IMG/VR virus record: IMGVR_UViG_3300006921_004288
Span: 1 to 53,642 of that record
Strand: one strand, 5' to 3'
Length of the DNA: 53,642 nucleotides
Source: a virus
Notes under the pieces: generated by a model
The model's database searches: none
Seen by the model: the letters and a program-made list of their open reading frames with translations, nothing else
Told to the model about the DNA's origin: nothing
In this document: positions 1 to 53,642 of the stretch, piece after piece
Layout: the number at the start of each line of letters is the position of its first letter
How positions within the stretch are numbered: the first letter of the stretch is position 1
Translations under genes and position numbers: made by a program

Positions 1-99
1 GTAAAAGTAAGTGAAAATTACGCGTTGTGTAGATGTGGTCAATCCAAGAATCAACCAATGTGTGATGGAACACATAAATCATGTAATTTTAAAGGATAA
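1..99 (+). CDS. CDGSH-type iron-sulfur protein, 3' end only
   Basis: The window opens inside this gene; 32 residues remain before the TAA at 97-99. The piece reads CRCGQSKNQPMCDGTHKS, which fits the CDGSH signature C-x-C-x2-S-x3-P-x-C-D-G-T-H. In this family three cysteines and one histidine hold a redox-active [2Fe-2S] cluster. All four ligands are visible: Cys codons at 28-30, 34-36 and 61-63, and His at 73-75. Small single-domain CDGSH proteins are common in bacteria; their roles are electron transfer or Fe-S handling. The next gene starts 5 bases downstream, so both probably share a transcript. The missing 5' part prevents any statement about length or fused domains. Confidence 0.8.
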   Translation, partial: VKVSENYALCRCGQSKNQPMCDGTHKSCNFKG

Positions 100-103
100 A
101 AAT

Positions 104-337
104 ATGTACTATCAAGCAATCGTAGCATTTGAAACTGGAGTTATGGATAACGAAGGAAATGCTAAAGTTAAAAAATTTAAATATGTCGTAGAAGCCGAAT
201 CTCTTTTTGAGGTTAATAAAAGGTTAGCTTCATACTTGTCGGAAGACACTAGAGACTCCGAGGTAGTTTCAATAGCTAAGGCCCCTTTTGAGGACTTTCT
301 ACACCCACAACTAACACCTAAATATTATAATTTATAA
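104..337 (+). CDS. DUF4494-like small protein
   Basis: This 77-residue protein starts MYYQAIVAFETG. The ATG at 104 is preferred because an in-frame GTG at 11 would overlap the CDGSH gene for almost 90 bases. The pattern (aromatic start, a basic KVKKFKYVVEAESLFEVNKRL stretch interrupted by acidic turns, then a short strand before FEDF) resembles the DUF4494 family of Bacteroidetes and their phages. That match is from memory of the family and was not searched. No catalytic motif is visible and the function is unknown. It lies between the Fe-S protein and dUTPase in the same direction with almost no spacing. Confidence 0.6.
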   Translation: MYYQAIVAFETGVMDNEGNAKVKKFKYVVEAESLFEVNKRLASYLSEDTRDSEVVSIAKAPFEDFLHPQLTPKYYNL

Positions 338-338
338 A

Positions 339-941
339 ATGGGTTACAAAAAAACTTTAGAGAATATAAAATCTTTAGCTGGTGAAAATTATGAAGAAGG
401 TAAGGAAGAAGCTTTATATAGGCACTTAGGTCTTGACGAGGATACGGTTAATAAACTAGAACAACATAGTTTAGATATGGCTAAAGAAGAGATTAAAGTA
501 AAAGTTAGGTATGTCAATAAAAGTGATAATGAGGATTTGAGTTATAAATTTGTTGATGACAGTGGTTTTGATTTAAGAGCTAATCTTAGTAGCAGTCTAC
601 TAATTAAACCTAGAGAAATAATGTTGATTCCGACAGGTCTTTATTTTGAGTTACCTGAAAGTATGGAGATTCAGGTAAGACCTAGGTCCGGATTGGCAGC
701 AAAAAATGGTATTACTGTACTTAATACTCCAGGTACGGTAGATAGAGGTTATAGTGGTGAAATTAAGGTGATATTAATAAACTTAGGTAAAGATACTTTT
801 AAAGTTAATCATGGAGATAGAATCGCTCAAGCTGTAATTTCACCCGTAATATCTGGTAGATGGGCAAAACTAATAAAAGTTGCTTCACTAGATAATACCG
901 ATAGAGGTGATGGTGGATTCGGCAGTACAGGAATTAAATAA
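339..941 (+). CDS. dut: dUTP diphosphatase (dUTPase)
   Basis: The enzyme hydrolyses dUTP to dUMP and diphosphate, which keeps uracil out of DNA and feeds dTMP synthesis. All five trimeric dUTPase motifs are present in order: DSGFDLRA, PRSGLA, GTVDRGYSGEIKV, GDRIAQAVI and the C-terminal RGDGGFGSTG P-loop-like arm. The protein is 200 residues, about 50 longer than usual. The extra part is a charged N-terminal segment (KSLAGENYEEGKEEAL...) before the beta fold; it may be a phage-specific extension. The gene starts 1 base after the previous stop and ends 2 bases before the first glycosyltransferase, so it leads directly into the glycan island. Confidence 0.95.
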   Translation: MGYKKTLENIKSLAGENYEEGKEEALYRHLGLDEDTVNKLEQHSLDMAKEEIKVKVRYVNKSDNEDLSYKFVDDSGFDLRANLSSSLLIKPREIMLIPTGLYFELPESMEIQVRPRSGLAAKNGITVLNTPGTVDRGYSGEIKVILINLGKDTFKVNHGDRIAQAVISPVISGRWAKLIKVASLDNTDRGDGGFGSTGIK

Positions 942-943
942 TT

Positions 944-2584
944 ATGTCATTAAGTGTAGTTTTTAGTACAAAAAAAATAGATTTAGATTTTATAGAAATT
1001 ATAAAATCTACTTCTGGTGTTCATAAAATTGAGGTTTTGCCTTATGAGAACCCGGGAAAATATTCTTTAACTGAAGTTTATAACATGGGTATTGAAAAAG
1101 CAACAAACGATATTATAGTTTTTTGTCATGATGACATAAAGTTCGACACTAAAAACTGGGGTAGAAAATTACTGAACCAATTTAAAAGACATCCTAATTT
1201 TGGTATTATTGGTGTTGCTGGAAGTCGGTATATGCCATCATCTGGAAAATGGTGGGAGGACTTTTCTAAAATGCATGGAGCTGTATATCATGAACATGAA
1301 GGTAAAAGGTGGTTATCAAGATACTCTAAAGATATTGGTAATTCGTTGGATGAGGTTATCTTGGTTGATGGTTTATTTTTTGGTATTCATAAGGATAGAA
1401 TTTTAAAACCTTTTAATGAGGAGGTGGATGGTTTTCACTTCTATGATGTAGATTTTTCTTTTTCTAACCATTTAGCTGGTGTTAAAGTGGGGGTTTGTAC
1501 TGATATAAAAATAACACACTTGTCTATTGGTATGACTAATGATGAATGGGAGAAAAATAGGGTTATTTTTTCCGAAAGATATGAAGATTCGTTACCGTTA
1601 AAGATAAATCGAATAATAAGAAAAAATGAAAAGTTAAATATTTTAATAGGGTGTTTAAACTTTAATGATTATACTGGTTCAGAGTTACATATATATGAGT
1701 TAGCTAAAGGTTTAAAAAAATTAGGACACAACATTAGTATATGTTCTAATGTGGGTGGTGATATGGAGAAAAAAGTAAAATCTTTAGGTATTGACACTTT
1801 TTCTCTTCAAGAGCCTCCTGGATTTAAGCTTGGTGATGGAAAAACTAAAATTAACACACCCGAAGGAGTTAGAGTGCCGGAAAAAGGTCAGTTATATCAG
1901 ATGGCTCATGTAAAATTTGACTTACTTCATTTACACCATAAACCAATAACCGAACACCTACTAAAGTTGTACCCAACAACACCAACTGTTTGTACCATTC
2001 ATTCTGAAGTTATTGAACTGGAACATCCGGTTTTAGACAATAGAATTAAAAAATATATTTGTATACGACCTGAAATACAAGAATTTATAAACTCGAATTT
2101 TGATATTGATATTGATAAGACGAATGTAATTTATAACCCTTTTGATTCTAATAGATTTAAACCTTACCCTAAACCTAAGGTTGATAAGGAAAGAGTACTT
2201 TTTGTGGGCACTATAGATTATCTTCGCCAACAATCTATAGAAGATTTAATTGAAAAAACAAAGCTGGCAAACCAAGAACTGTGGATTGTGGGTAAAAAAA
2301 GAGTGGATTTTTTAGATGATATTAATGACGAACATGTTAAATATTTTGACCCTACTTGGAATGTTGAGTCTTATATAAAGCAATGTCATTACACAGCTGG
2401 AATTTTATTAGGTAGAACTACTATTGAGGGTTGGTTATGTAATCGTCCTGGTTGGATATATGATGTCGATTCTGGTGGAGCTATAAATGATATAACTTTG
2501 CATGAAGTCCCTAAAGATATCGTTAAGTTTCACTCCCCTAATATAATAAATCAAATAGTATCAACATACGAAGAAATATTATAA
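944..2584 (+). CDS. Two-domain glycosyltransferase (GT-A + GT-B)
   Basis: This 546-residue protein appears to fuse two sugar transferases. Residues 1 to about 225 look like a GT2-type GT-A domain, with VFCHDDIKF at 59-67 supplying the acidic metal-binding motif (HDD, 62-64). From about 230 to the end is a GT-B fold: LNILIGCLNFNDYTGSELH starts the N-terminal Rossmann half, DLLHLHHKP follows, and a second half starts at RVLFVGTIDYLRQQS. Such fusions can add two sugars in sequence. Donor and acceptor cannot be read from sequence. It opens the glycan island, 2 bases after dUTPase, and the next gene follows after 1 base. Confidence 0.8.
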   Translation: MSLSVVFSTKKIDLDFIEIIKSTSGVHKIEVLPYENPGKYSLTEVYNMGIEKATNDIIVFCHDDIKFDTKNWGRKLLNQFKRHPNFGIIGVAGSRYMPSSGKWWEDFSKMHGAVYHEHEGKRWLSRYSKDIGNSLDEVILVDGLFFGIHKDRILKPFNEEVDGFHFYDVDFSFSNHLAGVKVGVCTDIKITHLSIGMTNDEWEKNRVIFSERYEDSLPLKINRIIRKNEKLNILIGCLNFNDYTGSELHIYELAKGLKKLGHNISICSNVGGDMEKKVKSLGIDTFSLQEPPGFKLGDGKTKINTPEGVRVPEKGQLYQMAHVKFDLLHLHHKPITEHLLKLYPTTPTVCTIHSEVIELEHPVLDNRIKKYICIRPEIQEFINSNFDIDIDKTNVIYNPFDSNRFKPYPKPKVDKERVLFVGTIDYLRQQSIEDLIEKTKLANQELWIVGKKRVDFLDDINDEHVKYFDPTWNVESYIKQCHYTAGILLGRTTIEGWLCNRPGWIYDVDSGGAINDITLHEVPKDIVKFHSPNIINQIVSTYEEIL

Positions 2585-2585
2585 T

Positions 2586-3245
2586 ATGAAACTATTAATT
2601 AAATTTCCTACTAGGGTTAGAGTTAGAAAATTCTTAAATGTTTTAAGTACGTATGTTAGGTTATTAGATGATAAATCAACACCTATAATTGTTTCTTGTG
2701 ATACCGACGATTATTCCATGAAAGAAGAGTTTGTTACGGAAGTAATCGGTCAATATAAAAATGTTATAGTACAATTTAATAATAACAATACTAAAATAGA
2801 AGCAATTAATCATAATATGGACACTTTTGATTTTGATATTGTGTTATTAGCTTCAGATGATATGGTTCCTCGTATTAAAGGTTTTGATAAGATTATAAAA
2901 GAAAAAATGATGACTAATTATCCAGACACTGATGGTGTATTGTGGTTTAATGATGGTTATAAAGGTGATAAATTAAATACTTTATGTATTTTAGGTAAAA
3001 AGTATTTTGATAGGTTTGGTTATATTTACAATCCTGAATACAAATCTGTCTGGTGTGATAATGAATTTATGGATGTGTCTAAGTTATTAGATAAAGTTAC
3101 GTATTTTAATGATGTTATTATAAGGCATGAACATCCTGATTGGGGTTTTGGTTCTAACGATTCTATACACATGACTAATGTAAAAAATGAAAGTAGTGAT
3201 AGACTTACCTATGAAAGAAGAAAACAGCAAAATTTTGGATTATGA
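2586..3245 (+). CDS. GT2-like glycosyltransferase
   Basis: A 219-residue putative GT-A glycosyltransferase. The N-terminal half shows a Rossmann-like pattern (IIVSCDTDD, then VIVQFNNNNTKIEAINH), followed by VLLASDDMVP at residues 87-95, where SDD (90-92) is the likely metal/nucleotide-sugar motif. HEHPDWGFG near the C-terminus may supply a late histidine as in many GT-A enzymes. It is short for GT2 and lacks any membrane segment, so it probably acts in the cytoplasm. It overlaps the next gene by 4 bases (ATGA). Substrate is unknown. Confidence 0.7.
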   Translation: MKLLIKFPTRVRVRKFLNVLSTYVRLLDDKSTPIIVSCDTDDYSMKEEFVTEVIGQYKNVIVQFNNNNTKIEAINHNMDTFDFDIVLLASDDMVPRIKGFDKIIKEKMMTNYPDTDGVLWFNDGYKGDKLNTLCILGKKYFDRFGYIYNPEYKSVWCDNEFMDVSKLLDKVTYFNDVIIRHEHPDWGFGSNDSIHMTNVKNESSDRLTYERRKQQNFGL

Positions 3246-4099
3246 ATCAAATATGTACAGTATCAGATATAAACTATCTAACAAAAGGATTAACATTATA
3301 CGAATCCTTACTTAAAAATACAAATAACTTTGTTTTACATTACTTGTGTATTGATGATAAAACCTACAATAAGATTGTTAGATTTGAGTCTAGTACTTTA
3401 AAAGTATACAATCTTAAAGACCTATTACTTAATGATGAATCACTTAACAAACTAAAAACTTCACAGTATAATTATTTTTGTTGGTCTCTATCTTCATATT
3501 TTAGTAATTTTCTTTTACACAAATTAAATAAAGATATAACCTATATTGATAGTGATATCTATTTTCATCAAAGTTTAGATATTATTTTAGATGAAATTGG
3601 TGATAGGGATGTTGGTATTTTTAGACATAGACAATTCCCTATGGAGTCATATAGACCTGAGGGTTTGTTTAATGTTGGGGTGGTACATTTTAAATGTAGT
3701 GATTTAGGTATTAAAACTTCTGATTGGTGGAAAGATTCTGTTTTACATAAAAAACATCCAGAATATGCTACTTGTGGTGACCAAAAATATTTAGATTATT
3801 TTCCTATACTATGCCCAAAAGAGTCTATATACATTGATGTTAATATTGGTCATGGAGCTCCTTGGATGTGGCAATTATATAACTTCATAGATAAAGATAC
3901 TATTATGTGGGGGGATTTAAAACAAAAATTAATTTTTACACACTTTTCACAGTTTGAGTATGACAAAGAAACTTACGTACCTTCTACTATGCATCACATA
4001 TACACACCTTTAAATATGTACAAAGAAATTAAAGAATTAAAAGAAATATATGATGAGTATTACTATAATTTAAAAGTAACAGAAAAAAAATACGAATGA
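3242..4099 (+). CDS. GT8-like glycosyltransferase
   Basis: This 285-residue protein resembles retaining GT-A transferases of the GT8 kind. It starts with the ICTVSDINYLTKGLTLYESL element, where such enzymes bind the nucleotide and place loops over it. The DxD motif is YIDSDIYFH (DSD, 103-105). GDQKYLDYF and IGHGAPWMWQ further on match the positions of the acceptor and second metal-site motifs in related enzymes. It overlaps both neighbours by 4 bases, so translation is probably coupled. The transferred sugar is unknown. Confidence 0.75.
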   Translation: MNQICTVSDINYLTKGLTLYESLLKNTNNFVLHYLCIDDKTYNKIVRFESSTLKVYNLKDLLLNDESLNKLKTSQYNYFCWSLSSYFSNFLLHKLNKDITYIDSDIYFHQSLDIILDEIGDRDVGIFRHRQFPMESYRPEGLFNVGVVHFKCSDLGIKTSDWWKDSVLHKKHPEYATCGDQKYLDYFPILCPKESIYIDVNIGHGAPWMWQLYNFIDKDTIMWGDLKQKLIFTHFSQFEYDKETYVPSTMHHIYTPLNMYKEIKELKEIYDEYYYNLKVTEKKYE

Positions 4100-4755
4100 T
4101 TAAAACTATACATAGACATACATTTAGAGAAGATTTATTAATTAAGGGTGGTTATGTTTTAGATTTGGGGTGTAGTGACTTTATTTTTACTAGATATATG
4201 TTAAAAAATGAGATGAAAGTAATTTCTTTAGACCCACGTAAAAACATTTATGTGTTCGAAGATTTACTCACCAACCCTAATTTTACCTTTTTAGAAAAAG
4301 CTTGTGTTGGGGTAAAGAATGGTGATACCGCACCCTACCATACCTATCAACATTGGGGGTCAAACTCTTTAATAAACACACCAGAAATGTTATCTAACGA
4401 AACTAATTTAGGTCATTCTAAAAATCCATTTAAAGAAACTTACAATGTGAAAGTAACTACAATAGCTGAAATAATGTCCGAGTTTAATATAGATAAATTT
4501 GAATTGATAAAAATGGATGTTGAGGGTATGGAATATGAAATTTTAAGTAATTTACCTGATAATTGTTCTAAACAAATATCTATAGAATTTCATGACTTTT
4601 TATCTTTAAACCCCTCCGATGATATTGAAGAATATCATATAGATTTACTTAAGAATAACCTCTCAACATATAAAGTTGAGTATGAGGATAAGTCACCTCT
4701 TAATGGGTTTAAAAATACCTTTCAGAGAGATGACGTATTATATATAGAAAAATAA
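4096..4755 (+). CDS. FkbM-family methyltransferase
   Basis: A 219-residue SAM-dependent methyltransferase. The SAM motif is VLDLGCSDFIFTRYM, and the FkbM-type signature LIKMDVEGMEYEIL is clear in the second half. FkbM enzymes O-methylate sugar hydroxyls or polyketides; in glycan clusters they cap or modify sugars. That fits its place between glycosyltransferases. Its ATG overlaps the previous stop (ATGA) and the next gene follows after 2 bases. The site it methylates cannot be predicted. Confidence 0.85.
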   Translation: MIKTIHRHTFREDLLIKGGYVLDLGCSDFIFTRYMLKNEMKVISLDPRKNIYVFEDLLTNPNFTFLEKACVGVKNGDTAPYHTYQHWGSNSLINTPEMLSNETNLGHSKNPFKETYNVKVTTIAEIMSEFNIDKFELIKMDVEGMEYEILSNLPDNCSKQISIEFHDFLSLNPSDDIEEYHIDLLKNNLSTYKVEYEDKSPLNGFKNTFQRDDVLYIEK

Positions 4756-4757
4756 TT

Positions 4758-5642
4758 ATGAAAATAGCGTTTGGAATGATTGTGTTCGAGGGTGATTACG
4801 TTCTTAAACAATGTTTAGAACAAGTCTACCCTTTTGCAGAACAAATATTAATTGCTGAAGGCCCAGTATCTTATTGGCAAAGACAAGGTCGTACAACCTC
4901 GTTAGATGGTACCAACAAAATTTTAGATGAGTTTCCTGACCCAGATAATAAAATTAAAGTAGTGCATGGTCAGTTTAATGAAAAAGATGACCAGTGTAAG
5001 GCATATATGAAACACATAAATGATGATATAGATTATATATGGAATTTAGATTCTGATGAAATATATAAAACGGAAGATTTAAAAAAGATAATAAATTTTT
5101 TAAAGACTGAATTACCTACAAGTGTTGGTGTTAGAAGTTGTTCTTTCTATGGTGGATTTGACGATTACCTAACTGGTTTTGAATTAAATAGGGATAATTT
5201 TTTAAGAATTTTTAGGTACACTAAAGGTTCTACTTGGTTGACTCATAGACCACCAACTATTCAATACCCACCTAATTCAAATATAATTAGAAAACATATA
5301 GATAGTGAGACCCTTTATAATAAATTGGGTGTTCAAATGTATCACTATTCGTATACCTTTCCTGACCAAGTCTATAAAAAGGTAAATTATTATAAAGATA
5401 GTGTTAGTAAAGATAATTGTATTGACAACTATTTCGACAGAGTTTACATACCTTGGTTAAGTGGTAATCGTGAATCTGTAGAAAAAGAGTTTTTAGGTGT
5501 GCATGAATTTAAGCCTCATTCTCGTGGAGAATGTTTTACACAACCATTTATTTTATCACATCCAGAATCTATACTTAAAGATATGCCAGAACTTAAAAAT
5601 AAATTTGCCACACAATTAAAAAAATATATTAATGTTAAGTAA
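4758..5642 (+). CDS. GT2-like glycosyltransferase
   Basis: A 294-residue GT-A type enzyme. It begins with KIAFGMIVFEGDYVLKQCLE, as in GT2 proteins that start with a short strand and then a helix of conserved leucines. The acidic motif is NLDSDEIY (DSDE, 98-101). A basic stretch around HRPPTIQYPP and HYSYTFPDQVYKK follow, probably acceptor contacts. No membrane segment is seen. The last 11 bases overlap the next gene in another frame. Substrate unknown. Confidence 0.75.
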   Translation: MKIAFGMIVFEGDYVLKQCLEQVYPFAEQILIAEGPVSYWQRQGRTTSLDGTNKILDEFPDPDNKIKVVHGQFNEKDDQCKAYMKHINDDIDYIWNLDSDEIYKTEDLKKIINFLKTELPTSVGVRSCSFYGGFDDYLTGFELNRDNFLRIFRYTKGSTWLTHRPPTIQYPPNSNIIRKHIDSETLYNKLGVQMYHYSYTFPDQVYKKVNYYKDSVSKDNCIDNYFDRVYIPWLSGNRESVEKEFLGVHEFKPHSRGECFTQPFILSHPESILKDMPELKNKFATQLKKYINVK

Positions 5643-6456
5643 CGAAGAAGGTAACCAACTAATAAAAAAATATTTAAGTGAAAATAAAATTTTTACTGTA
5701 GGTAGGGTTGGTTCTTCGGAAATAATAGCGTCTAATTCTTTTGATGGTGGACAGGAAATATCTCGAGGTATTATAAGTATGTTACAAAATAATGCTGGGG
5801 TATATGGAAATTCAATAGAAGATTTCTGTAAAGAGTATCTGGAAGGGATAAAGTGTTGTGACATTCAAGTATATTGGGCTATAGAAGGCATAAAAGCCTC
5901 TCAAAATAATCTTTTTGGTAAGTATTGTTCGGAATCCACAATCGTTGATAGTAGAACTGTCGAACCTTTTTATTTTGAGGATTCTTGGGCTAGTGCATTA
6001 CAAAACAAAAAAGTTTTGGTCGTTAGTCCTTTTGCTGAATCCATAAAGACCCAATACGAAAAAAGATTGTTAATTTGGCCTAATAAATTATTACCTGAGT
6101 TTAATTTAATACCTTATAAAGCTGTACAATCTATAGGTGGAATAGGTCCTCACTCTTCTTGGTTTGAGTCATTAAATATTATGAAAGAAGAAATTAGTGA
6201 ATTAGACTTTGATGTTGCTTTATTGGGTTGTGGTGGTTATGGAATGCCTTTAATGTCTCACATAAAAAATACGTTAAATAAATCCGCTATATATGTAGGG
6301 GGTGGTTTACAAATATTATTTGGGGTTAAAGGACGGAGATGGGATGCTCACCCAGAAATAAGTAGTTTTTACAATGAACATTGGGTTAGGCCTAATGATA
6401 ATGAAAAACCAAAAGGGATGTCTCTTATGAATAACGAGCCTTCCACTTATTGGTAA
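5632..6456 (+). CDS. Putative GT-D-like glycosyltransferase
   Basis: A 274-residue protein with an early RVGSSEIIA motif, then VALLGCGGYGMPLMSHI and SAIYVGGGLQILFGVKGRRW, ending with HWVRPNDNE. This arrangement recalls bacterial proteins described as having a GT-D fold, found in polysaccharide loci. The assignment is from motif memory only. The gene starts with ATG inside the last 11 bases of the preceding gene. A domain of unknown function in sugar metabolism remains possible. Confidence 0.5.
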   Translation: MLSNEEGNQLIKKYLSENKIFTVGRVGSSEIIASNSFDGGQEISRGIISMLQNNAGVYGNSIEDFCKEYLEGIKCCDIQVYWAIEGIKASQNNLFGKYCSESTIVDSRTVEPFYFEDSWASALQNKKVLVVSPFAESIKTQYEKRLLIWPNKLLPEFNLIPYKAVQSIGGIGPHSSWFESLNIMKEEISELDFDVALLGCGGYGMPLMSHIKNTLNKSAIYVGGGLQILFGVKGRRWDAHPEISSFYNEHWVRPNDNEKPKGMSLMNNEPSTYW

Positions 6457-6473
6457 ATAATTTAATAGTTTTT

Positions 6474-7286
6474 ATGATACCAGTAATTTTAATACATAAA
6501 GGATACCAAGACTATCTTGGTTGTGCGATTAATCAAGCACTTAAAAATAATCCGGTACATCTAATAGGTGATACTATCCCACCTATAACACACGAAAACT
6601 TTAAGTTTGAAAACTTAAATGAGTATTGTTTAGAATGCGATGAATTTAGGTCTATTTACGAACATTTAAATACCACTCCTGTTGAGTATGAGATTTTTTG
6701 TTATCAAAGATGGTTTATATTAAAAAATTACATGGAAAAACAAAATTTAGATAAAATATTTTATATTGACTCTGACGTTTTGCTTTTTGTAAATATAACA
6801 GAAGAGTGGAAACATTTTGACCAATATATTTTAACTTTAGCACATAGAAGTGCTGGGACAAATTCATTTATCACACTAGAAGGGGTTACTAGTTTTTGTA
6901 ATTTTTTAATGGACACTTATAAAAATAAAAACTCTTATAATTACAAAAAAATTGCTTCACACTATAATATAAGAAGGGAATTTGGTTTACCTGGTGGTGT
7001 GTGTGATATGACATTTCTAGAATTTTTCCATTATTGTGCTGATTGTGGTGGTGGACCTGGTAGGGTAGGTGAAATGATGCAAATAGTTAATGGTTCAACC
7101 TACGACCATAATATTAATACTCCTGACCAAGGATTTTCTTTTAAAAATGGGAAAAAAGATTTTATATTAAAAGAGGGTATTCCTTATATTTTTAATAATA
7201 CTTTAAATAAAGAAATAAAATTTAACTCATTACACTTCCAAGGAGGAGCCAAAAATTTAATAAGAAGTGTGTATGATAGATGTTAA
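6474..7286 (+). CDS. GT-A type glycosyltransferase
   Basis: A 270-residue enzyme starting MIPVILIHKGYQDYLG at the ATG 6474. An upstream in-frame TTG at 6450 would overlap the preceding gene and adds no conserved residues, so it was not used. The DxD motif is FYIDSDVLLF (DSD, 99-101). The second half is rich in Gly and Cys (YCADCGGGPGRVGEMM). The last residues, SLHFQGGAKN, place a histidine late in the chain as in many retaining GT-A enzymes. Its end overlaps the next gene by 14 bases. Donor and acceptor are unknown. Confidence 0.7.
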   Translation: MIPVILIHKGYQDYLGCAINQALKNNPVHLIGDTIPPITHENFKFENLNEYCLECDEFRSIYEHLNTTPVEYEIFCYQRWFILKNYMEKQNLDKIFYIDSDVLLFVNITEEWKHFDQYILTLAHRSAGTNSFITLEGVTSFCNFLMDTYKNKNSYNYKKIASHYNIRREFGLPGGVCDMTFLEFFHYCADCGGGPGRVGEMMQIVNGSTYDHNINTPDQGFSFKNGKKDFILKEGIPYIFNNTLNKEIKFNSLHFQGGAKNLIRSVYDRC

Positions 7287-7872
7287 CGAATCTTGGAAAA
7301 ATGAAGTTGTTTTTAAAAAACAATTAGAGTTAAACTTAAAAGAATTATCTTCTAAATCTAGTTATCCTAGTCATTGGATTGATTTTATTAATTTAATAAA
7401 TCTTTTTAATCCAAAATCTGTTTTGGATGTGGGTTGTGGTTGTGGTGCTATATATGAATTATGTAGAAAAGAACTACCTGACTTATCTTATTTTGGTATA
7501 GACTACGCTCCTGAAGCAATAAATGTAGCCAAAGAAAAATGGGGAGACTCTTACTTTGATGTGCTTGATTACAAACAATTAACTAATTCTTATCTATCTA
7601 ATTTTGACCTTATACATATGGGAGCTTTACTTGATGTGTTGGATAATGGTGATGAGGCATTGGAGTATATTTTATCTTTATCACCTAAAAATATATTAGT
7701 AGGTAGGATGAAAATAACAAATGAAGAGAGTTATTACACAACTTATAAAGCTTATGATGAAATAACTACCTGTGCCTATTACCATAGTAAAAATAATTTC
7801 TTACATTTATGTGAAAAGTATGATTATGGTATACATAACATAAATGATAATTTTTATTTAGTAAAAAAATGA
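7273..7872 (+). CDS. Class I SAM-dependent methyltransferase
   Basis: A 199-residue methyltransferase with motif I SVLDVGCGCGAIYEL and the acidic end of strand 2 in YFGIDYAPEAI. DLIHMGALLDVLDNGDEA gives the motif III/IV region. The ATG at 7273 is preferred to the GTG two codons upstream. It overlaps the preceding gene by 14 bases and the next by 4. Its surroundings suggest it methylates a sugar or a sugar-bearing product, but small class I enzymes act on many substrates. Confidence 0.75.
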   Translation: MIDVNESWKNEVVFKKQLELNLKELSSKSSYPSHWIDFINLINLFNPKSVLDVGCGCGAIYELCRKELPDLSYFGIDYAPEAINVAKEKWGDSYFDVLDYKQLTNSYLSNFDLIHMGALLDVLDNGDEALEYILSLSPKNILVGRMKITNEESYYTTYKAYDEITTCAYYHSKNNFLHLCEKYDYGIHNINDNFYLVKK

Positions 7873-8528
7873 GTGACATAAAACAATTAAGTGAGTCTTT
7901 AGTACAACCTATATTAACTATAGGTAGAAAAGTTGCTATAGTGGGTTCCAGTGCAGTATTGTTAAAAAAAGAATACGGTGATATAATAGATAGTTATGAT
8001 ACTGTAATTAGATTTAATAGAGCTCCTGTTGTTGGTTACGAAAACTTTGTTGGTTCTAAAACTGATATAAGGGTGGTTAACGCTCACGTATTTACTAACA
8101 CTTCTTGTGAGGGTGATGAAAGATTTAAAACAGCAAAACTAACACAACCTAAGAATTTTATTAAAGAATTAGAAAATACCACTATATTACACGTAGGTAC
8201 TGCTGGGGCAGGTTCTGTTGACCCAGATGAAATGGGTTGGTCCGATAGGTCTACCCACATTCACCCAACATCAAAAGCTTTTATTATGAATTACAATGGA
8301 ATTCCGATTAGTGACCTAGGTAAGGCTCCTACGGTAGGTATTAAAACAATTAAATTAATGATACTAAATAATTTAACCCCCCACTTATTTGGTTTTGGCT
8401 TAGACGAGTCTGGTGTATCTCACTACTGGGAGGATAGGGACCCAGTTAGTCAGTGTCATGCTTATAGTGATGAAAGAAATAAATTAAAACAGTGGGAAAA
8501 ACAAGTACAAATTAAAATCTTTAGATAA
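7869..8528 (+). CDS. GT29 sialyltransferase-like glycosyltransferase
   Basis: This 219-residue protein carries the sialylmotifs of GT29, the family that uses CMP-activated sugars. Motif L spans about residues 22-66: VAIVGSSAVLLKKEYG, then DSYDTVIRFNRAP and FVGSKTD. Motif S spans about 154-180: PTVGIKTIKLMILNN, then LFGFGLDE. A motif III/VS-like HYWED is at 185-189, with His185 the likely catalytic base. It is shorter than eukaryotic GT29 enzymes and has no signal anchor. CMP-sugar synthetase, Kdo-8-P synthase and aldolase genes lie within 4 kb downstream, which suggests a locally made CMP-ulosonate as donor (inference). It overlaps both neighbours by 1 to 4 bases. Confidence 0.82.
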   Translation: MSDIKQLSESLVQPILTIGRKVAIVGSSAVLLKKEYGDIIDSYDTVIRFNRAPVVGYENFVGSKTDIRVVNAHVFTNTSCEGDERFKTAKLTQPKNFIKELENTTILHVGTAGAGSVDPDEMGWSDRSTHIHPTSKAFIMNYNGIPISDLGKAPTVGIKTIKLMILNNLTPHLFGFGLDESGVSHYWEDRDPVSQCHAYSDERNKLKQWEKQVQIKIFR

Positions 8529-8839
8529 TGAAAATTTTTATAGATATAGACAATACTATAGCTTACGAAACTGAAGACTTAGACTATTCCAAAGCTAAAC
8601 CTATAATGGCTAACATAGAGAGGGCTAATAAATTATATGACGAAGGAAATTATATTGTTTATTGGACGGCAAGAGGAGCTGAAAGTGGTATAGATTGGAG
8701 AGAAGTAACACAATTACAATTAAATTCGTGGGGTGTTAAACATCACGAATTAAGATTAGATAAACCGTCATTTGATGTTTTTATCGATGACAAAAATTTA
8801 AATAGTAGAGAATGGGAACAAGAAAAATGGATAGTGTAG
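8528..8839 (+). CDS. HAD-family sugar phosphatase
   Basis: A 103-residue capless HAD phosphatase. The nucleophile motif is FIDIDNTIAY (DID, with the first Asp as nucleophile). YWTARGAESGIDW gives the Thr of motif II, KPSFDVFIDDK the Lys of motif III and the acidic motif IV (IDD). Very similar small HAD proteins with the YWTARG and IDDK motifs sit beside nucleotidyltransferases in bacterial polysaccharide loci. Here it could dephosphorylate Kdo-8-phosphate or a related ulosonate phosphate before CMP activation. That role is inference from the neighbouring kdsA-like and CMP-synthetase genes. Confidence 0.8.
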   Translation: MKIFIDIDNTIAYETEDLDYSKAKPIMANIERANKLYDEGNYIVYWTARGAESGIDWREVTQLQLNSWGVKHHELRLDKPSFDVFIDDKNLNSREWEQEKWIV

Positions 8840-9744
8840 TTATGCCACCGGTATTTCCAATACCACCGGCTTATGATAAAGATGGTAATTTAGATTTAAA
8901 TGCTATAAGAAAATATATTAAATATCTAGAAAAAAATGGAGTAGAGGTTATTATGACTACAGCTGGTACTTCACAATTTAATTTATTAACACTAAATGAT
9001 ATAATTTTATTAAATAAAGTTTGTGCTGAATTTAATGGAAAATCAATATTAGGTATTCCAGCTTTATCAAAAGATGAAGCTTATGAATTTATAATAGAAA
9101 TGAATAAATTAGAACTTAAAAATAGTTCTTTAATGTTGTTATACCCAGATAGATATTATGATGATGAATCTATAGTTGATTATTTTAATTTTTTAGCTGA
9201 TGTATCAAATTATACCTGTTTTATTCATGGTATGTTTATGAGAAAAGGTACTGGTGGAACTTATAACTTCACGGCTGAATTAATAAATAAAATCTCACAA
9301 CATAGTAATATAGTTGGTATGAAAGAAGAGACTAACGACTTTGGTTTGGCTTACAATACTTGTAAAGATATTAACAAGAATGATTTTATTGTTATTGTGG
9401 CTGGAGGAAGTATGAAAAGATTCTTATCTTTACATTCAACAGGTGTACAAACTTTTTTAACTGGGATAGGTAATATACTACCTGAGGTAGATATAGAGTT
9501 CCATAATAAGTTAACAAATGGTGATTTATATGAAGCATACAAAATTGTAAATGAGTTTGAGAATTTATTCTTTGATGTTTTTATGAAGTATGGTTGGCAT
9601 TTAAGTTTAAGGGAAGGTCTTTATTGTGAAAATCACTATGAACCAAATACTAAGCATCCTTTTCCAAGAGCAACTAAAGAAGTTGTAAAAGATATAAAAA
9701 AGATAATAGAAGAAATGAAATTAAAATTAAGTAATAATGAGTAA
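8827..9744 (+). CDS. DapA/N-acetylneuraminate lyase family aldolase
   Basis: A 305-residue class I aldolase of the dihydrodipicolinate synthase/sialate lyase family. These enzymes join pyruvate to an aldehyde, or the reverse, through a lysine Schiff base. The lysine is Lys166 in NIVGMKEETND; the loop TTAGTSQFN corresponds to the family's GTTGE pyruvate site. The usual YNxP tyrosine region reads CFIHGMFMRKG, so the canonical tyrosine is not obvious. ATG codons at 8812, 8827 and 8842 are all in frame. 8827 keeps the first strand (VVMPPV) with the least overlap. Next to KdsA and a CMP-sugar synthetase it may make or break a ulosonic acid; specificity cannot be read. Confidence 0.75.
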   Translation: MDSVVMPPVFPIPPAYDKDGNLDLNAIRKYIKYLEKNGVEVIMTTAGTSQFNLLTLNDIILLNKVCAEFNGKSILGIPALSKDEAYEFIIEMNKLELKNSSLMLLYPDRYYDDESIVDYFNFLADVSNYTCFIHGMFMRKGTGGTYNFTAELINKISQHSNIVGMKEETNDFGLAYNTCKDINKNDFIVIVAGGSMKRFLSLHSTGVQTFLTGIGNILPEVDIEFHNKLTNGDLYEAYKIVNEFENLFFDVFMKYGWHLSLREGLYCENHYEPNTKHPFPRATKEVVKDIKKIIEEMKLKLSNNE

Positions 9745-10486
9745 AACATATATTTTAGGTCCTTGTTCGATAGAAACAGAAGGGTTGTACGATGAGATAG
9801 GGTCATCATTAGTTCCTGTTATGGAAGGTAAAGACTGGATTTATAAGGCCTCGTTTGATAAGGCTAATAGAAGTTCTATAGATGGTAAGAGAGGGCCTGG
9901 TATAGATGAATCTATTGCGATGTTTAAAAACTTTAAAAAGAAGTACCCTAATATTAGGTTAACTACCGACGTTCACGAGGTATGGCAAGTAGAACGTCTA
10001 TCGGAAGTGATAGACATTATTCAAATACCAGCATTTTTGTGTAGGCAAACAGATTTAGTAGTTGAGTGTGCTAAATACTTTCCTGTGGTTAATATTAAAA
10101 AGGGTCAATGGATGAGTCCTCAAAATATGTCCAAAGGGGTGGATAAAATAAAAAACGTCAATCCTGATTGTGAAGCTTGGGTAACTGAAAGAGGCACACA
10201 ATTTGGTTATGGCCAATTAATTGTAGACTTTGCTGCTGTTGATATACTAAACAAGGTGTACGATAAAGTAATCTTGGATTGTACTCATTCTACACAAAGA
10301 CTTAAACCAAATGGAAGAACTGGGGGTAGTGGAGAAATGGCTGTTAAGTATTTTAAAGTGGCAGACACTTTTGGGTATGATGGAGTTTTTGCTGAATGCC
10401 ATCCAAACCCACCTATGGCATATTCAGATGCTGATTGTCAAATACAGTTAGATGACATGATAAATTTATTAAAAGAAGAAAAATGA
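9737..10486 (+). CDS. kdsA: 3-deoxy-8-phosphooctulonate (Kdo-8-P) synthase, metal type
   Basis: The enzyme condenses phosphoenolpyruvate with arabinose-5-phosphate to Kdo-8-phosphate. The family signature KASFDKANRSSI starts near residue 37, followed by KRGPGI, TDVHE and IQIPAFLCRQTDLV. GPCSIE puts a cysteine at residue 10, where non-metal enzymes have asparagine, so this is the metal-dependent class. Other likely ligands lie in DCTHSTQ, FAECHP and YSDADC. At 249 residues it is slightly shorter than the E. coli enzyme (about 284), lacking part of the N-terminal strand. It overlaps the aldolase by 8 bases and the oxygenase by 4. A neuraminate-synthase role is less likely, since the KASFDKANRSS motif is typical of KdsA. 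Confidence 0.88.
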   Translation: MSKTYILGPCSIETEGLYDEIGSSLVPVMEGKDWIYKASFDKANRSSIDGKRGPGIDESIAMFKNFKKKYPNIRLTTDVHEVWQVERLSEVIDIIQIPAFLCRQTDLVVECAKYFPVVNIKKGQWMSPQNMSKGVDKIKNVNPDCEAWVTERGTQFGYGQLIVDFAAVDILNKVYDKVILDCTHSTQRLKPNGRTGGSGEMAVKYFKVADTFGYDGVFAECHPNPPMAYSDADCQIQLDDMINLLKEEK

Positions 10487-11190
10487 ATATAAAATATGAT
10501 TTTGATTTTGCGAACATACGTAAAACACTAGACATTGTTAACACTGTTAAAGAATATGGTATTTGTAGAGTACCTAATTATTTAAATGATGATACAGTGT
10601 CAAAATTAAAAAATGAGGCTTTAGAATTAGTTACAAATGAACCTAGTGATGATTATGAGTTTGGTAAGGCTACTAGGTTACAAAGATTATTTCATGACCA
10701 AAACGGTAGTCTAATTCCAAATCCAAATTTAAAACCAACAATAGGTGAGGTTTTTTCTAATATAGAAATGTCTAAAATATCTGAATTATATATGGGTAAC
10801 CACACACTAAATTCCGATATTTTTATAACTCATGACTATAAACATGATAATGGTTTAGCTAGAAATGGTTTTTTGCATTTTGATAGAATTTATACGTTTA
10901 AGTTTTTTATATACTTAACTGATGTAAATGAAAATTGTGGTCCTTTTTCTGTAGTACCTAAAAGTCATATTAAAGGTAAAGAATTAAGATTGCAAACTAG
11001 GGGTGAATATGAAGAACTTAAAAATAGAATTTTATTAGATTATCCTGACTTAGGCTATACCTCAGATGAGGTAGTACAAGTATTAGGTAATGCAGGTGAT
11101 TTAATAATTTTTGACACTGATTTATTCCATTTAGGTGGTGTGGTAAAAGAAAATAATGAAAGATTAATAATTAGAGGACATACAAGATGA
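10483..11190 (+). CDS. PhyH-like 2-oxoglutarate/Fe(II) oxygenase
   Basis: A 235-residue member of the phytanoyl-CoA dioxygenase-like group. The iron ligands are His132 and Asp134 in FLHFDRIYTFK and a distal His216 in DTDLFHLGG. Arg231 in RLIIRGHTR is placed to bind 2-oxoglutarate. CGPFSVVPKSH between them is typical of the family. Bacterial homologs hydroxylate small molecules, antibiotics and sometimes sugars. Here it sits between Kdo-8-P synthase and the CMP-sugar synthetase, overlapping each by 4 bases, so hydroxylation or oxidation of a sugar intermediate is a fair guess. Confidence 0.8.
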   Translation: MNIKYDFDFANIRKTLDIVNTVKEYGICRVPNYLNDDTVSKLKNEALELVTNEPSDDYEFGKATRLQRLFHDQNGSLIPNPNLKPTIGEVFSNIEMSKISELYMGNHTLNSDIFITHDYKHDNGLARNGFLHFDRIYTFKFFIYLTDVNENCGPFSVVPKSHIKGKELRLQTRGEYEELKNRILLDYPDLGYTSDEVVQVLGNAGDLIIFDTDLFHLGGVVKENNERLIIRGHTR

Positions 11191-11903
11191 AAAATAAAAT
11201 AAAAAAATTATGTATTATACCAGCTAGAGGTGGGTCAAAAAGACTTCTAGGAAAAAATGTAAAAGTACTGGGGGATAAACCATTAATATATCACACTATA
11301 GACACAGCATTAGGTTTATTTGATAAGGTTATTGTAACTTCAGATTCAGAAAATATTTTACAAGTGGTTAAAAATGGGTATAAAAACTATAGTTATGAAA
11401 ATAATACTATATTAGAAATATCTAAAAGACCTAATGAATTAGCAACAGACACATCAAAGGTTATTGATACTGTTGTTTACTATCAACAACAAAATAAAGA
11501 TTTTGAACAGGTTTGGTTATTTTTACCTACCTGCCCTTTAAGAAATAAAAAGGACGTTATAAACGCTCAGAATTTATTATCAAATGATGTCGATTCTGTA
11601 ATATCAATAACAGATTATGATTTCCCACCTAGTTTAGGTTTATTAAAAGGAACTCAAGGTTACTTAGTAGCTTATGACCATTCAGACCCTTGGAGAAGTG
11701 GTAATTCTAGAAGTCAGGACCACCCTATTGTTAATAGACCTAATGGTGCTATATATGGTAGTTGGGTGAGTTCTTTTGAGGTGAATAAGAATTTCTATAA
11801 GGGTAAGGTTTTAGGTTCTTATATGGAAAGGGAACGTTCCATAGACATAGACACGGAATTAGATTTTCAGTTAGCTGAATTAATTTATAAAAATAATAAA
11901 TAA
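11187..11903 (+). CDS. CMP-sugar synthetase (NeuA-like)
   Basis: A 238-residue acylneuraminate cytidylyltransferase-like enzyme that couples CTP to a ulosonic acid. The CTP loop is CIIPARGGSKRLLGKN, residues 9-24, the NeuA form rather than the KdsB form (IPARxxSxRLPGK). DKVIVTSDSE, FLPTCPLRNKKDV and the late DIDTELDFQLAE also match the family. KdsA upstream implies a Kdo-like product, whereas this enzyme and the GT29 protein look sialate-like. The true sugar may be Kdo, a nonulosonate or a variant. The last base is shared with the next gene's ATG. Confidence 0.82.
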   Translation: MKNKIKKLCIIPARGGSKRLLGKNVKVLGDKPLIYHTIDTALGLFDKVIVTSDSENILQVVKNGYKNYSYENNTILEISKRPNELATDTSKVIDTVVYYQQQNKDFEQVWLFLPTCPLRNKKDVINAQNLLSNDVDSVISITDYDFPPSLGLLKGTQGYLVAYDHSDPWRSGNSRSQDHPIVNRPNGAIYGSWVSSFEVNKNFYKGKVLGSYMERERSIDIDTELDFQLAELIYKNNK

Positions 11904-13087
11904 TGTTAAAGAAATTTTTAGATTTAGGTAGACAACCTATAGCAAATGGTTTCTTATACCAGGACCAGATAAAAGATGAGTACTTTTTTAATTTAGGTGT
12001 TGCTTTTGATGAAGAGACTAAATTAGTTACTCAAACAGAGTATGTGGACCCACCATTAATGTTTAATGATGAATATGTCTATAGAGGTTCAATGTCTCAA
12101 ACAATGAGGGAACATTTTGCAGAATTTAGTGACATTTTAGTGGGTGGTGCTTTTGATAGTCCAATACCTAAGATGTTAGAGATTGGTAGTAATGATGGTG
12201 TGTTTCTTAAAAATTGGCCTACTGATTCTACTGTAGCTGTAGAGCCTTGTGGGAACTTTGCTAAAGAGACTACTGATATGGGATACAAAACATATAACAA
12301 ATTTTGGGATGTTAAATTAGCTGAACAAATTATGATGGTTGACGGTAAAAGAGATATAATTTTTGCTGCTAACTGTATTTGTCATATCCCTGATTTGGAT
12401 GAGGCCTTTAAAGCTGTAAATTTATTGTTAAATGATAATGGTGTCTTTATCTTTGAGGACCCTTCATTAGCTGAGGTTATAAATAATAATTCTTATGACC
12501 AAATATATGATGAACATCCTCATGTATTTTCTGTTATAGCTTTAGATAACTTACTTAATAAACAAGGTTTAGAGATAGTGAAAGTAGATAATTTGCCTGT
12601 TCACGGTGGTTCTAATAGAATATATGCTATGAAAAAAGGTGTAGCTTTAATTGACCAATCTGTAGAAGAAAATAAATCTTATGAAAGAGTTTTGGGGTTA
12701 GACGATTTTCAGACTTTTTTAAGATTTGCTAAAAGAGTTGAACAATCTAAAGAAGATTTGGTTAAATTATTAACTAAATGTAAAGAGCAAGGTAAAAAAG
12801 TAATATCTTATGGTGCTAGTTCTAAGTCTACAACAATTTTTAATTATTGTGGTATAGGACCAGAACTATTAAGTTATATAACTGATACCACCCCAGAAAA
12901 ACAGGGTAAATTATCACCTGGTGTTCACATACCAGTTATATCCCCAGAACAGGGATTTAATGAAACAGTAAATTTTGCTTACCTAGGTGCGTGGAATTTT
13001 ATAAAAGAAATAAAAAATAAAGAAAAAGAATTTGTATTAAATGGTGGTAAGTTTATAACTCACGTACCAACAATACAAGTAGTTTAA
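11903..13087 (+). CDS. Deoxysugar C-methyltransferase-like protein
   Basis: A 394-residue protein of the TylC3/NovU-type C-methyltransferase family, which methylates 4-keto sugars on the nucleotide. SAM motif: KMLEIGSNDGVFLKNW. YDEHPHVFS and HGGSNR match the family's YEHxxYYS and HGGSxR motifs. The C-terminal half has GASSKSTTIFNYCG, matching the family's second Rossmann-like domain. The N-terminus (FLDLGRQPIANGF) matches the start of the usual zinc-binding domain, but its four cysteines are absent. The protein therefore seems to have lost the zinc site. It follows the CMP-sugar synthetase directly. Confidence 0.8.
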   Translation: MLKKFLDLGRQPIANGFLYQDQIKDEYFFNLGVAFDEETKLVTQTEYVDPPLMFNDEYVYRGSMSQTMREHFAEFSDILVGGAFDSPIPKMLEIGSNDGVFLKNWPTDSTVAVEPCGNFAKETTDMGYKTYNKFWDVKLAEQIMMVDGKRDIIFAANCICHIPDLDEAFKAVNLLLNDNGVFIFEDPSLAEVINNNSYDQIYDEHPHVFSVIALDNLLNKQGLEIVKVDNLPVHGGSNRIYAMKKGVALIDQSVEENKSYERVLGLDDFQTFLRFAKRVEQSKEDLVKLLTKCKEQGKKVISYGASSKSTTIFNYCGIGPELLSYITDTTPEKQGKLSPGVHIPVISPEQGFNETVNFAYLGAWNFIKEIKNKEKEFVLNGGKFITHVPTIQVV

Positions 13088-13103
13088 TAAATAAAATTTA
13101 AAT

Positions 13104-13511
13104 ATGGATTATTCATTTAAAAATATACAATATCATGAAGATGATAGAGCTCAAAGATACTTAAATGTTTTTGAGGAGTTAGGTCCTGGACAACTTAATG
13201 TTTCTTATGTTAACTCTACAGAACATATAGTAGCTTGGCATAAACACAATATACAAACGGATTACTGGGTATGTGTTAAAGGTTCATTCAAGGTTGGTTT
13301 GGCCACTGAAGATGAGGGCACTGAATTTGTCTACCTATCTGATAGAAACCCACAAGTATTAAAGATACCACCTGGCATATATCATGGTTATAAAGCTATA
13401 GAACCTGGTTCAATATTAATGTACTACTTAACTGAAAAATATAACCCAAAAGATGAGTTTAGAGCTAAGGTTGGTGATTTTGGGGATATTTGGGAGGCTG
13501 AAAATAAATAA
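13104..13511 (+). CDS. RmlC-like cupin (sugar epimerase/isomerase-like)
   Basis: A 135-residue single-domain cupin. AWHKHNIQTDYWVCVKGSFK contains the first cupin motif, and KIPPGIYHGYKA the second. The spacing, together with the YNPKDEFR tail, resembles dTDP-4-dehydrorhamnose 3,5-epimerase-like proteins. These invert carbons of a 4-keto sugar nucleotide. The catalytic His/Asp pair of true RmlC cannot be placed with certainty. It stands 16 bases after the C-methyltransferase and 3 bases before a second cupin, so it probably acts on the same 4-keto sugar. Confidence 0.7.
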   Translation: MDYSFKNIQYHEDDRAQRYLNVFEELGPGQLNVSYVNSTEHIVAWHKHNIQTDYWVCVKGSFKVGLATEDEGTEFVYLSDRNPQVLKIPPGIYHGYKAIEPGSILMYYLTEKYNPKDEFRAKVGDFGDIWEAENK

Positions 13512-13514
13512 CTT

Positions 13515-13931
13515 ATGAAGACAGTCGCTGACGATGTAATTTCTATAAACCTTAGGTCCTTTAATGAGGACAAAGGTAGTTTAATACCAATAGAATCTGG
13601 TATTGATTGTTTAATTGATATAGAAAGAATTTTTTATGTGTACAAGGTACCTAAAGGTGAAATTAGAGGTAAGCACGCTCATATAGAAACAGTACAAGTT
13701 TTAATTTGTTTAAAAGGTGTATGTGAAGTAACTTGTGATGATGGAAAAGATAGGAGAACTTTCACACTTGATGACCCATCAAAAGCCTTGTACTTACCGA
13801 AAGGAATATGGGGAGAACAAAAATACGTTACTGACGACACTCTTTTAATGGTGATGTGTAATACAAAATATGACTATGAAGATTATATTTTTAACTATGA
13901 TAAATTTTTAAAATTTAGGGACGTTGAGTAA
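13515..13931 (+). CDS. WxcM/FdtA-like sugar 3,4-ketoisomerase
   Basis: A 138-residue cupin with the RGKHAHIETVQVLICLKG motif typical of FdtA/QdtA/WxcM enzymes. These move the keto group of dTDP-4-keto-6-deoxyglucose from C4 to C3 before transamination. YLPKGIWGEQKY is the second cupin strand pair. A PLP aminotransferase gene at 18074-19021 could use a 3-keto product. No RmlA or RmlB is in the window, so the substrate would come from the host or from genes outside. It overlaps the next gene by 8 bases. Confidence 0.78.
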   Translation: MKTVADDVISINLRSFNEDKGSLIPIESGIDCLIDIERIFYVYKVPKGEIRGKHAHIETVQVLICLKGVCEVTCDDGKDRRTFTLDDPSKALYLPKGIWGEQKYVTDDTLLMVMCNTKYDYEDYIFNYDKFLKFRDVE

Positions 13932-14829
13932 GAGTGTGTTAATAACTGGTGGTCTAGGCCATATAGGTTCTAAACTTATAAAAGAGTTACCTTTAGAATA
14001 CGACCTTATTGTGGTAGATAATTTACTAACCCAGAGATTTTGTTCTTTGTTTGACATCGGTAGACCTATTAAATTTATGGATAAGTGTATAAGTGATTTG
14101 ACCTTTGATGACTTAGATTCGGTGGACATTGTTATTCACTTAGCTGCTATAACTGATGCTGCTAATAGTTTTAATAACGTTAAACAAACGGAAAACATTA
14201 ATTTCACTCTAACAAGCACTTTTATTGATTTGTGTGATGAAGCTAAATGTAAATTTATTTTCCCATCATCTACAAGTGTTTATGGTGCAGCTGTAGATGT
14301 TGTTCATGAAGATAATGATGATTTTCTTAACCCTCAAAGTCCTTATGCTACAACGAAAATAGGCATAGAAAAAAAATTAAAAAAATATAAAAATAATTAC
14401 CTAATATTAAGATTTGGTACTATATTTGGGCTAAGTGTTGGTATGCGATTTCACACAGCAATAAATAGATTCTGTTACGATGCCTCTTTGGGTAAACCGT
14501 TAAAAGTGTGGAAAGAAAATTATAATCAATATAGACCTTATTTAGGGTTAAATGATGCGATAAATAGTATTTTATTTTTTATTGAGGATGACCATTGGAA
14601 CGCAACATACAATATTTTAAGTGGGAATTATATGTTATCTGACATTGTCGATAATATAAGTTCTTTAGTGGACATTGACATTTCTATGGTCACTACACCA
14701 CTTTTAAATCAATTTTCTTATGAGGTAAGTGATGATAAAATAAGGTCTTTAGGTTGGAAACCTAAGGATGACTTGGTGTTTGAAATAACTAATACATTAA
14801 AACAATTTAAAGATTTATATAATGAATAG
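13924..14829 (+). CDS. NAD-dependent sugar epimerase/dehydratase (SDR)
   Basis: An extended SDR of 301 residues. VLITGGLGHIGSKL binds NAD(P), SSTSVYG supplies the catalytic Ser/Thr, and SPYATTKIG the YxxxK pair. No ATG precedes the Rossmann motif after the overlap with the cupin gene. Translation must start at the TTG 13924 or the GTG 13936. It overlaps the following SDR gene by 8 bases. Such enzymes epimerise, dehydrate or reduce nucleotide sugars; the exact reaction is not readable. Confidence 0.8.
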   Translation: MSKSVLITGGLGHIGSKLIKELPLEYDLIVVDNLLTQRFCSLFDIGRPIKFMDKCISDLTFDDLDSVDIVIHLAAITDAANSFNNVKQTENINFTLTSTFIDLCDEAKCKFIFPSSTSVYGAAVDVVHEDNDDFLNPQSPYATTKIGIEKKLKKYKNNYLILRFGTIFGLSVGMRFHTAINRFCYDASLGKPLKVWKENYNQYRPYLGLNDAINSILFFIEDDHWNATYNILSGNYMLSDIVDNISSLVDIDISMVTTPLLNQFSYEVSDDKIRSLGWKPKDDLVFEITNTLKQFKDLYNE

Positions 14830-15538
14830 AAGAATATTGATATCTGGTGGGGAAGGTAATTTAAATAAACAATTACGTAATTATAATCAAACTGATATAC
14901 TCCATATACCAACCCAATTAGAAATGGATATAACCAAAATAGATGAGGTTGAGCGAGTTATAAAAGAGTTTTCACCAACTCATATTATCCATACAGCTGC
15001 TATAACAAGACCTATGTCAATACATGAACAAAATCCAACTATAAGCATACAAACTAATATAGTGGGTACCGCTAATATAGCTTTAATGTGTTTAAAATAT
15101 AAAATTAAGTTAATTTACACTTCTACTGATTATGTTTATAATGGTGTTAAAGGTGATTATAAAGAAACTGATGGTGTTAACCCATTTACTAGTTATGGGT
15201 GGTCTAAGTTGGGTGGTGAGTGTTCTGTTAAAATGTGTCCAAATCATTTAATACTTAGATTGGCTATGTGTGAAAGACCCTTTCCACACCCAAAAGCTTT
15301 AGTAGATATGGTTAAAAGTCCTATATATGTAGACCAAGTAGCTAATATAATATTAAAACTTATTGATGAAGTAGGTGTGATAAATATAGGGGGTAAAGCT
15401 CAATCAGTTTTTGATTTTGTTAAAAAAGATAACCCTAATATAGATAAAATAACATTGAGCGAAATCGGTGATGTCAGTATGGCCACAAATTGTTCAATGA
15501 ATATAGATAAATTAAAAACTTTGATGACTAATGATTAA
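14822..15538 (+). CDS. RmlD-like sugar-nucleotide reductase (SDR)
   Basis: A 238-residue SDR similar to dTDP-4-dehydrorhamnose reductase. It starts RILISGGEGNLNKQLRNY, with HIIHTAAITRPM and STDYVYNG as in RmlD, and TSYGWSKLGGE for YxxxK. It would reduce a 4-keto deoxysugar to the final product. At 238 residues it is shorter than typical RmlD (about 290-300), losing parts of the C-terminal substrate domain. It overlaps both neighbours by 8 bases. With the two cupins, the C-methyltransferase and the first SDR it forms a deoxysugar sub-cluster. Confidence 0.75.
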   Translation: MNRRILISGGEGNLNKQLRNYNQTDILHIPTQLEMDITKIDEVERVIKEFSPTHIIHTAAITRPMSIHEQNPTISIQTNIVGTANIALMCLKYKIKLIYTSTDYVYNGVKGDYKETDGVNPFTSYGWSKLGGECSVKMCPNHLILRLAMCERPFPHPKALVDMVKSPIYVDQVANIILKLIDEVGVINIGGKAQSVFDFVKKDNPNIDKITLSEIGDVSMATNCSMNIDKLKTLMTND

Positions 15539-16142
15539 AATTAATTTAGGTTGTGGTAATAATCCTTTAAAAGATTATATAAATGTGGATATGGACACCA
15601 TAGAAGATTTAAGAGAAAGGTATCCAGATAAAGAGTTTCCTGACACTACTATTATAAAAAACTGGGACATTTTTAATTTACCTGTTCCAGATAATTCTGT
15701 GGATGAAGTTAGAGCTGATTGTTTATTTGAACATTTGACGTTTAAAGAAGAGAAGAGGGCTTTTCATGAAGTTAAAAGAGTTTTAAAACCTGGGGGTACA
15801 TTTAACTTATCTGTACCGGATTTAGAGCACATAATCAAATCTTGGTTAGAGGCTGAAGATGACTGGAAGGATTGGTATAGGGATGATGATGAAGCTATAT
15901 CACAAAAACACTGGTTTGGAACTTATGAGTATTCCTATAAAAATAGGTGGGGTTATGCTATGGCTGTATTATACGGTAGTCAAAATGGTGATGGTCAACA
16001 TCATAAAAATGGGTATACTATTGGTAAATTAAAGAATATCGCTAAGGTTATGTCTTTTGATGTTGTTTCTTATGAAATATATCCGTGGCATAATGATAAT
16101 GGTGTGTCAAAAATAATAAGATTTATAAGTAAAAAACAATAG
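15531..16142 (+). CDS. Class I SAM-dependent methyltransferase
   Basis: A 203-residue methyltransferase with SAM motif INLGCGNNPLKDYINVD. The Asp of motif II follows, and then a post-I region NLPVPDNSVDEVRADCLFEH and VLKPGGTFNLSVPDLEH. This form is common in polysaccharide loci next to GT2 genes. The target is unknown. It overlaps the SDR by 8 bases and is followed after 2 bases by an oxygenase gene. Confidence 0.78.
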   Translation: MIKINLGCGNNPLKDYINVDMDTIEDLRERYPDKEFPDTTIIKNWDIFNLPVPDNSVDEVRADCLFEHLTFKEEKRAFHEVKRVLKPGGTFNLSVPDLEHIIKSWLEAEDDWKDWYRDDDEAISQKHWFGTYEYSYKNRWGYAMAVLYGSQNGDGQHHKNGYTIGKLKNIAKVMSFDVVSYEIYPWHNDNGVSKIIRFISKKQ

Positions 16143-16144
16143 AT

Positions 16145-17041
16145 ATGAAAATACCAGATTATTCAGATGTGTGGGAAAATTTTATAAAAGATAATTATTT
16201 TCCAACAAGCCTAAGAAATCCAAGAACTTTAGATTTTAAAGAATTTAAAGATATGGTTTACAATAAACCGGAAAAAACAAAACAATTAATTTTAGATATG
16301 TTATCCGGTGATGTACTAGTTTTAAAAAATGCGTTAAGTAGAGAAGAAGCCATCAAAATAAAAAAAGAATTATATGATTATGGTAATGATACACCAGAAC
16401 AAGATTTAAGAGAAGATAGTAAAATACCAAATTATCACATAAAAAATCAATTAAGGTATAAAATTAAAGATGGTTATAATGAATTAGCTCATTCATATTA
16501 TTTTTATCGTTGGAATGAAGATACACTTAAATTATTTAGTCGTATTGATGAGGTGTGGGACACTGTTAAAATTTTTAATGGTTTAGACATTAACGAATAT
16601 AAAAATAATCTTCCTGAAGATAAAATAATAGATAGGGTACAAGTACTTCATTATCCACTAAATAGTGGAGAAATAACATGTCATTGTGATAAAGCGAGAT
16701 GGCAAAAAACAAATATAGGTTTTAATCTAACTGAGATTGGTGAGGATTATGATGTGGGTGGTGCGTATTTTTTAAACTCTGATGATGATGAAGTTCATAT
16801 GGAACCTTATATAGAAATTGGAGATGCTCCTATATTTCTACCTAGCATATTTCATGGTGTTAGAACCCCTAAATCTGATAATCACGATATTGATTGGGGT
16901 GCATCAAGAGGTAGGTGGTTATTATTGGCTCAAACAGTACAATCACAATGTTTAGAGAATAGAGAAAAATCTGTGAGTTTAGAAAATTACAAAAAAGACC
17001 CTACAAAAATTTTAGAAAATTTTAAAAAAGATTATAAATAA
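16145..17041 (+). CDS. Putative 2-oxoglutarate/Fe(II) oxygenase
   Basis: A 298-residue protein whose second half has the jelly-roll ligand pattern. HxD is His180 and Asp182 in EITCHCDKARW, a GGAYFL element follows, the distal His237 is in PSIFHGVRTP, and Arg257 lies in SRGRWLLL. These fit an iron-dependent 2-oxoglutarate dioxygenase. The first 170 residues are helical and lack a known motif. It differs in sequence from the PhyH-like enzyme at 10483-11190, so the island has two independent oxygenases. Substrate unknown. Confidence 0.7.
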   Translation: MKIPDYSDVWENFIKDNYFPTSLRNPRTLDFKEFKDMVYNKPEKTKQLILDMLSGDVLVLKNALSREEAIKIKKELYDYGNDTPEQDLREDSKIPNYHIKNQLRYKIKDGYNELAHSYYFYRWNEDTLKLFSRIDEVWDTVKIFNGLDINEYKNNLPEDKIIDRVQVLHYPLNSGEITCHCDKARWQKTNIGFNLTEIGEDYDVGGAYFLNSDDDEVHMEPYIEIGDAPIFLPSIFHGVRTPKSDNHDIDWGASRGRWLLLAQTVQSQCLENREKSVSLENYKKDPTKILENFKKDYK

Positions 17042-17042
17042 T

Positions 17043-18077
17043 ATGGATTATAAAGATAGTTTAACCATATTAGTACCTTTATGGGGGAGATTTCCTGAAA
17101 CACTTAGAATGCTTAAACATATGTCAGATGTTAAAATGCCTTTTAAAATTTTACTTGCTGATGGTGGTGGGAATGACCATAAAGAAAAATTTAATAAAAA
17201 AAATTACCCTGATTTAAATTTAGAATATATTTCTTTTGGTCGTGATAATAATATTCATGATTTTATGGTTAAAATGAATAAATCCTGCCAAAAAATAGAT
17301 ACACCATTAACTATTATGGTAGATAATGATGATTTATTGTCTGTAGATGGGTTAATAAAAGGAATTAAATTTTTAAATAATAACCACGACTACACCAGCT
17401 ATAGAGGTGATGTACATTGTGTTTTCGGTGAAAAATCTATATACAAACAACCAACTAGAAGCGCTTCAACAGCTTTAGATAGATTTATATTTCCTAAAGA
17501 TGGGATAAACTCAGGTTGGCATGATATTGTTAGGACCTATACCCTCAAAACTTTTTTTGAAATTATGGATAACACTAAAACTAATGACTTACAGTTAGTT
17601 TTTTCTATTAATAGGTATTGGCATACATTATATGGTAAATCCTACAAAGATAATACTAGTCCTTTTTATTATCACATAGCTGGTAATAGTTTAGTTTGGG
17701 ATAAGGGTCTTTATTCACCAACCAGAAAATGGTTTGTTGATGGGGCTTTTGTAGACTCTATGGGTATTAATATTAGTATGGTTTACAATTTATTAAATAA
17801 GAAAAATGAATTGTCTGGTTTAGATGGTAGAGTTATCATAGCTAAAAGAATTTTGAGTCATTTGGCTGAATTAAATGGTATAGAATCAAAGGATTTTAAT
17901 ATTGTAGATAAAAAAATTGTCGAGTCCCTTGTGTCTTCGTATAATTATGATGAATTAGTTTTATCAACACTAGATAAACCAAATAAAAATACTACCTTTG
18001 TATTAAGTGGAACATTACCAGAAATTTCATTAGATTATGGTAGAGATAAAATAAAAATATTAGAACTATTAGGGTGA
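17043..18077 (+). CDS. GT2-like glycosyltransferase
   Basis: A 344-residue GT-A enzyme. It opens LTILVPLWGRFPETLRML, as GT2 enzymes do, and has MVDNDDLLS (DND at 94-96) as the metal/nucleotide site. An unusual long second half contains FIFPKDGINSGWHD and KWFVDGAFVDSMG, with no membrane segment. Its stop overlaps the GTG of the aminotransferase by 4 bases. The sugar transferred is unknown. Confidence 0.78.
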   Translation: MDYKDSLTILVPLWGRFPETLRMLKHMSDVKMPFKILLADGGGNDHKEKFNKKNYPDLNLEYISFGRDNNIHDFMVKMNKSCQKIDTPLTIMVDNDDLLSVDGLIKGIKFLNNNHDYTSYRGDVHCVFGEKSIYKQPTRSASTALDRFIFPKDGINSGWHDIVRTYTLKTFFEIMDNTKTNDLQLVFSINRYWHTLYGKSYKDNTSPFYYHIAGNSLVWDKGLYSPTRKWFVDGAFVDSMGINISMVYNLLNKKNELSGLDGRVIIAKRILSHLAELNGIESKDFNIVDKKIVESLVSSYNYDELVLSTLDKPNKNTTFVLSGTLPEISLDYGRDKIKILELLG

Positions 18078-19021
18078 TAAATTTATTTAATATAGAAAAT
18101 TATAATATAGATACCTCAAAATTTAGTCACTATTTACATGGCTCAATAGTTAGTGAATTTGAGTCTAACTTTTGTGAGTATGTTGGGGCAAAATATGCGT
18201 GTTCTGTTAATAGTGCTACGAACGCAATATTTTTAGCTTTATTAAATAAAAATCAACACGTAATAGTTCCTAGTATGATACCCCCAGTAGTGTGTAATGC
18301 TATATTAACTTCTGGAAATAAGTTAGATTTTAATGATAATACTGATTGGGTCGGTGATTCTTACATTCTTCATGAATTTGATGATTACAAGATTATTGAT
18401 TCTGCACAAAAAGTAGATTGTAATCAATTTAAAAACGAAGCAAATGACGAAGATTTAATGATATTTAGTTTTTACCCTACTAAACCTATAGGTAGTTCTG
18501 ATGGGGGTATAATTGTATCAAATGATTATGATAAGATACGGTGGTTTAAAGAAGCTACTATGAATGGTATGACATATGCACATAATAACTGGGATAGGAC
18601 TATCAAATTTCCAGGTTATAAAATGTACATGAATTCTATTCAATGTCATATAGCAAATGAAAATTTAAAATTATTGGATTTTAAAAAAATGAAACTTAGT
18701 TCTATTAGAAAAAAATATAATAAGGCTTTTGGTTATGATAATACTTCTGACCATTTATATAGGATTGAGGTGGATAATCGTGATGAGTTTATTGATAACA
18801 TGAAATCTAGTGGTATTATTTGTGGTGTACACTATGACGCTTTACACGAGGTAAAAGCCTACCGTGAATCTACTAGTAGGCCGTATAATGTTACAGATAA
18901 AATATGTAAAAATACTTCAACTGTAGCTAAAAAAACAGTTAGTATACCTTTTCATGAAAAATTAGATTATGATGATAGTGTGAATTACATTATAGAAAAG
19001 GTAAATAGATATAGGAAATGA
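18074..19021 (+). CDS. DegT/DnrJ/EryC1-type PLP aminotransferase
   Basis: A 315-residue sugar aminotransferase. ACSVNSATNAIFLALL is the cofactor phosphate loop, and FSFYPTKPIGSSDGG holds the PLP lysine at Lys137. It transfers an amino group to a 3- or 4-keto nucleotide sugar, so it could complete a pathway started by the FdtA-like isomerase at 13515-13931. The gene uses GTG at 18074, overlapping the preceding stop; the next in-frame ATG would remove the cofactor loop. The enzyme is somewhat shorter than the usual 370-400 residues. Confidence 0.82.
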   Translation: MINLFNIENYNIDTSKFSHYLHGSIVSEFESNFCEYVGAKYACSVNSATNAIFLALLNKNQHVIVPSMIPPVVCNAILTSGNKLDFNDNTDWVGDSYILHEFDDYKIIDSAQKVDCNQFKNEANDEDLMIFSFYPTKPIGSSDGGIIVSNDYDKIRWFKEATMNGMTYAHNNWDRTIKFPGYKMYMNSIQCHIANENLKLLDFKKMKLSSIRKKYNKAFGYDNTSDHLYRIEVDNRDEFIDNMKSSGIICGVHYDALHEVKAYRESTSRPYNVTDKICKNTSTVAKKTVSIPFHEKLDYDDSVNYIIEKVNRYRK

Positions 19022-19992
19022 AAACAGCTTTAATTACGGGAATTAACGGGCAAGATGGCTCTTATTTAGCTGAATTACTACTAGATAAAGGGTATGAGGT
19101 TTGGGGTATACTAAAGCGTAATTCTGTTTCTGAAAATCAAACAGCTAGAATTCCTGACAACGTATTTAAAAGATTAAACTTGGTTTATGGTGACTTACTA
19201 GATATGTCATCTTTATTACAAGTCTTACAAAAATCTAATCCTGATGAGGTATATAATTTAGCTGCTCAGTCTCATGTTAGAATTAGTTTTGACCAACCGG
19301 TTTACACGTCACAAGTTACTGGGTTAGGAACTCTTAACCTATTAGAAGCTATTAGATTAACCAACCAAAACATAAAAGTTTATCAAGCAAGTAGTTCAGA
19401 GATGTTTGGAAATAATGTAGATAGTGATGGTTACCAGAGAGAAACCACATCTATGAATCCAGTGTCCCCGTATGGGTGTGCAAAAGTATTTTCCTACAAC
19501 ATATGTAGAAATTATAGAAATTCTTATGGTATGTTTATTTCTAATGGCATATTATTTAATCACGAATCTCCTAGAAGAGGTACTAATTTTGTTACCAATA
19601 AAGTGGCAAAAGAAGCTGTTAAAATAAAATTAGGTTTATCGAATGAATTAAAACTTGGTAATTTAAATGCTAGTAGGGATTGGGGTCATGCAAAAGACTA
19701 TGTTGAGGCTATGTGGTTAATTTTACAACATAACAAATCTGATGATTTTGTATGTTCTACAGGTGTATCACATACAGTTAAGGATTTAGTAGAGTACGTA
19801 TTTCAATCCTTGGAGTTGGACTGGAAAGATTATGTCGTTCAAGATAAAAAATATTTAAGACCTGAGGAACTTGAGCATCTTAAAGGTGACTGTTCAAAAA
19901 TAAAAACTGAATTAGGTTGGTCACATAATTATAATTTTCAGTCTATGATGGATGAAATGATTGAGTATTGGTTAGAATATTATGAACAATAA
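19018..19992 (+). CDS. gmd: GDP-mannose 4,6-dehydratase
   Basis: It converts GDP-mannose to GDP-4-keto-6-deoxymannose. The NADP motif is ALITGINGQDGSYLAELL. YNLAAQSHVRISFDQP and YQASSSEMFG are classic Gmd stretches, and SPYGCAKVFSYN supplies YxxxK. NHESPRRGTNFV also matches Gmd. At 324 residues it is about 40-50 shorter than E. coli Gmd, mostly in the C-terminal part. The next gene is the fucose synthase, overlapping by 11 bases, so both steps of GDP-L-fucose synthesis are encoded together. Confidence 0.93.
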   Translation: MKTALITGINGQDGSYLAELLLDKGYEVWGILKRNSVSENQTARIPDNVFKRLNLVYGDLLDMSSLLQVLQKSNPDEVYNLAAQSHVRISFDQPVYTSQVTGLGTLNLLEAIRLTNQNIKVYQASSSEMFGNNVDSDGYQRETTSMNPVSPYGCAKVFSYNICRNYRNSYGMFISNGILFNHESPRRGTNFVTNKVAKEAVKIKLGLSNELKLGNLNASRDWGHAKDYVEAMWLILQHNKSDDFVCSTGVSHTVKDLVEYVFQSLELDWKDYVVQDKKYLRPEELEHLKGDCSKIKTELGWSHNYNFQSMMDEMIEYWLEYYEQ

Positions 19993-20896
19993 ACCTAAAA
20001 CTTTAATTACTGGGGGTAGTGGTTTAGTTGGGTCCGCTATTGGTGGTGTGAAAATGAAAGTTAGTAGTAACTTTGATTTACGAAATTCGACTATTACTGA
20101 TAAATTATTTAAAGATATTGAGCCTAAAAATGTTATTCATTGTGCGGCTAAAGTAGGTGGATTAGGAGGGAACATGAATATGAAAGGTGAATTTTTTTAT
20201 GATAACATAATGATTAATACAAATGTTATAGAATCTTGTAGAAAATACAACATAGAAAAACTAGTGTGTTTTTTATCTACTTGTGTATTTCCCGACAATG
20301 TCGAATACCCATTAACTGAAAAAAAGATTCATTTGGGTGAACCCCACCATTCTAATTATCCGTATGCTTACGCTAAAAGAATGGCGGAAATACAAATTAG
20401 AGCTTATAGAGAACAATATGACTTAAATTACGTATGTGTTATTCCAACTAATATATATGGACCAAATGACAATTTTAATTTAGATAATGGGCATGTTATA
20501 CCTTCACTTATCCATAAATGTTATTTAGCAAAACAAAGTAACAAACCATTTAACGTTTGGGGTAGTGGGAAACCTTTAAGAGAATTTATATATTCTAAAG
20601 ATGTTGCTAAATTAACTGAGTGGGTATTAGATAATTATGATGAAAAAGAACCTATAATTTTATCTACCTCAGAAGAAGTTTCAATTAAGGAAGTGGTTAA
20701 TATGATTGTAAAACATATGTCTTTCGAAGGGGATGTTATATGGGAAGATGATAAACCAGATGGTCAATTTAGAAAACCTAGTGACAATAGTAAATTATTA
20801 TCTTATTTACCAGATTTTAAATTTACTAGTTTAGATGATGGTCTAAAAGAAACTATAGAGTGGTTTGTTGATAATTATGAAAGCTGTAGAAAATAA
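19982..20896 (+). CDS. fcl: GDP-L-fucose synthase
   Basis: A 304-residue SDR that epimerises and reduces GDP-4-keto-6-deoxymannose to GDP-L-fucose. TLITGGSGLVGSAI binds NADPH. HCAAKVGGLGGNM is the characteristic Fcl loop, LSTCVFPD places the catalytic Ser and Cys, and YPYAYAKRMAE the Tyr/Lys pair. GSGKPLREFIYSKD also is diagnostic. Length is close to E. coli WcaG (321). It completes the pathway begun by Gmd and is the last gene of the island; 18 bases separate it from phoH. Confidence 0.93.
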   Translation: MNNKPKTLITGGSGLVGSAIGGVKMKVSSNFDLRNSTITDKLFKDIEPKNVIHCAAKVGGLGGNMNMKGEFFYDNIMINTNVIESCRKYNIEKLVCFLSTCVFPDNVEYPLTEKKIHLGEPHHSNYPYAYAKRMAEIQIRAYREQYDLNYVCVIPTNIYGPNDNFNLDNGHVIPSLIHKCYLAKQSNKPFNVWGSGKPLREFIYSKDVAKLTEWVLDNYDEKEPIILSTSEEVSIKEVVNMIVKHMSFEGDVIWEDDKPDGQFRKPSDNSKLLSYLPDFKFTSLDDGLKETIEWFVDNYESCRK

Positions 20897-20914
20897 AGAT
20901 TTTAAATATTAATA

Positions 20915-21658
20915 ATGGGAAGAAGAAGTAAAAAATTAAGTAGGGAAGAACAAATGGAGGTAGAAGAATGGATTTACCAAAATAATACCGAAGAAAAAAG
21001 ACTTTCGGACACTATGACTATTAGTGTTAAGTGTAAAACTGAAAATCAAAAAGCCCTAGTCAATGCTATAAAAGAAAAAGAAGTTGTTATTTGTTCTGGT
21101 CCGGCTGGTACAGGTAAAACTTATTTAGCGTGTGCGGAAGCACTAAAACTAATCAAACGTTATGCTAAATATAAAAAAATTGTAATTGTAAAATCTGTAA
21201 CCACATTAAAGAATGAGGAAATTGGGTTTCTTAAAGGTGGTTTAAGAGAAAAAATGGAACCCTTTATGTTTTCATTTGTACATAATTTTGAGAAGTTGGT
21301 GGGACAAACTATCACCTCTAGACTTAGGGAATTAAAAACTATAGAAGAATTACCTATTGCTTATATGAGAGGTATTAATTTAGATAGGTCTATTATTATT
21401 ATTGATGAAGCTCAAAATATATCACAAGAAAATATAAGGACTATTATGACAAGATTAGGTAAAGATTCAAAAATGATATTCTTAGGTGATGAGAGACAAC
21501 AAGATTCTAAAGGTGGTAATGGTTTAACCTTTTTAATGGACCATTTTCAACATATCGAAGAAATTGGGTGTGTCCAATTTAATAAATCTGACGTTGTTAG
21601 AAATCCTTTAATAGCAAAAATAGAAAGGGTTTTTGATTCTTTACAAAAGAATAAATAA
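20915..21658 (+). CDS. phoH: PhoH-family ATPase
   Basis: A 247-residue P-loop NTPase. Walker A is SGPAGTGKT (61-69), Walker B IIIIDEAQN, and FLGDERQQD is the sensor region typical of PhoH. PhoH proteins are very common in marine phages; their role is uncertain, with proposals of phosphate stress and RNA-linked ATPase activity. The first 40 residues are a charged extension. It separates the glycan island from the transcription-factor and structural genes. Confidence 0.92.
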   Translation: MGRRSKKLSREEQMEVEEWIYQNNTEEKRLSDTMTISVKCKTENQKALVNAIKEKEVVICSGPAGTGKTYLACAEALKLIKRYAKYKKIVIVKSVTTLKNEEIGFLKGGLREKMEPFMFSFVHNFEKLVGQTITSRLRELKTIEELPIAYMRGINLDRSIIIIDEAQNISQENIRTIMTRLGKDSKMIFLGDERQQDSKGGNGLTFLMDHFQHIEEIGCVQFNKSDVVRNPLIAKIERVFDSLQKNK

Positions 21659-21673
21659 TAGTTAGTTTTGAGT

Positions 21674-22252
21674 ATGATAATTAGTGTTACTATAAATGAT
21701 GTTTTAAGAGATATTTTATCTAGGTTTGAGGATGTTTACAACAAATATCACGAAGAAGGGGTAAAATCTAGTGTTTTAACACCGGATTTATTAGAGTACA
21801 CACATTTTAAAACTTCTGATGAATTATATGAATTTATGTATGAAGAATCACCTATGGAAATATTTGGTCAGGCTAAGGAGGTAGCTAGTAATGTTATGAC
21901 TCACTTGAAGTCCTTGTATAAGGAGATGCCTAAAAACTATAAATTAAGAATTGTGGGGGATGATTTAGGTAGAGCTAAGTCTTCTACTTTGTGGTTTTTA
22001 GCTAAATATGGGTGTTCTTGTGATGAGATATCTTTTTACAATACAGAAACAGTAGAAGAAATGTGGGTAAAAACAGATTTATTTATAACTGCTGATGTTG
22101 ACTTAATAGAGTCTAAACCGGAAAATAAAGAATTAATAATCGTAGATAAAGTTTACAATAAAGATTTAGTTTGTAATCTACGTATAAAAACAATAAAAGA
22201 AATTGAGTCGTTTGAAAACATATATGGAGAACATAAGCAAATTGAGGCTTAG
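21674..22252 (+). CDS. Degenerate HAD-like protein
   Basis: A 192-residue protein that looks like a HAD-superfamily 5'-nucleotidase which lost catalytic residues. The start ISVTINDVLRDIL aligns with the usual DxDGVLRD motif I, but both aspartates are replaced (Thr and Asn). The later LFITADVDLIESKPE and LIIVDKVYN match the IDD..LL..P and DRPYN region. The Thr/Lys segment between them reads GDDLGRAKSSTLWFLAKYG. Start chosen: ATG 21674 rather than TTG 21668. It may be a regulatory or structural pseudoenzyme. It overlaps the next gene by 29 bases. Confidence 0.5.
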   Translation: MIISVTINDVLRDILSRFEDVYNKYHEEGVKSSVLTPDLLEYTHFKTSDELYEFMYEESPMEIFGQAKEVASNVMTHLKSLYKEMPKNYKLRIVGDDLGRAKSSTLWFLAKYGCSCDEISFYNTETVEEMWVKTDLFITADVDLIESKPENKELIIVDKVYNKDLVCNLRIKTIKEIESFENIYGEHKQIEA

Positions 22253-22538
22253 AGTTGGTGACGAAGTTTTATACTATGATGTGGATGAATTCATGTCTAA
22301 TATAACTTACACACCAATAGAAAAGATGACCGGTGACACCTCAATAGAATATCAAAATACCGATATAATGTTGCCTAAGTTTGAATTTTTTAAGGTTATG
22401 ATTGACACCACTTGTAATGTTATAGAGGATGTCGATGATAATCTGGGGGTATTGTCATTAAATAAGATGTCGGTATCCTATAAGTTGGCCTTAAACACTT
22501 TAATAAAATATAAAATAATTAAAAAAAACAATAAATAA
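22224..22538 (+). CDS. Hypothetical protein
   Basis: A 104-residue protein starting MENISKLRLRVGDEVLYYDV. The ATG at 22224 was chosen over a TTG at 22203 that extends further into the preceding gene. It is mixed alpha/beta with a basic C-terminus (LIKYKIIKKNNK); no motif or membrane segment was recognised. It overlaps the HAD-like gene by 29 bases and shares one base with the following glycosyltransferase start. This suggests translational coupling. Function unknown. Confidence 0.5.
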   Translation: MENISKLRLRVGDEVLYYDVDEFMSNITYTPIEKMTGDTSIEYQNTDIMLPKFEFFKVMIDTTCNVIEDVDDNLGVLSLNKMSVSYKLALNTLIKYKIIKKNNK

Positions 22539-23596
22539 TGGAACAATTACAACAATTAGAAAATGCCTTGACCAAGCTAAAGAATAAAGAGTCAAAAATC
22601 TATTTTTTAACACAAGATACCAATGGTAATGCTGCAGCATCAGTCAATACGAATTATCAATATGTTAAACATCTTAATGAAGCTGGGTATAACGCTTACA
22701 TATTACATGAAAAAAGTGACTATAAAGGTGTTAGTTCTTGGTTAGATGAAGAGTATGTGAATTTACCTCACGCAAATATAGAGGGTGGTGAATTAAAAGT
22801 AGGTCCACAAGATTTTGTGGTTATACCTGAAATCTTTGGTCATGTGTTAGAACAATTAATGAACATGCCTTGTACGAAAATAATTTTATCACAATGTTAT
22901 GACTACACACTAGAAACTCTAAATCCTGGTTTTGGTTGGGCTAACTATAATGTAACTAAATGCATAACAACAAGTGAGACTCAGGCTGAATACCTTAAAA
23001 AGTTATTCCCTTCTGTTGAGTATAGTGTGATTACACCAACTATTCCAGAATATTTTAAAGACTCTGAAAAACCTAAACGACCTGTTATAGGTGTCCATAC
23101 TAGGGACCAACGAGAAACAATGAAACTAATTAAAGGATTTTATTTAGCACACCCACAATTTAAATGGGTAACCTTTAAAGATTTAAGGGGATTATCTAGA
23201 AAAGATTTTGCTGTGGCTTTAAGTGAATGTTGTGTTAGTGTGTGGGTAGATAGAATTAGTAGTTATGGTACCTTCCCTCTTGAGTCTATGATGTGTAAAA
23301 CCCCTGTTATTGGTGTACTCCCTATGATGAAACCAGAGTGGTTAACCAATGATAATGGTATTTGGGCTTTTGATGAGTCTAAGTTGATTGAGGTGTTAAG
23401 TACTTATATGAAAAACTGGTTGGAGGATTCTCTCCCTAATACCTTATATGAAAAAATGGAAGAAACAGTTAAATCATTACCTAAAAATTCTGAACGTGAT
23501 GGGATTGTTAGTTACTTTGATAAATTACTTGCTGATAAAGCAGTTGAGTTGGAGACTTCCCTAAATAAAGTTAAACCTGTAGAGGCAAATATTTAA
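22538..23596 (+). CDS. GT-B (GT4-like) glycosyltransferase
   Basis: A 352-residue protein with a GT-B layout. IYFLTQDTNGNAAASVNTNY begins the N-terminal Rossmann half. IGVHTRDQRETMKLIKGF and SVWVDRISSYGTFPLESMMC make up the C-terminal half with the E-x-7-E type nucleotide-sugar site, followed by KTPVIGVLP. It is outside the main island, between PhoH and the sigma factor, together with the next gene. Both may therefore belong to the virion-assembly part of the genome, for instance glycosylating a structural protein (inference). Confidence 0.75.
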   Translation: MEQLQQLENALTKLKNKESKIYFLTQDTNGNAAASVNTNYQYVKHLNEAGYNAYILHEKSDYKGVSSWLDEEYVNLPHANIEGGELKVGPQDFVVIPEIFGHVLEQLMNMPCTKIILSQCYDYTLETLNPGFGWANYNVTKCITTSETQAEYLKKLFPSVEYSVITPTIPEYFKDSEKPKRPVIGVHTRDQRETMKLIKGFYLAHPQFKWVTFKDLRGLSRKDFAVALSECCVSVWVDRISSYGTFPLESMMCKTPVIGVLPMMKPEWLTNDNGIWAFDESKLIEVLSTYMKNWLEDSLPNTLYEKMEETVKSLPKNSERDGIVSYFDKLLADKAVELETSLNKVKPVEANI

Positions 23597-23600
23597 TATT

Positions 23601-24398
23601 ATGAAAAATGAAAATGTAAGTGTAATTTTACCAGTACATGACGTATCTGGTGATTTTGATATGTGGTTCAAAAAAGCCATAAGAAGTGTAGAACAATCTG
23701 TAGTTAAACCAACTACTTTACTTGTTGTTTGTGCGGATAATAAAGATGTTAAAAGTTATATGGAATCTTGGGAAAGGCCAACAGATTTAGATGTATCTAT
23801 AATTTATAATACTGATAAGACTGATTATTGTGGTCAAGTAAATTATGGTGTAGAGAATTGTGAGACTGAATATTTTTCTATTTTAGAGTTTGACGACGAG
23901 TATTCTAATATTTGGTTTAAAAACTTTCAAGAATATGTTAATCATTATCCTGATGTTGATATTTTCCTTCCTTTGGTAGTTGATACTGACCAACAAGGGC
24001 AGTTTTTAGGGTTTACAAATGAAGCTTTATGGGCTATGGGATTCTCTGAAGAACAAGGATATCTTGATAATAATACGTTATTAAGATTCCAAAATTTTCA
24101 AGTTAGTGGGTTTATTATGAGAAAAGAAAAGTTCGATGAGATTGGTGGTATGAAACCTTCTATGAAATTAACGTTTAACTACGAATTTTTACTTAGAGCA
24201 ACATATAATGACACCACTATAATGACCATCCCTAAAGTAGGTTATAAACATACTAATCAAAGGGACAACTCTTTATTTTGGGGGTATAAAAACTCACAGG
24301 ATTCCCTTTTGAGTCCTGAGGAAGCTAAATTTTGGGTGGATACAGCTAAAAAAGAATATTTCTTTACCACCGATAGAGAGGTTTCTTTTAACTCATAA
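23601..24398 (+). CDS. GT2-like glycosyltransferase
   Basis: A 265-residue GT-A enzyme. NVSVILPVHDVSGDFDMWF is the GT2 opening, ILEFDDEYSN gives the metal/nucleotide acidic motif (DDE near residue 96), and SGFIMRKEKFDEIGGM is a typical acceptor-side motif. KHTNQRDNS near the end holds basic residues. It follows the GT-B gene by 4 bases, and the pair is likely to work on one product. The next gene, the late sigma factor, starts 6 bases further. Confidence 0.8.
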   Translation: MKNENVSVILPVHDVSGDFDMWFKKAIRSVEQSVVKPTTLLVVCADNKDVKSYMESWERPTDLDVSIIYNTDKTDYCGQVNYGVENCETEYFSILEFDDEYSNIWFKNFQEYVNHYPDVDIFLPLVVDTDQQGQFLGFTNEALWAMGFSEEQGYLDNNTLLRFQNFQVSGFIMRKEKFDEIGGMKPSMKLTFNYEFLLRATYNDTTIMTIPKVGYKHTNQRDNSLFWGYKNSQDSLLSPEEAKFWVDTAKKEYFFTTDREVSFNS

Positions 24399-24404
24399 AG
24401 TATA

Positions 24405-25106
24405 ATGGGACGAAAACCTTTAACTAAACAATATTTTGGACCACCTCAAGAGCAAGCTGTTAGAATATTTTTAACAGCTACTACTTGGGATGAAAAGAAT
24501 ATGGTTTATAATGAATTCCTTAGGGACCCACTTATTAAAATGATAGATAGTATTATACGTAGGTATAAACTCTATAGACCTAATATGGAATTTAGTGATA
24601 TACACACCGATACACTATCCTTTTTGGTGACTAAAATGGAAAAATTTAAACCGGCTAAAGGAAAAAAAGCTTATTCTTATTTTGGTACTATTTGTAAAAA
24701 TTATTTGATGGGTCAAATAATGAAAGATAATCGAGATAAAAATAGAAAAATATCATATGAAGATATATCCTATAGTTTAGAACAAAAAGAAGAATATTCA
24801 TACACAATTTTTGACGGTGACCTTGAGATAGATACGGTTATGAAAGCTTTAATAAGGGAATTGAAGACTTTTACTACTGAAAATAGATTAAATGTTAATG
24901 AAGAAAAAATAGGTTATTGTTTAATTGATGTTTTTGAGAATTATGAGACCATTTTTATTGCCGGAAAAGGAAATAAGTTTAACAAGAACATAATACTTTA
25001 CCAATTAAGAGAAATGAGCGGTTTAACTACTAAAGAGATTCGTTCCGCTCTAAAACCATTTAAAGCTTTATATAAAGAAATAGTTGAGAAGTTGGTGAAC
25101 ATATAA
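24405..25106 (+). CDS. gp55: Late transcription sigma factor, gp55-like
   Basis: A 233-residue T4 gp55-like sigma factor that would direct host RNA polymerase to late promoters. MEFSDIHTDTLSFLVTKM and FKPAKGKKAYSYFGTICKNY match the sigma region-2-like core of gp55 proteins, followed by the basic QIMKDNRDKNRK. T4 gp55 is 185 residues and ends with a sliding-clamp binding tail; the C-terminus here (KEIVEKLVNI) has no clear clamp motif. T4 late promoters are TATAAATA. In this window a related but reversed box (TATTTAT) precedes many late genes. Confidence 0.78.
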   Translation: MGRKPLTKQYFGPPQEQAVRIFLTATTWDEKNMVYNEFLRDPLIKMIDSIIRRYKLYRPNMEFSDIHTDTLSFLVTKMEKFKPAKGKKAYSYFGTICKNYLMGQIMKDNRDKNRKISYEDISYSLEQKEEYSYTIFDGDLEIDTVMKALIRELKTFTTENRLNVNEEKIGYCLIDVFENYETIFIAGKGNKFNKNIILYQLREMSGLTTKEIRSALKPFKALYKEIVEKLVNI

Positions 25107-25109
25107 ATA
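25102..25109 (+). promoter_or_regulatory. TATAAATA, match to the T4 late-promoter consensus
   Basis: TATAAATA at 25102-25109 overlaps the sigma factor's stop codon and lies 21 bases before the ATG at 25131. It is an exact copy of the T4 late promoter in the gene's direction. It is the only clear one upstream of a plus-strand gene found by eye, so it may be chance in AT-rich DNA. Confidence 0.3.
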
Positions 25110-25119
25110 GATAATTAGA

Positions 25120-25127
25120 TATTTATT
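25120..25127 (+). promoter_or_regulatory. TATTTAT box, candidate late promoter
   Basis: TATTTATT lies 3 bases before the ATG at 25131. It belongs to the recurrent box found upstream of twelve genes. With so short a spacing, a transcript would start near the ATG. Confidence 0.4.
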
Positions 25128-25130
25128 ATT

Positions 25131-25514
25131 ATGCCAAGACCTAAAAGAAAACAAATAAATTTAACCAACGAAAGTGCTTTAAGTTTAATGCAAGAAATTT
25201 ATAATGAATGTGTTGAGCAACGTAGTACCGCGATACGTATTCAAAATAAGATGATTGGGTTTATGAAAGAAGCTGGTGATATGGCTTTGATTGGACCCGT
25301 ATTAAAAGAACAACAAAAGATTATAGATTCTGCTATAGACAAAAAATTACAATTATCTAAACTAATGGCAACTATTATGAGTAAGAATAATGAAGGTAAA
25401 AATATAAATTCTGTTCTTGATGGTGATGTTAGAGAAACTCTAACTGAATTACTTAGTGATATAAATAAAGACACTAAGAATGATGGCGATAATAGTTTAG
25501 AATATAAAATGTAA
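25131..25514 (+). CDS. Small helical phage protein, unknown
   Basis: A 127-residue, mainly helical protein. It begins with a basic PRPKRKQINL stretch and then a run of amphipathic helices (ESALSLMQEIYNECVEQ, KEQQKIIDSAIDKKLQL). The shape could fit a small terminase subunit or a small packaging or baseplate chaperone; none was recognised with certainty. It is preceded by a TATTTATT box and its last base is shared with the next gene's ATG, so it heads a late structural unit. Confidence 0.6.
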   Translation: MPRPKRKQINLTNESALSLMQEIYNECVEQRSTAIRIQNKMIGFMKEAGDMALIGPVLKEQQKIIDSAIDKKLQLSKLMATIMSKNNEGKNINSVLDGDVRETLTELLSDINKDTKNDGDNSLEYKM

Positions 25515-27661
25515 TGCCAGATACTCAAGATACCCAAAAAGACATATTTGCAAAAGTAGAAGGTCTAATAGCTTTTTTGGATACTACGGACGAAAAAAAA
25601 GTTCGTGAAAATGCTCAAGAATGGCAAGACACACTTGAGGCTTTAAGAGATGCAACAAACAATCCACTAGCATTTTTACTAAACTTATTAAAGGTTCTTA
25701 AAGAAACAAAAAAGGGACAAGAAATAACTCAGGCGATAAAACTTAAATTTAGAGCTGCTAAGGAAAAAAATAGAAAAAGTAAAAAGGGGGACGCGGACTT
25801 CAAACCAACTAAAAAATCATTTAAAGAAAAACATTTAACTAACTCTTATGCTAATGTATGGTTAGCCACATTAAACAAACTAATTAGACAGTCTGTAATG
25901 AAGGTTATGCCTAGGGTTAAAGATATATTGTTAGAAGAAATAATAAAAGCTTTTAATTGTGACTTAACAACTTTAGTGCCTGTGGTTGGTGATGGTTTAA
26001 GTGGTCCGGTAGTTATCGAAATGGGTGAAGTAGACCTACTTAAACAATTATTTAACGACCCAAATACACAGGTAGGTCAATACATGTATGAACAAGATGG
26101 TCTTAACCCTGGAGCTTATCCTGTCGGTGTTAGTCCTTACCCTGTTAATCGTTTTTTAAGGGATATGATGTTTAATAATTCTGCTGGTATTGGTAATGGT
26201 ATTCCTGCCGCCCCAAATAACATTAGAACAATATATGGTAAAAGTGGTAGAGCTTTGTTCGATATTGAAATGATTTCTGTTTTAGGTAATCCAACAATAA
26301 TGAATATTTACCCTTATTATAAAACCGAGTCTGGTAATCCACAATTTGCTAGTGCTCCCGGATGTCCGGCGATACCTACAGCTCCTGCTGCTCCAGGACA
26401 AGGAGCTAAATTTACTTTTATAGATTTCTTAAAAGATTATTTTGGGAATATTAGATTAATAGAATTACAAAATTTAATAGGTAACTTATTAGAAATTTTA
26501 ACTGGATTCATAAGTGTTCGAAATCAGACTTTTTCTGTCCAAGATTTAAAACAACTACAATGGTTTGTCAATTTCATGGAAAATGTATTAAAAGCTTGTG
26601 ATGGGGATGACCTAATAGGTCCTGATAGTGAGTCTATAGCTCATCACGCAGAACTAACAGATGAAGACAATTATTTTAATTTTACTGTAGAAGAAGAACG
26701 TGCAATGATGTTGGAGGTAACTAGAAAGTTAAATAATGTATTAACTTTGGAGAGTTGTGGTTCTTTGGATATTCCTATAGATAATTCTATGGTGGATGAG
26801 GCGGTTGGTGAAATTCTTGCTACAGAGGTAACTGAGGAAAAATTACAGATTTTTGATTTATTACTGCAAAAACTGGCTAAGTCATCCGCTAAAAAAGCCG
26901 GGTATGATTTAGGTTTAGGAAATATTACTCTACCGGTAGAAATAGACTTTAAAGAAAATTTAATTAAAAAATTGCCACAAGTACTAATGTACAGTATTAT
27001 GAACCCTAAGGGTATACTACCAATAGTTTTAACCGGTAAAATGTTAAACCAAAACGGTCAATTATGTACTTCCATAGAACTGTTTGCAAAAATATTTAGA
27101 AGAGTTATTATTCGTGTTATTAAAGAAATACTACAAGAAGTTACTAAAGAGATTATGAAAATGGTTAAACAATACTTATTACAAAAAATAAGAGAATTAA
27201 TCAGGAGAAAATTAAGTGAACAAGCTAAGAAAAAAATTAGAATGATTCGTAATTTATTAGACTTATTATTACCTTTAATAGCTGCTTTAAATAATGCTAA
27301 AAATTGTCAAGAAATATATAACATCTTGTTAGGTTTATTAATGGCTAATATGCCTGATATACCATTTAAAGTACCACCATTCTTAGTTGCTGTAGCAGAC
27401 ATTAGACCTGGAACAACAGCTTTAGGTACTTTCGAAAGATTTCTAACCAAATGTCAACAAGATGGTGTCCCTATTGGTGATTTACCTGATGGTAGTTCTA
27501 ATCAATTTATACCGATATTTTTTAGGGCTATGCAAGCTAAGGAAGAAGAGGACGGTCAAAATAAAAAAATTCTAGGTACTATACCTGGAGGACAAGTAAT
27601 TACCCCTATGGGACCTGGACAAATAGTTCCATTTACAAAGGTGAGTGGTACTGTAGCTTAA
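25514..27661 (+). CDS. Large virion structural protein, probably baseplate/tail
   Basis: A 715-residue protein of unrecognised family. The middle is rich in Gly, Pro and Asn (PGAYPVGVSPYPVNRFLRD; CPAIPTAPAAPGQGAKF), and residues near 530-590 form a long helical region with many Ile, Leu, Lys and Arg. The C-terminus ends in a Gly/Pro-rich tail, GTIPGGQVITPMGPGQIVPF. Its position directly before the gp5-like gene and its size suggest a baseplate or tail-fibre-base component. No signal peptide or enzyme motif is visible. Confidence 0.65.
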   Translation: MPDTQDTQKDIFAKVEGLIAFLDTTDEKKVRENAQEWQDTLEALRDATNNPLAFLLNLLKVLKETKKGQEITQAIKLKFRAAKEKNRKSKKGDADFKPTKKSFKEKHLTNSYANVWLATLNKLIRQSVMKVMPRVKDILLEEIIKAFNCDLTTLVPVVGDGLSGPVVIEMGEVDLLKQLFNDPNTQVGQYMYEQDGLNPGAYPVGVSPYPVNRFLRDMMFNNSAGIGNGIPAAPNNIRTIYGKSGRALFDIEMISVLGNPTIMNIYPYYKTESGNPQFASAPGCPAIPTAPAAPGQGAKFTFIDFLKDYFGNIRLIELQNLIGNLLEILTGFISVRNQTFSVQDLKQLQWFVNFMENVLKACDGDDLIGPDSESIAHHAELTDEDNYFNFTVEEERAMMLEVTRKLNNVLTLESCGSLDIPIDNSMVDEAVGEILATEVTEEKLQIFDLLLQKLAKSSAKKAGYDLGLGNITLPVEIDFKENLIKKLPQVLMYSIMNPKGILPIVLTGKMLNQNGQLCTSIELFAKIFRRVIIRVIKEILQEVTKEIMKMVKQYLLQKIRELIRRKLSEQAKKKIRMIRNLLDLLLPLIAALNNAKNCQEIYNILLGLLMANMPDIPFKVPPFLVAVADIRPGTTALGTFERFLTKCQQDGVPIGDLPDGSSNQFIPIFFRAMQAKEEEDGQNKKILGTIPGGQVITPMGPGQIVPFTKVSGTVA

Positions 27662-27672
27662 AATAAAAAAAT

Positions 27673-27855
27673 ATGGAATTTTTTAAAACATATAAAGATA
27701 AACCGAATAAAGAGCTTTTTGAGATGATGTCTAATTTAAAAACTGAATTCGATAAGACTAAATCTTTGTTGATTGGTTTGACCCATCACTTAGATGATAT
27801 AGAAAAAAAATTTAAACTTATAGAGTCTGAATTAAAAAAACGTAAAGTTACTTAA
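27673..27855 (+). CDS. Small coiled-coil protein
   Basis: A 60-residue protein (MEFFKTYKDKPNKELFEM...) that looks like one amphipathic coiled coil, with a basic tail ELKKRKVT. It sits between two structural genes with short gaps (11 bases upstream, 2 downstream), so it is probably translated with them. It may be a chaperone or a small virion part. No homolog was recognised. Confidence 0.6.
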   Translation: MEFFKTYKDKPNKELFEMMSNLKTEFDKTKSLLIGLTHHLDDIEKKFKLIESELKKRKVT

Positions 27856-27857
27856 TT

Positions 27858-29654
27858 ATGAAATATTATTTTCAAAAATCTGATGACAGTATGTTCTCTA
27901 AAGGTCAAAATAGAGGAGCTTATGATGTAAGTCATAAATCTTTTGGTTTTATTGTTTGTGTAGATAATGCTGACCCTTTACGACTAGGTAGAATTAGGGG
28001 TGTATCCCCTTTTGGTGGTGGTACTACTGGTAGTAAAAAGAATGACCCGACTATAGAGGATGCTTCTAGAGATGAAAATGGAAATAAGGTATCTCCTTGG
28101 TCTAAAGATGACCCTTATTTATATAATTCTTTATTACCTTATAATGTTAACGTAGTTCCTATGAAAAAAGAACTTTTTACAGCGTTTTCACAACAATCCC
28201 CAAAAGATAGTTTAAATAAATTTTATATAGGTCCATTAATATCACACCCTTCTAATGTTAAAATGGATAGATGGACTAATGCGTTAAGTGTTACTGCAGC
28301 ACAAAAACAAAATAGTTCATTAGGTGAACCTTATTTACAAGGAACTCCTAGTGCTTCAGGTGACACTACTTTACTACCACAAATTAGTAAAAAAGGTGTT
28401 TTTCCTAATCCAGAAGATGTGTCTATTATTGGTAGATATAATACTGATTTAGTTTTAGGTATGAGAGAATATTCATTACCTGACGATAATGAAGATTCTG
28501 AAGTCCAAAGCTGGTATCCTCAAATACTTATTCGTTCTGGTAAATTTAAACAGGTCACCGGTAGTCAAGTTCCTGACACAAATCCAAAATCAACATTTAT
28601 ACAATTAAATACATTTCCAACAACTCTGGAAAGGGTGGAAATTGAAAAACCTATACCTACTAGTAATGACGATTATCTGAGAACAATGATTGTATATCAT
28701 CTGGATACACCAAATCTAGTTGATGGTACTGGTGCTGAACATAAGAACATAAGTGGGTGGGTTGCAGCATATAACATGATAAATAGTGTTAGTGGTACAA
28801 GTACAGGTTATAATACAGCATCTGTTAAATCATATATGGCTGGGACCTATGACTTATCTAATGATGTACCTGGCATTACATTACCCCCTGTAGTACCTAA
28901 TACAGATAACTACTGGGTAAAGTATTCTTTTAATTCTATGAATAAGAAAAAAGTTGCTAAACAAATTACTAAATTTATATCATATATAGATGAAGGTGAT
29001 TGGGATAAGTTAAGAAAAATGTTGGATGGTGCTACTATTCCACCTGAAAAGATAATGACCCCAATACCAAAAATATTCCCAATGTATTTTAGGCCTGATA
29101 GAACTACATTAGATATTATGGATAAAAATGACTCAACTATTCCCACACCATTTTTTCAACAAAAAAAAGATGTAGCTAATTTTATAAAATCTAAAATAGA
29201 ATTAGATGGGGTTACTACTGAAGGTTATGGTTTGGCTATGACTGAAAATGCTGGTAAAAGAGATGTTGCGGTTGAGGATGTTATGACAAAGGTTAGTTCT
29301 ATTAATACTATGGAAGGTCAACAAGGAATAGTTTCGGTTGGTTCTGAAAAAATATATTTATTATCTCATGAAATTAATTATCTGGGTACTCTTAACCTTA
29401 AGGATAATCACTATGGTATAACACAAAAAACCTATATAGACAATATAGACCCACATACCAACTCTCTTGTTAGGGGTGAAGAATTACTAAAGTTGTTAGA
29501 AAAGATGGCAGATTTTATGCAAAATCATTGTCATGCCTTACCTGGTCTAGCTCCTGTACCTCAAGCTCATGGTGGTACTAGGACTGAGGATATTGGTAGA
29601 TTATTGGCTGATGCTCATAAAACCATCCTAAATAAAAATATTAGGATTAACTAG
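27858..29654 (+). CDS. gp5: Baseplate hub/spike protein, gp5-like
   Basis: A 598-residue protein with an N-terminal OB-fold signature, FGFIVCVDNADPLRLGRIRG (29-48), as in the gp5 hub (T4: DPLKLGRVRV). The C-terminal part is a long stretch of beta-type repeats around EDVMTKVSSINTMEGQQ and IVSVGSEKIYLLSHEINYLG. These resemble the beta-helical spike. No lysozyme domain like that of T4 gp5 is obvious in the middle. The last residues (LEKMADFMQNHCH) are helical. It would form part of the tail tip. Gene order with the preceding and following structural genes supports this. Confidence 0.65.
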   Translation: MKYYFQKSDDSMFSKGQNRGAYDVSHKSFGFIVCVDNADPLRLGRIRGVSPFGGGTTGSKKNDPTIEDASRDENGNKVSPWSKDDPYLYNSLLPYNVNVVPMKKELFTAFSQQSPKDSLNKFYIGPLISHPSNVKMDRWTNALSVTAAQKQNSSLGEPYLQGTPSASGDTTLLPQISKKGVFPNPEDVSIIGRYNTDLVLGMREYSLPDDNEDSEVQSWYPQILIRSGKFKQVTGSQVPDTNPKSTFIQLNTFPTTLERVEIEKPIPTSNDDYLRTMIVYHLDTPNLVDGTGAEHKNISGWVAAYNMINSVSGTSTGYNTASVKSYMAGTYDLSNDVPGITLPPVVPNTDNYWVKYSFNSMNKKKVAKQITKFISYIDEGDWDKLRKMLDGATIPPEKIMTPIPKIFPMYFRPDRTTLDIMDKNDSTIPTPFFQQKKDVANFIKSKIELDGVTTEGYGLAMTENAGKRDVAVEDVMTKVSSINTMEGQQGIVSVGSEKIYLLSHEINYLGTLNLKDNHYGITQKTYIDNIDPHTNSLVRGEELLKLLEKMADFMQNHCHALPGLAPVPQAHGGTRTEDIGRLLADAHKTILNKNIRIN

Positions 29655-29655
29655 A

Positions 29656-29663
29656 TATTTATA
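29656..29663 (+). promoter_or_regulatory. TATTTATA box, candidate late promoter
   Basis: TATTTATA lies 15 bases before the ATG at 29679, in the gap after the gp5-like gene. A transcript starting about 6 bases downstream would have a leader of about 10 bases. Confidence 0.5.
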
Positions 29664-29678
29664 TATAAAGATAATTTA

Positions 29679-31682
29679 ATGTCAACACACAGGTCATATT
29701 TTAGTAAAAATAATACAATAATAGCTGACAGCAGCACCAACACAGGTAGAAATCCCGTAACACAACTATTTTATGGTAGAAATAGTACTAGATGTAAATT
29801 TACCGGTTTAACTGGTGATACTTGTAATGATAAAACTGGATTCACACCAACCGCCGCACACGGTTATAGTAGGTTTATTTTTGACCTGGATTTAACAGAC
29901 TTAAGAGAAAAATATAACAACTGTTGTATGCCTTTAACATCTTGTACTTACACAGGTCTGTATGATGTTGCTGCAACTTTTAGTTTTGACTTTACGTCAT
30001 CAGGTTCTCAATTTACGTTTATGACTATAGAAAACTCAGCTGGTTCAGCTGTTACGTATATAAACATGCTTACTAATACGTTTCCTGGTGATAATGGGTC
30101 AGTTATAACTGATGGTACTAATTTTTACACCCAATTTCTATATACTAGTGCTAGTACTGTAGAAACACAAGCACAAAATTTTTGTTTAGCTGTAAATGGT
30201 GTTAGTGGACATAATGGTACTATTTTATGTACTTCAAGTGGGGCTACTGTAACATTAACACAGGTTGGTCTTGGTTCTTCTGGAAATACACTGGTGGGGC
30301 CTGGTACTGTAATTGCTCCAACAGTTAATATTGGTGGGTTTGATACTATCAGTAATATTGTGTTTAGTGGTGGACCAGTATCTTTTAGTGGTGGAGGTCA
30401 ATCTTATGATACTTGTGATGGACAAACTGGTTACACTATAACTTACAACCCAGATGTTAAACACACATTACGTATGACGAATACTTCTAGTTTTGATGAC
30501 CGATTAATTAATCAAAAAGTTTTAATTAACGACACTAGAAGAGCCACTTCATTTACTCTTATGTTGTATAAAGTTCCTAGTTCCAAAGCGTCTTTATGGG
30601 ATGAGGGTGTTGGGTATGATTATGAAGTTCCTAGTGTAGCTTTAGAACCTGAGTATAATAGGTCTCAATCTAATAGACCCAGTAACTGGATTAATTCTAC
30701 AACATTAACTACGTGGCCTAATCAAGGAACATACAATAATTTAATTCCATCTTCATATACTGTTTTAGATACACAAAGTTTTGACGCTGGAAATGAAGAT
30801 ATAGCGTTTAATAGTGTAGCTTTAAATAATGAAATTGGTAGTCAATTAGTATCACCACAAACTGGTGTTACATATGGAATAGCTTTTCTACCACAGTTTG
30901 AATTATTAACTGGTTTAACAGAGGCTTATTCAGTTGGTTTCTTTTCTCGTCACACACAAACATTTTTTGAACCTTTCTTAGAAACTTCTTTTGATGATTA
31001 TATAAATGATAGTAGAAATCATTTTGAACTTAATTGTGAAAATAGATTATTTTTATACGCTTATGATTGTAATGGTGAACCTATGTGTTTTGATATGGCT
31101 CCTGTGGTAAAGATTAGGGACTGTAACGATTTAGTTACTACCACAATAACCGCTACCACATTAACTTGTGGGGCTTACTACATCGATTATACCATACTAC
31201 CACCTTTACCACAAACACCACCGGTACAATATACTGATGAATGGACTAATCTTTTTGTGGGTGGAATATCTCAACCAAATATAACCAACGAATTTATAAT
31301 ACATACTAATGGTTATAGTATTGGGACTACTGTTATGAAACCAAAAATATATGGTTATTCTGTTTCAGGAATTAAAGATGATGAAAAGATTAAAGCTGGT
31401 GATACAAGAAAAATATTTGTTTCTGCTAGGGTACCTTACACTGTAAGTCAAGAAGCTTTAGTAGACAACATACAATACAGGTTATACGTTAGACAAGGTA
31501 ACACTCAAGTAGGGGTTATTCCTTGGACTAAAATAAATAAAACTTTTACTGATAATTATTTCTTATTGGATACCTCTTGGATGATACCTAACGAGTATTA
31601 CCTGGATATAAAAGCAACTTCTAACCAACAAGTAGATACTTATAGTAAAGTAATAAAGTTTCAAATAACTAACCAATTATGA
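29679..31682 (+). CDS. Large virion structural protein, unknown
   Basis: A 667-residue, largely beta-type protein. Gly-, Ser- and Thr-rich stretches around 100-230, including GNGSVITDG-type turns and GATVTLTQVGLGSSGNT, look like an inserted surface domain of the sort often seen in phage structural proteins. The second half includes VPYTVSQEALVDNIQYRLYV and an end of beta strands. Cysteine pairs (NNCCMPLTSC) are present. It is a tail, fibre or baseplate component by position; no specific family was recognised. The following gene's ATG overlaps its stop. Confidence 0.65.
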   Translation: MSTHRSYFSKNNTIIADSSTNTGRNPVTQLFYGRNSTRCKFTGLTGDTCNDKTGFTPTAAHGYSRFIFDLDLTDLREKYNNCCMPLTSCTYTGLYDVAATFSFDFTSSGSQFTFMTIENSAGSAVTYINMLTNTFPGDNGSVITDGTNFYTQFLYTSASTVETQAQNFCLAVNGVSGHNGTILCTSSGATVTLTQVGLGSSGNTLVGPGTVIAPTVNIGGFDTISNIVFSGGPVSFSGGGQSYDTCDGQTGYTITYNPDVKHTLRMTNTSSFDDRLINQKVLINDTRRATSFTLMLYKVPSSKASLWDEGVGYDYEVPSVALEPEYNRSQSNRPSNWINSTTLTTWPNQGTYNNLIPSSYTVLDTQSFDAGNEDIAFNSVALNNEIGSQLVSPQTGVTYGIAFLPQFELLTGLTEAYSVGFFSRHTQTFFEPFLETSFDDYINDSRNHFELNCENRLFLYAYDCNGEPMCFDMAPVVKIRDCNDLVTTTITATTLTCGAYYIDYTILPPLPQTPPVQYTDEWTNLFVGGISQPNITNEFIIHTNGYSIGTTVMKPKIYGYSVSGIKDDEKIKAGDTRKIFVSARVPYTVSQEALVDNIQYRLYVRQGNTQVGVIPWTKINKTFTDNYFLLDTSWMIPNEYYLDIKATSNQQVDTYSKVIKFQITNQL

Positions 31683-32233
31683 AAAAAATAAGAATTTCAG
31701 AAAGTGAATTAATTTCTCTTATAGAGAAAGCTGTTAATGAGAATTTAGGTGCTACACCATCATTAACTGCTCATGGAGGTGGTTTCTCAAACTTAGGTAT
31801 GGGAAAACCAACTGATAAATATAAAGACCTATATGAGGATGATGATATAGAAGAAGAGATGGTGGAGGACCAGGACCCTGGAATTGAAAAATCAAGTGCC
31901 GTTGCTATAGACCAAGAAAAAGATGTTGAGGATGACTGGACCGGTGGTTCAGGTAGAAATCCAAGTATGAATATAGAAAGTATTGTTGAGAGGTTGAAAC
32001 GAAAGTTAAACGAGGCTGATACCATTCCTGAAATTACTCCTGATGTAAAAATTCCAGAAGGTTTATTTACGAAAAAGGCTTCGGAGATAGTTGCTGGATT
32101 AAAAAAATTAAAAGATGGGGCAAAGGAAGCTTTAACAAGAATTACTTATTACATAAATAGAGCTGGTAAAAACTTATCTAACAAAACTGAAGTTTTAAAA
32201 GCTAAAGAAATATTAAAAAAAGAAAATAAATAA
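31679..32233 (+). CDS. Putative packaged internal protein, unknown
   Basis: A 184-residue protein. The N-terminus MKKIRISESELISLIEKAV is one amphipathic helix of the type that targets proteins into the T4 head. It is followed by a Gly-rich, acidic linker (DDDIEEEMVEDQDPG), then a helical basic C-terminal half (EIVAGLKKLKDGAKEAL). Very similar openings occur in many marine phage proteins and in the metallopeptidase at 51861. I infer a virion-internal role. The gene overlaps the preceding stop (ATGA) and is followed by the Cys-rich peptide. Confidence 0.55.
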   Translation: MKKIRISESELISLIEKAVNENLGATPSLTAHGGGFSNLGMGKPTDKYKDLYEDDDIEEEMVEDQDPGIEKSSAVAIDQEKDVEDDWTGGSGRNPSMNIESIVERLKRKLNEADTIPEITPDVKIPEGLFTKKASEIVAGLKKLKDGAKEALTRITYYINRAGKNLSNKTEVLKAKEILKKENK

Positions 32234-32257
32234 ATAAAACCTAAAAAATTAAAAATT

Positions 32258-32323
32258 ATGAAATGTGATTGTCAAGTATGTAAATGTGGTACAAAATGTG
32301 AATGTACCTGTTGTGACTGTTAG
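32258..32323 (+). CDS. Cys-rich metallothionein-like micropeptide, 21 aa
   Basis: The frame from ATG 32258 to TAG 32321 encodes 21 residues, of which 9 are cysteine, at positions 3, 5, 8, 10, 14, 16, 18, 19 and 21. The C-x-C, C-x-x-C and CC spacing resembles metallothionein metal-binding segments. Lysines and acidic residues fill the gaps; there are no aromatic residues. It lies 24 bases after the preceding gene and 30 bases before a terminator, so it is last in the plus-strand unit. An AT-rich leader without a Shine-Dalgarno sequence precedes it. Metal binding is inferred from composition only; no homolog was recognised. Confidence 0.55.
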   Translation: MKCDCQVCKCGTKCECTCCDC

Positions 32324-32352
32324 ATAACAGTTAATAAAAAAAATAAAGATAT

Positions 32353-32387
32353 AAAAAAACCACTCAAAAGAGTGGTTTTTGTTTTTT
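32353..32387. terminator. Bidirectional intrinsic terminator
   Basis: A stem CCACTC (32360-32365), loop AAAA and GAGTGG (32370-32375) is flanked by A-tract 32353-32359 and T-tract 32376-32380 plus 32382-32387. Both strands therefore read as hairpin plus U-run. It stands between the converging plus-strand unit and the minus-strand gene at 32386-32676, overlapping the latter's stop. Confidence 0.9.
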
Positions 32388-32676
32388 AGATATCTTCCTC
32401 ATCATAATCATATTCATGAGTTACAACTGTTCTACTAGGTTCCGGTTCTTCTTCTACAATAACCTCATCTTTCGGTGAGAAATTCTCTGCAGCTGTAAAA
32501 CCAAGTCCTGCCATTACAATCCATTGTAAAGACTCGAATAAATTATTGTCAATTGTGAAATCCCAAAAAAGATTTGCTGTGTAACCAATTAACATAAATA
32601 GAAGACATACGAAAGTAACAAATCTCTTACTAGAAACTTTACCTTCACTACTTAACATGTTTTTAAAGAAGTTCAT
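32386..32676 (-). CDS. Small membrane protein, possible holin
   Basis: A 96-residue protein with two hydrophobic helices, about residues 19-35 (RFVTFVCLLFMLIGYTANLF) and 48-64 (SLQWIVMAGLGFTAAE). A short amphipathic start (NFFKNMLSSEGKVSSKR) precedes them and an acidic tail, EEEPEPSRTVVTHEYDYD, follows. A short basic head, two membrane segments and a charged tail fit small phage holins, and the SEGKVSSKR opening recalls Bacteroidetes phage membrane proteins. No lysis enzyme is nearby to confirm this. It is the last gene on the minus-strand structural unit and has its own TATTTATA box. Confidence 0.6.
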   Translation of the reverse strand: MNFFKNMLSSEGKVSSKRFVTFVCLLFMLIGYTANLFWDFTIDNNLFESLQWIVMAGLGFTAAENFSPKDEVIVEEEPEPSRTVVTHEYDYDEEDI

Positions 32677-32689
32677 AAGCTTTTTTTAT

Positions 32690-32697
32690 TATAAATA
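32690..32697 (-). promoter_or_regulatory. TATTTATA box, candidate late promoter
   Basis: On the minus strand TATTTATA lies 13 bases before the ATG at 32676, in the gap that also holds the capsid terminator. It would give the possible holin its own transcript. Confidence 0.5.
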
Positions 32698-32704
32698 TCC
32701 CGAC

Positions 32705-32738
32705 ATAAAAAAAAGCCCTCATAAAGAGGGCTTCTTTT
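32705..32738 (-). terminator. Intrinsic terminator after the capsid gene
   Basis: The stem AAGCCCTC (32713-32720) pairs with GAGGGCTT (32726-32733) over a 5-base loop. Read on the minus strand a run of eight T follows. It stands 20 bases after the capsid stop and would end capsid transcripts. Confidence 0.88.
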
Positions 32739-32756
32739 CATATATTAGATTATTAA

Positions 32757-34559
32757 TTATCTAAGTTCTCTAACATCAAATGTTCTAACACCGTCAACAG
32801 TGATTCTTCCGTAGAATCTATTGTTCACCATTTTCTTAGCGTATCTAGTCATGATACCTTTGATTGGTGTAAAGTTGAATGGGTTATACATTGTAGGAGT
32901 TAACTGTAATGGTACATATGGTGCGTAAACGTACCCAGTATCCAATAAAGATGTTCCTTTATGTCCAATTAACACTTGGTTAGCTGGGAAGTAAGGGTCT
33001 CTATATACAGTAAATCTTCCTGATAATGTTCCAATTTTCTCAATACCCATATTGTATTGGTCTTGGTCAGCTGCTGCGTTTGATACGTGGAAGTACTCCA
33101 AGTCATCAAATATAGCAGAAACTTCAGAAGAACAAACAATCCAGTTAGCCCCACCTCTTAAAGTAGACTTGTGGATTTGAGCTGAAATTTGGTTAATCGC
33201 TGTGATTAAAGTTTGGTTCCAGTCTTTTTGAGTATATGGAGCTTGACCAGCTGAGAATCTCTTCCAACCGTTGTAGTCCCATCTTAAATCCCAAGCTGCA
33301 CCTTTTCTAAGGTCTCTTAAGATTTCTCTATCAATCTCTGCTGCAACTTCTTCAGATAATAAAGCTGTTAATTCAGCTTCAGCATCGATGTTGTGGAATG
33401 CAGAAACGTCTTGTGCAAGTTCTGGTGACCATTGAGCTCTTAATTTTCTTTCACTTACAGAAACTGTAACACCTTGAAGGTCGAAAGAAACTTCTCCCAT
33501 ATCCTCTTCAAATTCTAGTGTAGCGTATTGTCTCCATTCTGCACGGAAATCATATTTTGTCTCTGCACCCGTACCACTCATACCAACGTAACCATCAACT
33601 GATGTACAAGATATACAAGCTGGACAAGATAAATCTACTTCAATGTAGATATCACCGTTAGCGTCACAAGTGTCAGCTCTATCAACAATACCAAAACCAT
33701 ATTTCTGTGTAACAACACGGAATAAGATTGGTGTTTGTGTTCCAAGCCCTACTGTTGAAGTTGCGATATTATTACCCGTAGTTGCAGTAACACTGTCACA
33801 ACAAGCTAAAGGTACTGAAGTAGTCATTTGTAATGAAGATAAGAAAGTTTCTGAGTCTTGCTCATTTCCATCAGGACCAGTTAAAGTACCAACTCCAGTT
33901 TGTGAGAAACCAGATAACTTAACAATAACCCCTCTAGTACAAACTGATGTATCTCTTTGACCGTCAGTTAATGCTGGTGGTAAAGCTCCATTCCAAGTAA
34001 CCTCAACAGTACCCGCCGTAACGTTAGTGTACTTACCTCTAGAATAGTCATACGTACCATCACTCATTAACTGTGGTGAATTAGAAGCGTAGTAGTCGTC
34101 ATATAAGTTACCAGTTGCAGCTGATACTGGATTAGCGTTAGCTGGATTTCCTGGTGCTCCCATTGGTGCGTAGTGACTACCTGAACCAGCTCCATTGACA
34201 GCAGAACCAGCTACTAAACTTCTAGGTGTAATTTTAGGTACGAAGTAGAACAATTTACCAATTGGTAAGTTCATAGCTTGTACAGAAACGATATCGTTAG
34301 CTAATAATTTCGAGAATACTCTTCTAATGATTGGAAATACAACCGTTTCGAAGGACCCTGAATCACCAGCAGTCGTTGCTTCGTTTATTAAATTTGTTGC
34401 TTGGTTTTCATATAACTGTGCAACATTTTCTTTGATGTGTCCCTTAAGTCCGTCTAAGAACCCAAGACCATCCCATTTTTTCAAGGTATCTTCTTTGATA
34501 ACTTTAAGGTGTTTTAACCCTATGTTACCAACCATACCTGATTCTAATAATGCTCCCAT
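32757..34559 (-). CDS. gp23: Major capsid protein, gp23-like
   Basis: A 600-residue T4-type capsid protein with the HK97 fold. RRVFSKLLANDIVSVQAMN and LPIGKLFYF match the gp23 region after its cleavage site, and TRYAKKMVNNRFYGRI matches the C-terminal family ending. The prohead protease site is probably INE|A (cut after Glu60), the same form as the T4 site in IAE|A. That leaves a mature protein of 540 residues. The middle (about 120-330) holds inserted Gly/Ser/Thr- and Cys-rich segments (LACCDSVTATTG; SCPACISCTSVDG), which are probably surface insertions. Terminator downstream, scaffold gene upstream. Confidence 0.93.
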   Translation of the reverse strand: MGALLESGMVGNIGLKHLKVIKEDTLKKWDGLGFLDGLKGHIKENVAQLYENQATNLINEATTAGDSGSFETVVFPIIRRVFSKLLANDIVSVQAMNLPIGKLFYFVPKITPRSLVAGSAVNGAGSGSHYAPMGAPGNPANANPVSAATGNLYDDYYASNSPQLMSDGTYDYSRGKYTNVTAGTVEVTWNGALPPALTDGQRDTSVCTRGVIVKLSGFSQTGVGTLTGPDGNEQDSETFLSSLQMTTSVPLACCDSVTATTGNNIATSTVGLGTQTPILFRVVTQKYGFGIVDRADTCDANGDIYIEVDLSCPACISCTSVDGYVGMSGTGAETKYDFRAEWRQYATLEFEEDMGEVSFDLQGVTVSVSERKLRAQWSPELAQDVSAFHNIDAEAELTALLSEEVAAEIDREILRDLRKGAAWDLRWDYNGWKRFSAGQAPYTQKDWNQTLITAINQISAQIHKSTLRGGANWIVCSSEVSAIFDDLEYFHVSNAAADQDQYNMGIEKIGTLSGRFTVYRDPYFPANQVLIGHKGTSLLDTGYVYAPYVPLQLTPTMYNPFNFTPIKGIMTRYAKKMVNNRFYGRITVDGVRTFDVRELR

Positions 34560-34593
34560 AATTTTTTTATTTTTTTTAAGCGTTTATTTATTA

Positions 34594-36057
34594 TTATAAT
34601 TTAGACATTAAGTCTTTCATTCTACTAAATTGAGGGTTTTCATATACTTTTGATTCCAAAAGTTTTCCACCACTCCCACTAGTAGATGATTTAGTAATTT
34701 TTCTTTCAACAGCTTCCGAAATAGTTTTAGATTTATCTTCAACGTCTTGCGAAAACTCTTCTTTGATTACCTTATACAACACTTTAGATTCCTTTAATGT
34801 TTTAACATTATCGAAACGTTTTAATATGTTGATTTTTTCCTGTTTAGTAGTTGAATGTTCAGTGAATAGTCTAGTAACGTAAGCAAGATTAGAATTAAAT
34901 ACACCCACTTCATTCAATTTATCTTTAAAAGTAACTAATGCAGTTTTATACTCTTCATTCTTTGTTTTTAAAGATTCTACTTCTTCTTTAAGAAGATTAT
35001 AGGACTTTCTTATACGACTTTCTCCTAAATTAGCTTTTCTTGGTCTACGAGATTCTTTATTTTTCCCCCAGATTTTTTGTCCAGCCATTCTAGAAAATGA
35101 ACTATTTGGACCGGCTTTCAGTCTACTAGTTTCATCCACTTCTTCTTTATTCTCAACATCTTCAGCATCATTTATATGCCCCCAATCCTTTTCATGGTCT
35201 TTTTTTCTATTACCCCATTTACCATAAGAGTCACCTTGAGTGTCATGCCCTTTACCTAGTCTCATTCCCATAGATTCATGTTCTCTATCGTAAATTCCTT
35301 GGTCTTCGTGCATTTCTTCTTCCATGTCGTCTTCATGCATTTCTTCGTGCATTTCTTCTTCCACTTCAGAATCATCTTTCTCCTCAATATTGGTACGGTC
35401 TAAATATGAATCGTAACTTTTTTGAGCTCTTTTAGATTCAGGAGCGTAAACTCCTTCAACATCACCTTCATACATTTCTTCATCAAGTTCGATTTCATAA
35501 ACTACCTCGTCCATTTCTTTGTTATCAGTAGTTTCTTCTACTTCGTCATTTTTCATGGATTTCTCTTCTTTCATAGTTTTTGATTTTTTAGATTGCTCCA
35601 ATTTAATTAGGTATTCAGTATCCGTATTGGTATCGGTTAATTCAATTTCCTCATCATCCTGTTGAATGATAATTCCATCTTCATCTCCCATAGCTTTGAA
35701 TACTTTCAGTACTTCAGCATCTGATGCTAATGTTAAGTCTAGAGGTGGCAACTCTAGTGATACTTCGTCGTCTTCAGTATCGTCCTCCATGCCAAGTTCT
35801 AAATCGATATCCATTTCAGGTTCTTCTGAATCCACTTCATCAGCTTCATCTTCTAAATCTTCAACATCTAAATCGACAGCAACTTCTTCTTCGTCTTCTT
35901 GCTCTTCCAGGTAATCATTTTCACTTAATGACTCTTTTACTAACTCATGAATTTCTTCCTTCATAGTTGAAGAAAGTATTTCTTTTGCATTAGACTTCAT
36001 AGTTTCTTCTAACTGTTCAGCCTCGAGCAACGCTTTTTCTAAGATTGTTTTACTCAC
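34594..36057 (-). CDS. Prohead core/scaffold-like acidic protein
   Basis: A 487-residue protein, heavily acidic in the first half (EEVAVDLDVEDLEDEADEVD and similar; EEMHEEMHEDDMEEEMHED) and with a coiled-coil second half (LLKEEVESLKTKNEEYKTAL). T4 gp22, the scaffold core, lies between gp21 and gp23 and is acidic and helical; position and composition match. ALLE|A near residue 12 fits the prohead protease rule. It starts with GTG at 36057; no ATG precedes it. It may be a fusion of the scaffold with an acidic extension, since gp22 of T4 is 269 residues. Confidence 0.65.
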   Translation of the reverse strand: MSKTILEKALLEAEQLEETMKSNAKEILSSTMKEEIHELVKESLSENDYLEEQEDEEEVAVDLDVEDLEDEADEVDSEEPEMDIDLELGMEDDTEDDEVSLELPPLDLTLASDAEVLKVFKAMGDEDGIIIQQDDEEIELTDTNTDTEYLIKLEQSKKSKTMKEEKSMKNDEVEETTDNKEMDEVVYEIELDEEMYEGDVEGVYAPESKRAQKSYDSYLDRTNIEEKDDSEVEEEMHEEMHEDDMEEEMHEDQGIYDREHESMGMRLGKGHDTQGDSYGKWGNRKKDHEKDWGHINDAEDVENKEEVDETSRLKAGPNSSFSRMAGQKIWGKNKESRRPRKANLGESRIRKSYNLLKEEVESLKTKNEEYKTALVTFKDKLNEVGVFNSNLAYVTRLFTEHSTTKQEKINILKRFDNVKTLKESKVLYKVIKEEFSQDVEDKSKTISEAVERKITKSSTSGSGGKLLESKVYENPQFSRMKDLMSKL

Positions 36058-36080
36058 GTTTTTTTATTTTAAAGTATTAT

Positions 36081-36090
36081 TATGCGCATA
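36081..36090. repeat. 10-bp palindrome in the scaffold leader
   Basis: TATGCGCATA, a perfect palindrome 24 bases before the scaffold start. It is GC-rich against its surroundings. A regulatory site or a chance event cannot be distinguished. Confidence 0.45.
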
Positions 36091-36113
36091 CATAATATAT
36101 GCACGGTTTTATT

Positions 36114-36121
36114 AATAAATA
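36114..36121 (-). promoter_or_regulatory. TATTTATT box, candidate late promoter
   Basis: On the minus strand, TATTTATT lies 56 bases before the scaffold GTG at 36057. The longer leader here contains two palindromes. Confidence 0.45.
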
Positions 36122-36148
36122 TAAGATTATTGTAAAAAATCCTTGTTA

Positions 36149-36164
36149 TACGTTAATTAACGTA
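36149..36164. repeat. 16-bp perfect palindrome
   Basis: TACGTTAATTAACGTA directly after the protease stop and in the gap before the scaffold gene. It could be an operator, a weak hairpin that stabilises the protease mRNA, or a simple AT-rich palindrome. Confidence 0.5.
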
Positions 36165-36166
36165 AA

Positions 36167-36868
36167 TTACTTACTTAGAAAATTGTTTAATCGGTTCATT
36201 AGATTAACCGACTTATCTACATTTATGGATTTTGTTGATTTTTTTGTTTCTACTACCGGTAATTCTTCATCTACACTATCAGCGTTTTCACCTTCTTTAA
36301 ATAGGTATGACCCTGGTGTTGATGGTGATGAAACTAAGTCAAAACATACTAATTCGAAGTCTTCTTGGACTTCGTTGTATTCACCGTTTTTTGCTAGTGA
36401 CCCAACACCTCTAGAAGAAATTCCTAATGTAACACCTTGTCTTAATAAATTTGCGGCCATATCACCAACACAAGAAATCACACCTTCTTTAAGATACCCA
36501 GGTGATGTTAGTAATTTTAACTTACCTATTAATCTATTACCGTCCCACCAAGTTTCTGTTATTATATGTGAAGCTCTATCTAAATCAATTAAAGAAGATT
36601 CTGGATGATTTAATTCTGAAATAGCACCCCCCTTTTTAATAACTTCTTGATATCTATCATTTTCTCTTTTAAGAATATTTTCTGGATATACTCTTCCGTT
36701 TCTATTTGGTACACCATATTTTTGTAATATAGCGTTCATATATATTTCGCCATCAAAATTATCTTTTGTCATTTCTTTGATTATGTTTTTATTATCTTTT
36801 GGTGAAATGTACCCGTCACTTTCGACTAATATACCGTGACCAACCTCTCTAGCTTCTAAAATTTTCAT
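36167..36868 (-). CDS. gp21: Prohead maturation protease, gp21-like
   Basis: A 233-residue serine protease of the T4 gp21 type. The catalytic histidine is His88 in AISELNHPESSLID, and the serine is Ser151 or Ser152 in GISSRGVG. Both match the T4 motifs NHP and SSRG. MKILE|A at residues 1-6 is itself a candidate self-cleavage site. It cuts scaffold and capsid after [LI]xE, and its gene lies between scaffold and the portal-side genes as in T4. The C-terminal 60 residues are charged and probably removed. Confidence 0.88.
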   Translation of the reverse strand: MKILEAREVGHGILVESDGYISPKDNKNIIKEMTKDNFDGEIYMNAILQKYGVPNRNGRVYPENILKRENDRYQEVIKKGGAISELNHPESSLIDLDRASHIITETWWDGNRLIGKLKLLTSPGYLKEGVISCVGDMAANLLRQGVTLGISSRGVGSLAKNGEYNEVQEDFELVCFDLVSSPSTPGSYLFKEGENADSVDEELPVVETKKSTKSINVDKSVNLMNRLNNFLSK

Positions 36869-36881
36869 ATATATCTTTTTC

Positions 36882-36889
36882 TATAAATA
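36882..36889 (-). promoter_or_regulatory. TATTTATA box, candidate late promoter
   Basis: On the minus strand TATTTATA lies 13 bases before the protease ATG at 36868. This spacing is the same as at 32690-32697. Confidence 0.5.
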
Positions 36890-36934
36890 TTAAATTAGAT
36901 AAAAAAAACTGCTTTTTTGGGTGTATTATGGTTT

Positions 36935-37372
36935 TTACTTTTTCTTTTGATGGAATTTAAATATTTTTGTGGTTGATAGTGGACCATTTATTATTTTTCT
37001 TGTGATGTCATTAATGGATTCTGAGAGTATTCTAGATTTAATATTGTATTTATTTCTATTATTTAAAAACATTGTTATTTCACACCTCATAAAACTACGT
37101 TTCCCTAGTTTCATACCACTAGCTCTAAGGTCTAAATCTACTATAGCAATACTTTTAAATTCTGTATTTTTAAGTTCTCTATGCACTAAATTATCAATAT
37201 TAAATTTAAACTTTTTAATGGGTCTATCCCAGTTTTCTACCTCTTCTAAAGGTTCTACCCAAGTGCTTAAATTTAAATATAGTGATTTTAATGCACTAGA
37301 ATCTACTGTACCATATGATGTTCTAAATACATCTGAAATTTTAGTTGTAACTTCTCTACCTTGTTTTGCCAT
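36935..37372 (-). CDS. Hypothetical head-module protein
   Basis: A 145-residue basic protein starting MAKQGREVTTKISDVFR. It is alpha/beta with a central FNIDNLVHRELKNTEFKSIA. No motif is recognised. Its place between protease and the 248-residue protein suggests a small head or packaging component. Codon use looks like its neighbours. A pair of short inverted repeats (TTAACTT...AAGTTAA, 37377-37396) lies in its leader. Confidence 0.55.
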   Translation of the reverse strand: MAKQGREVTTKISDVFRTSYGTVDSSALKSLYLNLSTWVEPLEEVENWDRPIKKFKFNIDNLVHRELKNTEFKSIAIVDLDLRASGMKLGKRSFMRCEITMFLNNRNKYNIKSRILSESINDITRKIINGPLSTTKIFKFHQKKK

Positions 37373-37415
37373 AATATTAACTTCTTCTTAAGTTAATTAT
37401 AACAATTGTTGAGTT

Positions 37416-38162
37416 TTAGTTCAAGTCCTCTAGTAGGCCCCTAACCCTAATATAACTGTGTTTGGAGCTTTTTAATGTGTTAATTTCATTCTTTACTTCC
37501 ACTAGTTTAGCAGAAATATTCTCGTCGTTTGATTCGGATAGTAGTTTATTTAATGTTGTTAAAGCAACATTTTTTACATTATTAAATTCTTTTGTGACTG
37601 TGTCCTCAGTCATAAGTAAGGTATTTTGTAATATATCTTTCTCTGATTCAGTTAGTTTAGTGCCAAATTCTTTCTCGTAGTTTTTAGACATTACGTGGGA
37701 TAATACTTTAGGGTTAATAGGTTTATCTATACTTTTTTTAGTTTTTTTATTAACCATAGATTCCACTAAAACTTTATTTGATTGTATTTTACTATCTATT
37801 GTTTTTATATTTGTATTAAAAACTATATTATCTATTTCTTCATATATCCTATTTGGTTCATTGGAACATGCGTCTTTCCTATCGTTTATAATTTTATCTA
37901 ATATATTTTTAACTTTATTTAATTCTTTTTTATTTTTTTTAAGGTATTGTGTAGCCTCAGTTATATAAAGTTTGCTATCTTCTAGTGAGTCAAATTTTTT
38001 GCTTTCTATTTCATTGTATAGTGTAAAAAATTCTTTAAGTGTCTTAGAAAATTTCATGGCCCCCATTATTACAGATAGATTTTTTTTAAAATCTTTTTTA
38101 TTTCCATAAGAATTTTCTAGAATAGTGTCTAAGTTTTGTTTGTATTTAGCGAATCCGTTCAT
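37416..38162 (-). CDS. Hypothetical helical head-module protein
   Basis: A 248-residue, Lys-rich, mostly helical protein in the position of T4 genes 67/68 between portal and protease. The start MNGFAKYKQNLDTILENSYG forms a helix. LYITE|A and LLSE|S inside fit the prohead protease rule, so it may be a core protein removed during maturation. No similarity to gp67 or gp68 can be claimed from sequence. It has its own TATTTATA box upstream. Confidence 0.55.
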   Translation of the reverse strand: MNGFAKYKQNLDTILENSYGNKKDFKKNLSVIMGAMKFSKTLKEFFTLYNEIESKKFDSLEDSKLYITEATQYLKKNKKELNKVKNILDKIINDRKDACSNEPNRIYEEIDNIVFNTNIKTIDSKIQSNKVLVESMVNKKTKKSIDKPINPKVLSHVMSKNYEKEFGTKLTESEKDILQNTLLMTEDTVTKEFNNVKNVALTTLNKLLSESNDENISAKLVEVKNEINTLKSSKHSYIRVRGLLEDLN

Positions 38163-38176
38163 AAGTATATTTTATA

Positions 38177-38184
38177 TATAAATA
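38177..38184 (-). promoter_or_regulatory. TATTTATA box, candidate late promoter
   Basis: On the minus strand TATTTATA lies 14 bases before the ATG at 38162. Confidence 0.5.
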
Positions 38185-38187
38185 TAA

Positions 38188-40023
38188 CTAATCTTTTAAT
38201 AAGGAGTCTACTTTGTTGTTAATAGTGTCTATGTTCTTACTAGTTTTATTTACTGCTTCCCTTAGACCTTTTAAATTCATACCCTTTCTTTCCATCAATA
38301 ATGGTAAATCAGATTCTCTGTTATAACTTTCTGCTGCCGGTTCTGGTTCCTCTGTTCCAGTATCTTCTGTTCCTGTATCACCACCTGTGTCACCACCCAT
38401 ATCCATACCAAAATCCATACCAGTATCGTCACCAGCATCATCACCACCTTCTCCTTCTCCTTCTTCCCCATCTTTTTTAGGTGTTCCGTATAAATTATCG
38501 ATATTTGCAAAAATACCAGTTTTTTGTATAACTTCAGAAGTTTTTTCTAATTCACCAGCTAAAGCTTTTTCAAATCTTTGTTGTTGTAGGTCTAATTTAA
38601 TTTCTTCATCACTCATACCTAAAATTTCTTTTTTAGCCCATGTTGTTGATACTGCTTGTAACCCATTTCCTGGGTCAGTAACAGCGTCTCTATATAAAGC
38701 AATCCTTTCTTTCCACTGTTCAATTTTTAGTAGGTCTGTTTGTGTTGATGGGTTTGATAAGGCTAATTTAAAGTTACTTAATTCGTCTTCAAAACCTAAC
38801 ACATATAAATGTATTATGGCTATTTTATTAAGTTCAGCAACTATCGCTTTTTGTATTCTATTTATTGTTCTTGCAAATCTAATGTCTAGTAAAGCTAAAT
38901 TTTTACCTTCACCCACCACTTCTTCAAAACCTAAAAACGCTTTAGGTATTCTTAATGAAGCTAGTAACTTTTTTTGAATATATTCTATGTCTGCTATTTC
39001 ACTTAAGTTTGTGGCTCCTGGTAAAGTATCTATAGGACTAGCCGCTGCTGGGTCCCTAACAGGAATAAAATAGTCTTGGTCTACAGCCATTTGATTCATT
39101 CTTAAATCTACATTACCATTACTAGGGTCTACTACGGCATCTCTTTTAAATTTATTTGCCACTTTTTGTATATAAGCTTCGACATCTTTATCATCCATAT
39201 TACCAACAAAGACCTTGAATACTCTTCTTTCTGGTGCTCTAGACGTTCTATAAACTAACATAGCGTCTTCAGCTAATAATAATTGTTTCCAAATTCTTCT
39301 AGCTTTTTCTAACATAGAAGTTCCATATGGTAATCTTCGGTCATCACCTAAGATTCTAAAGTGAGCGATTTCCCAAGTATTGAATTCTAATTCTTTTTCT
39401 CTCCATTTAAACTCAACTTTAGCTTCTTTATCGTCTTGTTTTTCACCATGTAATGTAAAGTAATTAAACTGGTCACCACGTTCCATTTCTATGTTTGGTA
39501 ATTGGTTACATCCCACTATACCTTTTTCTGGGTCTATTTTTAGATAAACAAAGTTATCACCGTATTTACAAGTATTTCTAATCCACATAGGTAGATTAGT
39601 ATTTACATCTAAAATATTATTAAATAAATCTGCTAATATAGATTTTATTCTTGTGGATTCTGAATATATTGTCAATACATGACCTTTTTCGGATGGTGTT
39701 GTACATTCTTCAGCATATATATCCAATGCTGCTGATATTTCCGGCGTAAACTCCATTGATTCATAATCATAGTATGAAGCTAATCGTGTTGGTTCGTAAT
39801 ATATAGATTTAGTATATAATTCATTATCTACTTTTTGCCATTGATTGGCTAGGTATGCAGCTTGTTGAAATTCTAACTTTTTTTCTTCAAAATCTTTCTT
39901 ATTTGTTGTTTTAAGAATTTCTTGTGAACCAACAGTAAATTGTTGGAATGTTGTTTTTGGTGCTGTTGGTCCTCCAGCTCCAAAAAGTTTTCCTAGTCTT
40001 TGATATATTGTGAATTTTGCCAT
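38188..40023 (-). CDS. gp20: Portal protein, gp20-like
   Basis: A 611-residue T4-type portal (gp20) that forms the DNA entry ring. WEIAHFRILGDDRRLPYGTS, KARRIWKQLLLAEDAMLVYR and IYYEPTRLASYYDYESMEF are typical. After residue about 515 an acidic, Gly/Asp-rich tail (DDAGDDTGMDFGMDMGGDTG) precedes a helical basic end (RKGMNLKGLREAVNKTSKN). This tail is absent from T4 gp20 (524 residues) and could be an internal tether. Located between terminase and prohead genes as in T4. Confidence 0.9.
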   Translation of the reverse strand: MAKFTIYQRLGKLFGAGGPTAPKTTFQQFTVGSQEILKTTNKKDFEEKKLEFQQAAYLANQWQKVDNELYTKSIYYEPTRLASYYDYESMEFTPEISAALDIYAEECTTPSEKGHVLTIYSESTRIKSILADLFNNILDVNTNLPMWIRNTCKYGDNFVYLKIDPEKGIVGCNQLPNIEMERGDQFNYFTLHGEKQDDKEAKVEFKWREKELEFNTWEIAHFRILGDDRRLPYGTSMLEKARRIWKQLLLAEDAMLVYRTSRAPERRVFKVFVGNMDDKDVEAYIQKVANKFKRDAVVDPSNGNVDLRMNQMAVDQDYFIPVRDPAAASPIDTLPGATNLSEIADIEYIQKKLLASLRIPKAFLGFEEVVGEGKNLALLDIRFARTINRIQKAIVAELNKIAIIHLYVLGFEDELSNFKLALSNPSTQTDLLKIEQWKERIALYRDAVTDPGNGLQAVSTTWAKKEILGMSDEEIKLDLQQQRFEKALAGELEKTSEVIQKTGIFANIDNLYGTPKKDGEEGEGEGGDDAGDDTGMDFGMDMGGDTGGDTGTEDTGTEEPEPAAESYNRESDLPLLMERKGMNLKGLREAVNKTSKNIDTINNKVDSLLKD

Positions 40024-40047
40024 TACTTGTAATAATACATATTATAA

Positions 40048-40055
40048 TATAAATA
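40048..40055 (-). promoter_or_regulatory. TATTTATA box, candidate late promoter
   Basis: On the minus strand TATTTATA lies 24 bases before the portal ATG at 40023. Confidence 0.45.
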
Positions 40056-40067
40056 GTATACCTTTCC

Positions 40068-41789
40068 CTAACGTCTTTTAGTGAATAACCAACTATTTTC
40101 CATATATTGTTTTTTTATCTCAGTATTACTACCACCCATAACGCCAAATACAGGTTCTGAGGAAGGTATGATGGTATTTTCATTAGATTCTGCTATCCAC
40201 CCATTTAACATTGCCTTTGTTAAATCGTCAGCTTTTTTTAACTGAGAAAATGAACTTTCACCAACATATAAAGCCATAGCTAAAGCCATTATTAAATCAT
40301 CGTGTTTGCCTTTCATGTGATTTGGTTTTCCATTTATGTAGACAAAAGTATATAACTCGTTTAACAACCTTTTTGACCTGACAATAAATTTATGTCTTAA
40401 AGCCTCTTCAAATGAAGAAACTATTTGTGTCCTTTTATTGTTGAAGGCTAGTCCTGGTGTTTTTGTTCCTTGGTTTGGATTGTACTTCCACTTATCCGCT
40501 GTATTCATACCTTCAACATATAAATCCTTATAACCCAATTCTTGTAGTTTTCTAGATGTAGCTACACCCATCCCACCAGTTATATCAATGACAACATAAG
40601 CGTTATACATGGTACCCCATTTGTACACTATATCTGCAGCTAAATCTGGTGGTATTTTACCTAAATATTCTGCTACCTGACATCTTTCATCAAAATCTAT
40701 TATTACTATAGATGTGAAATCCTCGGAATCTCCACGACTTACATCACAACCCAAAATATATTTATGGTCTTTTTTTGGTTTTTCCCAAACCCACATTTGG
40801 TTACCTACAAACATTTCTTTTGGTTCCATTATGTATATATCTTTTATTTGTTCTATAGTTTCTACTGGAATGACATTATCACCAGAACCTAAAAAAGCAC
40901 TTTCTAATTCTTGTGATACTTTTCTTTTGTCATACTTAAGTTTTTTTACCATACTTTCAAACCAACTAGAACATGGTTTGTACCCTTTTTTAATTATTTC
41001 ATCAAACTTATCTAATTCTTTTTCATATAAAAATTCATCTTCATTATAGTCTTCTCTATTTAATAGAAAATGTACAATATCTTTTGTTTTTACCCAAAAT
41101 AAATCTTTTGTAAATCTAGGGTCATTTTCCCAATGAAGTTCGGATATGTGAAAACTATTTAAACCTTTTATAGATTGTTCATATATTTCATAATATATCT
41201 TATCGTAGCCATTTGGTGTTGATATTACTATTACTTTACCACCTGTGGATAGGGATGCCATACAAGCCGCCCAAAAATCATCTCCCGCTTCAATATACGC
41301 CGCCTCATCAAATATAAGGGTTGTTGGTGTATAACCTCTTAACGCATCTACTGATGTTGCGACCGCTTTAACCTCACAACCATTATTTAATTTAAAATGT
41401 TTTTGTGAATCTTTTTCTTTAGAGAAACCAACATTAATCCAGTCTGGCCATTGATTTAAAAATCCTCTAACTTTATTTGCAAATTCTGAAGCTGTATCCA
41501 GTTTATTTGCTATAATTAATATTTTTTCTGGTTTATTTTTAGATGCAAATTGTATTTGTTTAGAGACCCAAGCTGCTGTTGCGGTGGATACACCTGCTTG
41601 ACGGTATTTTTTTGTTATGTTGTCATTATAGGTGTCGAAATTCCTTAACATCATTTCCTGTTCTGGAAATAATATAAATGGTACGTATCTAGATTGAGTG
41701 TTGTCGTATGTTTCTAAATAAGTCTTTATCGCATAAGGTGTGTCCTTATAACATTTAGCATATTCTTGTATTAATTCTTCTTGAGTCAT
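40068..41789 (-). CDS. gp17: Terminase large subunit, gp17-like
   Basis: A 573-residue packaging motor. The ATPase half has RQAGVST (63-69) as the P-loop region, with Val where T4 gp17 has the Walker A lysine (RQLGKTT), then TTLIFDEAAYI (DEAA, 161-164) and VISTPNGYDK as coupling motif. The nuclease half has GCDVSRGDSEDFTS and KHDDLIMALAMAL as acidic metal sites. The missing Lys is known from other phage terminases in which another basic residue (here Arg63 or Lys60/61) may serve. It cuts and threads DNA through the portal, whose gene follows. Confidence 0.92.
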   Translation of the reverse strand: MTQEELIQEYAKCYKDTPYAIKTYLETYDNTQSRYVPFILFPEQEMMLRNFDTYNDNITKKYRQAGVSTATAAWVSKQIQFASKNKPEKILIIANKLDTASEFANKVRGFLNQWPDWINVGFSKEKDSQKHFKLNNGCEVKAVATSVDALRGYTPTTLIFDEAAYIEAGDDFWAACMASLSTGGKVIVISTPNGYDKIYYEIYEQSIKGLNSFHISELHWENDPRFTKDLFWVKTKDIVHFLLNREDYNEDEFLYEKELDKFDEIIKKGYKPCSSWFESMVKKLKYDKRKVSQELESAFLGSGDNVIPVETIEQIKDIYIMEPKEMFVGNQMWVWEKPKKDHKYILGCDVSRGDSEDFTSIVIIDFDERCQVAEYLGKIPPDLAADIVYKWGTMYNAYVVIDITGGMGVATSRKLQELGYKDLYVEGMNTADKWKYNPNQGTKTPGLAFNNKRTQIVSSFEEALRHKFIVRSKRLLNELYTFVYINGKPNHMKGKHDDLIMALAMALYVGESSFSQLKKADDLTKAMLNGWIAESNENTIIPSSEPVFGVMGGSNTEIKKQYMENSWLFTKRR

Positions 41790-41793
41790 ATTA

Positions 41794-41801
41794 TATAAAT
41801 A
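41794..41801 (-). promoter_or_regulatory. TATTTATA box, candidate late promoter
   Basis: On the minus strand TATTTATA lies 4 bases before the terminase ATG at 41789, a spacing that would give an almost leaderless transcript. Confidence 0.45.
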
Positions 41802-41846
41802 TAATGTGAGAGTTAATAATAGAAAGGGGGTTAGTTAGTTGAAAGA

Positions 41847-43160
41847 CTATAGGTTATATAAAAAGTCTTTTTCTTCTTGTGACAATGAGTCCATACCACT
41901 TTTATTTATTTTATCTAGAATTGTGTCCATGTCAAATGACGTTTCATCTGTAGGTGGTAAATCTGGAGATGGTTCTACAATTTCACCTGTCGCATCTTCA
42001 TAATCCTCATCTTTTAATTGTTTTTTTATATCCCCAACTATTTTTGCTACCATATCTTTACCTCTTTGTGAGCCAGATAAAATTTCTTTTGCCAAACCAA
42101 TAAATGGTTCTGGTTCCAAAGAAACTATATTATAATATAGGTAGTTTTTTATCCTACCATAATCTTCACTAGTTAATAACTCTTCTGGATAAGACTCTAA
42201 AAATTTTTCCCAAATAACCGGACCTAATCTTAAATCCCATACTTCTGCTGGTAAAGTATCTTCAGAACCAATAACCTCTTCTGCAAACTCTGGGTCAGAA
42301 GGAAGTCCATGCATTGATACGTATTCCATAACACCTTTCCATAGTTCATGCACTAGGATTGGAAACATAATTCCTTTGGCTCTAATTGTTGGTGGGTCGG
42401 TTTGTAAGTCAACCTCCTCTCTTCCTCCAGCCATTGAATCTGCCCCACTTCCAACAAGACCTTCCATATCCGGCATAATCCAATACATTAAATCGTTTAC
42501 GGACATAATTAAAGAATATAGATTAACTAAATCCGGGTCAATTTCATTTAAAGTTTCATTAACTAAATGATACATATAGTGAGCTTTTTTAGCGGACCCC
42601 TGTATTAAAGAATTAATTAACCTTCTTTTTTGTTTTTCTAAATCTAACTTTGCTAACCTCTCAGCTGCTTCCTTATCCTCGACATCTGGTTGGTCGAATT
42701 TTAATTCTTTCTTTTTCTTTTCTTGTGGTTTTTTTTGCATCCCTTCTAGAGTTGGTTTTTCTAGTTTTGCATCAAATTGTAAATCACCCTCTGGTATTGC
42801 CATTTGGTCAACTACTAATGAAACCGCTAAATCCTCTAGTTTTTGTTTATTTTGTGCCTCTATTGCCATTGTTCTTTGTACTGCACTCATTAACATGGGT
42901 TGTAAAGACATGGCTGTTTGTGGATTTATCTCTTCCAAACCAGTAGCTTCTTTAACTTTATCTATAACATCTTTAAATCTTTTAGATGCTATTATTTCTT
43001 CAAAATTGTTTTGGTCATTTTCTTTTCCTGGGAAAGACTGGTGTGCACCTAATGGGTGTTTTCTAGACCTTAATTTACTTTCAATGTCAGGTGACATTCT
43101 TTCCGGTCTACCACTATAATCAATCGGTGGTGCTTCATTTAATTTAGTTTTTTTAGACAT
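41847..43160 (-). CDS. Virion/head-associated protein, unknown
   Basis: A 437-residue protein, charged, with a Lys/Glu-rich region (KKPQEKKKKELKFDQPDVED) and a central helical domain (VNETLNEIDPDLVNLYSLIM). KLNE|A at residues 7-10 fits the prohead protease rule. It follows the 353-residue protein gene by 3 bases. No enzyme motif is visible. Position suggests a structural or packaging accessory. Confidence 0.5.
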   Translation of the reverse strand: MSKKTKLNEAPPIDYSGRPERMSPDIESKLRSRKHPLGAHQSFPGKENDQNNFEEIIASKRFKDVIDKVKEATGLEEINPQTAMSLQPMLMSAVQRTMAIEAQNKQKLEDLAVSLVVDQMAIPEGDLQFDAKLEKPTLEGMQKKPQEKKKKELKFDQPDVEDKEAAERLAKLDLEKQKRRLINSLIQGSAKKAHYMYHLVNETLNEIDPDLVNLYSLIMSVNDLMYWIMPDMEGLVGSGADSMAGGREEVDLQTDPPTIRAKGIMFPILVHELWKGVMEYVSMHGLPSDPEFAEEVIGSEDTLPAEVWDLRLGPVIWEKFLESYPEELLTSEDYGRIKNYLYYNIVSLEPEPFIGLAKEILSGSQRGKDMVAKIVGDIKKQLKDEDYEDATGEIVEPSPDLPPTDETSFDMDTILDKINKSGMDSLSQEEKDFLYNL

Positions 43161-43163
43161 ACC

Positions 43164-44225
43164 TTATTCTTCTGTTATGTTATCAAAAGTTAACCAATCA
43201 GGTAATTTGTTTTTTCTTGCCTTAGGTTTTGGTTTAGTGCTTGGATTAGGTACTTTGAAGGGTCCTCTTCTCTTTTTTTCACCTGGTTTTGTTGTTGGAG
43301 GTGCAATTGTTGGTGCTTCTAATGGTGAATTTTCATCCAAGTTTTCCTCACCAACGATATTCCCATCTAACTGCACTTCACCAGATTCTTTTATAATAAG
43401 TTCTATTACTTTATTTGGTGATTTTAAATACCCTTTGATGTCTCCTTTGATGTTTTCTACAACAATCTTCATCGGTGGGTTCATTTCCTTGGTTAATTCG
43501 TTAACCATATTAAAAGCCTTTTTCTGTTTGTCTAACTTATTTTTAGATGTTTTATTTTGTGTTTCTTTTACTGTTTTAATAAAATTAGCTTTTGTTATCT
43601 CCGCTGGTTGATTATTCTCAACTAGGGATATAATCCAATTTTCTAGAATTTCACCTTCAGTTAGTTTATTAGGTAAATCATCAACATTTTTTGTTGTTGT
43701 GTAATCCTCTATTTGTTTAAGTGTCATTTCTTTTGCGGCTTTTAGAACAGCGTTATCGTCTCTACCGTCACCACAATCTTTATAGTTACTTTTTTTACAA
43801 GCGTGAACTAATTTATAAAAATTGTATTGGGATTGGGATACCGCTTCTTCACTCATCTCCGTATCATCACCAGAATTTATTAAAGTTTTTTCTTCACCAT
43901 CAGAATATTTAAATTTTGTTATAGGTTCGCCATCTTTTGTAACTTCTACCTCATCAGGTTTTTCTTCTTCATTAGTAGTTACGGTCACTGAACCATCGTC
44001 ATTAGGTGTAACAGTACCATCAACAGTTAAACCACCAGATTCCTGTTTCATTTTATCTACTTCTGATTTGGTGTAGGTGGTCTTTTTTACTGTGGCTGTT
44101 TCAGCTTCCTTTAATATTTTTTTACTTAATACTTGTAATTGTTTGTCTGAAAATAAAGATAGGGTTCTATGTGTGAACCCTTCGTTGATTAATTTTGTAA
44201 TTAATTTTTTTCTATTTTTTGGCAT
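43164..44225 (-). CDS. Head-associated protein, unknown
   Basis: A 353-residue protein starting MPKNRKKLITKLINEGFTHR. The ATG at 44225 was preferred to one 6 codons upstream. KLINE|G at residues 11-16 and ILKE|A further on fit the prohead protease rule. A Thr/Asp/Glu-rich segment (GGLTVDGTVTPNDDGSVTVT) follows, and the C-terminus is Pro/Lys-rich (KPGEKKRRGPFKVPNPSTKP). It overlaps the next gene upstream by 14 bases. Probably a packaged or core protein; no homolog was recognised. Confidence 0.5.
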   Translation of the reverse strand: MPKNRKKLITKLINEGFTHRTLSLFSDKQLQVLSKKILKEAETATVKKTTYTKSEVDKMKQESGGLTVDGTVTPNDDGSVTVTTNEEEKPDEVEVTKDGEPITKFKYSDGEEKTLINSGDDTEMSEEAVSQSQYNFYKLVHACKKSNYKDCGDGRDDNAVLKAAKEMTLKQIEDYTTTKNVDDLPNKLTEGEILENWIISLVENNQPAEITKANFIKTVKETQNKTSKNKLDKQKKAFNMVNELTKEMNPPMKIVVENIKGDIKGYLKSPNKVIELIIKESGEVQLDGNIVGEENLDENSPLEAPTIAPPTTKPGEKKRRGPFKVPNPSTKPKPKARKNKLPDWLTFDNITEE

Positions 44226-44619
44226 GTTCAAAAAGTTTATCAAATTTTAATATTATATCTCTTGAATATAATTTATCTTTTACATTTTCTAGACTATCTC
44301 CATAATGAAAGACGAGTCTTTCTTCGTCGTCATCATACTCATCATCATAACTTTCCCAGCCTAAAGCTATTACGTTGTCTAAAGCATGCTCCATTCCAAA
44401 GTAGTCAGAGTTCTGAACCAAGTCTAATTTTACACTAGTTCCTTCTAAAATCCCAACTTTTTTTATATACTCCATTTCTGGGGGTCCTGGTTTTCCATGA
44501 GCTGGCGTAGAATCCCAATCCTCACCCCATAATTCGTCTGAGTCTTGACCAAATATAAATTCGTAAATATTTTCTTGTTTATAGTTAGGTCCTAATTCGT
44601 TAACGAATATAAGTTTCAT
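44212..44619 (-). CDS. Conserved phage protein of unknown function
   Basis: A 135-residue acidic protein: KLIFVNELGPNYKQENIYEF at the start, FGQDSDELWGEDWDSTPAHG in the middle. I recall similar short proteins in marine T4-like phages beside head genes, but cannot name a function. Its stop overlaps the start of the next gene, and its ATG meets the preceding gene's stop at 44619. Confidence 0.6.
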   Translation of the reverse strand: MKLIFVNELGPNYKQENIYEFIFGQDSDELWGEDWDSTPAHGKPGPPEMEYIKKVGILEGTSVKLDLVQNSDYFGMEHALDNVIALGWESYDDEYDDDEERLVFHYGDSLENVKDKLYSRDIILKFDKLFEHAKK

Positions 44620-45740
44620 TATTTTATACTACCGTCTTTATTAATAAAAATATTTCTATCGTCTGATAATATAACTATTTCACCTTTTTTTGTTAAACCT
44701 TTAAGTTTAGAATATTTATTTTCATTCAAATATTTTTTAACACTTAATTCCTGTTCAATACTTCTAGATAATTTTTTTATACTTCCATTGATTTTATTTT
44801 TACTAATCTTTTCTTGTATATATTCTTTTGGTGTTTGTTTTTTAACATAGGATTCTAATATTTGTGATACTCTACCTTTAAGTGATTCCATAGCTAATTC
44901 TTCCTCTCCCTCCATTTCATCTTCATCAAAATCTAAATCTTCTGTACCCATATCAAGTTCCTCATCATCCATAGCTAATTCTTCATCACCAATTTCTTCA
45001 TCACCATATACAGCTTCATCTTCCTCAAATCTAGATAGTACATCATCTCTATCTTCACCATCTAAATTATCTAAATCAACTGCTGAAATGACTGAATTCA
45101 AAACATATTTTATATCTGCACTACCCAATTCTTCTCCAGCATCTCTTAATTTCTGACCTAATTTACCAGTTAACTTTTGGATTGGCTTCATGAATCCTTC
45201 CATTTCCTCTTCAGTTTCTTCATCACCCATTTCAACTTCTTCGTCATCAAGGGCTAATTCCTCATCATCCATAGCTAATTCTTCATCTTCACCGAAATCT
45301 AAATCTTCTTCATCACCCAGTTCATCAGCTGTAACATCAACTTCAGCTTCAGGTGTTTTTAAAACAAATTTATTTTCTGTATCAGCTTGTTCATATAGTG
45401 GTGTAGCTTCACCATTATTAAATTCTTCATTTAATGGTTTAAAAATTAGATTCATTCTTTTTAAAGCTGCTCCATAACTTTTAAACCTATTTCTTTTTTT
45501 GTTGTGAATACCATCAATATAATCTAACTCTGATTCATTGATTCCTCTTTTTAAGTAATAACCGTCTTTTTCTTGTATTATAGCGTACGTATTACCATCA
45601 CTAGCTTTTTTACTAAATGATAATGTCTGGGTATGGTAAGCAGTGTTTTTTTCTGTTTCACCGTAAGTCGCGATTTCCATGATTCTATTAATCTTGTCTT
45701 GACCTGTTAATTTTTCACTTCCGATTGGTTTTAATGCCAT
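44619..45740 (-). CDS. Acidic-repeat virion protein
   Basis: A 373-residue protein with three parts. Residues 1 to 115 form a compact domain (GSEKLTGQDKINRIMEIATY), 130 to 285 hold acidic repeats of the DEELAMDDEELALDDEE type, and the end is a basic helical domain (VSQILESYVKKQTPKEYIQE). The acidic part resembles that of the scaffold-like protein at 34594, and both may be core or DNA-mimic regions. ILE|S fits the prohead protease rule. Function unknown. Confidence 0.55.
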   Translation of the reverse strand: MALKPIGSEKLTGQDKINRIMEIATYGETEKNTAYHTQTLSFSKKASDGNTYAIIQEKDGYYLKRGINESELDYIDGIHNKKRNRFKSYGAALKRMNLIFKPLNEEFNNGEATPLYEQADTENKFVLKTPEAEVDVTADELGDEEDLDFGEDEELAMDDEELALDDEEVEMGDEETEEEMEGFMKPIQKLTGKLGQKLRDAGEELGSADIKYVLNSVISAVDLDNLDGEDRDDVLSRFEEDEAVYGDEEIGDEELAMDDEELDMGTEDLDFDEDEMEGEEELAMESLKGRVSQILESYVKKQTPKEYIQEKISKNKINGSIKKLSRSIEQELSVKKYLNENKYSKLKGLTKKGEIVILSDDRNIFINKDGSIK

Positions 45741-45768
45741 TTTAATTATTTTTTATAATTTATTATTT

Positions 45769-46128
45769 TTAACTATTTAATCCTTCACCTCCTATTATTG
45801 TCGGAGCGTACATTGGAGCTCCTTGGTATGTCTGTACTGATGGTGCGGTTGTACCTGTCATATGTGTGGAACAAGAACAATCGTAACATAAAAAATATAC
45901 CCCAACAGGTAAAGCTGATATGTGTCTAGGTTCTATAACTAAATCAAGTTTTGCTCCTATAGCACCTAAAGTATATACCACACCTTTGTACGTAAAATTA
46001 CTAGTAGCCGCACTTGCGAATATAGCACTGCATTTATAGTTTACGTATGTGGTGTCTTTACCATTCCATAATGTATCTGCCCCTATAGGTGTCGTTGGTA
46101 TCGAGTTTCCTCCGTAGTTTCCAGCCAT
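45769..46128 (-). CDS. Putative small virion (decoration) protein
   Basis: A 119-residue, beta-type protein: AGNYGGNSIPTTPIGADTL at the start, then a central YVNYKCSAIFASAATSNF and a Cys-rich CYDCSCSTHM. Such short Gly/Thr/Ser-rich beta proteins near head genes can be capsid decoration proteins. This is a suggestion by composition and place. A TATTTATA box precedes it. Confidence 0.5.
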   Translation of the reverse strand: MAGNYGGNSIPTTPIGADTLWNGKDTTYVNYKCSAIFASAATSNFTYKGVVYTLGAIGAKLDLVIEPRHISALPVGVYFLCYDCSCSTHMTGTTAPSVQTYQGAPMYAPTIIGGEGLNS

Positions 46129-46146
46129 AACTAAATATTCTTTTTT

Positions 46147-46154
46147 TATAAATA
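46147..46154 (-). promoter_or_regulatory. TATTTATA box, candidate late promoter
   Basis: On the minus strand TATTTATA lies 18 bases before the ATG at 46128. Confidence 0.45.
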
Positions 46155-46157
46155 GTC

Positions 46158-46904
46158 CTAAGTATCAGAAACGGAAGTTTCTAATGTAAGACTTTTATCT
46201 ATTAATTTATTTTTTATATCGTTTAATTTCCCTAAGTAACCATTTCTTCTTAAAAATTTAAAACTTAGGTTCTCATATGAGTATTCTCCTTTATCTTTCA
46301 GTCCAGCTCCTCTATACTTTTTTAGTTTCTTTTTTATCTCATCAATCGCTGTTAATAATGATTCTTCTTCTGCTCTTTCTACGTTATCTTCTATGTGGTC
46401 TATAGTATCCATCCATTGTTTAGATTTACTTAAAATTTTATGAGAATCTAAAACAACTTCTTCTAACTCAGGTTCTACAATCCACTCATCAAACATAACT
46501 GAATAAACTCCACTAGCAAAATGTGGTTCATCTTTATCTTGCACATAAATTTCTACCTCAAACCCTTTAACTTCTATATCCCTTAAAGAATTCCAAATAA
46601 TTCTACGACTATCCAAATACTTTTTTAAGAGTGATTCTTTGTCACCACCAAAATCTAATAGTAAGTGTAAATCAACATCAGAAAACTCTGACCAGTTAAA
46701 ATTGGATAAGGAACCGGTTAAAGTTATATCTTCTATGTCCATGTCAACATCAACAAAATTACTAAAGTCTTCTACTATAGCTAATAAAGAATCTCTAATT
46801 TCAGGTTTCATTTTGTAGGTATTTCCATCCCAAAACCAAATCTGCGAATTTAATTCGTCATTGACTTGAAAACTTTTAAGAATATTTTTTTGGTTGTTTG
46901 CCAT
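46158..46904 (-). CDS. Nucleotidyltransferase (Pol beta-like)
   Basis: A 248-residue protein with an NTP-transferase fold signature: TLTGSLSNFNWSEFSDVDLH, where Gly64-Ser65 and Asp76-x-Asp78 form the catalytic motif. A third acidic residue probably follows in GFEVEIYVQD. Families with this motif move AMP, CMP or UMP to RNA, proteins or small molecules. The C-terminal 90 residues are helical and charged. It could modify a protein or RNA during infection. It has its own TATTTATT box. Confidence 0.75.
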   Translation of the reverse strand: MANNQKNILKSFQVNDELNSQIWFWDGNTYKMKPEIRDSLLAIVEDFSNFVDVDMDIEDITLTGSLSNFNWSEFSDVDLHLLLDFGGDKESLLKKYLDSRRIIWNSLRDIEVKGFEVEIYVQDKDEPHFASGVYSVMFDEWIVEPELEEVVLDSHKILSKSKQWMDTIDHIEDNVERAEEESLLTAIDEIKKKLKKYRGAGLKDKGEYSYENLSFKFLRRNGYLGKLNDIKNKLIDKSLTLETSVSDT

Positions 46905-46907
46905 ACT

Positions 46908-46915
46908 AATAAATA
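46908..46915 (-). promoter_or_regulatory. TATTTATT box, candidate late promoter
   Basis: On the minus strand TATTTATT lies 3 bases before the ATG at 46904, so any transcript would be nearly leaderless. Confidence 0.4.
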
Positions 46916-46929
46916 TATGGACTTTATTA

Positions 46930-47175
46930 CTATGACAATTTTTTATATTTATAACTTCTAGATATATTTTTAGAAAAATAACTGCCTTGACTTTCAGACA
47001 TTCTCATTTTTGTAAAAATCTTAATCGGTACTTTTTCATATGAATATGCCCCACCTTTTGCAAACTCAACAATCAGTTCATTAGTTTCTGTATTGTATTT
47101 TGTTTTTCCTAGATTAGTGGAGTCATACTCATTTATGATAAACTTACCTTCTATTTTTTCAGATTTTATTGCCAT
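46930..47175 (-). CDS. KTSC-domain protein
   Basis: An 81-residue protein whose core matches the KTSC domain: NELIVEFAKGGAYSYEKVP and the end QGSYFSKNISRSYKYKKL. The KTSC tetrad itself reads NLGK here, so it is a divergent member. The domain binds nucleic acid or protein by proposal only. It abuts both neighbours (NTase and glutaredoxin-like genes) and is probably co-transcribed. Confidence 0.72.
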   Translation of the reverse strand: MAIKSEKIEGKFIINEYDSTNLGKTKYNTETNELIVEFAKGGAYSYEKVPIKIFTKMRMSESQGSYFSKNISRSYKYKKLS

Positions 47176-47618
47176 TATTGTTGTGGTACTGGTGCTGGTG
47201 TAGGTCTTGGGTGAGGAGGAGGTGTAACATTAGGTGTCGCTACACTATCTACTTTTTGTTGTAATGTCTGTAATGTTTGATTTGTTTGATTAAGTAGTAA
47301 TGTTATATTTTTAACAGCATTATTTACTTGTTCTATTTTTTCATCAATAGACAATCTTTTCATTGGGTTTTCCTTAAAGTGATTAATTCTAGCGATTAAC
47401 TCTTCTGAAGTTCTAAAATCTCTGTTAGGTAACCAAGTCTCTTCTTGACACACGATTGTTGGTGTCATTCCAATCCCTGTAACTCTAATTATTTCATTCC
47501 AGTCCCCGATATTTTCTGAAGTAATTATTTCTTCAAAACTAATCTCTGCTTTTTTTAAGTCATCTTTAATTTTATTACAATAATGACATGTTGGGTTTGT
47601 ATATATTTTAATTTTCAT
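47175..47618 (-). CDS. Glutaredoxin-like protein with C-terminal tail
   Basis: A 147-residue protein. Residues 1 to 75 are a glutaredoxin-like thioredoxin fold: KIYTNPTCHYCNKIKDDL has the CxxC site (Cys11, Cys14), and GMTPTIVCQ supplies the cis-proline. Then come a coiled-coil stretch (LSIDEKIEQVNNAVKNITLL) and a Pro-rich end, PPPHPRPTPAPVPQQ. ATG 47618 was chosen; an earlier in-frame ATG at 47681 would run through a hairpin and adds nonsense. The tail suggests a multimeric or anchored form. It may support ribonucleotide reductase or another redox step. Confidence 0.75.
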   Translation of the reverse strand: MKIKIYTNPTCHYCNKIKDDLKKAEISFEEIITSENIGDWNEIIRVTGIGMTPTIVCQEETWLPNRDFRTSEELIARINHFKENPMKRLSIDEKIEQVNNAVKNITLLLNQTNQTLQTLQQKVDSVATPNVTPPPHPRPTPAPVPQQ

Positions 47619-47651
47619 ATTATATTTTTTTTTTAATACTAATAATTTATA

Positions 47652-47687
47652 TTGTGATTGGGAAGTATATTTTCCTCCCAATCACAA
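47652..47687 (-). terminator. Strong hairpin after dnaK, no clear U-tract
   Basis: A perfect 12-bp stem, TTGTGATTGGGA (47652-47663) paired with TCCCAATCACAA (47676-47687), with a 12-base loop. It begins 7 bases after the dnaK stop on the minus strand. After it the minus strand reads TATAAATTATT, not a clean T-run. It may be a partial terminator, an attenuator or a 3'-end stabiliser that sets the level of the downstream genes relative to dnaK. Confidence 0.6.
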
Positions 47688-47693
47688 ATTATT

Positions 47694-49559
47694 TTACTTA
47701 ACTTCTTCGAATTCAACGTCTGTGGCATCAGCTTTTGTTGTGTTATCAGTTTCTGGTACTTCAGTTTCTTGGTAAAGTTTAGTGCTTATCTCTTGCCAAG
47801 TACTATTAAGTTTTTCTGTTAAATCCTCAACTCCTTCCATATCTTCAGACTCAATAACTTCTTTAAGTTCTTTAATATTATTTTCTAGTCTAGATTTGTC
47901 CGTATCATCTAATTTATCTCCAAACTCTTCTATTTGTTTTTCTGTTTGGAATATTAGTGCGTCGGCTTCATTTAACTTATTAATTTTTTCTAACTTTTCG
48001 TTATCATCTTTGGCGTTAAGTTCAGCTTCTTTTTTCATTCTATCAATTTCATCTTCGGATAAACTACTTCCAGACTCAATTTTAATATTTTGTTGTTTAC
48101 CAGTTCCTTTGTCCACAGCTTTAACATCGATTATACCATTAGCATCAATGTCAAATGTAACCTCAATTTGTGGTATACCTCTTTGAGCTGGTGGGATATC
48201 TGTTAGTTGAAATCTACCTAGTGTTCTATTGTCGTTGGACATAGGTCTTTCGCCTTGTAGTACATGTATGTCAACAGCTGGTTGATTATTTACCGCGGTT
48301 GAGAATACTTGACTTTTTGATGTTGGGATTGTTGTGTTGGCGTCTATTAATTTTGTCATAACTTGGCCCATGGTTTCAATACCTAAAGAAAGTGGTGTTA
48401 CATCTAACAATAAAACGTCATTTACATCACCAGCTAAAACACCACCTTGTATTGCTGCACCCATCGCTACAACTTCATCTGGATTCACCCCTTTAGATGG
48501 TTTTTTATTAAATAATTTTTCTACAGCCTCTTGTACCGCTGGGATTCTAGTAGAACCACCTACTAATAAAATTTCATCAATATCAGATGCTTTTAATTTT
48601 GCGTCTTTTAAAGCTTTTCTACATGGTGTTAAACTTTTTTTAACTAAATCACTAACCATAGATTCAAATTTTGCTCTAGATAAATTACGTACTAGATGTT
48701 TTGGTCCTGTATTGTCTGCGGTAATATAAGGTAGATTAATTTCTGTTGTATTTGAGTTTGATAGTTCTACTTTTGCTTTTTCTGCGGCCTCTCTTAGTCT
48801 TTGTAATGCTGCAGCATCTTTAGATAAATCCATATTATTTTCAGTTTTAAATTCGTCTACCAACCAATCTATAATTTTTTCATCAAAATTGTCACCACCT
48901 AAATGTGTGTCACCATTCGTAGATTTTACTTCAAATACCCCGTCACCAAGTTCTAATATAGAAACATCAAATGTACCACCACCAAGGTCGTATACCGCAA
49001 CAGTCATATCCTTATTTTGTTTATCCATACCGTAAGCAAGTGCTGCAGCTGTAGGTTCATTAATAATCCTTAACACATTTAATCCAGATATTTCTCCAGC
49101 TTCTTTTGTTGCATTTCTTTGTTCATCATTAAAATAAGCTGGTACAGTAATTACCGCATCTGTAACTTTTTCCCCAAGATAGTCTTCCGCTGTTTTTTTC
49201 AAATTCTGTAATACTACAGCTGAAATTTCTTGTGGTACATATTTTTTATCATTTACAGTTATGTTTACTGTGTCTTTTACACCTTTAACTACTGAATAAG
49301 GCATCTTTTTTGCCTCTTTACTAATTTCACTAAACTTACTACCAATAAATCTTTTTACTGAATAGATAGTATTTTCAGGATTTGTAACTGCTTGTCTTTT
49401 TGCGGGGTCACCTACACTTCTGTCCCCCTCTTTAAACGATACAATAGAAGGTGTGGTTCTTTTTCCTTCTGCATTTACAATTATTTCTGGGTTTCCACCC
49501 TCAACCACGGAAACACACGAATTTGTTGTTCCTAAATCGATTCCAATTACTTTTGCCAT
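47694..49559 (-). CDS. dnaK: Molecular chaperone DnaK (Hsp70)
   Basis: A full-length, 621-residue Hsp70. The ATPase domain has [17 protein letters not shown] at 6-22, [17 protein letters not shown], and [16 protein letters not shown]. The linker [17 protein letters not shown] and a complete substrate domain follow, then a helical lid and the tail VEFEEVK. The sequence strongly resembles flavobacterial DnaK (for instance [23 protein letters not shown]). Phage-encoded full-length DnaK is rare. No dnaJ or grpE is in the window, so it must use host co-chaperones. Recent capture from a host is likely. It diverges from the ClpC-like gene across a 241-base gap. Confidence 0.96.
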
Positions 49560-49647
49560 TTTTAATTTTGTTTTTAATTTATTGTCTTCTTAATTATAAG
49601 ACATTTATTATTATTTGTCACCCCCAAAAAAGATTTTTTTATATTGT

Positions 49648-49678
49648 TTTGGTTGTTTATTTATTTTTATTACTTTTG
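49648..49678 (+). promoter_or_regulatory. Bacteroidetes-type promoter for the clpC-like gene
   Basis: TTTG (49648-49651), 19 bases, then TACTTTTG (49671-49678) matches TTTG-N19-TAnnTTTG, the consensus for the primary sigma factor of Bacteroidetes. The start should be about 49685, giving a leader of roughly 115 bases before the ATG at 49801. Confidence 0.7.
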
Positions 49679-49687
49679 TAGTACAAA
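49675..49687. promoter_or_regulatory. 13-base palindrome over the promoter start
   Basis: TTTGTA-G-TACAAA is a perfect inverted repeat around one central base, covering the end of the -7 box and the expected start site. A repressor site is possible; chance cannot be excluded. Confidence 0.4.
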
Positions 49688-49720
49688 TACTATACCATTA
49701 GTATGTTTTTAAATAATTTA

Positions 49721-49756
49721 TGTCATAATGTCAATACCTACTGACATACTGTCAGT
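49721..49756. promoter_or_regulatory. TGTCA half-site cluster with a 17-base inverted repeat
   Basis: TGTCA occurs at 49721 and 49729, and ACTGACA-TAC-TGTCAGT forms an inverted repeat at 49740-49756. Four half-sites in 36 bases lie in the leader of the clpC-like mRNA and upstream of dnaK. They may bind a regulator of both genes or form an RNA hairpin. Confidence 0.45.
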
Positions 49757-49762
49757 TATTGA

Positions 49763-49770
49763 TATTTATG
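49763..49770 (+). promoter_or_regulatory. TATTTATG box, variant of the late box
   Basis: TATTTATG lies 30 bases before the ATG at 49801; it differs from the late box at the last base. It could add late transcription to the early promoter. Confidence 0.3.
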
Positions 49771-49800
49771 ACTTTTTATATTAACTTTAAATAAAAAAAT

Positions 49801-51843
49801 ATGATAGAATTTAGAGATTCAGATGCAGTTGAAGATGATTTCGGTGGTCCTAACCAACCGAATAAAGATATTCCTAATAGTAGTACCCCTATATTAGATA
49901 ACTTTTCTAGAGATTTAACCACTTTAGCTTCTGAAGGGAAGTTGGACCCGGTTATCGGTAGAACAGATGAAGTAAAACGTTTAGTACAAATATTATCTAG
50001 GAGAAAGAAAAATAACCCCGTGCTTATTGGGGAACCTGGAGTAGGTAAAACTTCGGTAGTTGAGATGTTAGCTACCATGATTAATTCTGGTAATTGTCCC
50101 CGTACTTTGGTGGGTAAAAGAATTGTGTTACTAGAATTGTCGTCTTTGGTGGCTGGAACTAAGTATCGTGGTCAGTTTGAGGAAAGGATGAAAGCCATAA
50201 TAGATGAATTACGAGAAAATAAAGATGTTATTATTTTTATAGATGAAATACATACTGTTATAGGTACTGGTAATTCTTCTGGTAATTTGGACGCTGCGAA
50301 CATTTTTAAACCACCATTGGCTAGAGGAGAAGTTCAGTGTATTGGTGCTACAACACTAGATGAGTATAGAGAAAAAATAGAAAAAGACGGTGCACTAGAA
50401 AGAAGATTCCAAAAAGTTATAATAGAACCACCATCTGTTGCTGATACTGTAGAAATTTTAAATAACATAAAACATGTCTATGAAAATCACCACAATGTAC
50501 TTTATGATGATGAAATTGTTGATTTATGTGTTAAGTTAGCTGACAGGTATATAAGTGATAGGGCATTTCCAGATAAAGCTATAGACATTATGGATGAAGT
50601 GGGTGCTACTGTACAGATTGATGTTAAAACACCTAAGTCAATCACTAAACTTAAATTAGATATAGAAGAAGTTAAGTTGGAAAAGATTAATGTGGTAAAA
50701 TCTCAAATGTACGAAAAAGCTGCTGACCTTAGGGACGTGGAACGTAAATTAAAAACTAAATTAGATACGGTAACAAATAAGTGGGAAGAAAAACAATCTA
50801 GTAATAAAATAACTATAACTAGTTCTGATGTTATGTCGGTAGTTTCTAGAATAACCAGAATACCTTTAAGTAGGATGAATCAAAACCAAAAAAAGAATTT
50901 ATTAAATCTAGATAAACAACTCAAAAAATATGTTATTGGTCAGGATAAAGCAATAGAAACAATAGTTAAATCTATTAGAAGAAATTCTGTTGGTATTAAG
51001 GAGTTGAATAAGCCTGTTGGTTCTTTTATTTGTTTAGGTCCTACTGGTGTTGGTAAAACTCATATAGCCAAAAAATTAGCTGAACTAATGTTTGGGTCTG
51101 AAGAATCTTTAATTCGTGTGGATATGTCTGAATTCCAAGAAAAACATTCTTTATCTAGACTGATAGGTTCTCCTCCAGGTTATGTGGGGTACAATGAAGG
51201 TGGCCAATTTACAGAAAAAGTAAGACAGAAACCTTATTCTTTAATTCTATTTGATGAAATAGAAAAAGGTCATAAAGACATTTTCAATGTATTATTGCAG
51301 ATATTAGATGATGGTTACGTTACAGACGCTTCTGGTAGAAAGATTAATTTTAGAAATACTTTAATAATGATGACTTCCAATATTGGAGTTAAGCAATCTC
51401 AGGACTTTGGTGGTGGTTTAGGTTTTGTTACCAAAGCAACCCAACAAACTGATAAAGAACGAGTTAGGAGTATTATATCTAAAACATTAAAAGACACTTT
51501 TAATCCAGAATTTTTAAATAGATTAGATGATATTATATTTTTTGAGTCTTTAGAGGGTGAGAGCATTAAAAAGATTGTACGACTGGAGCTGGCTCTTTTA
51601 TTAGAAAGATTAAAAGAAAAAAAATACTTAGTTAAGTTTGGTCGTAGTGTTGTAGAACATATTAGTGAAATTGGTTATGATAGTAAGTTTGGTGCTAGAC
51701 CATTAAAAAGAGCTATACAATCAGAGGTGGAAGATTATATATCAGAAGAAATTCTAAAAGGTTCAATACTAGAAGATATACCATATAGTATTGCTTATAA
51801 TAAAGTTACTGAGAAGTTTAAATTAACAGAAAAAGATAAATAG
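49801..51843 (+). CDS. ClpC-like AAA+ unfoldase lacking the N-domain
   Basis: A 680-residue Clp/Hsp100 protein with two AAA+ domains. NBD1: GEPGVGKTS 77-85, Asp148-Glu149, pore loop KYRG 121-124. NBD2: GPTGVGKT 413-420, pore loop YVGY 461-464, and RLDDIIFFESL near the end. Between them a short QMYEKAADLRDVERKLK stretch resembles the UVR segment of ClpC, not the long ClpB middle domain. LGF at 540-542 lies where ClpA/ClpC carry the ClpP-docking tripeptide. The N-terminal adaptor domain is missing. It may drive the host ClpP or act alone. No clpP gene is in the window. Confidence 0.85.
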   Translation: MIEFRDSDAVEDDFGGPNQPNKDIPNSSTPILDNFSRDLTTLASEGKLDPVIGRTDEVKRLVQILSRRKKNNPVLIGEPGVGKTSVVEMLATMINSGNCPRTLVGKRIVLLELSSLVAGTKYRGQFEERMKAIIDELRENKDVIIFIDEIHTVIGTGNSSGNLDAANIFKPPLARGEVQCIGATTLDEYREKIEKDGALERRFQKVIIEPPSVADTVEILNNIKHVYENHHNVLYDDEIVDLCVKLADRYISDRAFPDKAIDIMDEVGATVQIDVKTPKSITKLKLDIEEVKLEKINVVKSQMYEKAADLRDVERKLKTKLDTVTNKWEEKQSSNKITITSSDVMSVVSRITRIPLSRMNQNQKKNLLNLDKQLKKYVIGQDKAIETIVKSIRRNSVGIKELNKPVGSFICLGPTGVGKTHIAKKLAELMFGSEESLIRVDMSEFQEKHSLSRLIGSPPGYVGYNEGGQFTEKVRQKPYSLILFDEIEKGHKDIFNVLLQILDDGYVTDASGRKINFRNTLIMMTSNIGVKQSQDFGGGLGFVTKATQQTDKERVRSIISKTLKDTFNPEFLNRLDDIIFFESLEGESIKKIVRLELALLLERLKEKKYLVKFGRSVVEHISEIGYDSKFGARPLKRAIQSEVEDYISEEILKGSILEDIPYSIAYNKVTEKFKLTEKDK

Positions 51844-51848
51844 TATGA

Positions 51849-51856
51849 TATTTATT
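51849..51856 (+). promoter_or_regulatory. TATTTATT box, candidate late promoter
   Basis: TATTTATT lies 4 bases before the ATG at 51861, right after the clpC-like stop. Confidence 0.4.
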
Positions 51857-51860
51857 AACA

Positions 51861-52961
51861 ATGAAACTAATAATAACACAAAGACAATCTAATCTTCTTA
51901 TTAAAGAAGCCATGGGGGTACCCAAACCTATAGAGTTTTGGGTTGACTCTATGTCTTCCTTGGTTAGAGATGGTTTATTAATGTTAGTTTCTTCTGACGA
52001 CACATCTATTGATTTTACCGGGGATGAGGTTCAAGAAAAAGTTACTTCTTTAGGGTGGAACACTTCTAATGAAAGTTTTACTAAGTTTCCATTAGCTGAA
52101 CCTAATTTAAAGTTAGACTTAGTTATTGTTCCTGATGAAGATGTTAAAATAGGTGATGACTATATAAATAACGCTTCTTTTGATACTGCTGATATGGATA
52201 TCAAAGAAGCTACTTTTGATGATGGTGTTACAAGACCTTTATTAGTTGGTGGTACTATTACTCTAGAACTAACTATACCGCAATCTTCATATGATAATGT
52301 AAGTTTTGTTGAATTATTTGATTCAGAAATAAAACCTTATGTTGAGGCTGTTCTATTCCATGAATTAACTCATGTTTATGAATTTTATAACAGATTACTG
52401 AATTCTTCCCTAGACCCTAGTTTCGAGAATATGAGTAGTACAACATCTATGTTAAATAAAATGGGGTTAGTTGATGATTGGGATGAATTAATGTTTTTAG
52501 TTTACTTGCATTTATCTTTTGAATTAAATGCTCGTGTTTCTGAGGTTTATGGTTTAATTAGAAATAAAAATATAAAGTCTAAAGAAGAGTTTATAGAATT
52601 TTTAAAGACTTCCAGAGCTTTTTCTTACGCTAAAAGATTAAGAAATTTCAAAGCTGATAACTATTATAGTGATTTTGAAGTCCCTCAAGAAACCATAGAT
52701 AGAGTTAGAGAGTATGATGGAAAAGAAACACCAATAGATGAAATTAAAGAAATCGTTTTACAACAATTAATTGATAACTGGGTTGTATCTTATAAGAATT
52801 TATTAAATGATTTTTCAGACGATGAAAATCTATCTATACCCACTTTACCACCAAAGGTAACTTCTTCACCTCAAAAATTTCTTAAGTTCTGGGAGAAAAG
52901 ATTTAATTCAGCTGGTGAAGATTCTATCAGAAAAATATCCAAACTTTATTCCTTAATTTAA
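51861..52961 (+). CDS. Zinc metallopeptidase with capsid-targeting-like start
   Basis: A 366-residue protein with a HELTH site (167-171) in VLFHELTHVYEFYNR. Glu221 in FELNARVSEVYG is a good candidate for the third zinc ligand about 50 residues later. The first 16 residues, MKLIITQRQSNLLIKE, form an amphipathic helix ending in IKE|A. They resemble the T4 capsid-targeting peptide, cut by the prohead protease after [LI]xE. The C-terminal 130 residues are helical. I infer a protease packed into the head and possibly injected with DNA. The catalytic class is clear; the target is unknown. Confidence 0.7.
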   Translation: MKLIITQRQSNLLIKEAMGVPKPIEFWVDSMSSLVRDGLLMLVSSDDTSIDFTGDEVQEKVTSLGWNTSNESFTKFPLAEPNLKLDLVIVPDEDVKIGDDYINNASFDTADMDIKEATFDDGVTRPLLVGGTITLELTIPQSSYDNVSFVELFDSEIKPYVEAVLFHELTHVYEFYNRLLNSSLDPSFENMSSTTSMLNKMGLVDDWDELMFLVYLHLSFELNARVSEVYGLIRNKNIKSKEEFIEFLKTSRAFSYAKRLRNFKADNYYSDFEVPQETIDRVREYDGKETPIDEIKEIVLQQLIDNWVVSYKNLLNDFSDDENLSIPTLPPKVTSSPQKFLKFWEKRFNSAGEDSIRKISKLYSLI

Positions 52962-52970
52962 TCACTTTCG

Positions 52971-53002
52971 TTTGGTTGCGTAATATTTTTTTCTTATCTT
53001 TG
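52971..53002 (+). promoter_or_regulatory. Bacteroidetes-type promoter for the SprT-like gene
   Basis: TTTG (52971-52974), 20 bases, then TATCTTTG (52995-53002) fits the Bacteroidetes consensus. The ATG at 53007 is only 4 bases after the -7 box, so the transcript would start at or next to the ATG, giving a leaderless mRNA. Confidence 0.75.
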
Positions 53003-53006
53003 TAGT

Positions 53007-53507
53007 ATGAAATTAGAAAAAGCAAGAAATATAGCCCTTAGATTGATGAGAAAACACGGCCTCAATGATTACACTTTTAAGTGGGACAGAGCAGTTCGTA
53101 GATTTGGTTGTCATAATGGTAGATTAAAAACCCTCTCACTTTCTAGACCTATGACTCAACATGAAACTAACGAAAAAAGAGTAATCAATACCATTCTTCA
53201 TGAAATTGCACATGGATTAGATTATAAAAACAGAGGATATTCAAATCATGATGCCGAGTGGAAAAGAGTAGCTAGGTCTATAGGTTGTAGTGGTGAAAGA
53301 TGTAGTAGTGGTTCTGGAGTAGACAAATCTCAATTTATGAAGTGGGTGGCTAGTTGTCCTAGTTGTGAAAAAGACGTTTATTACGCAAGAAAAACAAAAG
53401 TAGATAAAGCATGTGGTAGTTGTTGTAAAAAACATAACAACAACAAATACACATCAAAGTATAAATTTAACTGGGAATTAAATCCTAAAGTTGTAAAATA
53501 TAGATAA
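53007..53507 (+). CDS. SprT-like metallopeptidase with zinc ribbon
   Basis: A 166-residue SprT-family protein. HEIAH at 65-69 gives two zinc ligands and the catalytic Glu; the third ligand is probably the His in YSNHDAEWKRV. After it a zinc ribbon with CPSC and CGSCC is present. SprT-like proteins (SPRTN in eukaryotes) cleave proteins crosslinked to DNA; bacterial and phage members are poorly studied. A role in clearing host proteins from DNA is possible. Preceded by a host-like promoter, suggesting early expression. Its stop overlaps the next ATG (TAATG). Confidence 0.85.
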   Translation: MKLEKARNIALRLMRKHGLNDYTFKWDRAVRRFGCHNGRLKTLSLSRPMTQHETNEKRVINTILHEIAHGLDYKNRGYSNHDAEWKRVARSIGCSGERCSSGSGVDKSQFMKWVASCPSCEKDVYYARKTKVDKACGSCCKKHNNNKYTSKYKFNWELNPKVVKYR

Positions 53508-53642
53508 TGGAAAAATTAAAATACAAAATAAAAAATGGACCAAGGGTAGAATCGGTAAATGAGTTTACCCTTAGTGATAACACTAAAGTAGCCATGTTTC
53601 AGGGATTTAGAGGTTCTTACCCTGACTTAGACTTTATTGTAA
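53507..53642 (+). CDS. Unknown protein, 5' end only
   Basis: The ATG at 53507 overlaps the SprT stop (TAATG), and the frame stays open to the window edge, giving 45 residues. It begins MEKLKYKIKNGPRVESVNEF and continues with a short Gly/Tyr stretch. No family was recognised. Overlap suggests translational coupling to the SprT-like gene. Confidence 0.6.
   Translation, partial: MEKLKYKIKNGPRVESVNEFTLSDNTKVAMFQGFRGSYPDLDFIV

Follow-up and report, generated by a model that had tools for sequence, protein, structure and literature searches.

Clusters of lipopolysaccharide (LPS)-type genes have long been known in phages, and the question they pose is whether they are functional or serve as packaging filler (PMC3037559). 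The window analysed here, a 53,642-nucleotide stretch of viral DNA (IMG/VR record IMGVR_UViG_3300006921_004288), raises that question again, since an island of sugar-related genes lies between its dUTPase and PhoH genes. What does such an island encode, how did it come to lie there, and to what would its product be attached? A sequence-only reading had proposed that it was gained as one block and that it builds a complex glycan on the virion, on the infected-cell surface, or on DNA.

A glycan-building operon

The island consists of 25 intact, abutting plus-strand open reading frames (g3–g27, 944..20896), about 24 having been claimed with exactly these ends; intergenic gaps run from −28 to +16 bases, and the gene caller kept nothing on the minus strand within it. 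Gene labels were checked against Pfam and NCBIfam, with PHROG used in addition, and most were upheld. The content is mostly sugar-nucleotide synthesis, glycosyl transfer, and methylation.

Eight glycosyltransferases had been proposed. Matches above the Pfam cut-off were obtained for four of them: g3 (944..2584), a two-domain enzyme (GT2_5, PF13712, 2.6e-32; GT4, PF13439, 2e-11); g7 (4758..5642; GT2, PF00535, 9.5e-9); g8 (5632..6456; GT-D fold, PF22882, 1.8e-7); and the sialyltransferase-type GT29 enzyme g11 (7869..8528; PF00777, 2.7e-22). The GT8-like g9 (6450..7286; PF01501, 2.3e-4) and the GT2-like g4 (2586..3245) fall below it, g4 nevertheless matching PHROG 14945, annotated as glycosyltransferase, at 6e-16. 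The last two are putative glycosyltransferases by appearance: g5 (3242..4099), with no Pfam or PHROG match but a 71% identical gene at the equivalent place in contig G026, and g24, whose sole match is a PHROG of unknown function. All four methyltransferases were confirmed (g6, 4096..4755, FkbM, PF05050, 1.1e-14; g10, 7267..7872, SAM type, PF08242, 2.9e-11; g17, 11903..13087, a deoxysugar C-methyltransferase, PF08484, 1.2e-47; g22, 15531..16142, SAM type, PF08241, 2.6e-10), whereas only one of the two oxygenases was, the PhyH-type 2OG enzyme g15 (10483..11190; PF05721, 7.3e-14); g23, which together with g24 spans 16145..18077, is a possible oxygenase by eye, with no Pfam or PHROG match.

At the family level, the deoxysugar sub-cluster holds as described. 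Besides g17 it comprises two cupin sugar isomerases of RmlC/FdtA type (g18–g19, 13104..13931; PF05523, 1e-6 and 2.4e-40), an NAD-dependent epimerase and an RmlD-like reductase (g20–g21, 13924..15538; PF01370, 1e-27, and PF04321, 1.3e-31), and a DegT sugar aminotransferase (g25, 18074..19021; PF01041, 3.4e-34). So does the GDP-fucose pair g26–g27 (19018..20896), a GDP-mannose 4,6-dehydratase (PF16363, 5e-119) and a GDP-fucose synthase-like protein (NF047922, 2.2e-69, below cut-off). The block also encodes g12 (8528..8839), a HAD-like relative of capsule phosphatases (TIGR01689, 4.9e-5, far below cut-off), and g13 (8812..9744), a DHDPS/NAL-family aldolase (PF00701, 1.8e-15). The window's gene content thus supports a virus with a large, intact glycan-building operon.

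A chimeric assembly is an unlikely source of the island, because a 99.6-kb record (IMGVR 3300025099_003636) carries g9–g27 complete at 100%, joined to PhoH and structural genes, with g8 truncated by the contig end. The two assemblies may not be independent, and related but different loci on other contigs provide stronger evidence.

A constant slot with variable contents

Relatives were retrieved through similarity to PhoH or to the sigma-like g33, and not through the island genes. A search of 67 related contigs detected the left flank, dUTPase (g2, 339..941, plus strand; PF00692, 4e-26), in 57 (22/26 and 35/41); the right flank is PhoH (g28, 20915..21658, plus strand; PF02562, 9.4e-59). The 53 non-duplicate slots between them range eightfold in size, from 2.8 to 22.3 kb, and together hold 726 plus-strand genes and two minus-strand ORFs at a median coding density of 0.993. 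These genes form 273 families at 40% identity, the commonest of which occurs in at most 22 slots. The N-terminal glycosyltransferase domain of g3 is present in all 53, as gene 1 or 2 in 50 of them, and the lineage yielded no example of an empty slot. Otherwise only g26 and g27 of the window's slot genes recur widely (a g26-type dehydratase in 22/53, accompanied by GDP-fucose synthase in 18), and g12 more loosely, with profile homologues in 21/53.

The proposal of acquisition as one block is not supported, given a glycosyltransferase domain in every slot, the few island genes that recur, and a GC content (0.299) close to that of the rest of the window (0.319). In this family of large aquatic phages the slot is constant and always occupied, and the island is one cassette within it. 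It is a trait of the window's lineage, since g2, g3, g31, g32, and g33 are absent from the DNA examined around 51 weaker PhoH loci (L031–L081, 34–41% identity).

Cassettes differ even between close relatives. The window was compared with 12 siblings at a PhoH identity of 89% or more: it has 0–3 of its 25 slot genes in common with 11 of them and nine with the remaining one, G026. In the pair G034/G033, the left flanks are 97.8% identical in DNA along 1.8 kb and the right flanks 97.7% along 15 kb (92.3% in the first 1.9 kb), yet the slots between them, of 8 and 12 families, have just two in common; G047 and G049 have identical dUTPase and PhoH proteins around slots of four and six families, again with two in common.

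Beyond PhoH, the two further glycosyltransferases that had been noticed are themselves constant. Of 107 loci, 105 have the GT-B enzyme g31 (22538..23596, plus strand), the exceptions being L028 and L105, and 106 have the GT2 enzyme g32 (23601..24398, plus strand; PF00535, 6.7e-6), of GT-A fold with WrtF as best match (1e-12), the exception being L028; g29–g37 are complete in 12/12 sibling loci tested. By sequence (profile match to PDB 8xsg, 1e-17) and fold (Z 30.6 over 318 residues, against 23.2 for the next other protein), g31 is related to Agt/AmGGT, and glucosyl transfer to a glycopeptide or glucan would be its predicted activity. Its nearest solved relative, AmGGT, is homologous to Agt, an enzyme that adds to the N-linked glucose of adhesins in the cytoplasm, and AmGGT itself is described as unable to use glycopeptides (PMC12159676).

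Phage lineage and host

Moraphages have genomes of 200–307 kb and predicted hosts that are mostly Bacteroidota; they share genes for dUTPase, PhoH, ClpA, sigma factor, portal, capsid, and protease, as well as four core glycosyltransferase groups, and some encode DnaK (PMC12619734). Judged by sequence, the window carries this marker set: family matches identify dUTPase, PhoH, a T4-like portal, prohead protease, capsid, and large terminase; g56 (ClpA-type) and g55 (DnaK, which also matches bacterial relatives) were read by eye; and g33 is weakly sigma-like (PF04542, 0.009, below cut-off). The window itself is a fragment, related contigs reaching 298–299 kb (G011, G017). The phage DnaK finds its nearest relatives in Bacteroidota MAGs (68% to Flavobacteriales, 62–66% to others), and a Bacteroidota host is probable.

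A probable CMP-ulosonate and GT29 module

The "Kdo-type path" of the sequence-only reading proved to be a hybrid. A Kdo-8-phosphate synthase (KdsA) is indicated by g14 (9737..10486; PF00793, 1.3e-41; 1fwn, 2.7e-57), which passes one equivalog model (NF003543, 260 vs 242 bits) and lies below two others (TIGR01362, 251 vs 314; NF009109, 183 vs 457). The CMP-sugar synthetase g16 (11187..11903; PF02348, 5.8e-16), in contrast, is NeuA/PseF-like: it matches the NeuA structure 6ifd (6.7e-21), falls below the PseF cut-off, and is closer to CMP-sialate/pseudaminate synthetases than to KdsB, which aligns to its first ~60 residues only. Pfam profile and sialylmotifs place g11 in the GT29 sialyltransferase family; it matches ST3Gal-I (2wnb, 9.8e-12), and it has a III-like HYW at 185 and a VS-like HxxxxE at 197 (by pattern) and an L region (by alignment). 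It is probably a ulosonate transferase, a prediction in which the donor is indicated only by the adjoining KdsA and CMP-synthetase genes.

Among the 53 slots, the eight with KdsA (one) or NeuB (seven) all carry a CMP synthetase; GT29-like genes are confined to seven of these eight (the window and five above the Pfam cut-off, G023 by our own profile). The association spans about two independent lineages; in G026, a CMP-synthetase-like gene is accompanied by none of KdsA, NeuB, and GT29. In Arabidopsis, genetics identifies a GT29 enzyme as a CMP-Kdo transferase (PMC11288761).

The glycan and its acceptor

A simple, strict hydropathy scan, in which the apparent two-helix protein g39 scored as one segment, found no hydrophobic segment in 707 of the 726 slot proteins, one in 18, two in one, and three or more in none; as a positive control, 32 of 346 bacterial ORFs had at least six. 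Flippase, polymerase, and membrane primer enzymes therefore appear to be missing from the slots, and the slots do not match a Wzx/Wzy-type O-antigen locus, with its polytopic flippase and polymerase.

We propose that the three constant glycosyltransferases (the g3 N-domain, g31, and g32) make a common stem, and that the swappable interior would provide what a strain-specific outer part needs: nucleotide sugars, glycosyltransferases, and methyltransferases. In the window, this outer part would carry a CMP-activated eight-carbon ulosonic acid added by the GT29 enzyme, together with a methylated amino-deoxysugar and L-fucose, as the enzyme families suggest; RmlA and RmlB steps for the amino-deoxysugar branch were not recognised, and the host's would be needed. 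The slot enzymes look soluble and would act in the cytoplasm.

The likeliest acceptor is a virion protein, to which we give about an even chance. Mycobacteriophages have few glycosyltransferase genes, unlike the many sugar-nucleotide and transferase genes here. Their capsid and tail tube proteins bear glycans (as described in PMC12619734). Chloroviruses, like the phages here, encode a GDP-fucose pathway and glycosyltransferases without membrane domains, and theirs build a capsid glycan, attached in PBCV-1 to Asn via beta-glucose (PMC4691112); theirs is a eukaryotic-virus system with solved glycan structures, whereas here there are genes alone, and whole-system homology is not claimed. The kinship of g31 with AmGGT and Agt hints at a protein-linked glycan. 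Against a virion protein, a GT41-family protein primer was sought in 13 contigs and not detected, and g35, g36, g37, and g40 show no enrichment of N-x-S/T sequons.

Alternatively, the locus may remodel the infected host's envelope (LPS core, O-antigen, or capsule), blocking rival phages or grazers during infection or dormancy. Such host-surface alteration has been suggested for jumbo cyanophages (PMC7824862) and by the authors of the pelagimyophage study (PMC7029224), and GT29 occurs in some marine bacteria (PMC5811610). Fucosyltransferase (GT10, GT11), GT25, and Caps_synth families are found in the slots. Cassette turnover resembles that of bacterial O-antigen loci, and soluble enzymes would also suit sugar addition at the inner membrane, to an LPS core or to a lipid-linked intermediate of the host. 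Two things speak against this reading, which we consider doubtful: the hydropathy result, under which neither a flippase, a polymerase, a ligase, nor a polytopic lipid-primer enzyme can be recognised, and the oligosaccharide/glycoprotein system in which g31's nearest relative acts.

Glycosylation of phage DNA, as in T4 or hypermodified-base phages, is improbable. dCMP and dUMP hydroxymethylases belong to the thymidylate-synthase family, and because no gene of this family was detected in the four largest, possibly incomplete contigs of the window's clade (G011, 298 kb; G014, 232 kb; G026, 211 kb; G016, 156 kb), DNA appears the least likely of the three acceptors originally proposed; matches occur in only 5 of 50 records (G017, G024, G031, G032, G034; contigs possibly incomplete). 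Phage glycosyltransferases are documented to act on DNA (PMC12619734, PMC7029224) and dUTPase adjoins the slot, but its modification should not need 10–20 variable sugar genes. Similarly improbable is a free or secreted glycoside (a signal, toxin, or antibiotic-like metabolite): the mix of oxygenases, methyltransferases, and deoxysugar genes is reminiscent of secondary-metabolite clusters, and a comparable idea was raised for a cyanophage cluster (PMC7824862), but each slot encodes several glycosyltransferases, and g31 and g32 just outside are glycosyltransferases too. On balance we lean towards a serotype-like glycan locus that acts in the cytoplasm and belongs to a moraphage-type phage of Bacteroidota, with virions likelier than host envelope or DNA as its target.

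Selection on the slot genes

Slot genes are under purifying selection, with a median dN/dS of 0.093 and none of 186 usable gene pairs above 0.5. Neutral "stuffer" DNA filling a large head, an option raised for cyanophage LPS clusters (PMC3037559), would suit the eightfold variation in slot size but is already contradicted by these values, by the coding density, and by the near absence of minus-strand ORFs, and is scarcely credible. That a constant slot, differing cassettes, and functional maintenance go together we hold with high confidence. Recombination in the flanks would exchange cassettes and thereby switch a surface "serotype".

Comparison with known systems

Bacterial O-antigen and capsule loci combine constant flanks, swappable cassettes, and rare sugars; they differ from the slots, where no protein is recognisable as a flippase, polymerase, ligase, or polytopic lipid-primer enzyme. 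The statement that T4-like phages as a rule have just one or a few genes of this kind was incomplete, as large clusters or islands are published for several groups, among them polymorphic clusters in jumbo cyanophages (PMC7824862). The cyanophages P-SSM2, S-SSM7, and S-SM2 are likewise T4-like myoviruses with large LPS-type clusters, one in P-SSM2 near phoH as here; they come from few genomes with cyanobacterial hosts, and their role was left open between functional and "stuffer" (PMC3037559), whereas here 53 slots occupy one fixed position in phages of probable Bacteroidota hosts, with purifying selection measured. Pelagimyophages carry hypervariable islands rich in glycosyltransferases, and their host recognition cluster also keeps a conserved position, but it is mixed with tail fibres and its divergence was read as gradual (PMC7029224); here glycan genes lie between dUTPase and PhoH, and in two pairs near-identical flanks surround different cassettes. 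The moraphage study left variable islands as future work, and its main text contains none of the words fucose, GDP, and lipopolysaccharide (PMC12619734). Phage LPS-type clusters are thus already known, and the slot organisation is a new form of them.

Implications

That the slot runs through the whole of the window's lineage, with cassettes that are intact, under selection, and exchangeable, speaks for such clusters working in this lineage and for selection on their diversity itself. We tentatively suggest, at somewhat less than even chance, that these are jumbo phages with serotypes, bearing a complex, strain-specific virion glycan that is cassette-switched between constant flanks like bacterial O-antigens and that may, in some members, end in a sialic-acid- or Kdo-like cap added by a GT29 enzyme. 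The 53 loci form a natural library of gene families that includes the CMP-ulosonate and GT29 module. If virions do carry the glycan, phages would have a counterpart to bacterial serotypes, one that matters for adsorption, protist grazing, and phage immune recognition.

A conserved slot for glycan genes

The window, a virus record of 53,642 bases, derives from a T4-related tailed phage: its capsid, protease, portal and large terminase genes match PHROGs so named, and the nearest named relatives of the portal belong to Microcystis phage Mel-JY01 (39%) and Flavobacterium phage immuto (37%). The interval between dUTPase (g2, 339-941) and PhoH (g28, 20915-21658) is filled by 25 plus-strand genes, g3-g27, spaced at −28 to +16 bases. 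The sequence-only reading had described this island as a glycan-gene cluster, and family searches bore it out for glycosyltransferases, methyltransferases, a Kdo-8-P synthase, a CMP-sugar synthetase, deoxysugar enzymes and a GDP-fucose pair; g5, g23 and g24 gave no match to a named family. In a PHROG scan of ten proteins, g4 alone gave a named glycosyltransferase match. A second contig (99,619 bases), which may not come from an independent sample, has all of g9-g27 at 100% and a g8 truncated by the contig end, and continues into PhoH and structural genes; a chimeric assembly is therefore unlikely for the window. In the related contig G026, g3-g7 directly follow dUTPase and keep their order, at identities of 60-87%. 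Among 50,697 phage records, no megablast match was found for the first 12 kb of the island and no match for the protein of g31, a GT-B glycosyltransferase beyond PhoH.

Relatives were retrieved through PhoH and the sigma-like gene g33, so that glycan genes themselves played no part in the selection. All 79 new loci of the g33-retrieved set were scanned, with a whole-contig dUTPase search for 41; nine more lie in PhoH-retrieved contigs already searched. dUTPase was present in 22 of 26 PhoH-retrieved contigs, a search that left out loci L026 and L027, and in 35 of 41 retrieved with g33. It was unmatched in 10 of the 67 contigs (G001, G003, G015, G024, G029, G045, G060, G061, G063 and G065). Among these, G001 begins within the island; G024, also without g31 and the GT2 glycosyltransferase gene g32 near PhoH, is probably outside the lineage; the remainder may be contig ends. 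Excluding five near-duplicates (G051, G053, G054, G055 and G059), and with the place of PhoH, unmatched in G038 and G050, set there from the position relative to g33, the survey comprises 53 slots (window included) of 2.8-22.3 kb with 726 plus-strand genes and two minus-strand ORFs. Family profiles, Pfam-scanned representatives and dN/dS values come from a first slot survey without six edge genes (start-codon filter); of its 248 non-window families, one Pfam scan covered representatives of 131 out of 132 and the other 115 out of 116, the two omitted being ORFs of 78 and 81 codons.

The edges of the slot are constant. The N-terminal domain of g3, a two-domain glycosyltransferase, occurs in all 53 slots and in the first or second gene of 50. 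The two further glycosyltransferases already noticed past PhoH, g31 and g32, proved near-universal, with g31 present in 105 and g32 in 106 of 107 loci, a count in which some contigs appear twice and the loci were picked around this region. The nine genes g29-g37 were sought in the 12 sibling loci whose downstream DNA is complete, and every locus has them all.

The content of the slot varies. Its genes form 273 families (40% identity, 70% coverage), of which 129 are confined to one slot and the widest reaches 22 of 53. Foremost among the 25 commonest Pfam families of each scan are GT2 enzymes, epimerases, DegT aminotransferases, GDP-mannose dehydratases, and FkbM and other methyltransferases; family representatives also include GT10, GT25, galactosyltransferase and sulfotransferase. 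By family profiles, GT11-like genes occur in 22 slots, and GDP-mannose dehydratase in 22 of 53, with a GDP-fucose synthase-like partner in 18 of these. The slots of G009, G011 and G012 each hold two same-family copies of the dehydratase, ~60% and ~78% identical to g26 of the window. Of the 12 relatives with PhoH at 89% identity or more, 11 share only 0-3 of the window's 25 slot genes each; the twelfth, G026, shares nine. Pairs with PhoH at least 97% identical (n=14, mostly near-identical contigs) have a median family overlap of 0.74, with three sharing less than 20%, and at 89-97% identity 69 of 105 pairs share less than 20% of families.

Probable cassette exchange between constant flanks

Two pairs of contigs illustrate this variation at close range. 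G034 and G033 are 97.8% identical in DNA over 1.8 kb that span dUTPase and reach into the first glycosyltransferase gene, and again 97.7% over 15 kb starting ~1 kb before PhoH (92.3% in the first 1.9 kb of it), while their slots have two families in common, of 8 and 12. In G047 and G049 the dUTPase and PhoH proteins are identical, and slots of 4 and 6 families have two in common; a glycosyltransferase gene with 97% identity stands at opposite slot ends. Homologous recombination via the constant flanks would produce such cassette differences, a mechanism that we infer.

The suggestion that the island was gained as one block is rejected, because no slot among the 53 is empty, most branches differ in content, and the island departs little in GC from the rest of the window. 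The 51 weaker PhoH loci (L031-L081, PhoH 34-41% identity) were checked for the presence of g2, g3, g31, g32 and g33, and none of the five was matched within the DNA examined, which places these loci outside the lineage. In the cultured, distant phages Mel-JY01 and immuto, PhoH comes third after the capsid gene, with no adjoining dUTPase and no g31. The slot is therefore characteristic of the lineage rather than the result of a simple insertion between ancestral neighbors.

A predicted CMP-ulosonate and GT29 module

Three island genes suggest a pathway for an acidic sugar of the ulosonate type. The aldolase g14 passed the Kdo-8-P synthase cut-off for one of three equivalogs, g16 is nearer to NeuA than to KdsB, and g11 is a GT29 relative of ST3Gal-I with motif III-like and VS-like patterns. 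In seven relatives NeuB stands in the slot instead of KdsA. By family profiles, a CMP synthetase is present in all eight slots bearing KdsA or NeuB and a GT29-like gene in seven of them and in no other slot, an association representing about two independent lineages. GT29 matches were above the Pfam cut-off in G017, G018, G019, G021 and G022, and came from a custom profile in G023. Since a plant GT29 enzyme is a CMP-Kdo transferase by genetic evidence (PMC11288761), and GT29 is described from some marine bacteria (PMC5811610), it is plausible by analogy that g11 is a GT29 Kdo-type transferase. The GT29 profile matched 6 of 50 virus records and none of 296 genomes from the presumed host order, that of a Flavobacteriales MAG, where the controls were likewise unmatched.

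Related genes were seen in other settings. LR756508.1, a 484-kb uncultured phage, has GT29-like proteins at four separate places (one at 324812-325435) and a related portal gene; g31 and PhoH were unmatched there at E 0.001. In the protein at L201:2924-4075 and its homologues (G018, G019, G021-G023), the GT29-like domain is C-terminal in a longer protein, which opens with ~150 residues of seemingly disordered, lysine-rich sequence. In the cultured cyanophage Synechococcus phage S-SCSM2R (L161:14965-16386), the annotated KdsA and KdsB genes lie on opposite strands and overlap at their ends; the phage's run of glycosyltransferase genes is several kb away. Five 2-4 kb 'Listeria' and 'Staphylococcus phage' records (OR849176.1, OR849177.1, OR847352.1, OR847353.1 and OR849944.1) match g14 weakly and may hold bacterial DNA under a phage label.

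The acceptor of the glycan

The predicted structure of g31 (pLDDT 88) has AmGGT (8xsg) as its best solved relative, with a profile E of 1e-17 and Z of 30.6 over 318 residues, versus 23.2 for the next other protein. According to PMC12159676, Agt, a homologue of AmGGT, extends Asn-linked glucose on cytoplasmic adhesins, though AmGGT itself takes oligosaccharides only. Chlorovirus capsid glycans are joined to Asn through beta-glucose, with viral GDP-fucose enzymes (PMC4691112). The kinship with AmGGT and Agt and the chlorovirus parallel would favor a protein acceptor. Against it, no GT41-type protein primer was found in 13 contigs, and no N-x-S/T sequon enrichment in 12 proteins, structural proteins included.

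Decoration of the host envelope, a guess published for other phages (PMC7824862, PMC7029224), is a less probable but realistic alternative here. Attachment to phage DNA is unlikely: a thymidylate-synthase-family gene was not found in G011, G014, G016 or G026, contigs that may be incomplete, and its five matches in 50 records were all elsewhere.

The best fold match of g32, the fucosyltransferase WrtF, was set aside as weak (15% identity, common GT-A fold). Beside the structural genes stand three large proteins, g35-g37 (25514-31682), with no PHROG match; their position is conserved, they diverge rapidly between relatives, and g37 is Ser/Thr-rich.

Selection on the slot genes

The genes shared within 15 slot pairs number 198, of which 186 fell within the usable dS range and gave a median dN/dS (Nei-Gojobori) of 0.093 with none above 0.5, a figure that is approximate because pairs overlap (two slot trios yield three pairs each) and many dS values are high, near saturation. 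The window contributes nine genes compared with G026 (median 0.178). That the slots are neutral 'stuffer', as has been suggested among other possibilities for the LPS clusters of cyanophages (PMC3037559), is very unlikely, as relaxed sequence would not give such low dN/dS.

A simple hydropathy scan found no membrane-type segment in 707 of 726 slot proteins, one in 18 and two in 1; at least six were found in 32 of 346 control bacterial ORFs of at least 250 residues, the scan being strict enough to score g39 as a single segment. The slots therefore hold no recognizable Wzx, Wzy, ligase or polytopic lipid-primer enzyme.

Lineage and implications

LPS-type clusters in phages are already described in the literature. 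Among the literature matches listed, which are open papers and leave absence unproven, we found no description of a dUTPase-PhoH glycan slot, of differing cassettes between near-identical flanks, or of a phage GT29/CMP-ulosonate module.

The phage-encoded DnaK and an adjoining ClpA/B-type ATPase-like gene occupy 47694-49559 (minus strand) and 49801-51843 (plus strand); the DnaK is closest to that of a Flavobacteriales MAG (68%). Shared genes, DnaK and the size of related contigs (299 kb at most) are compatible with the moraphages of PMC12619734, a paper that names four core glycosyltransferase groups and marks variable islands as future work. The island is best read as a swappable glycan cassette of a moraphage-type jumbo phage, whose product would more likely be carried on protein than on host envelope or DNA.
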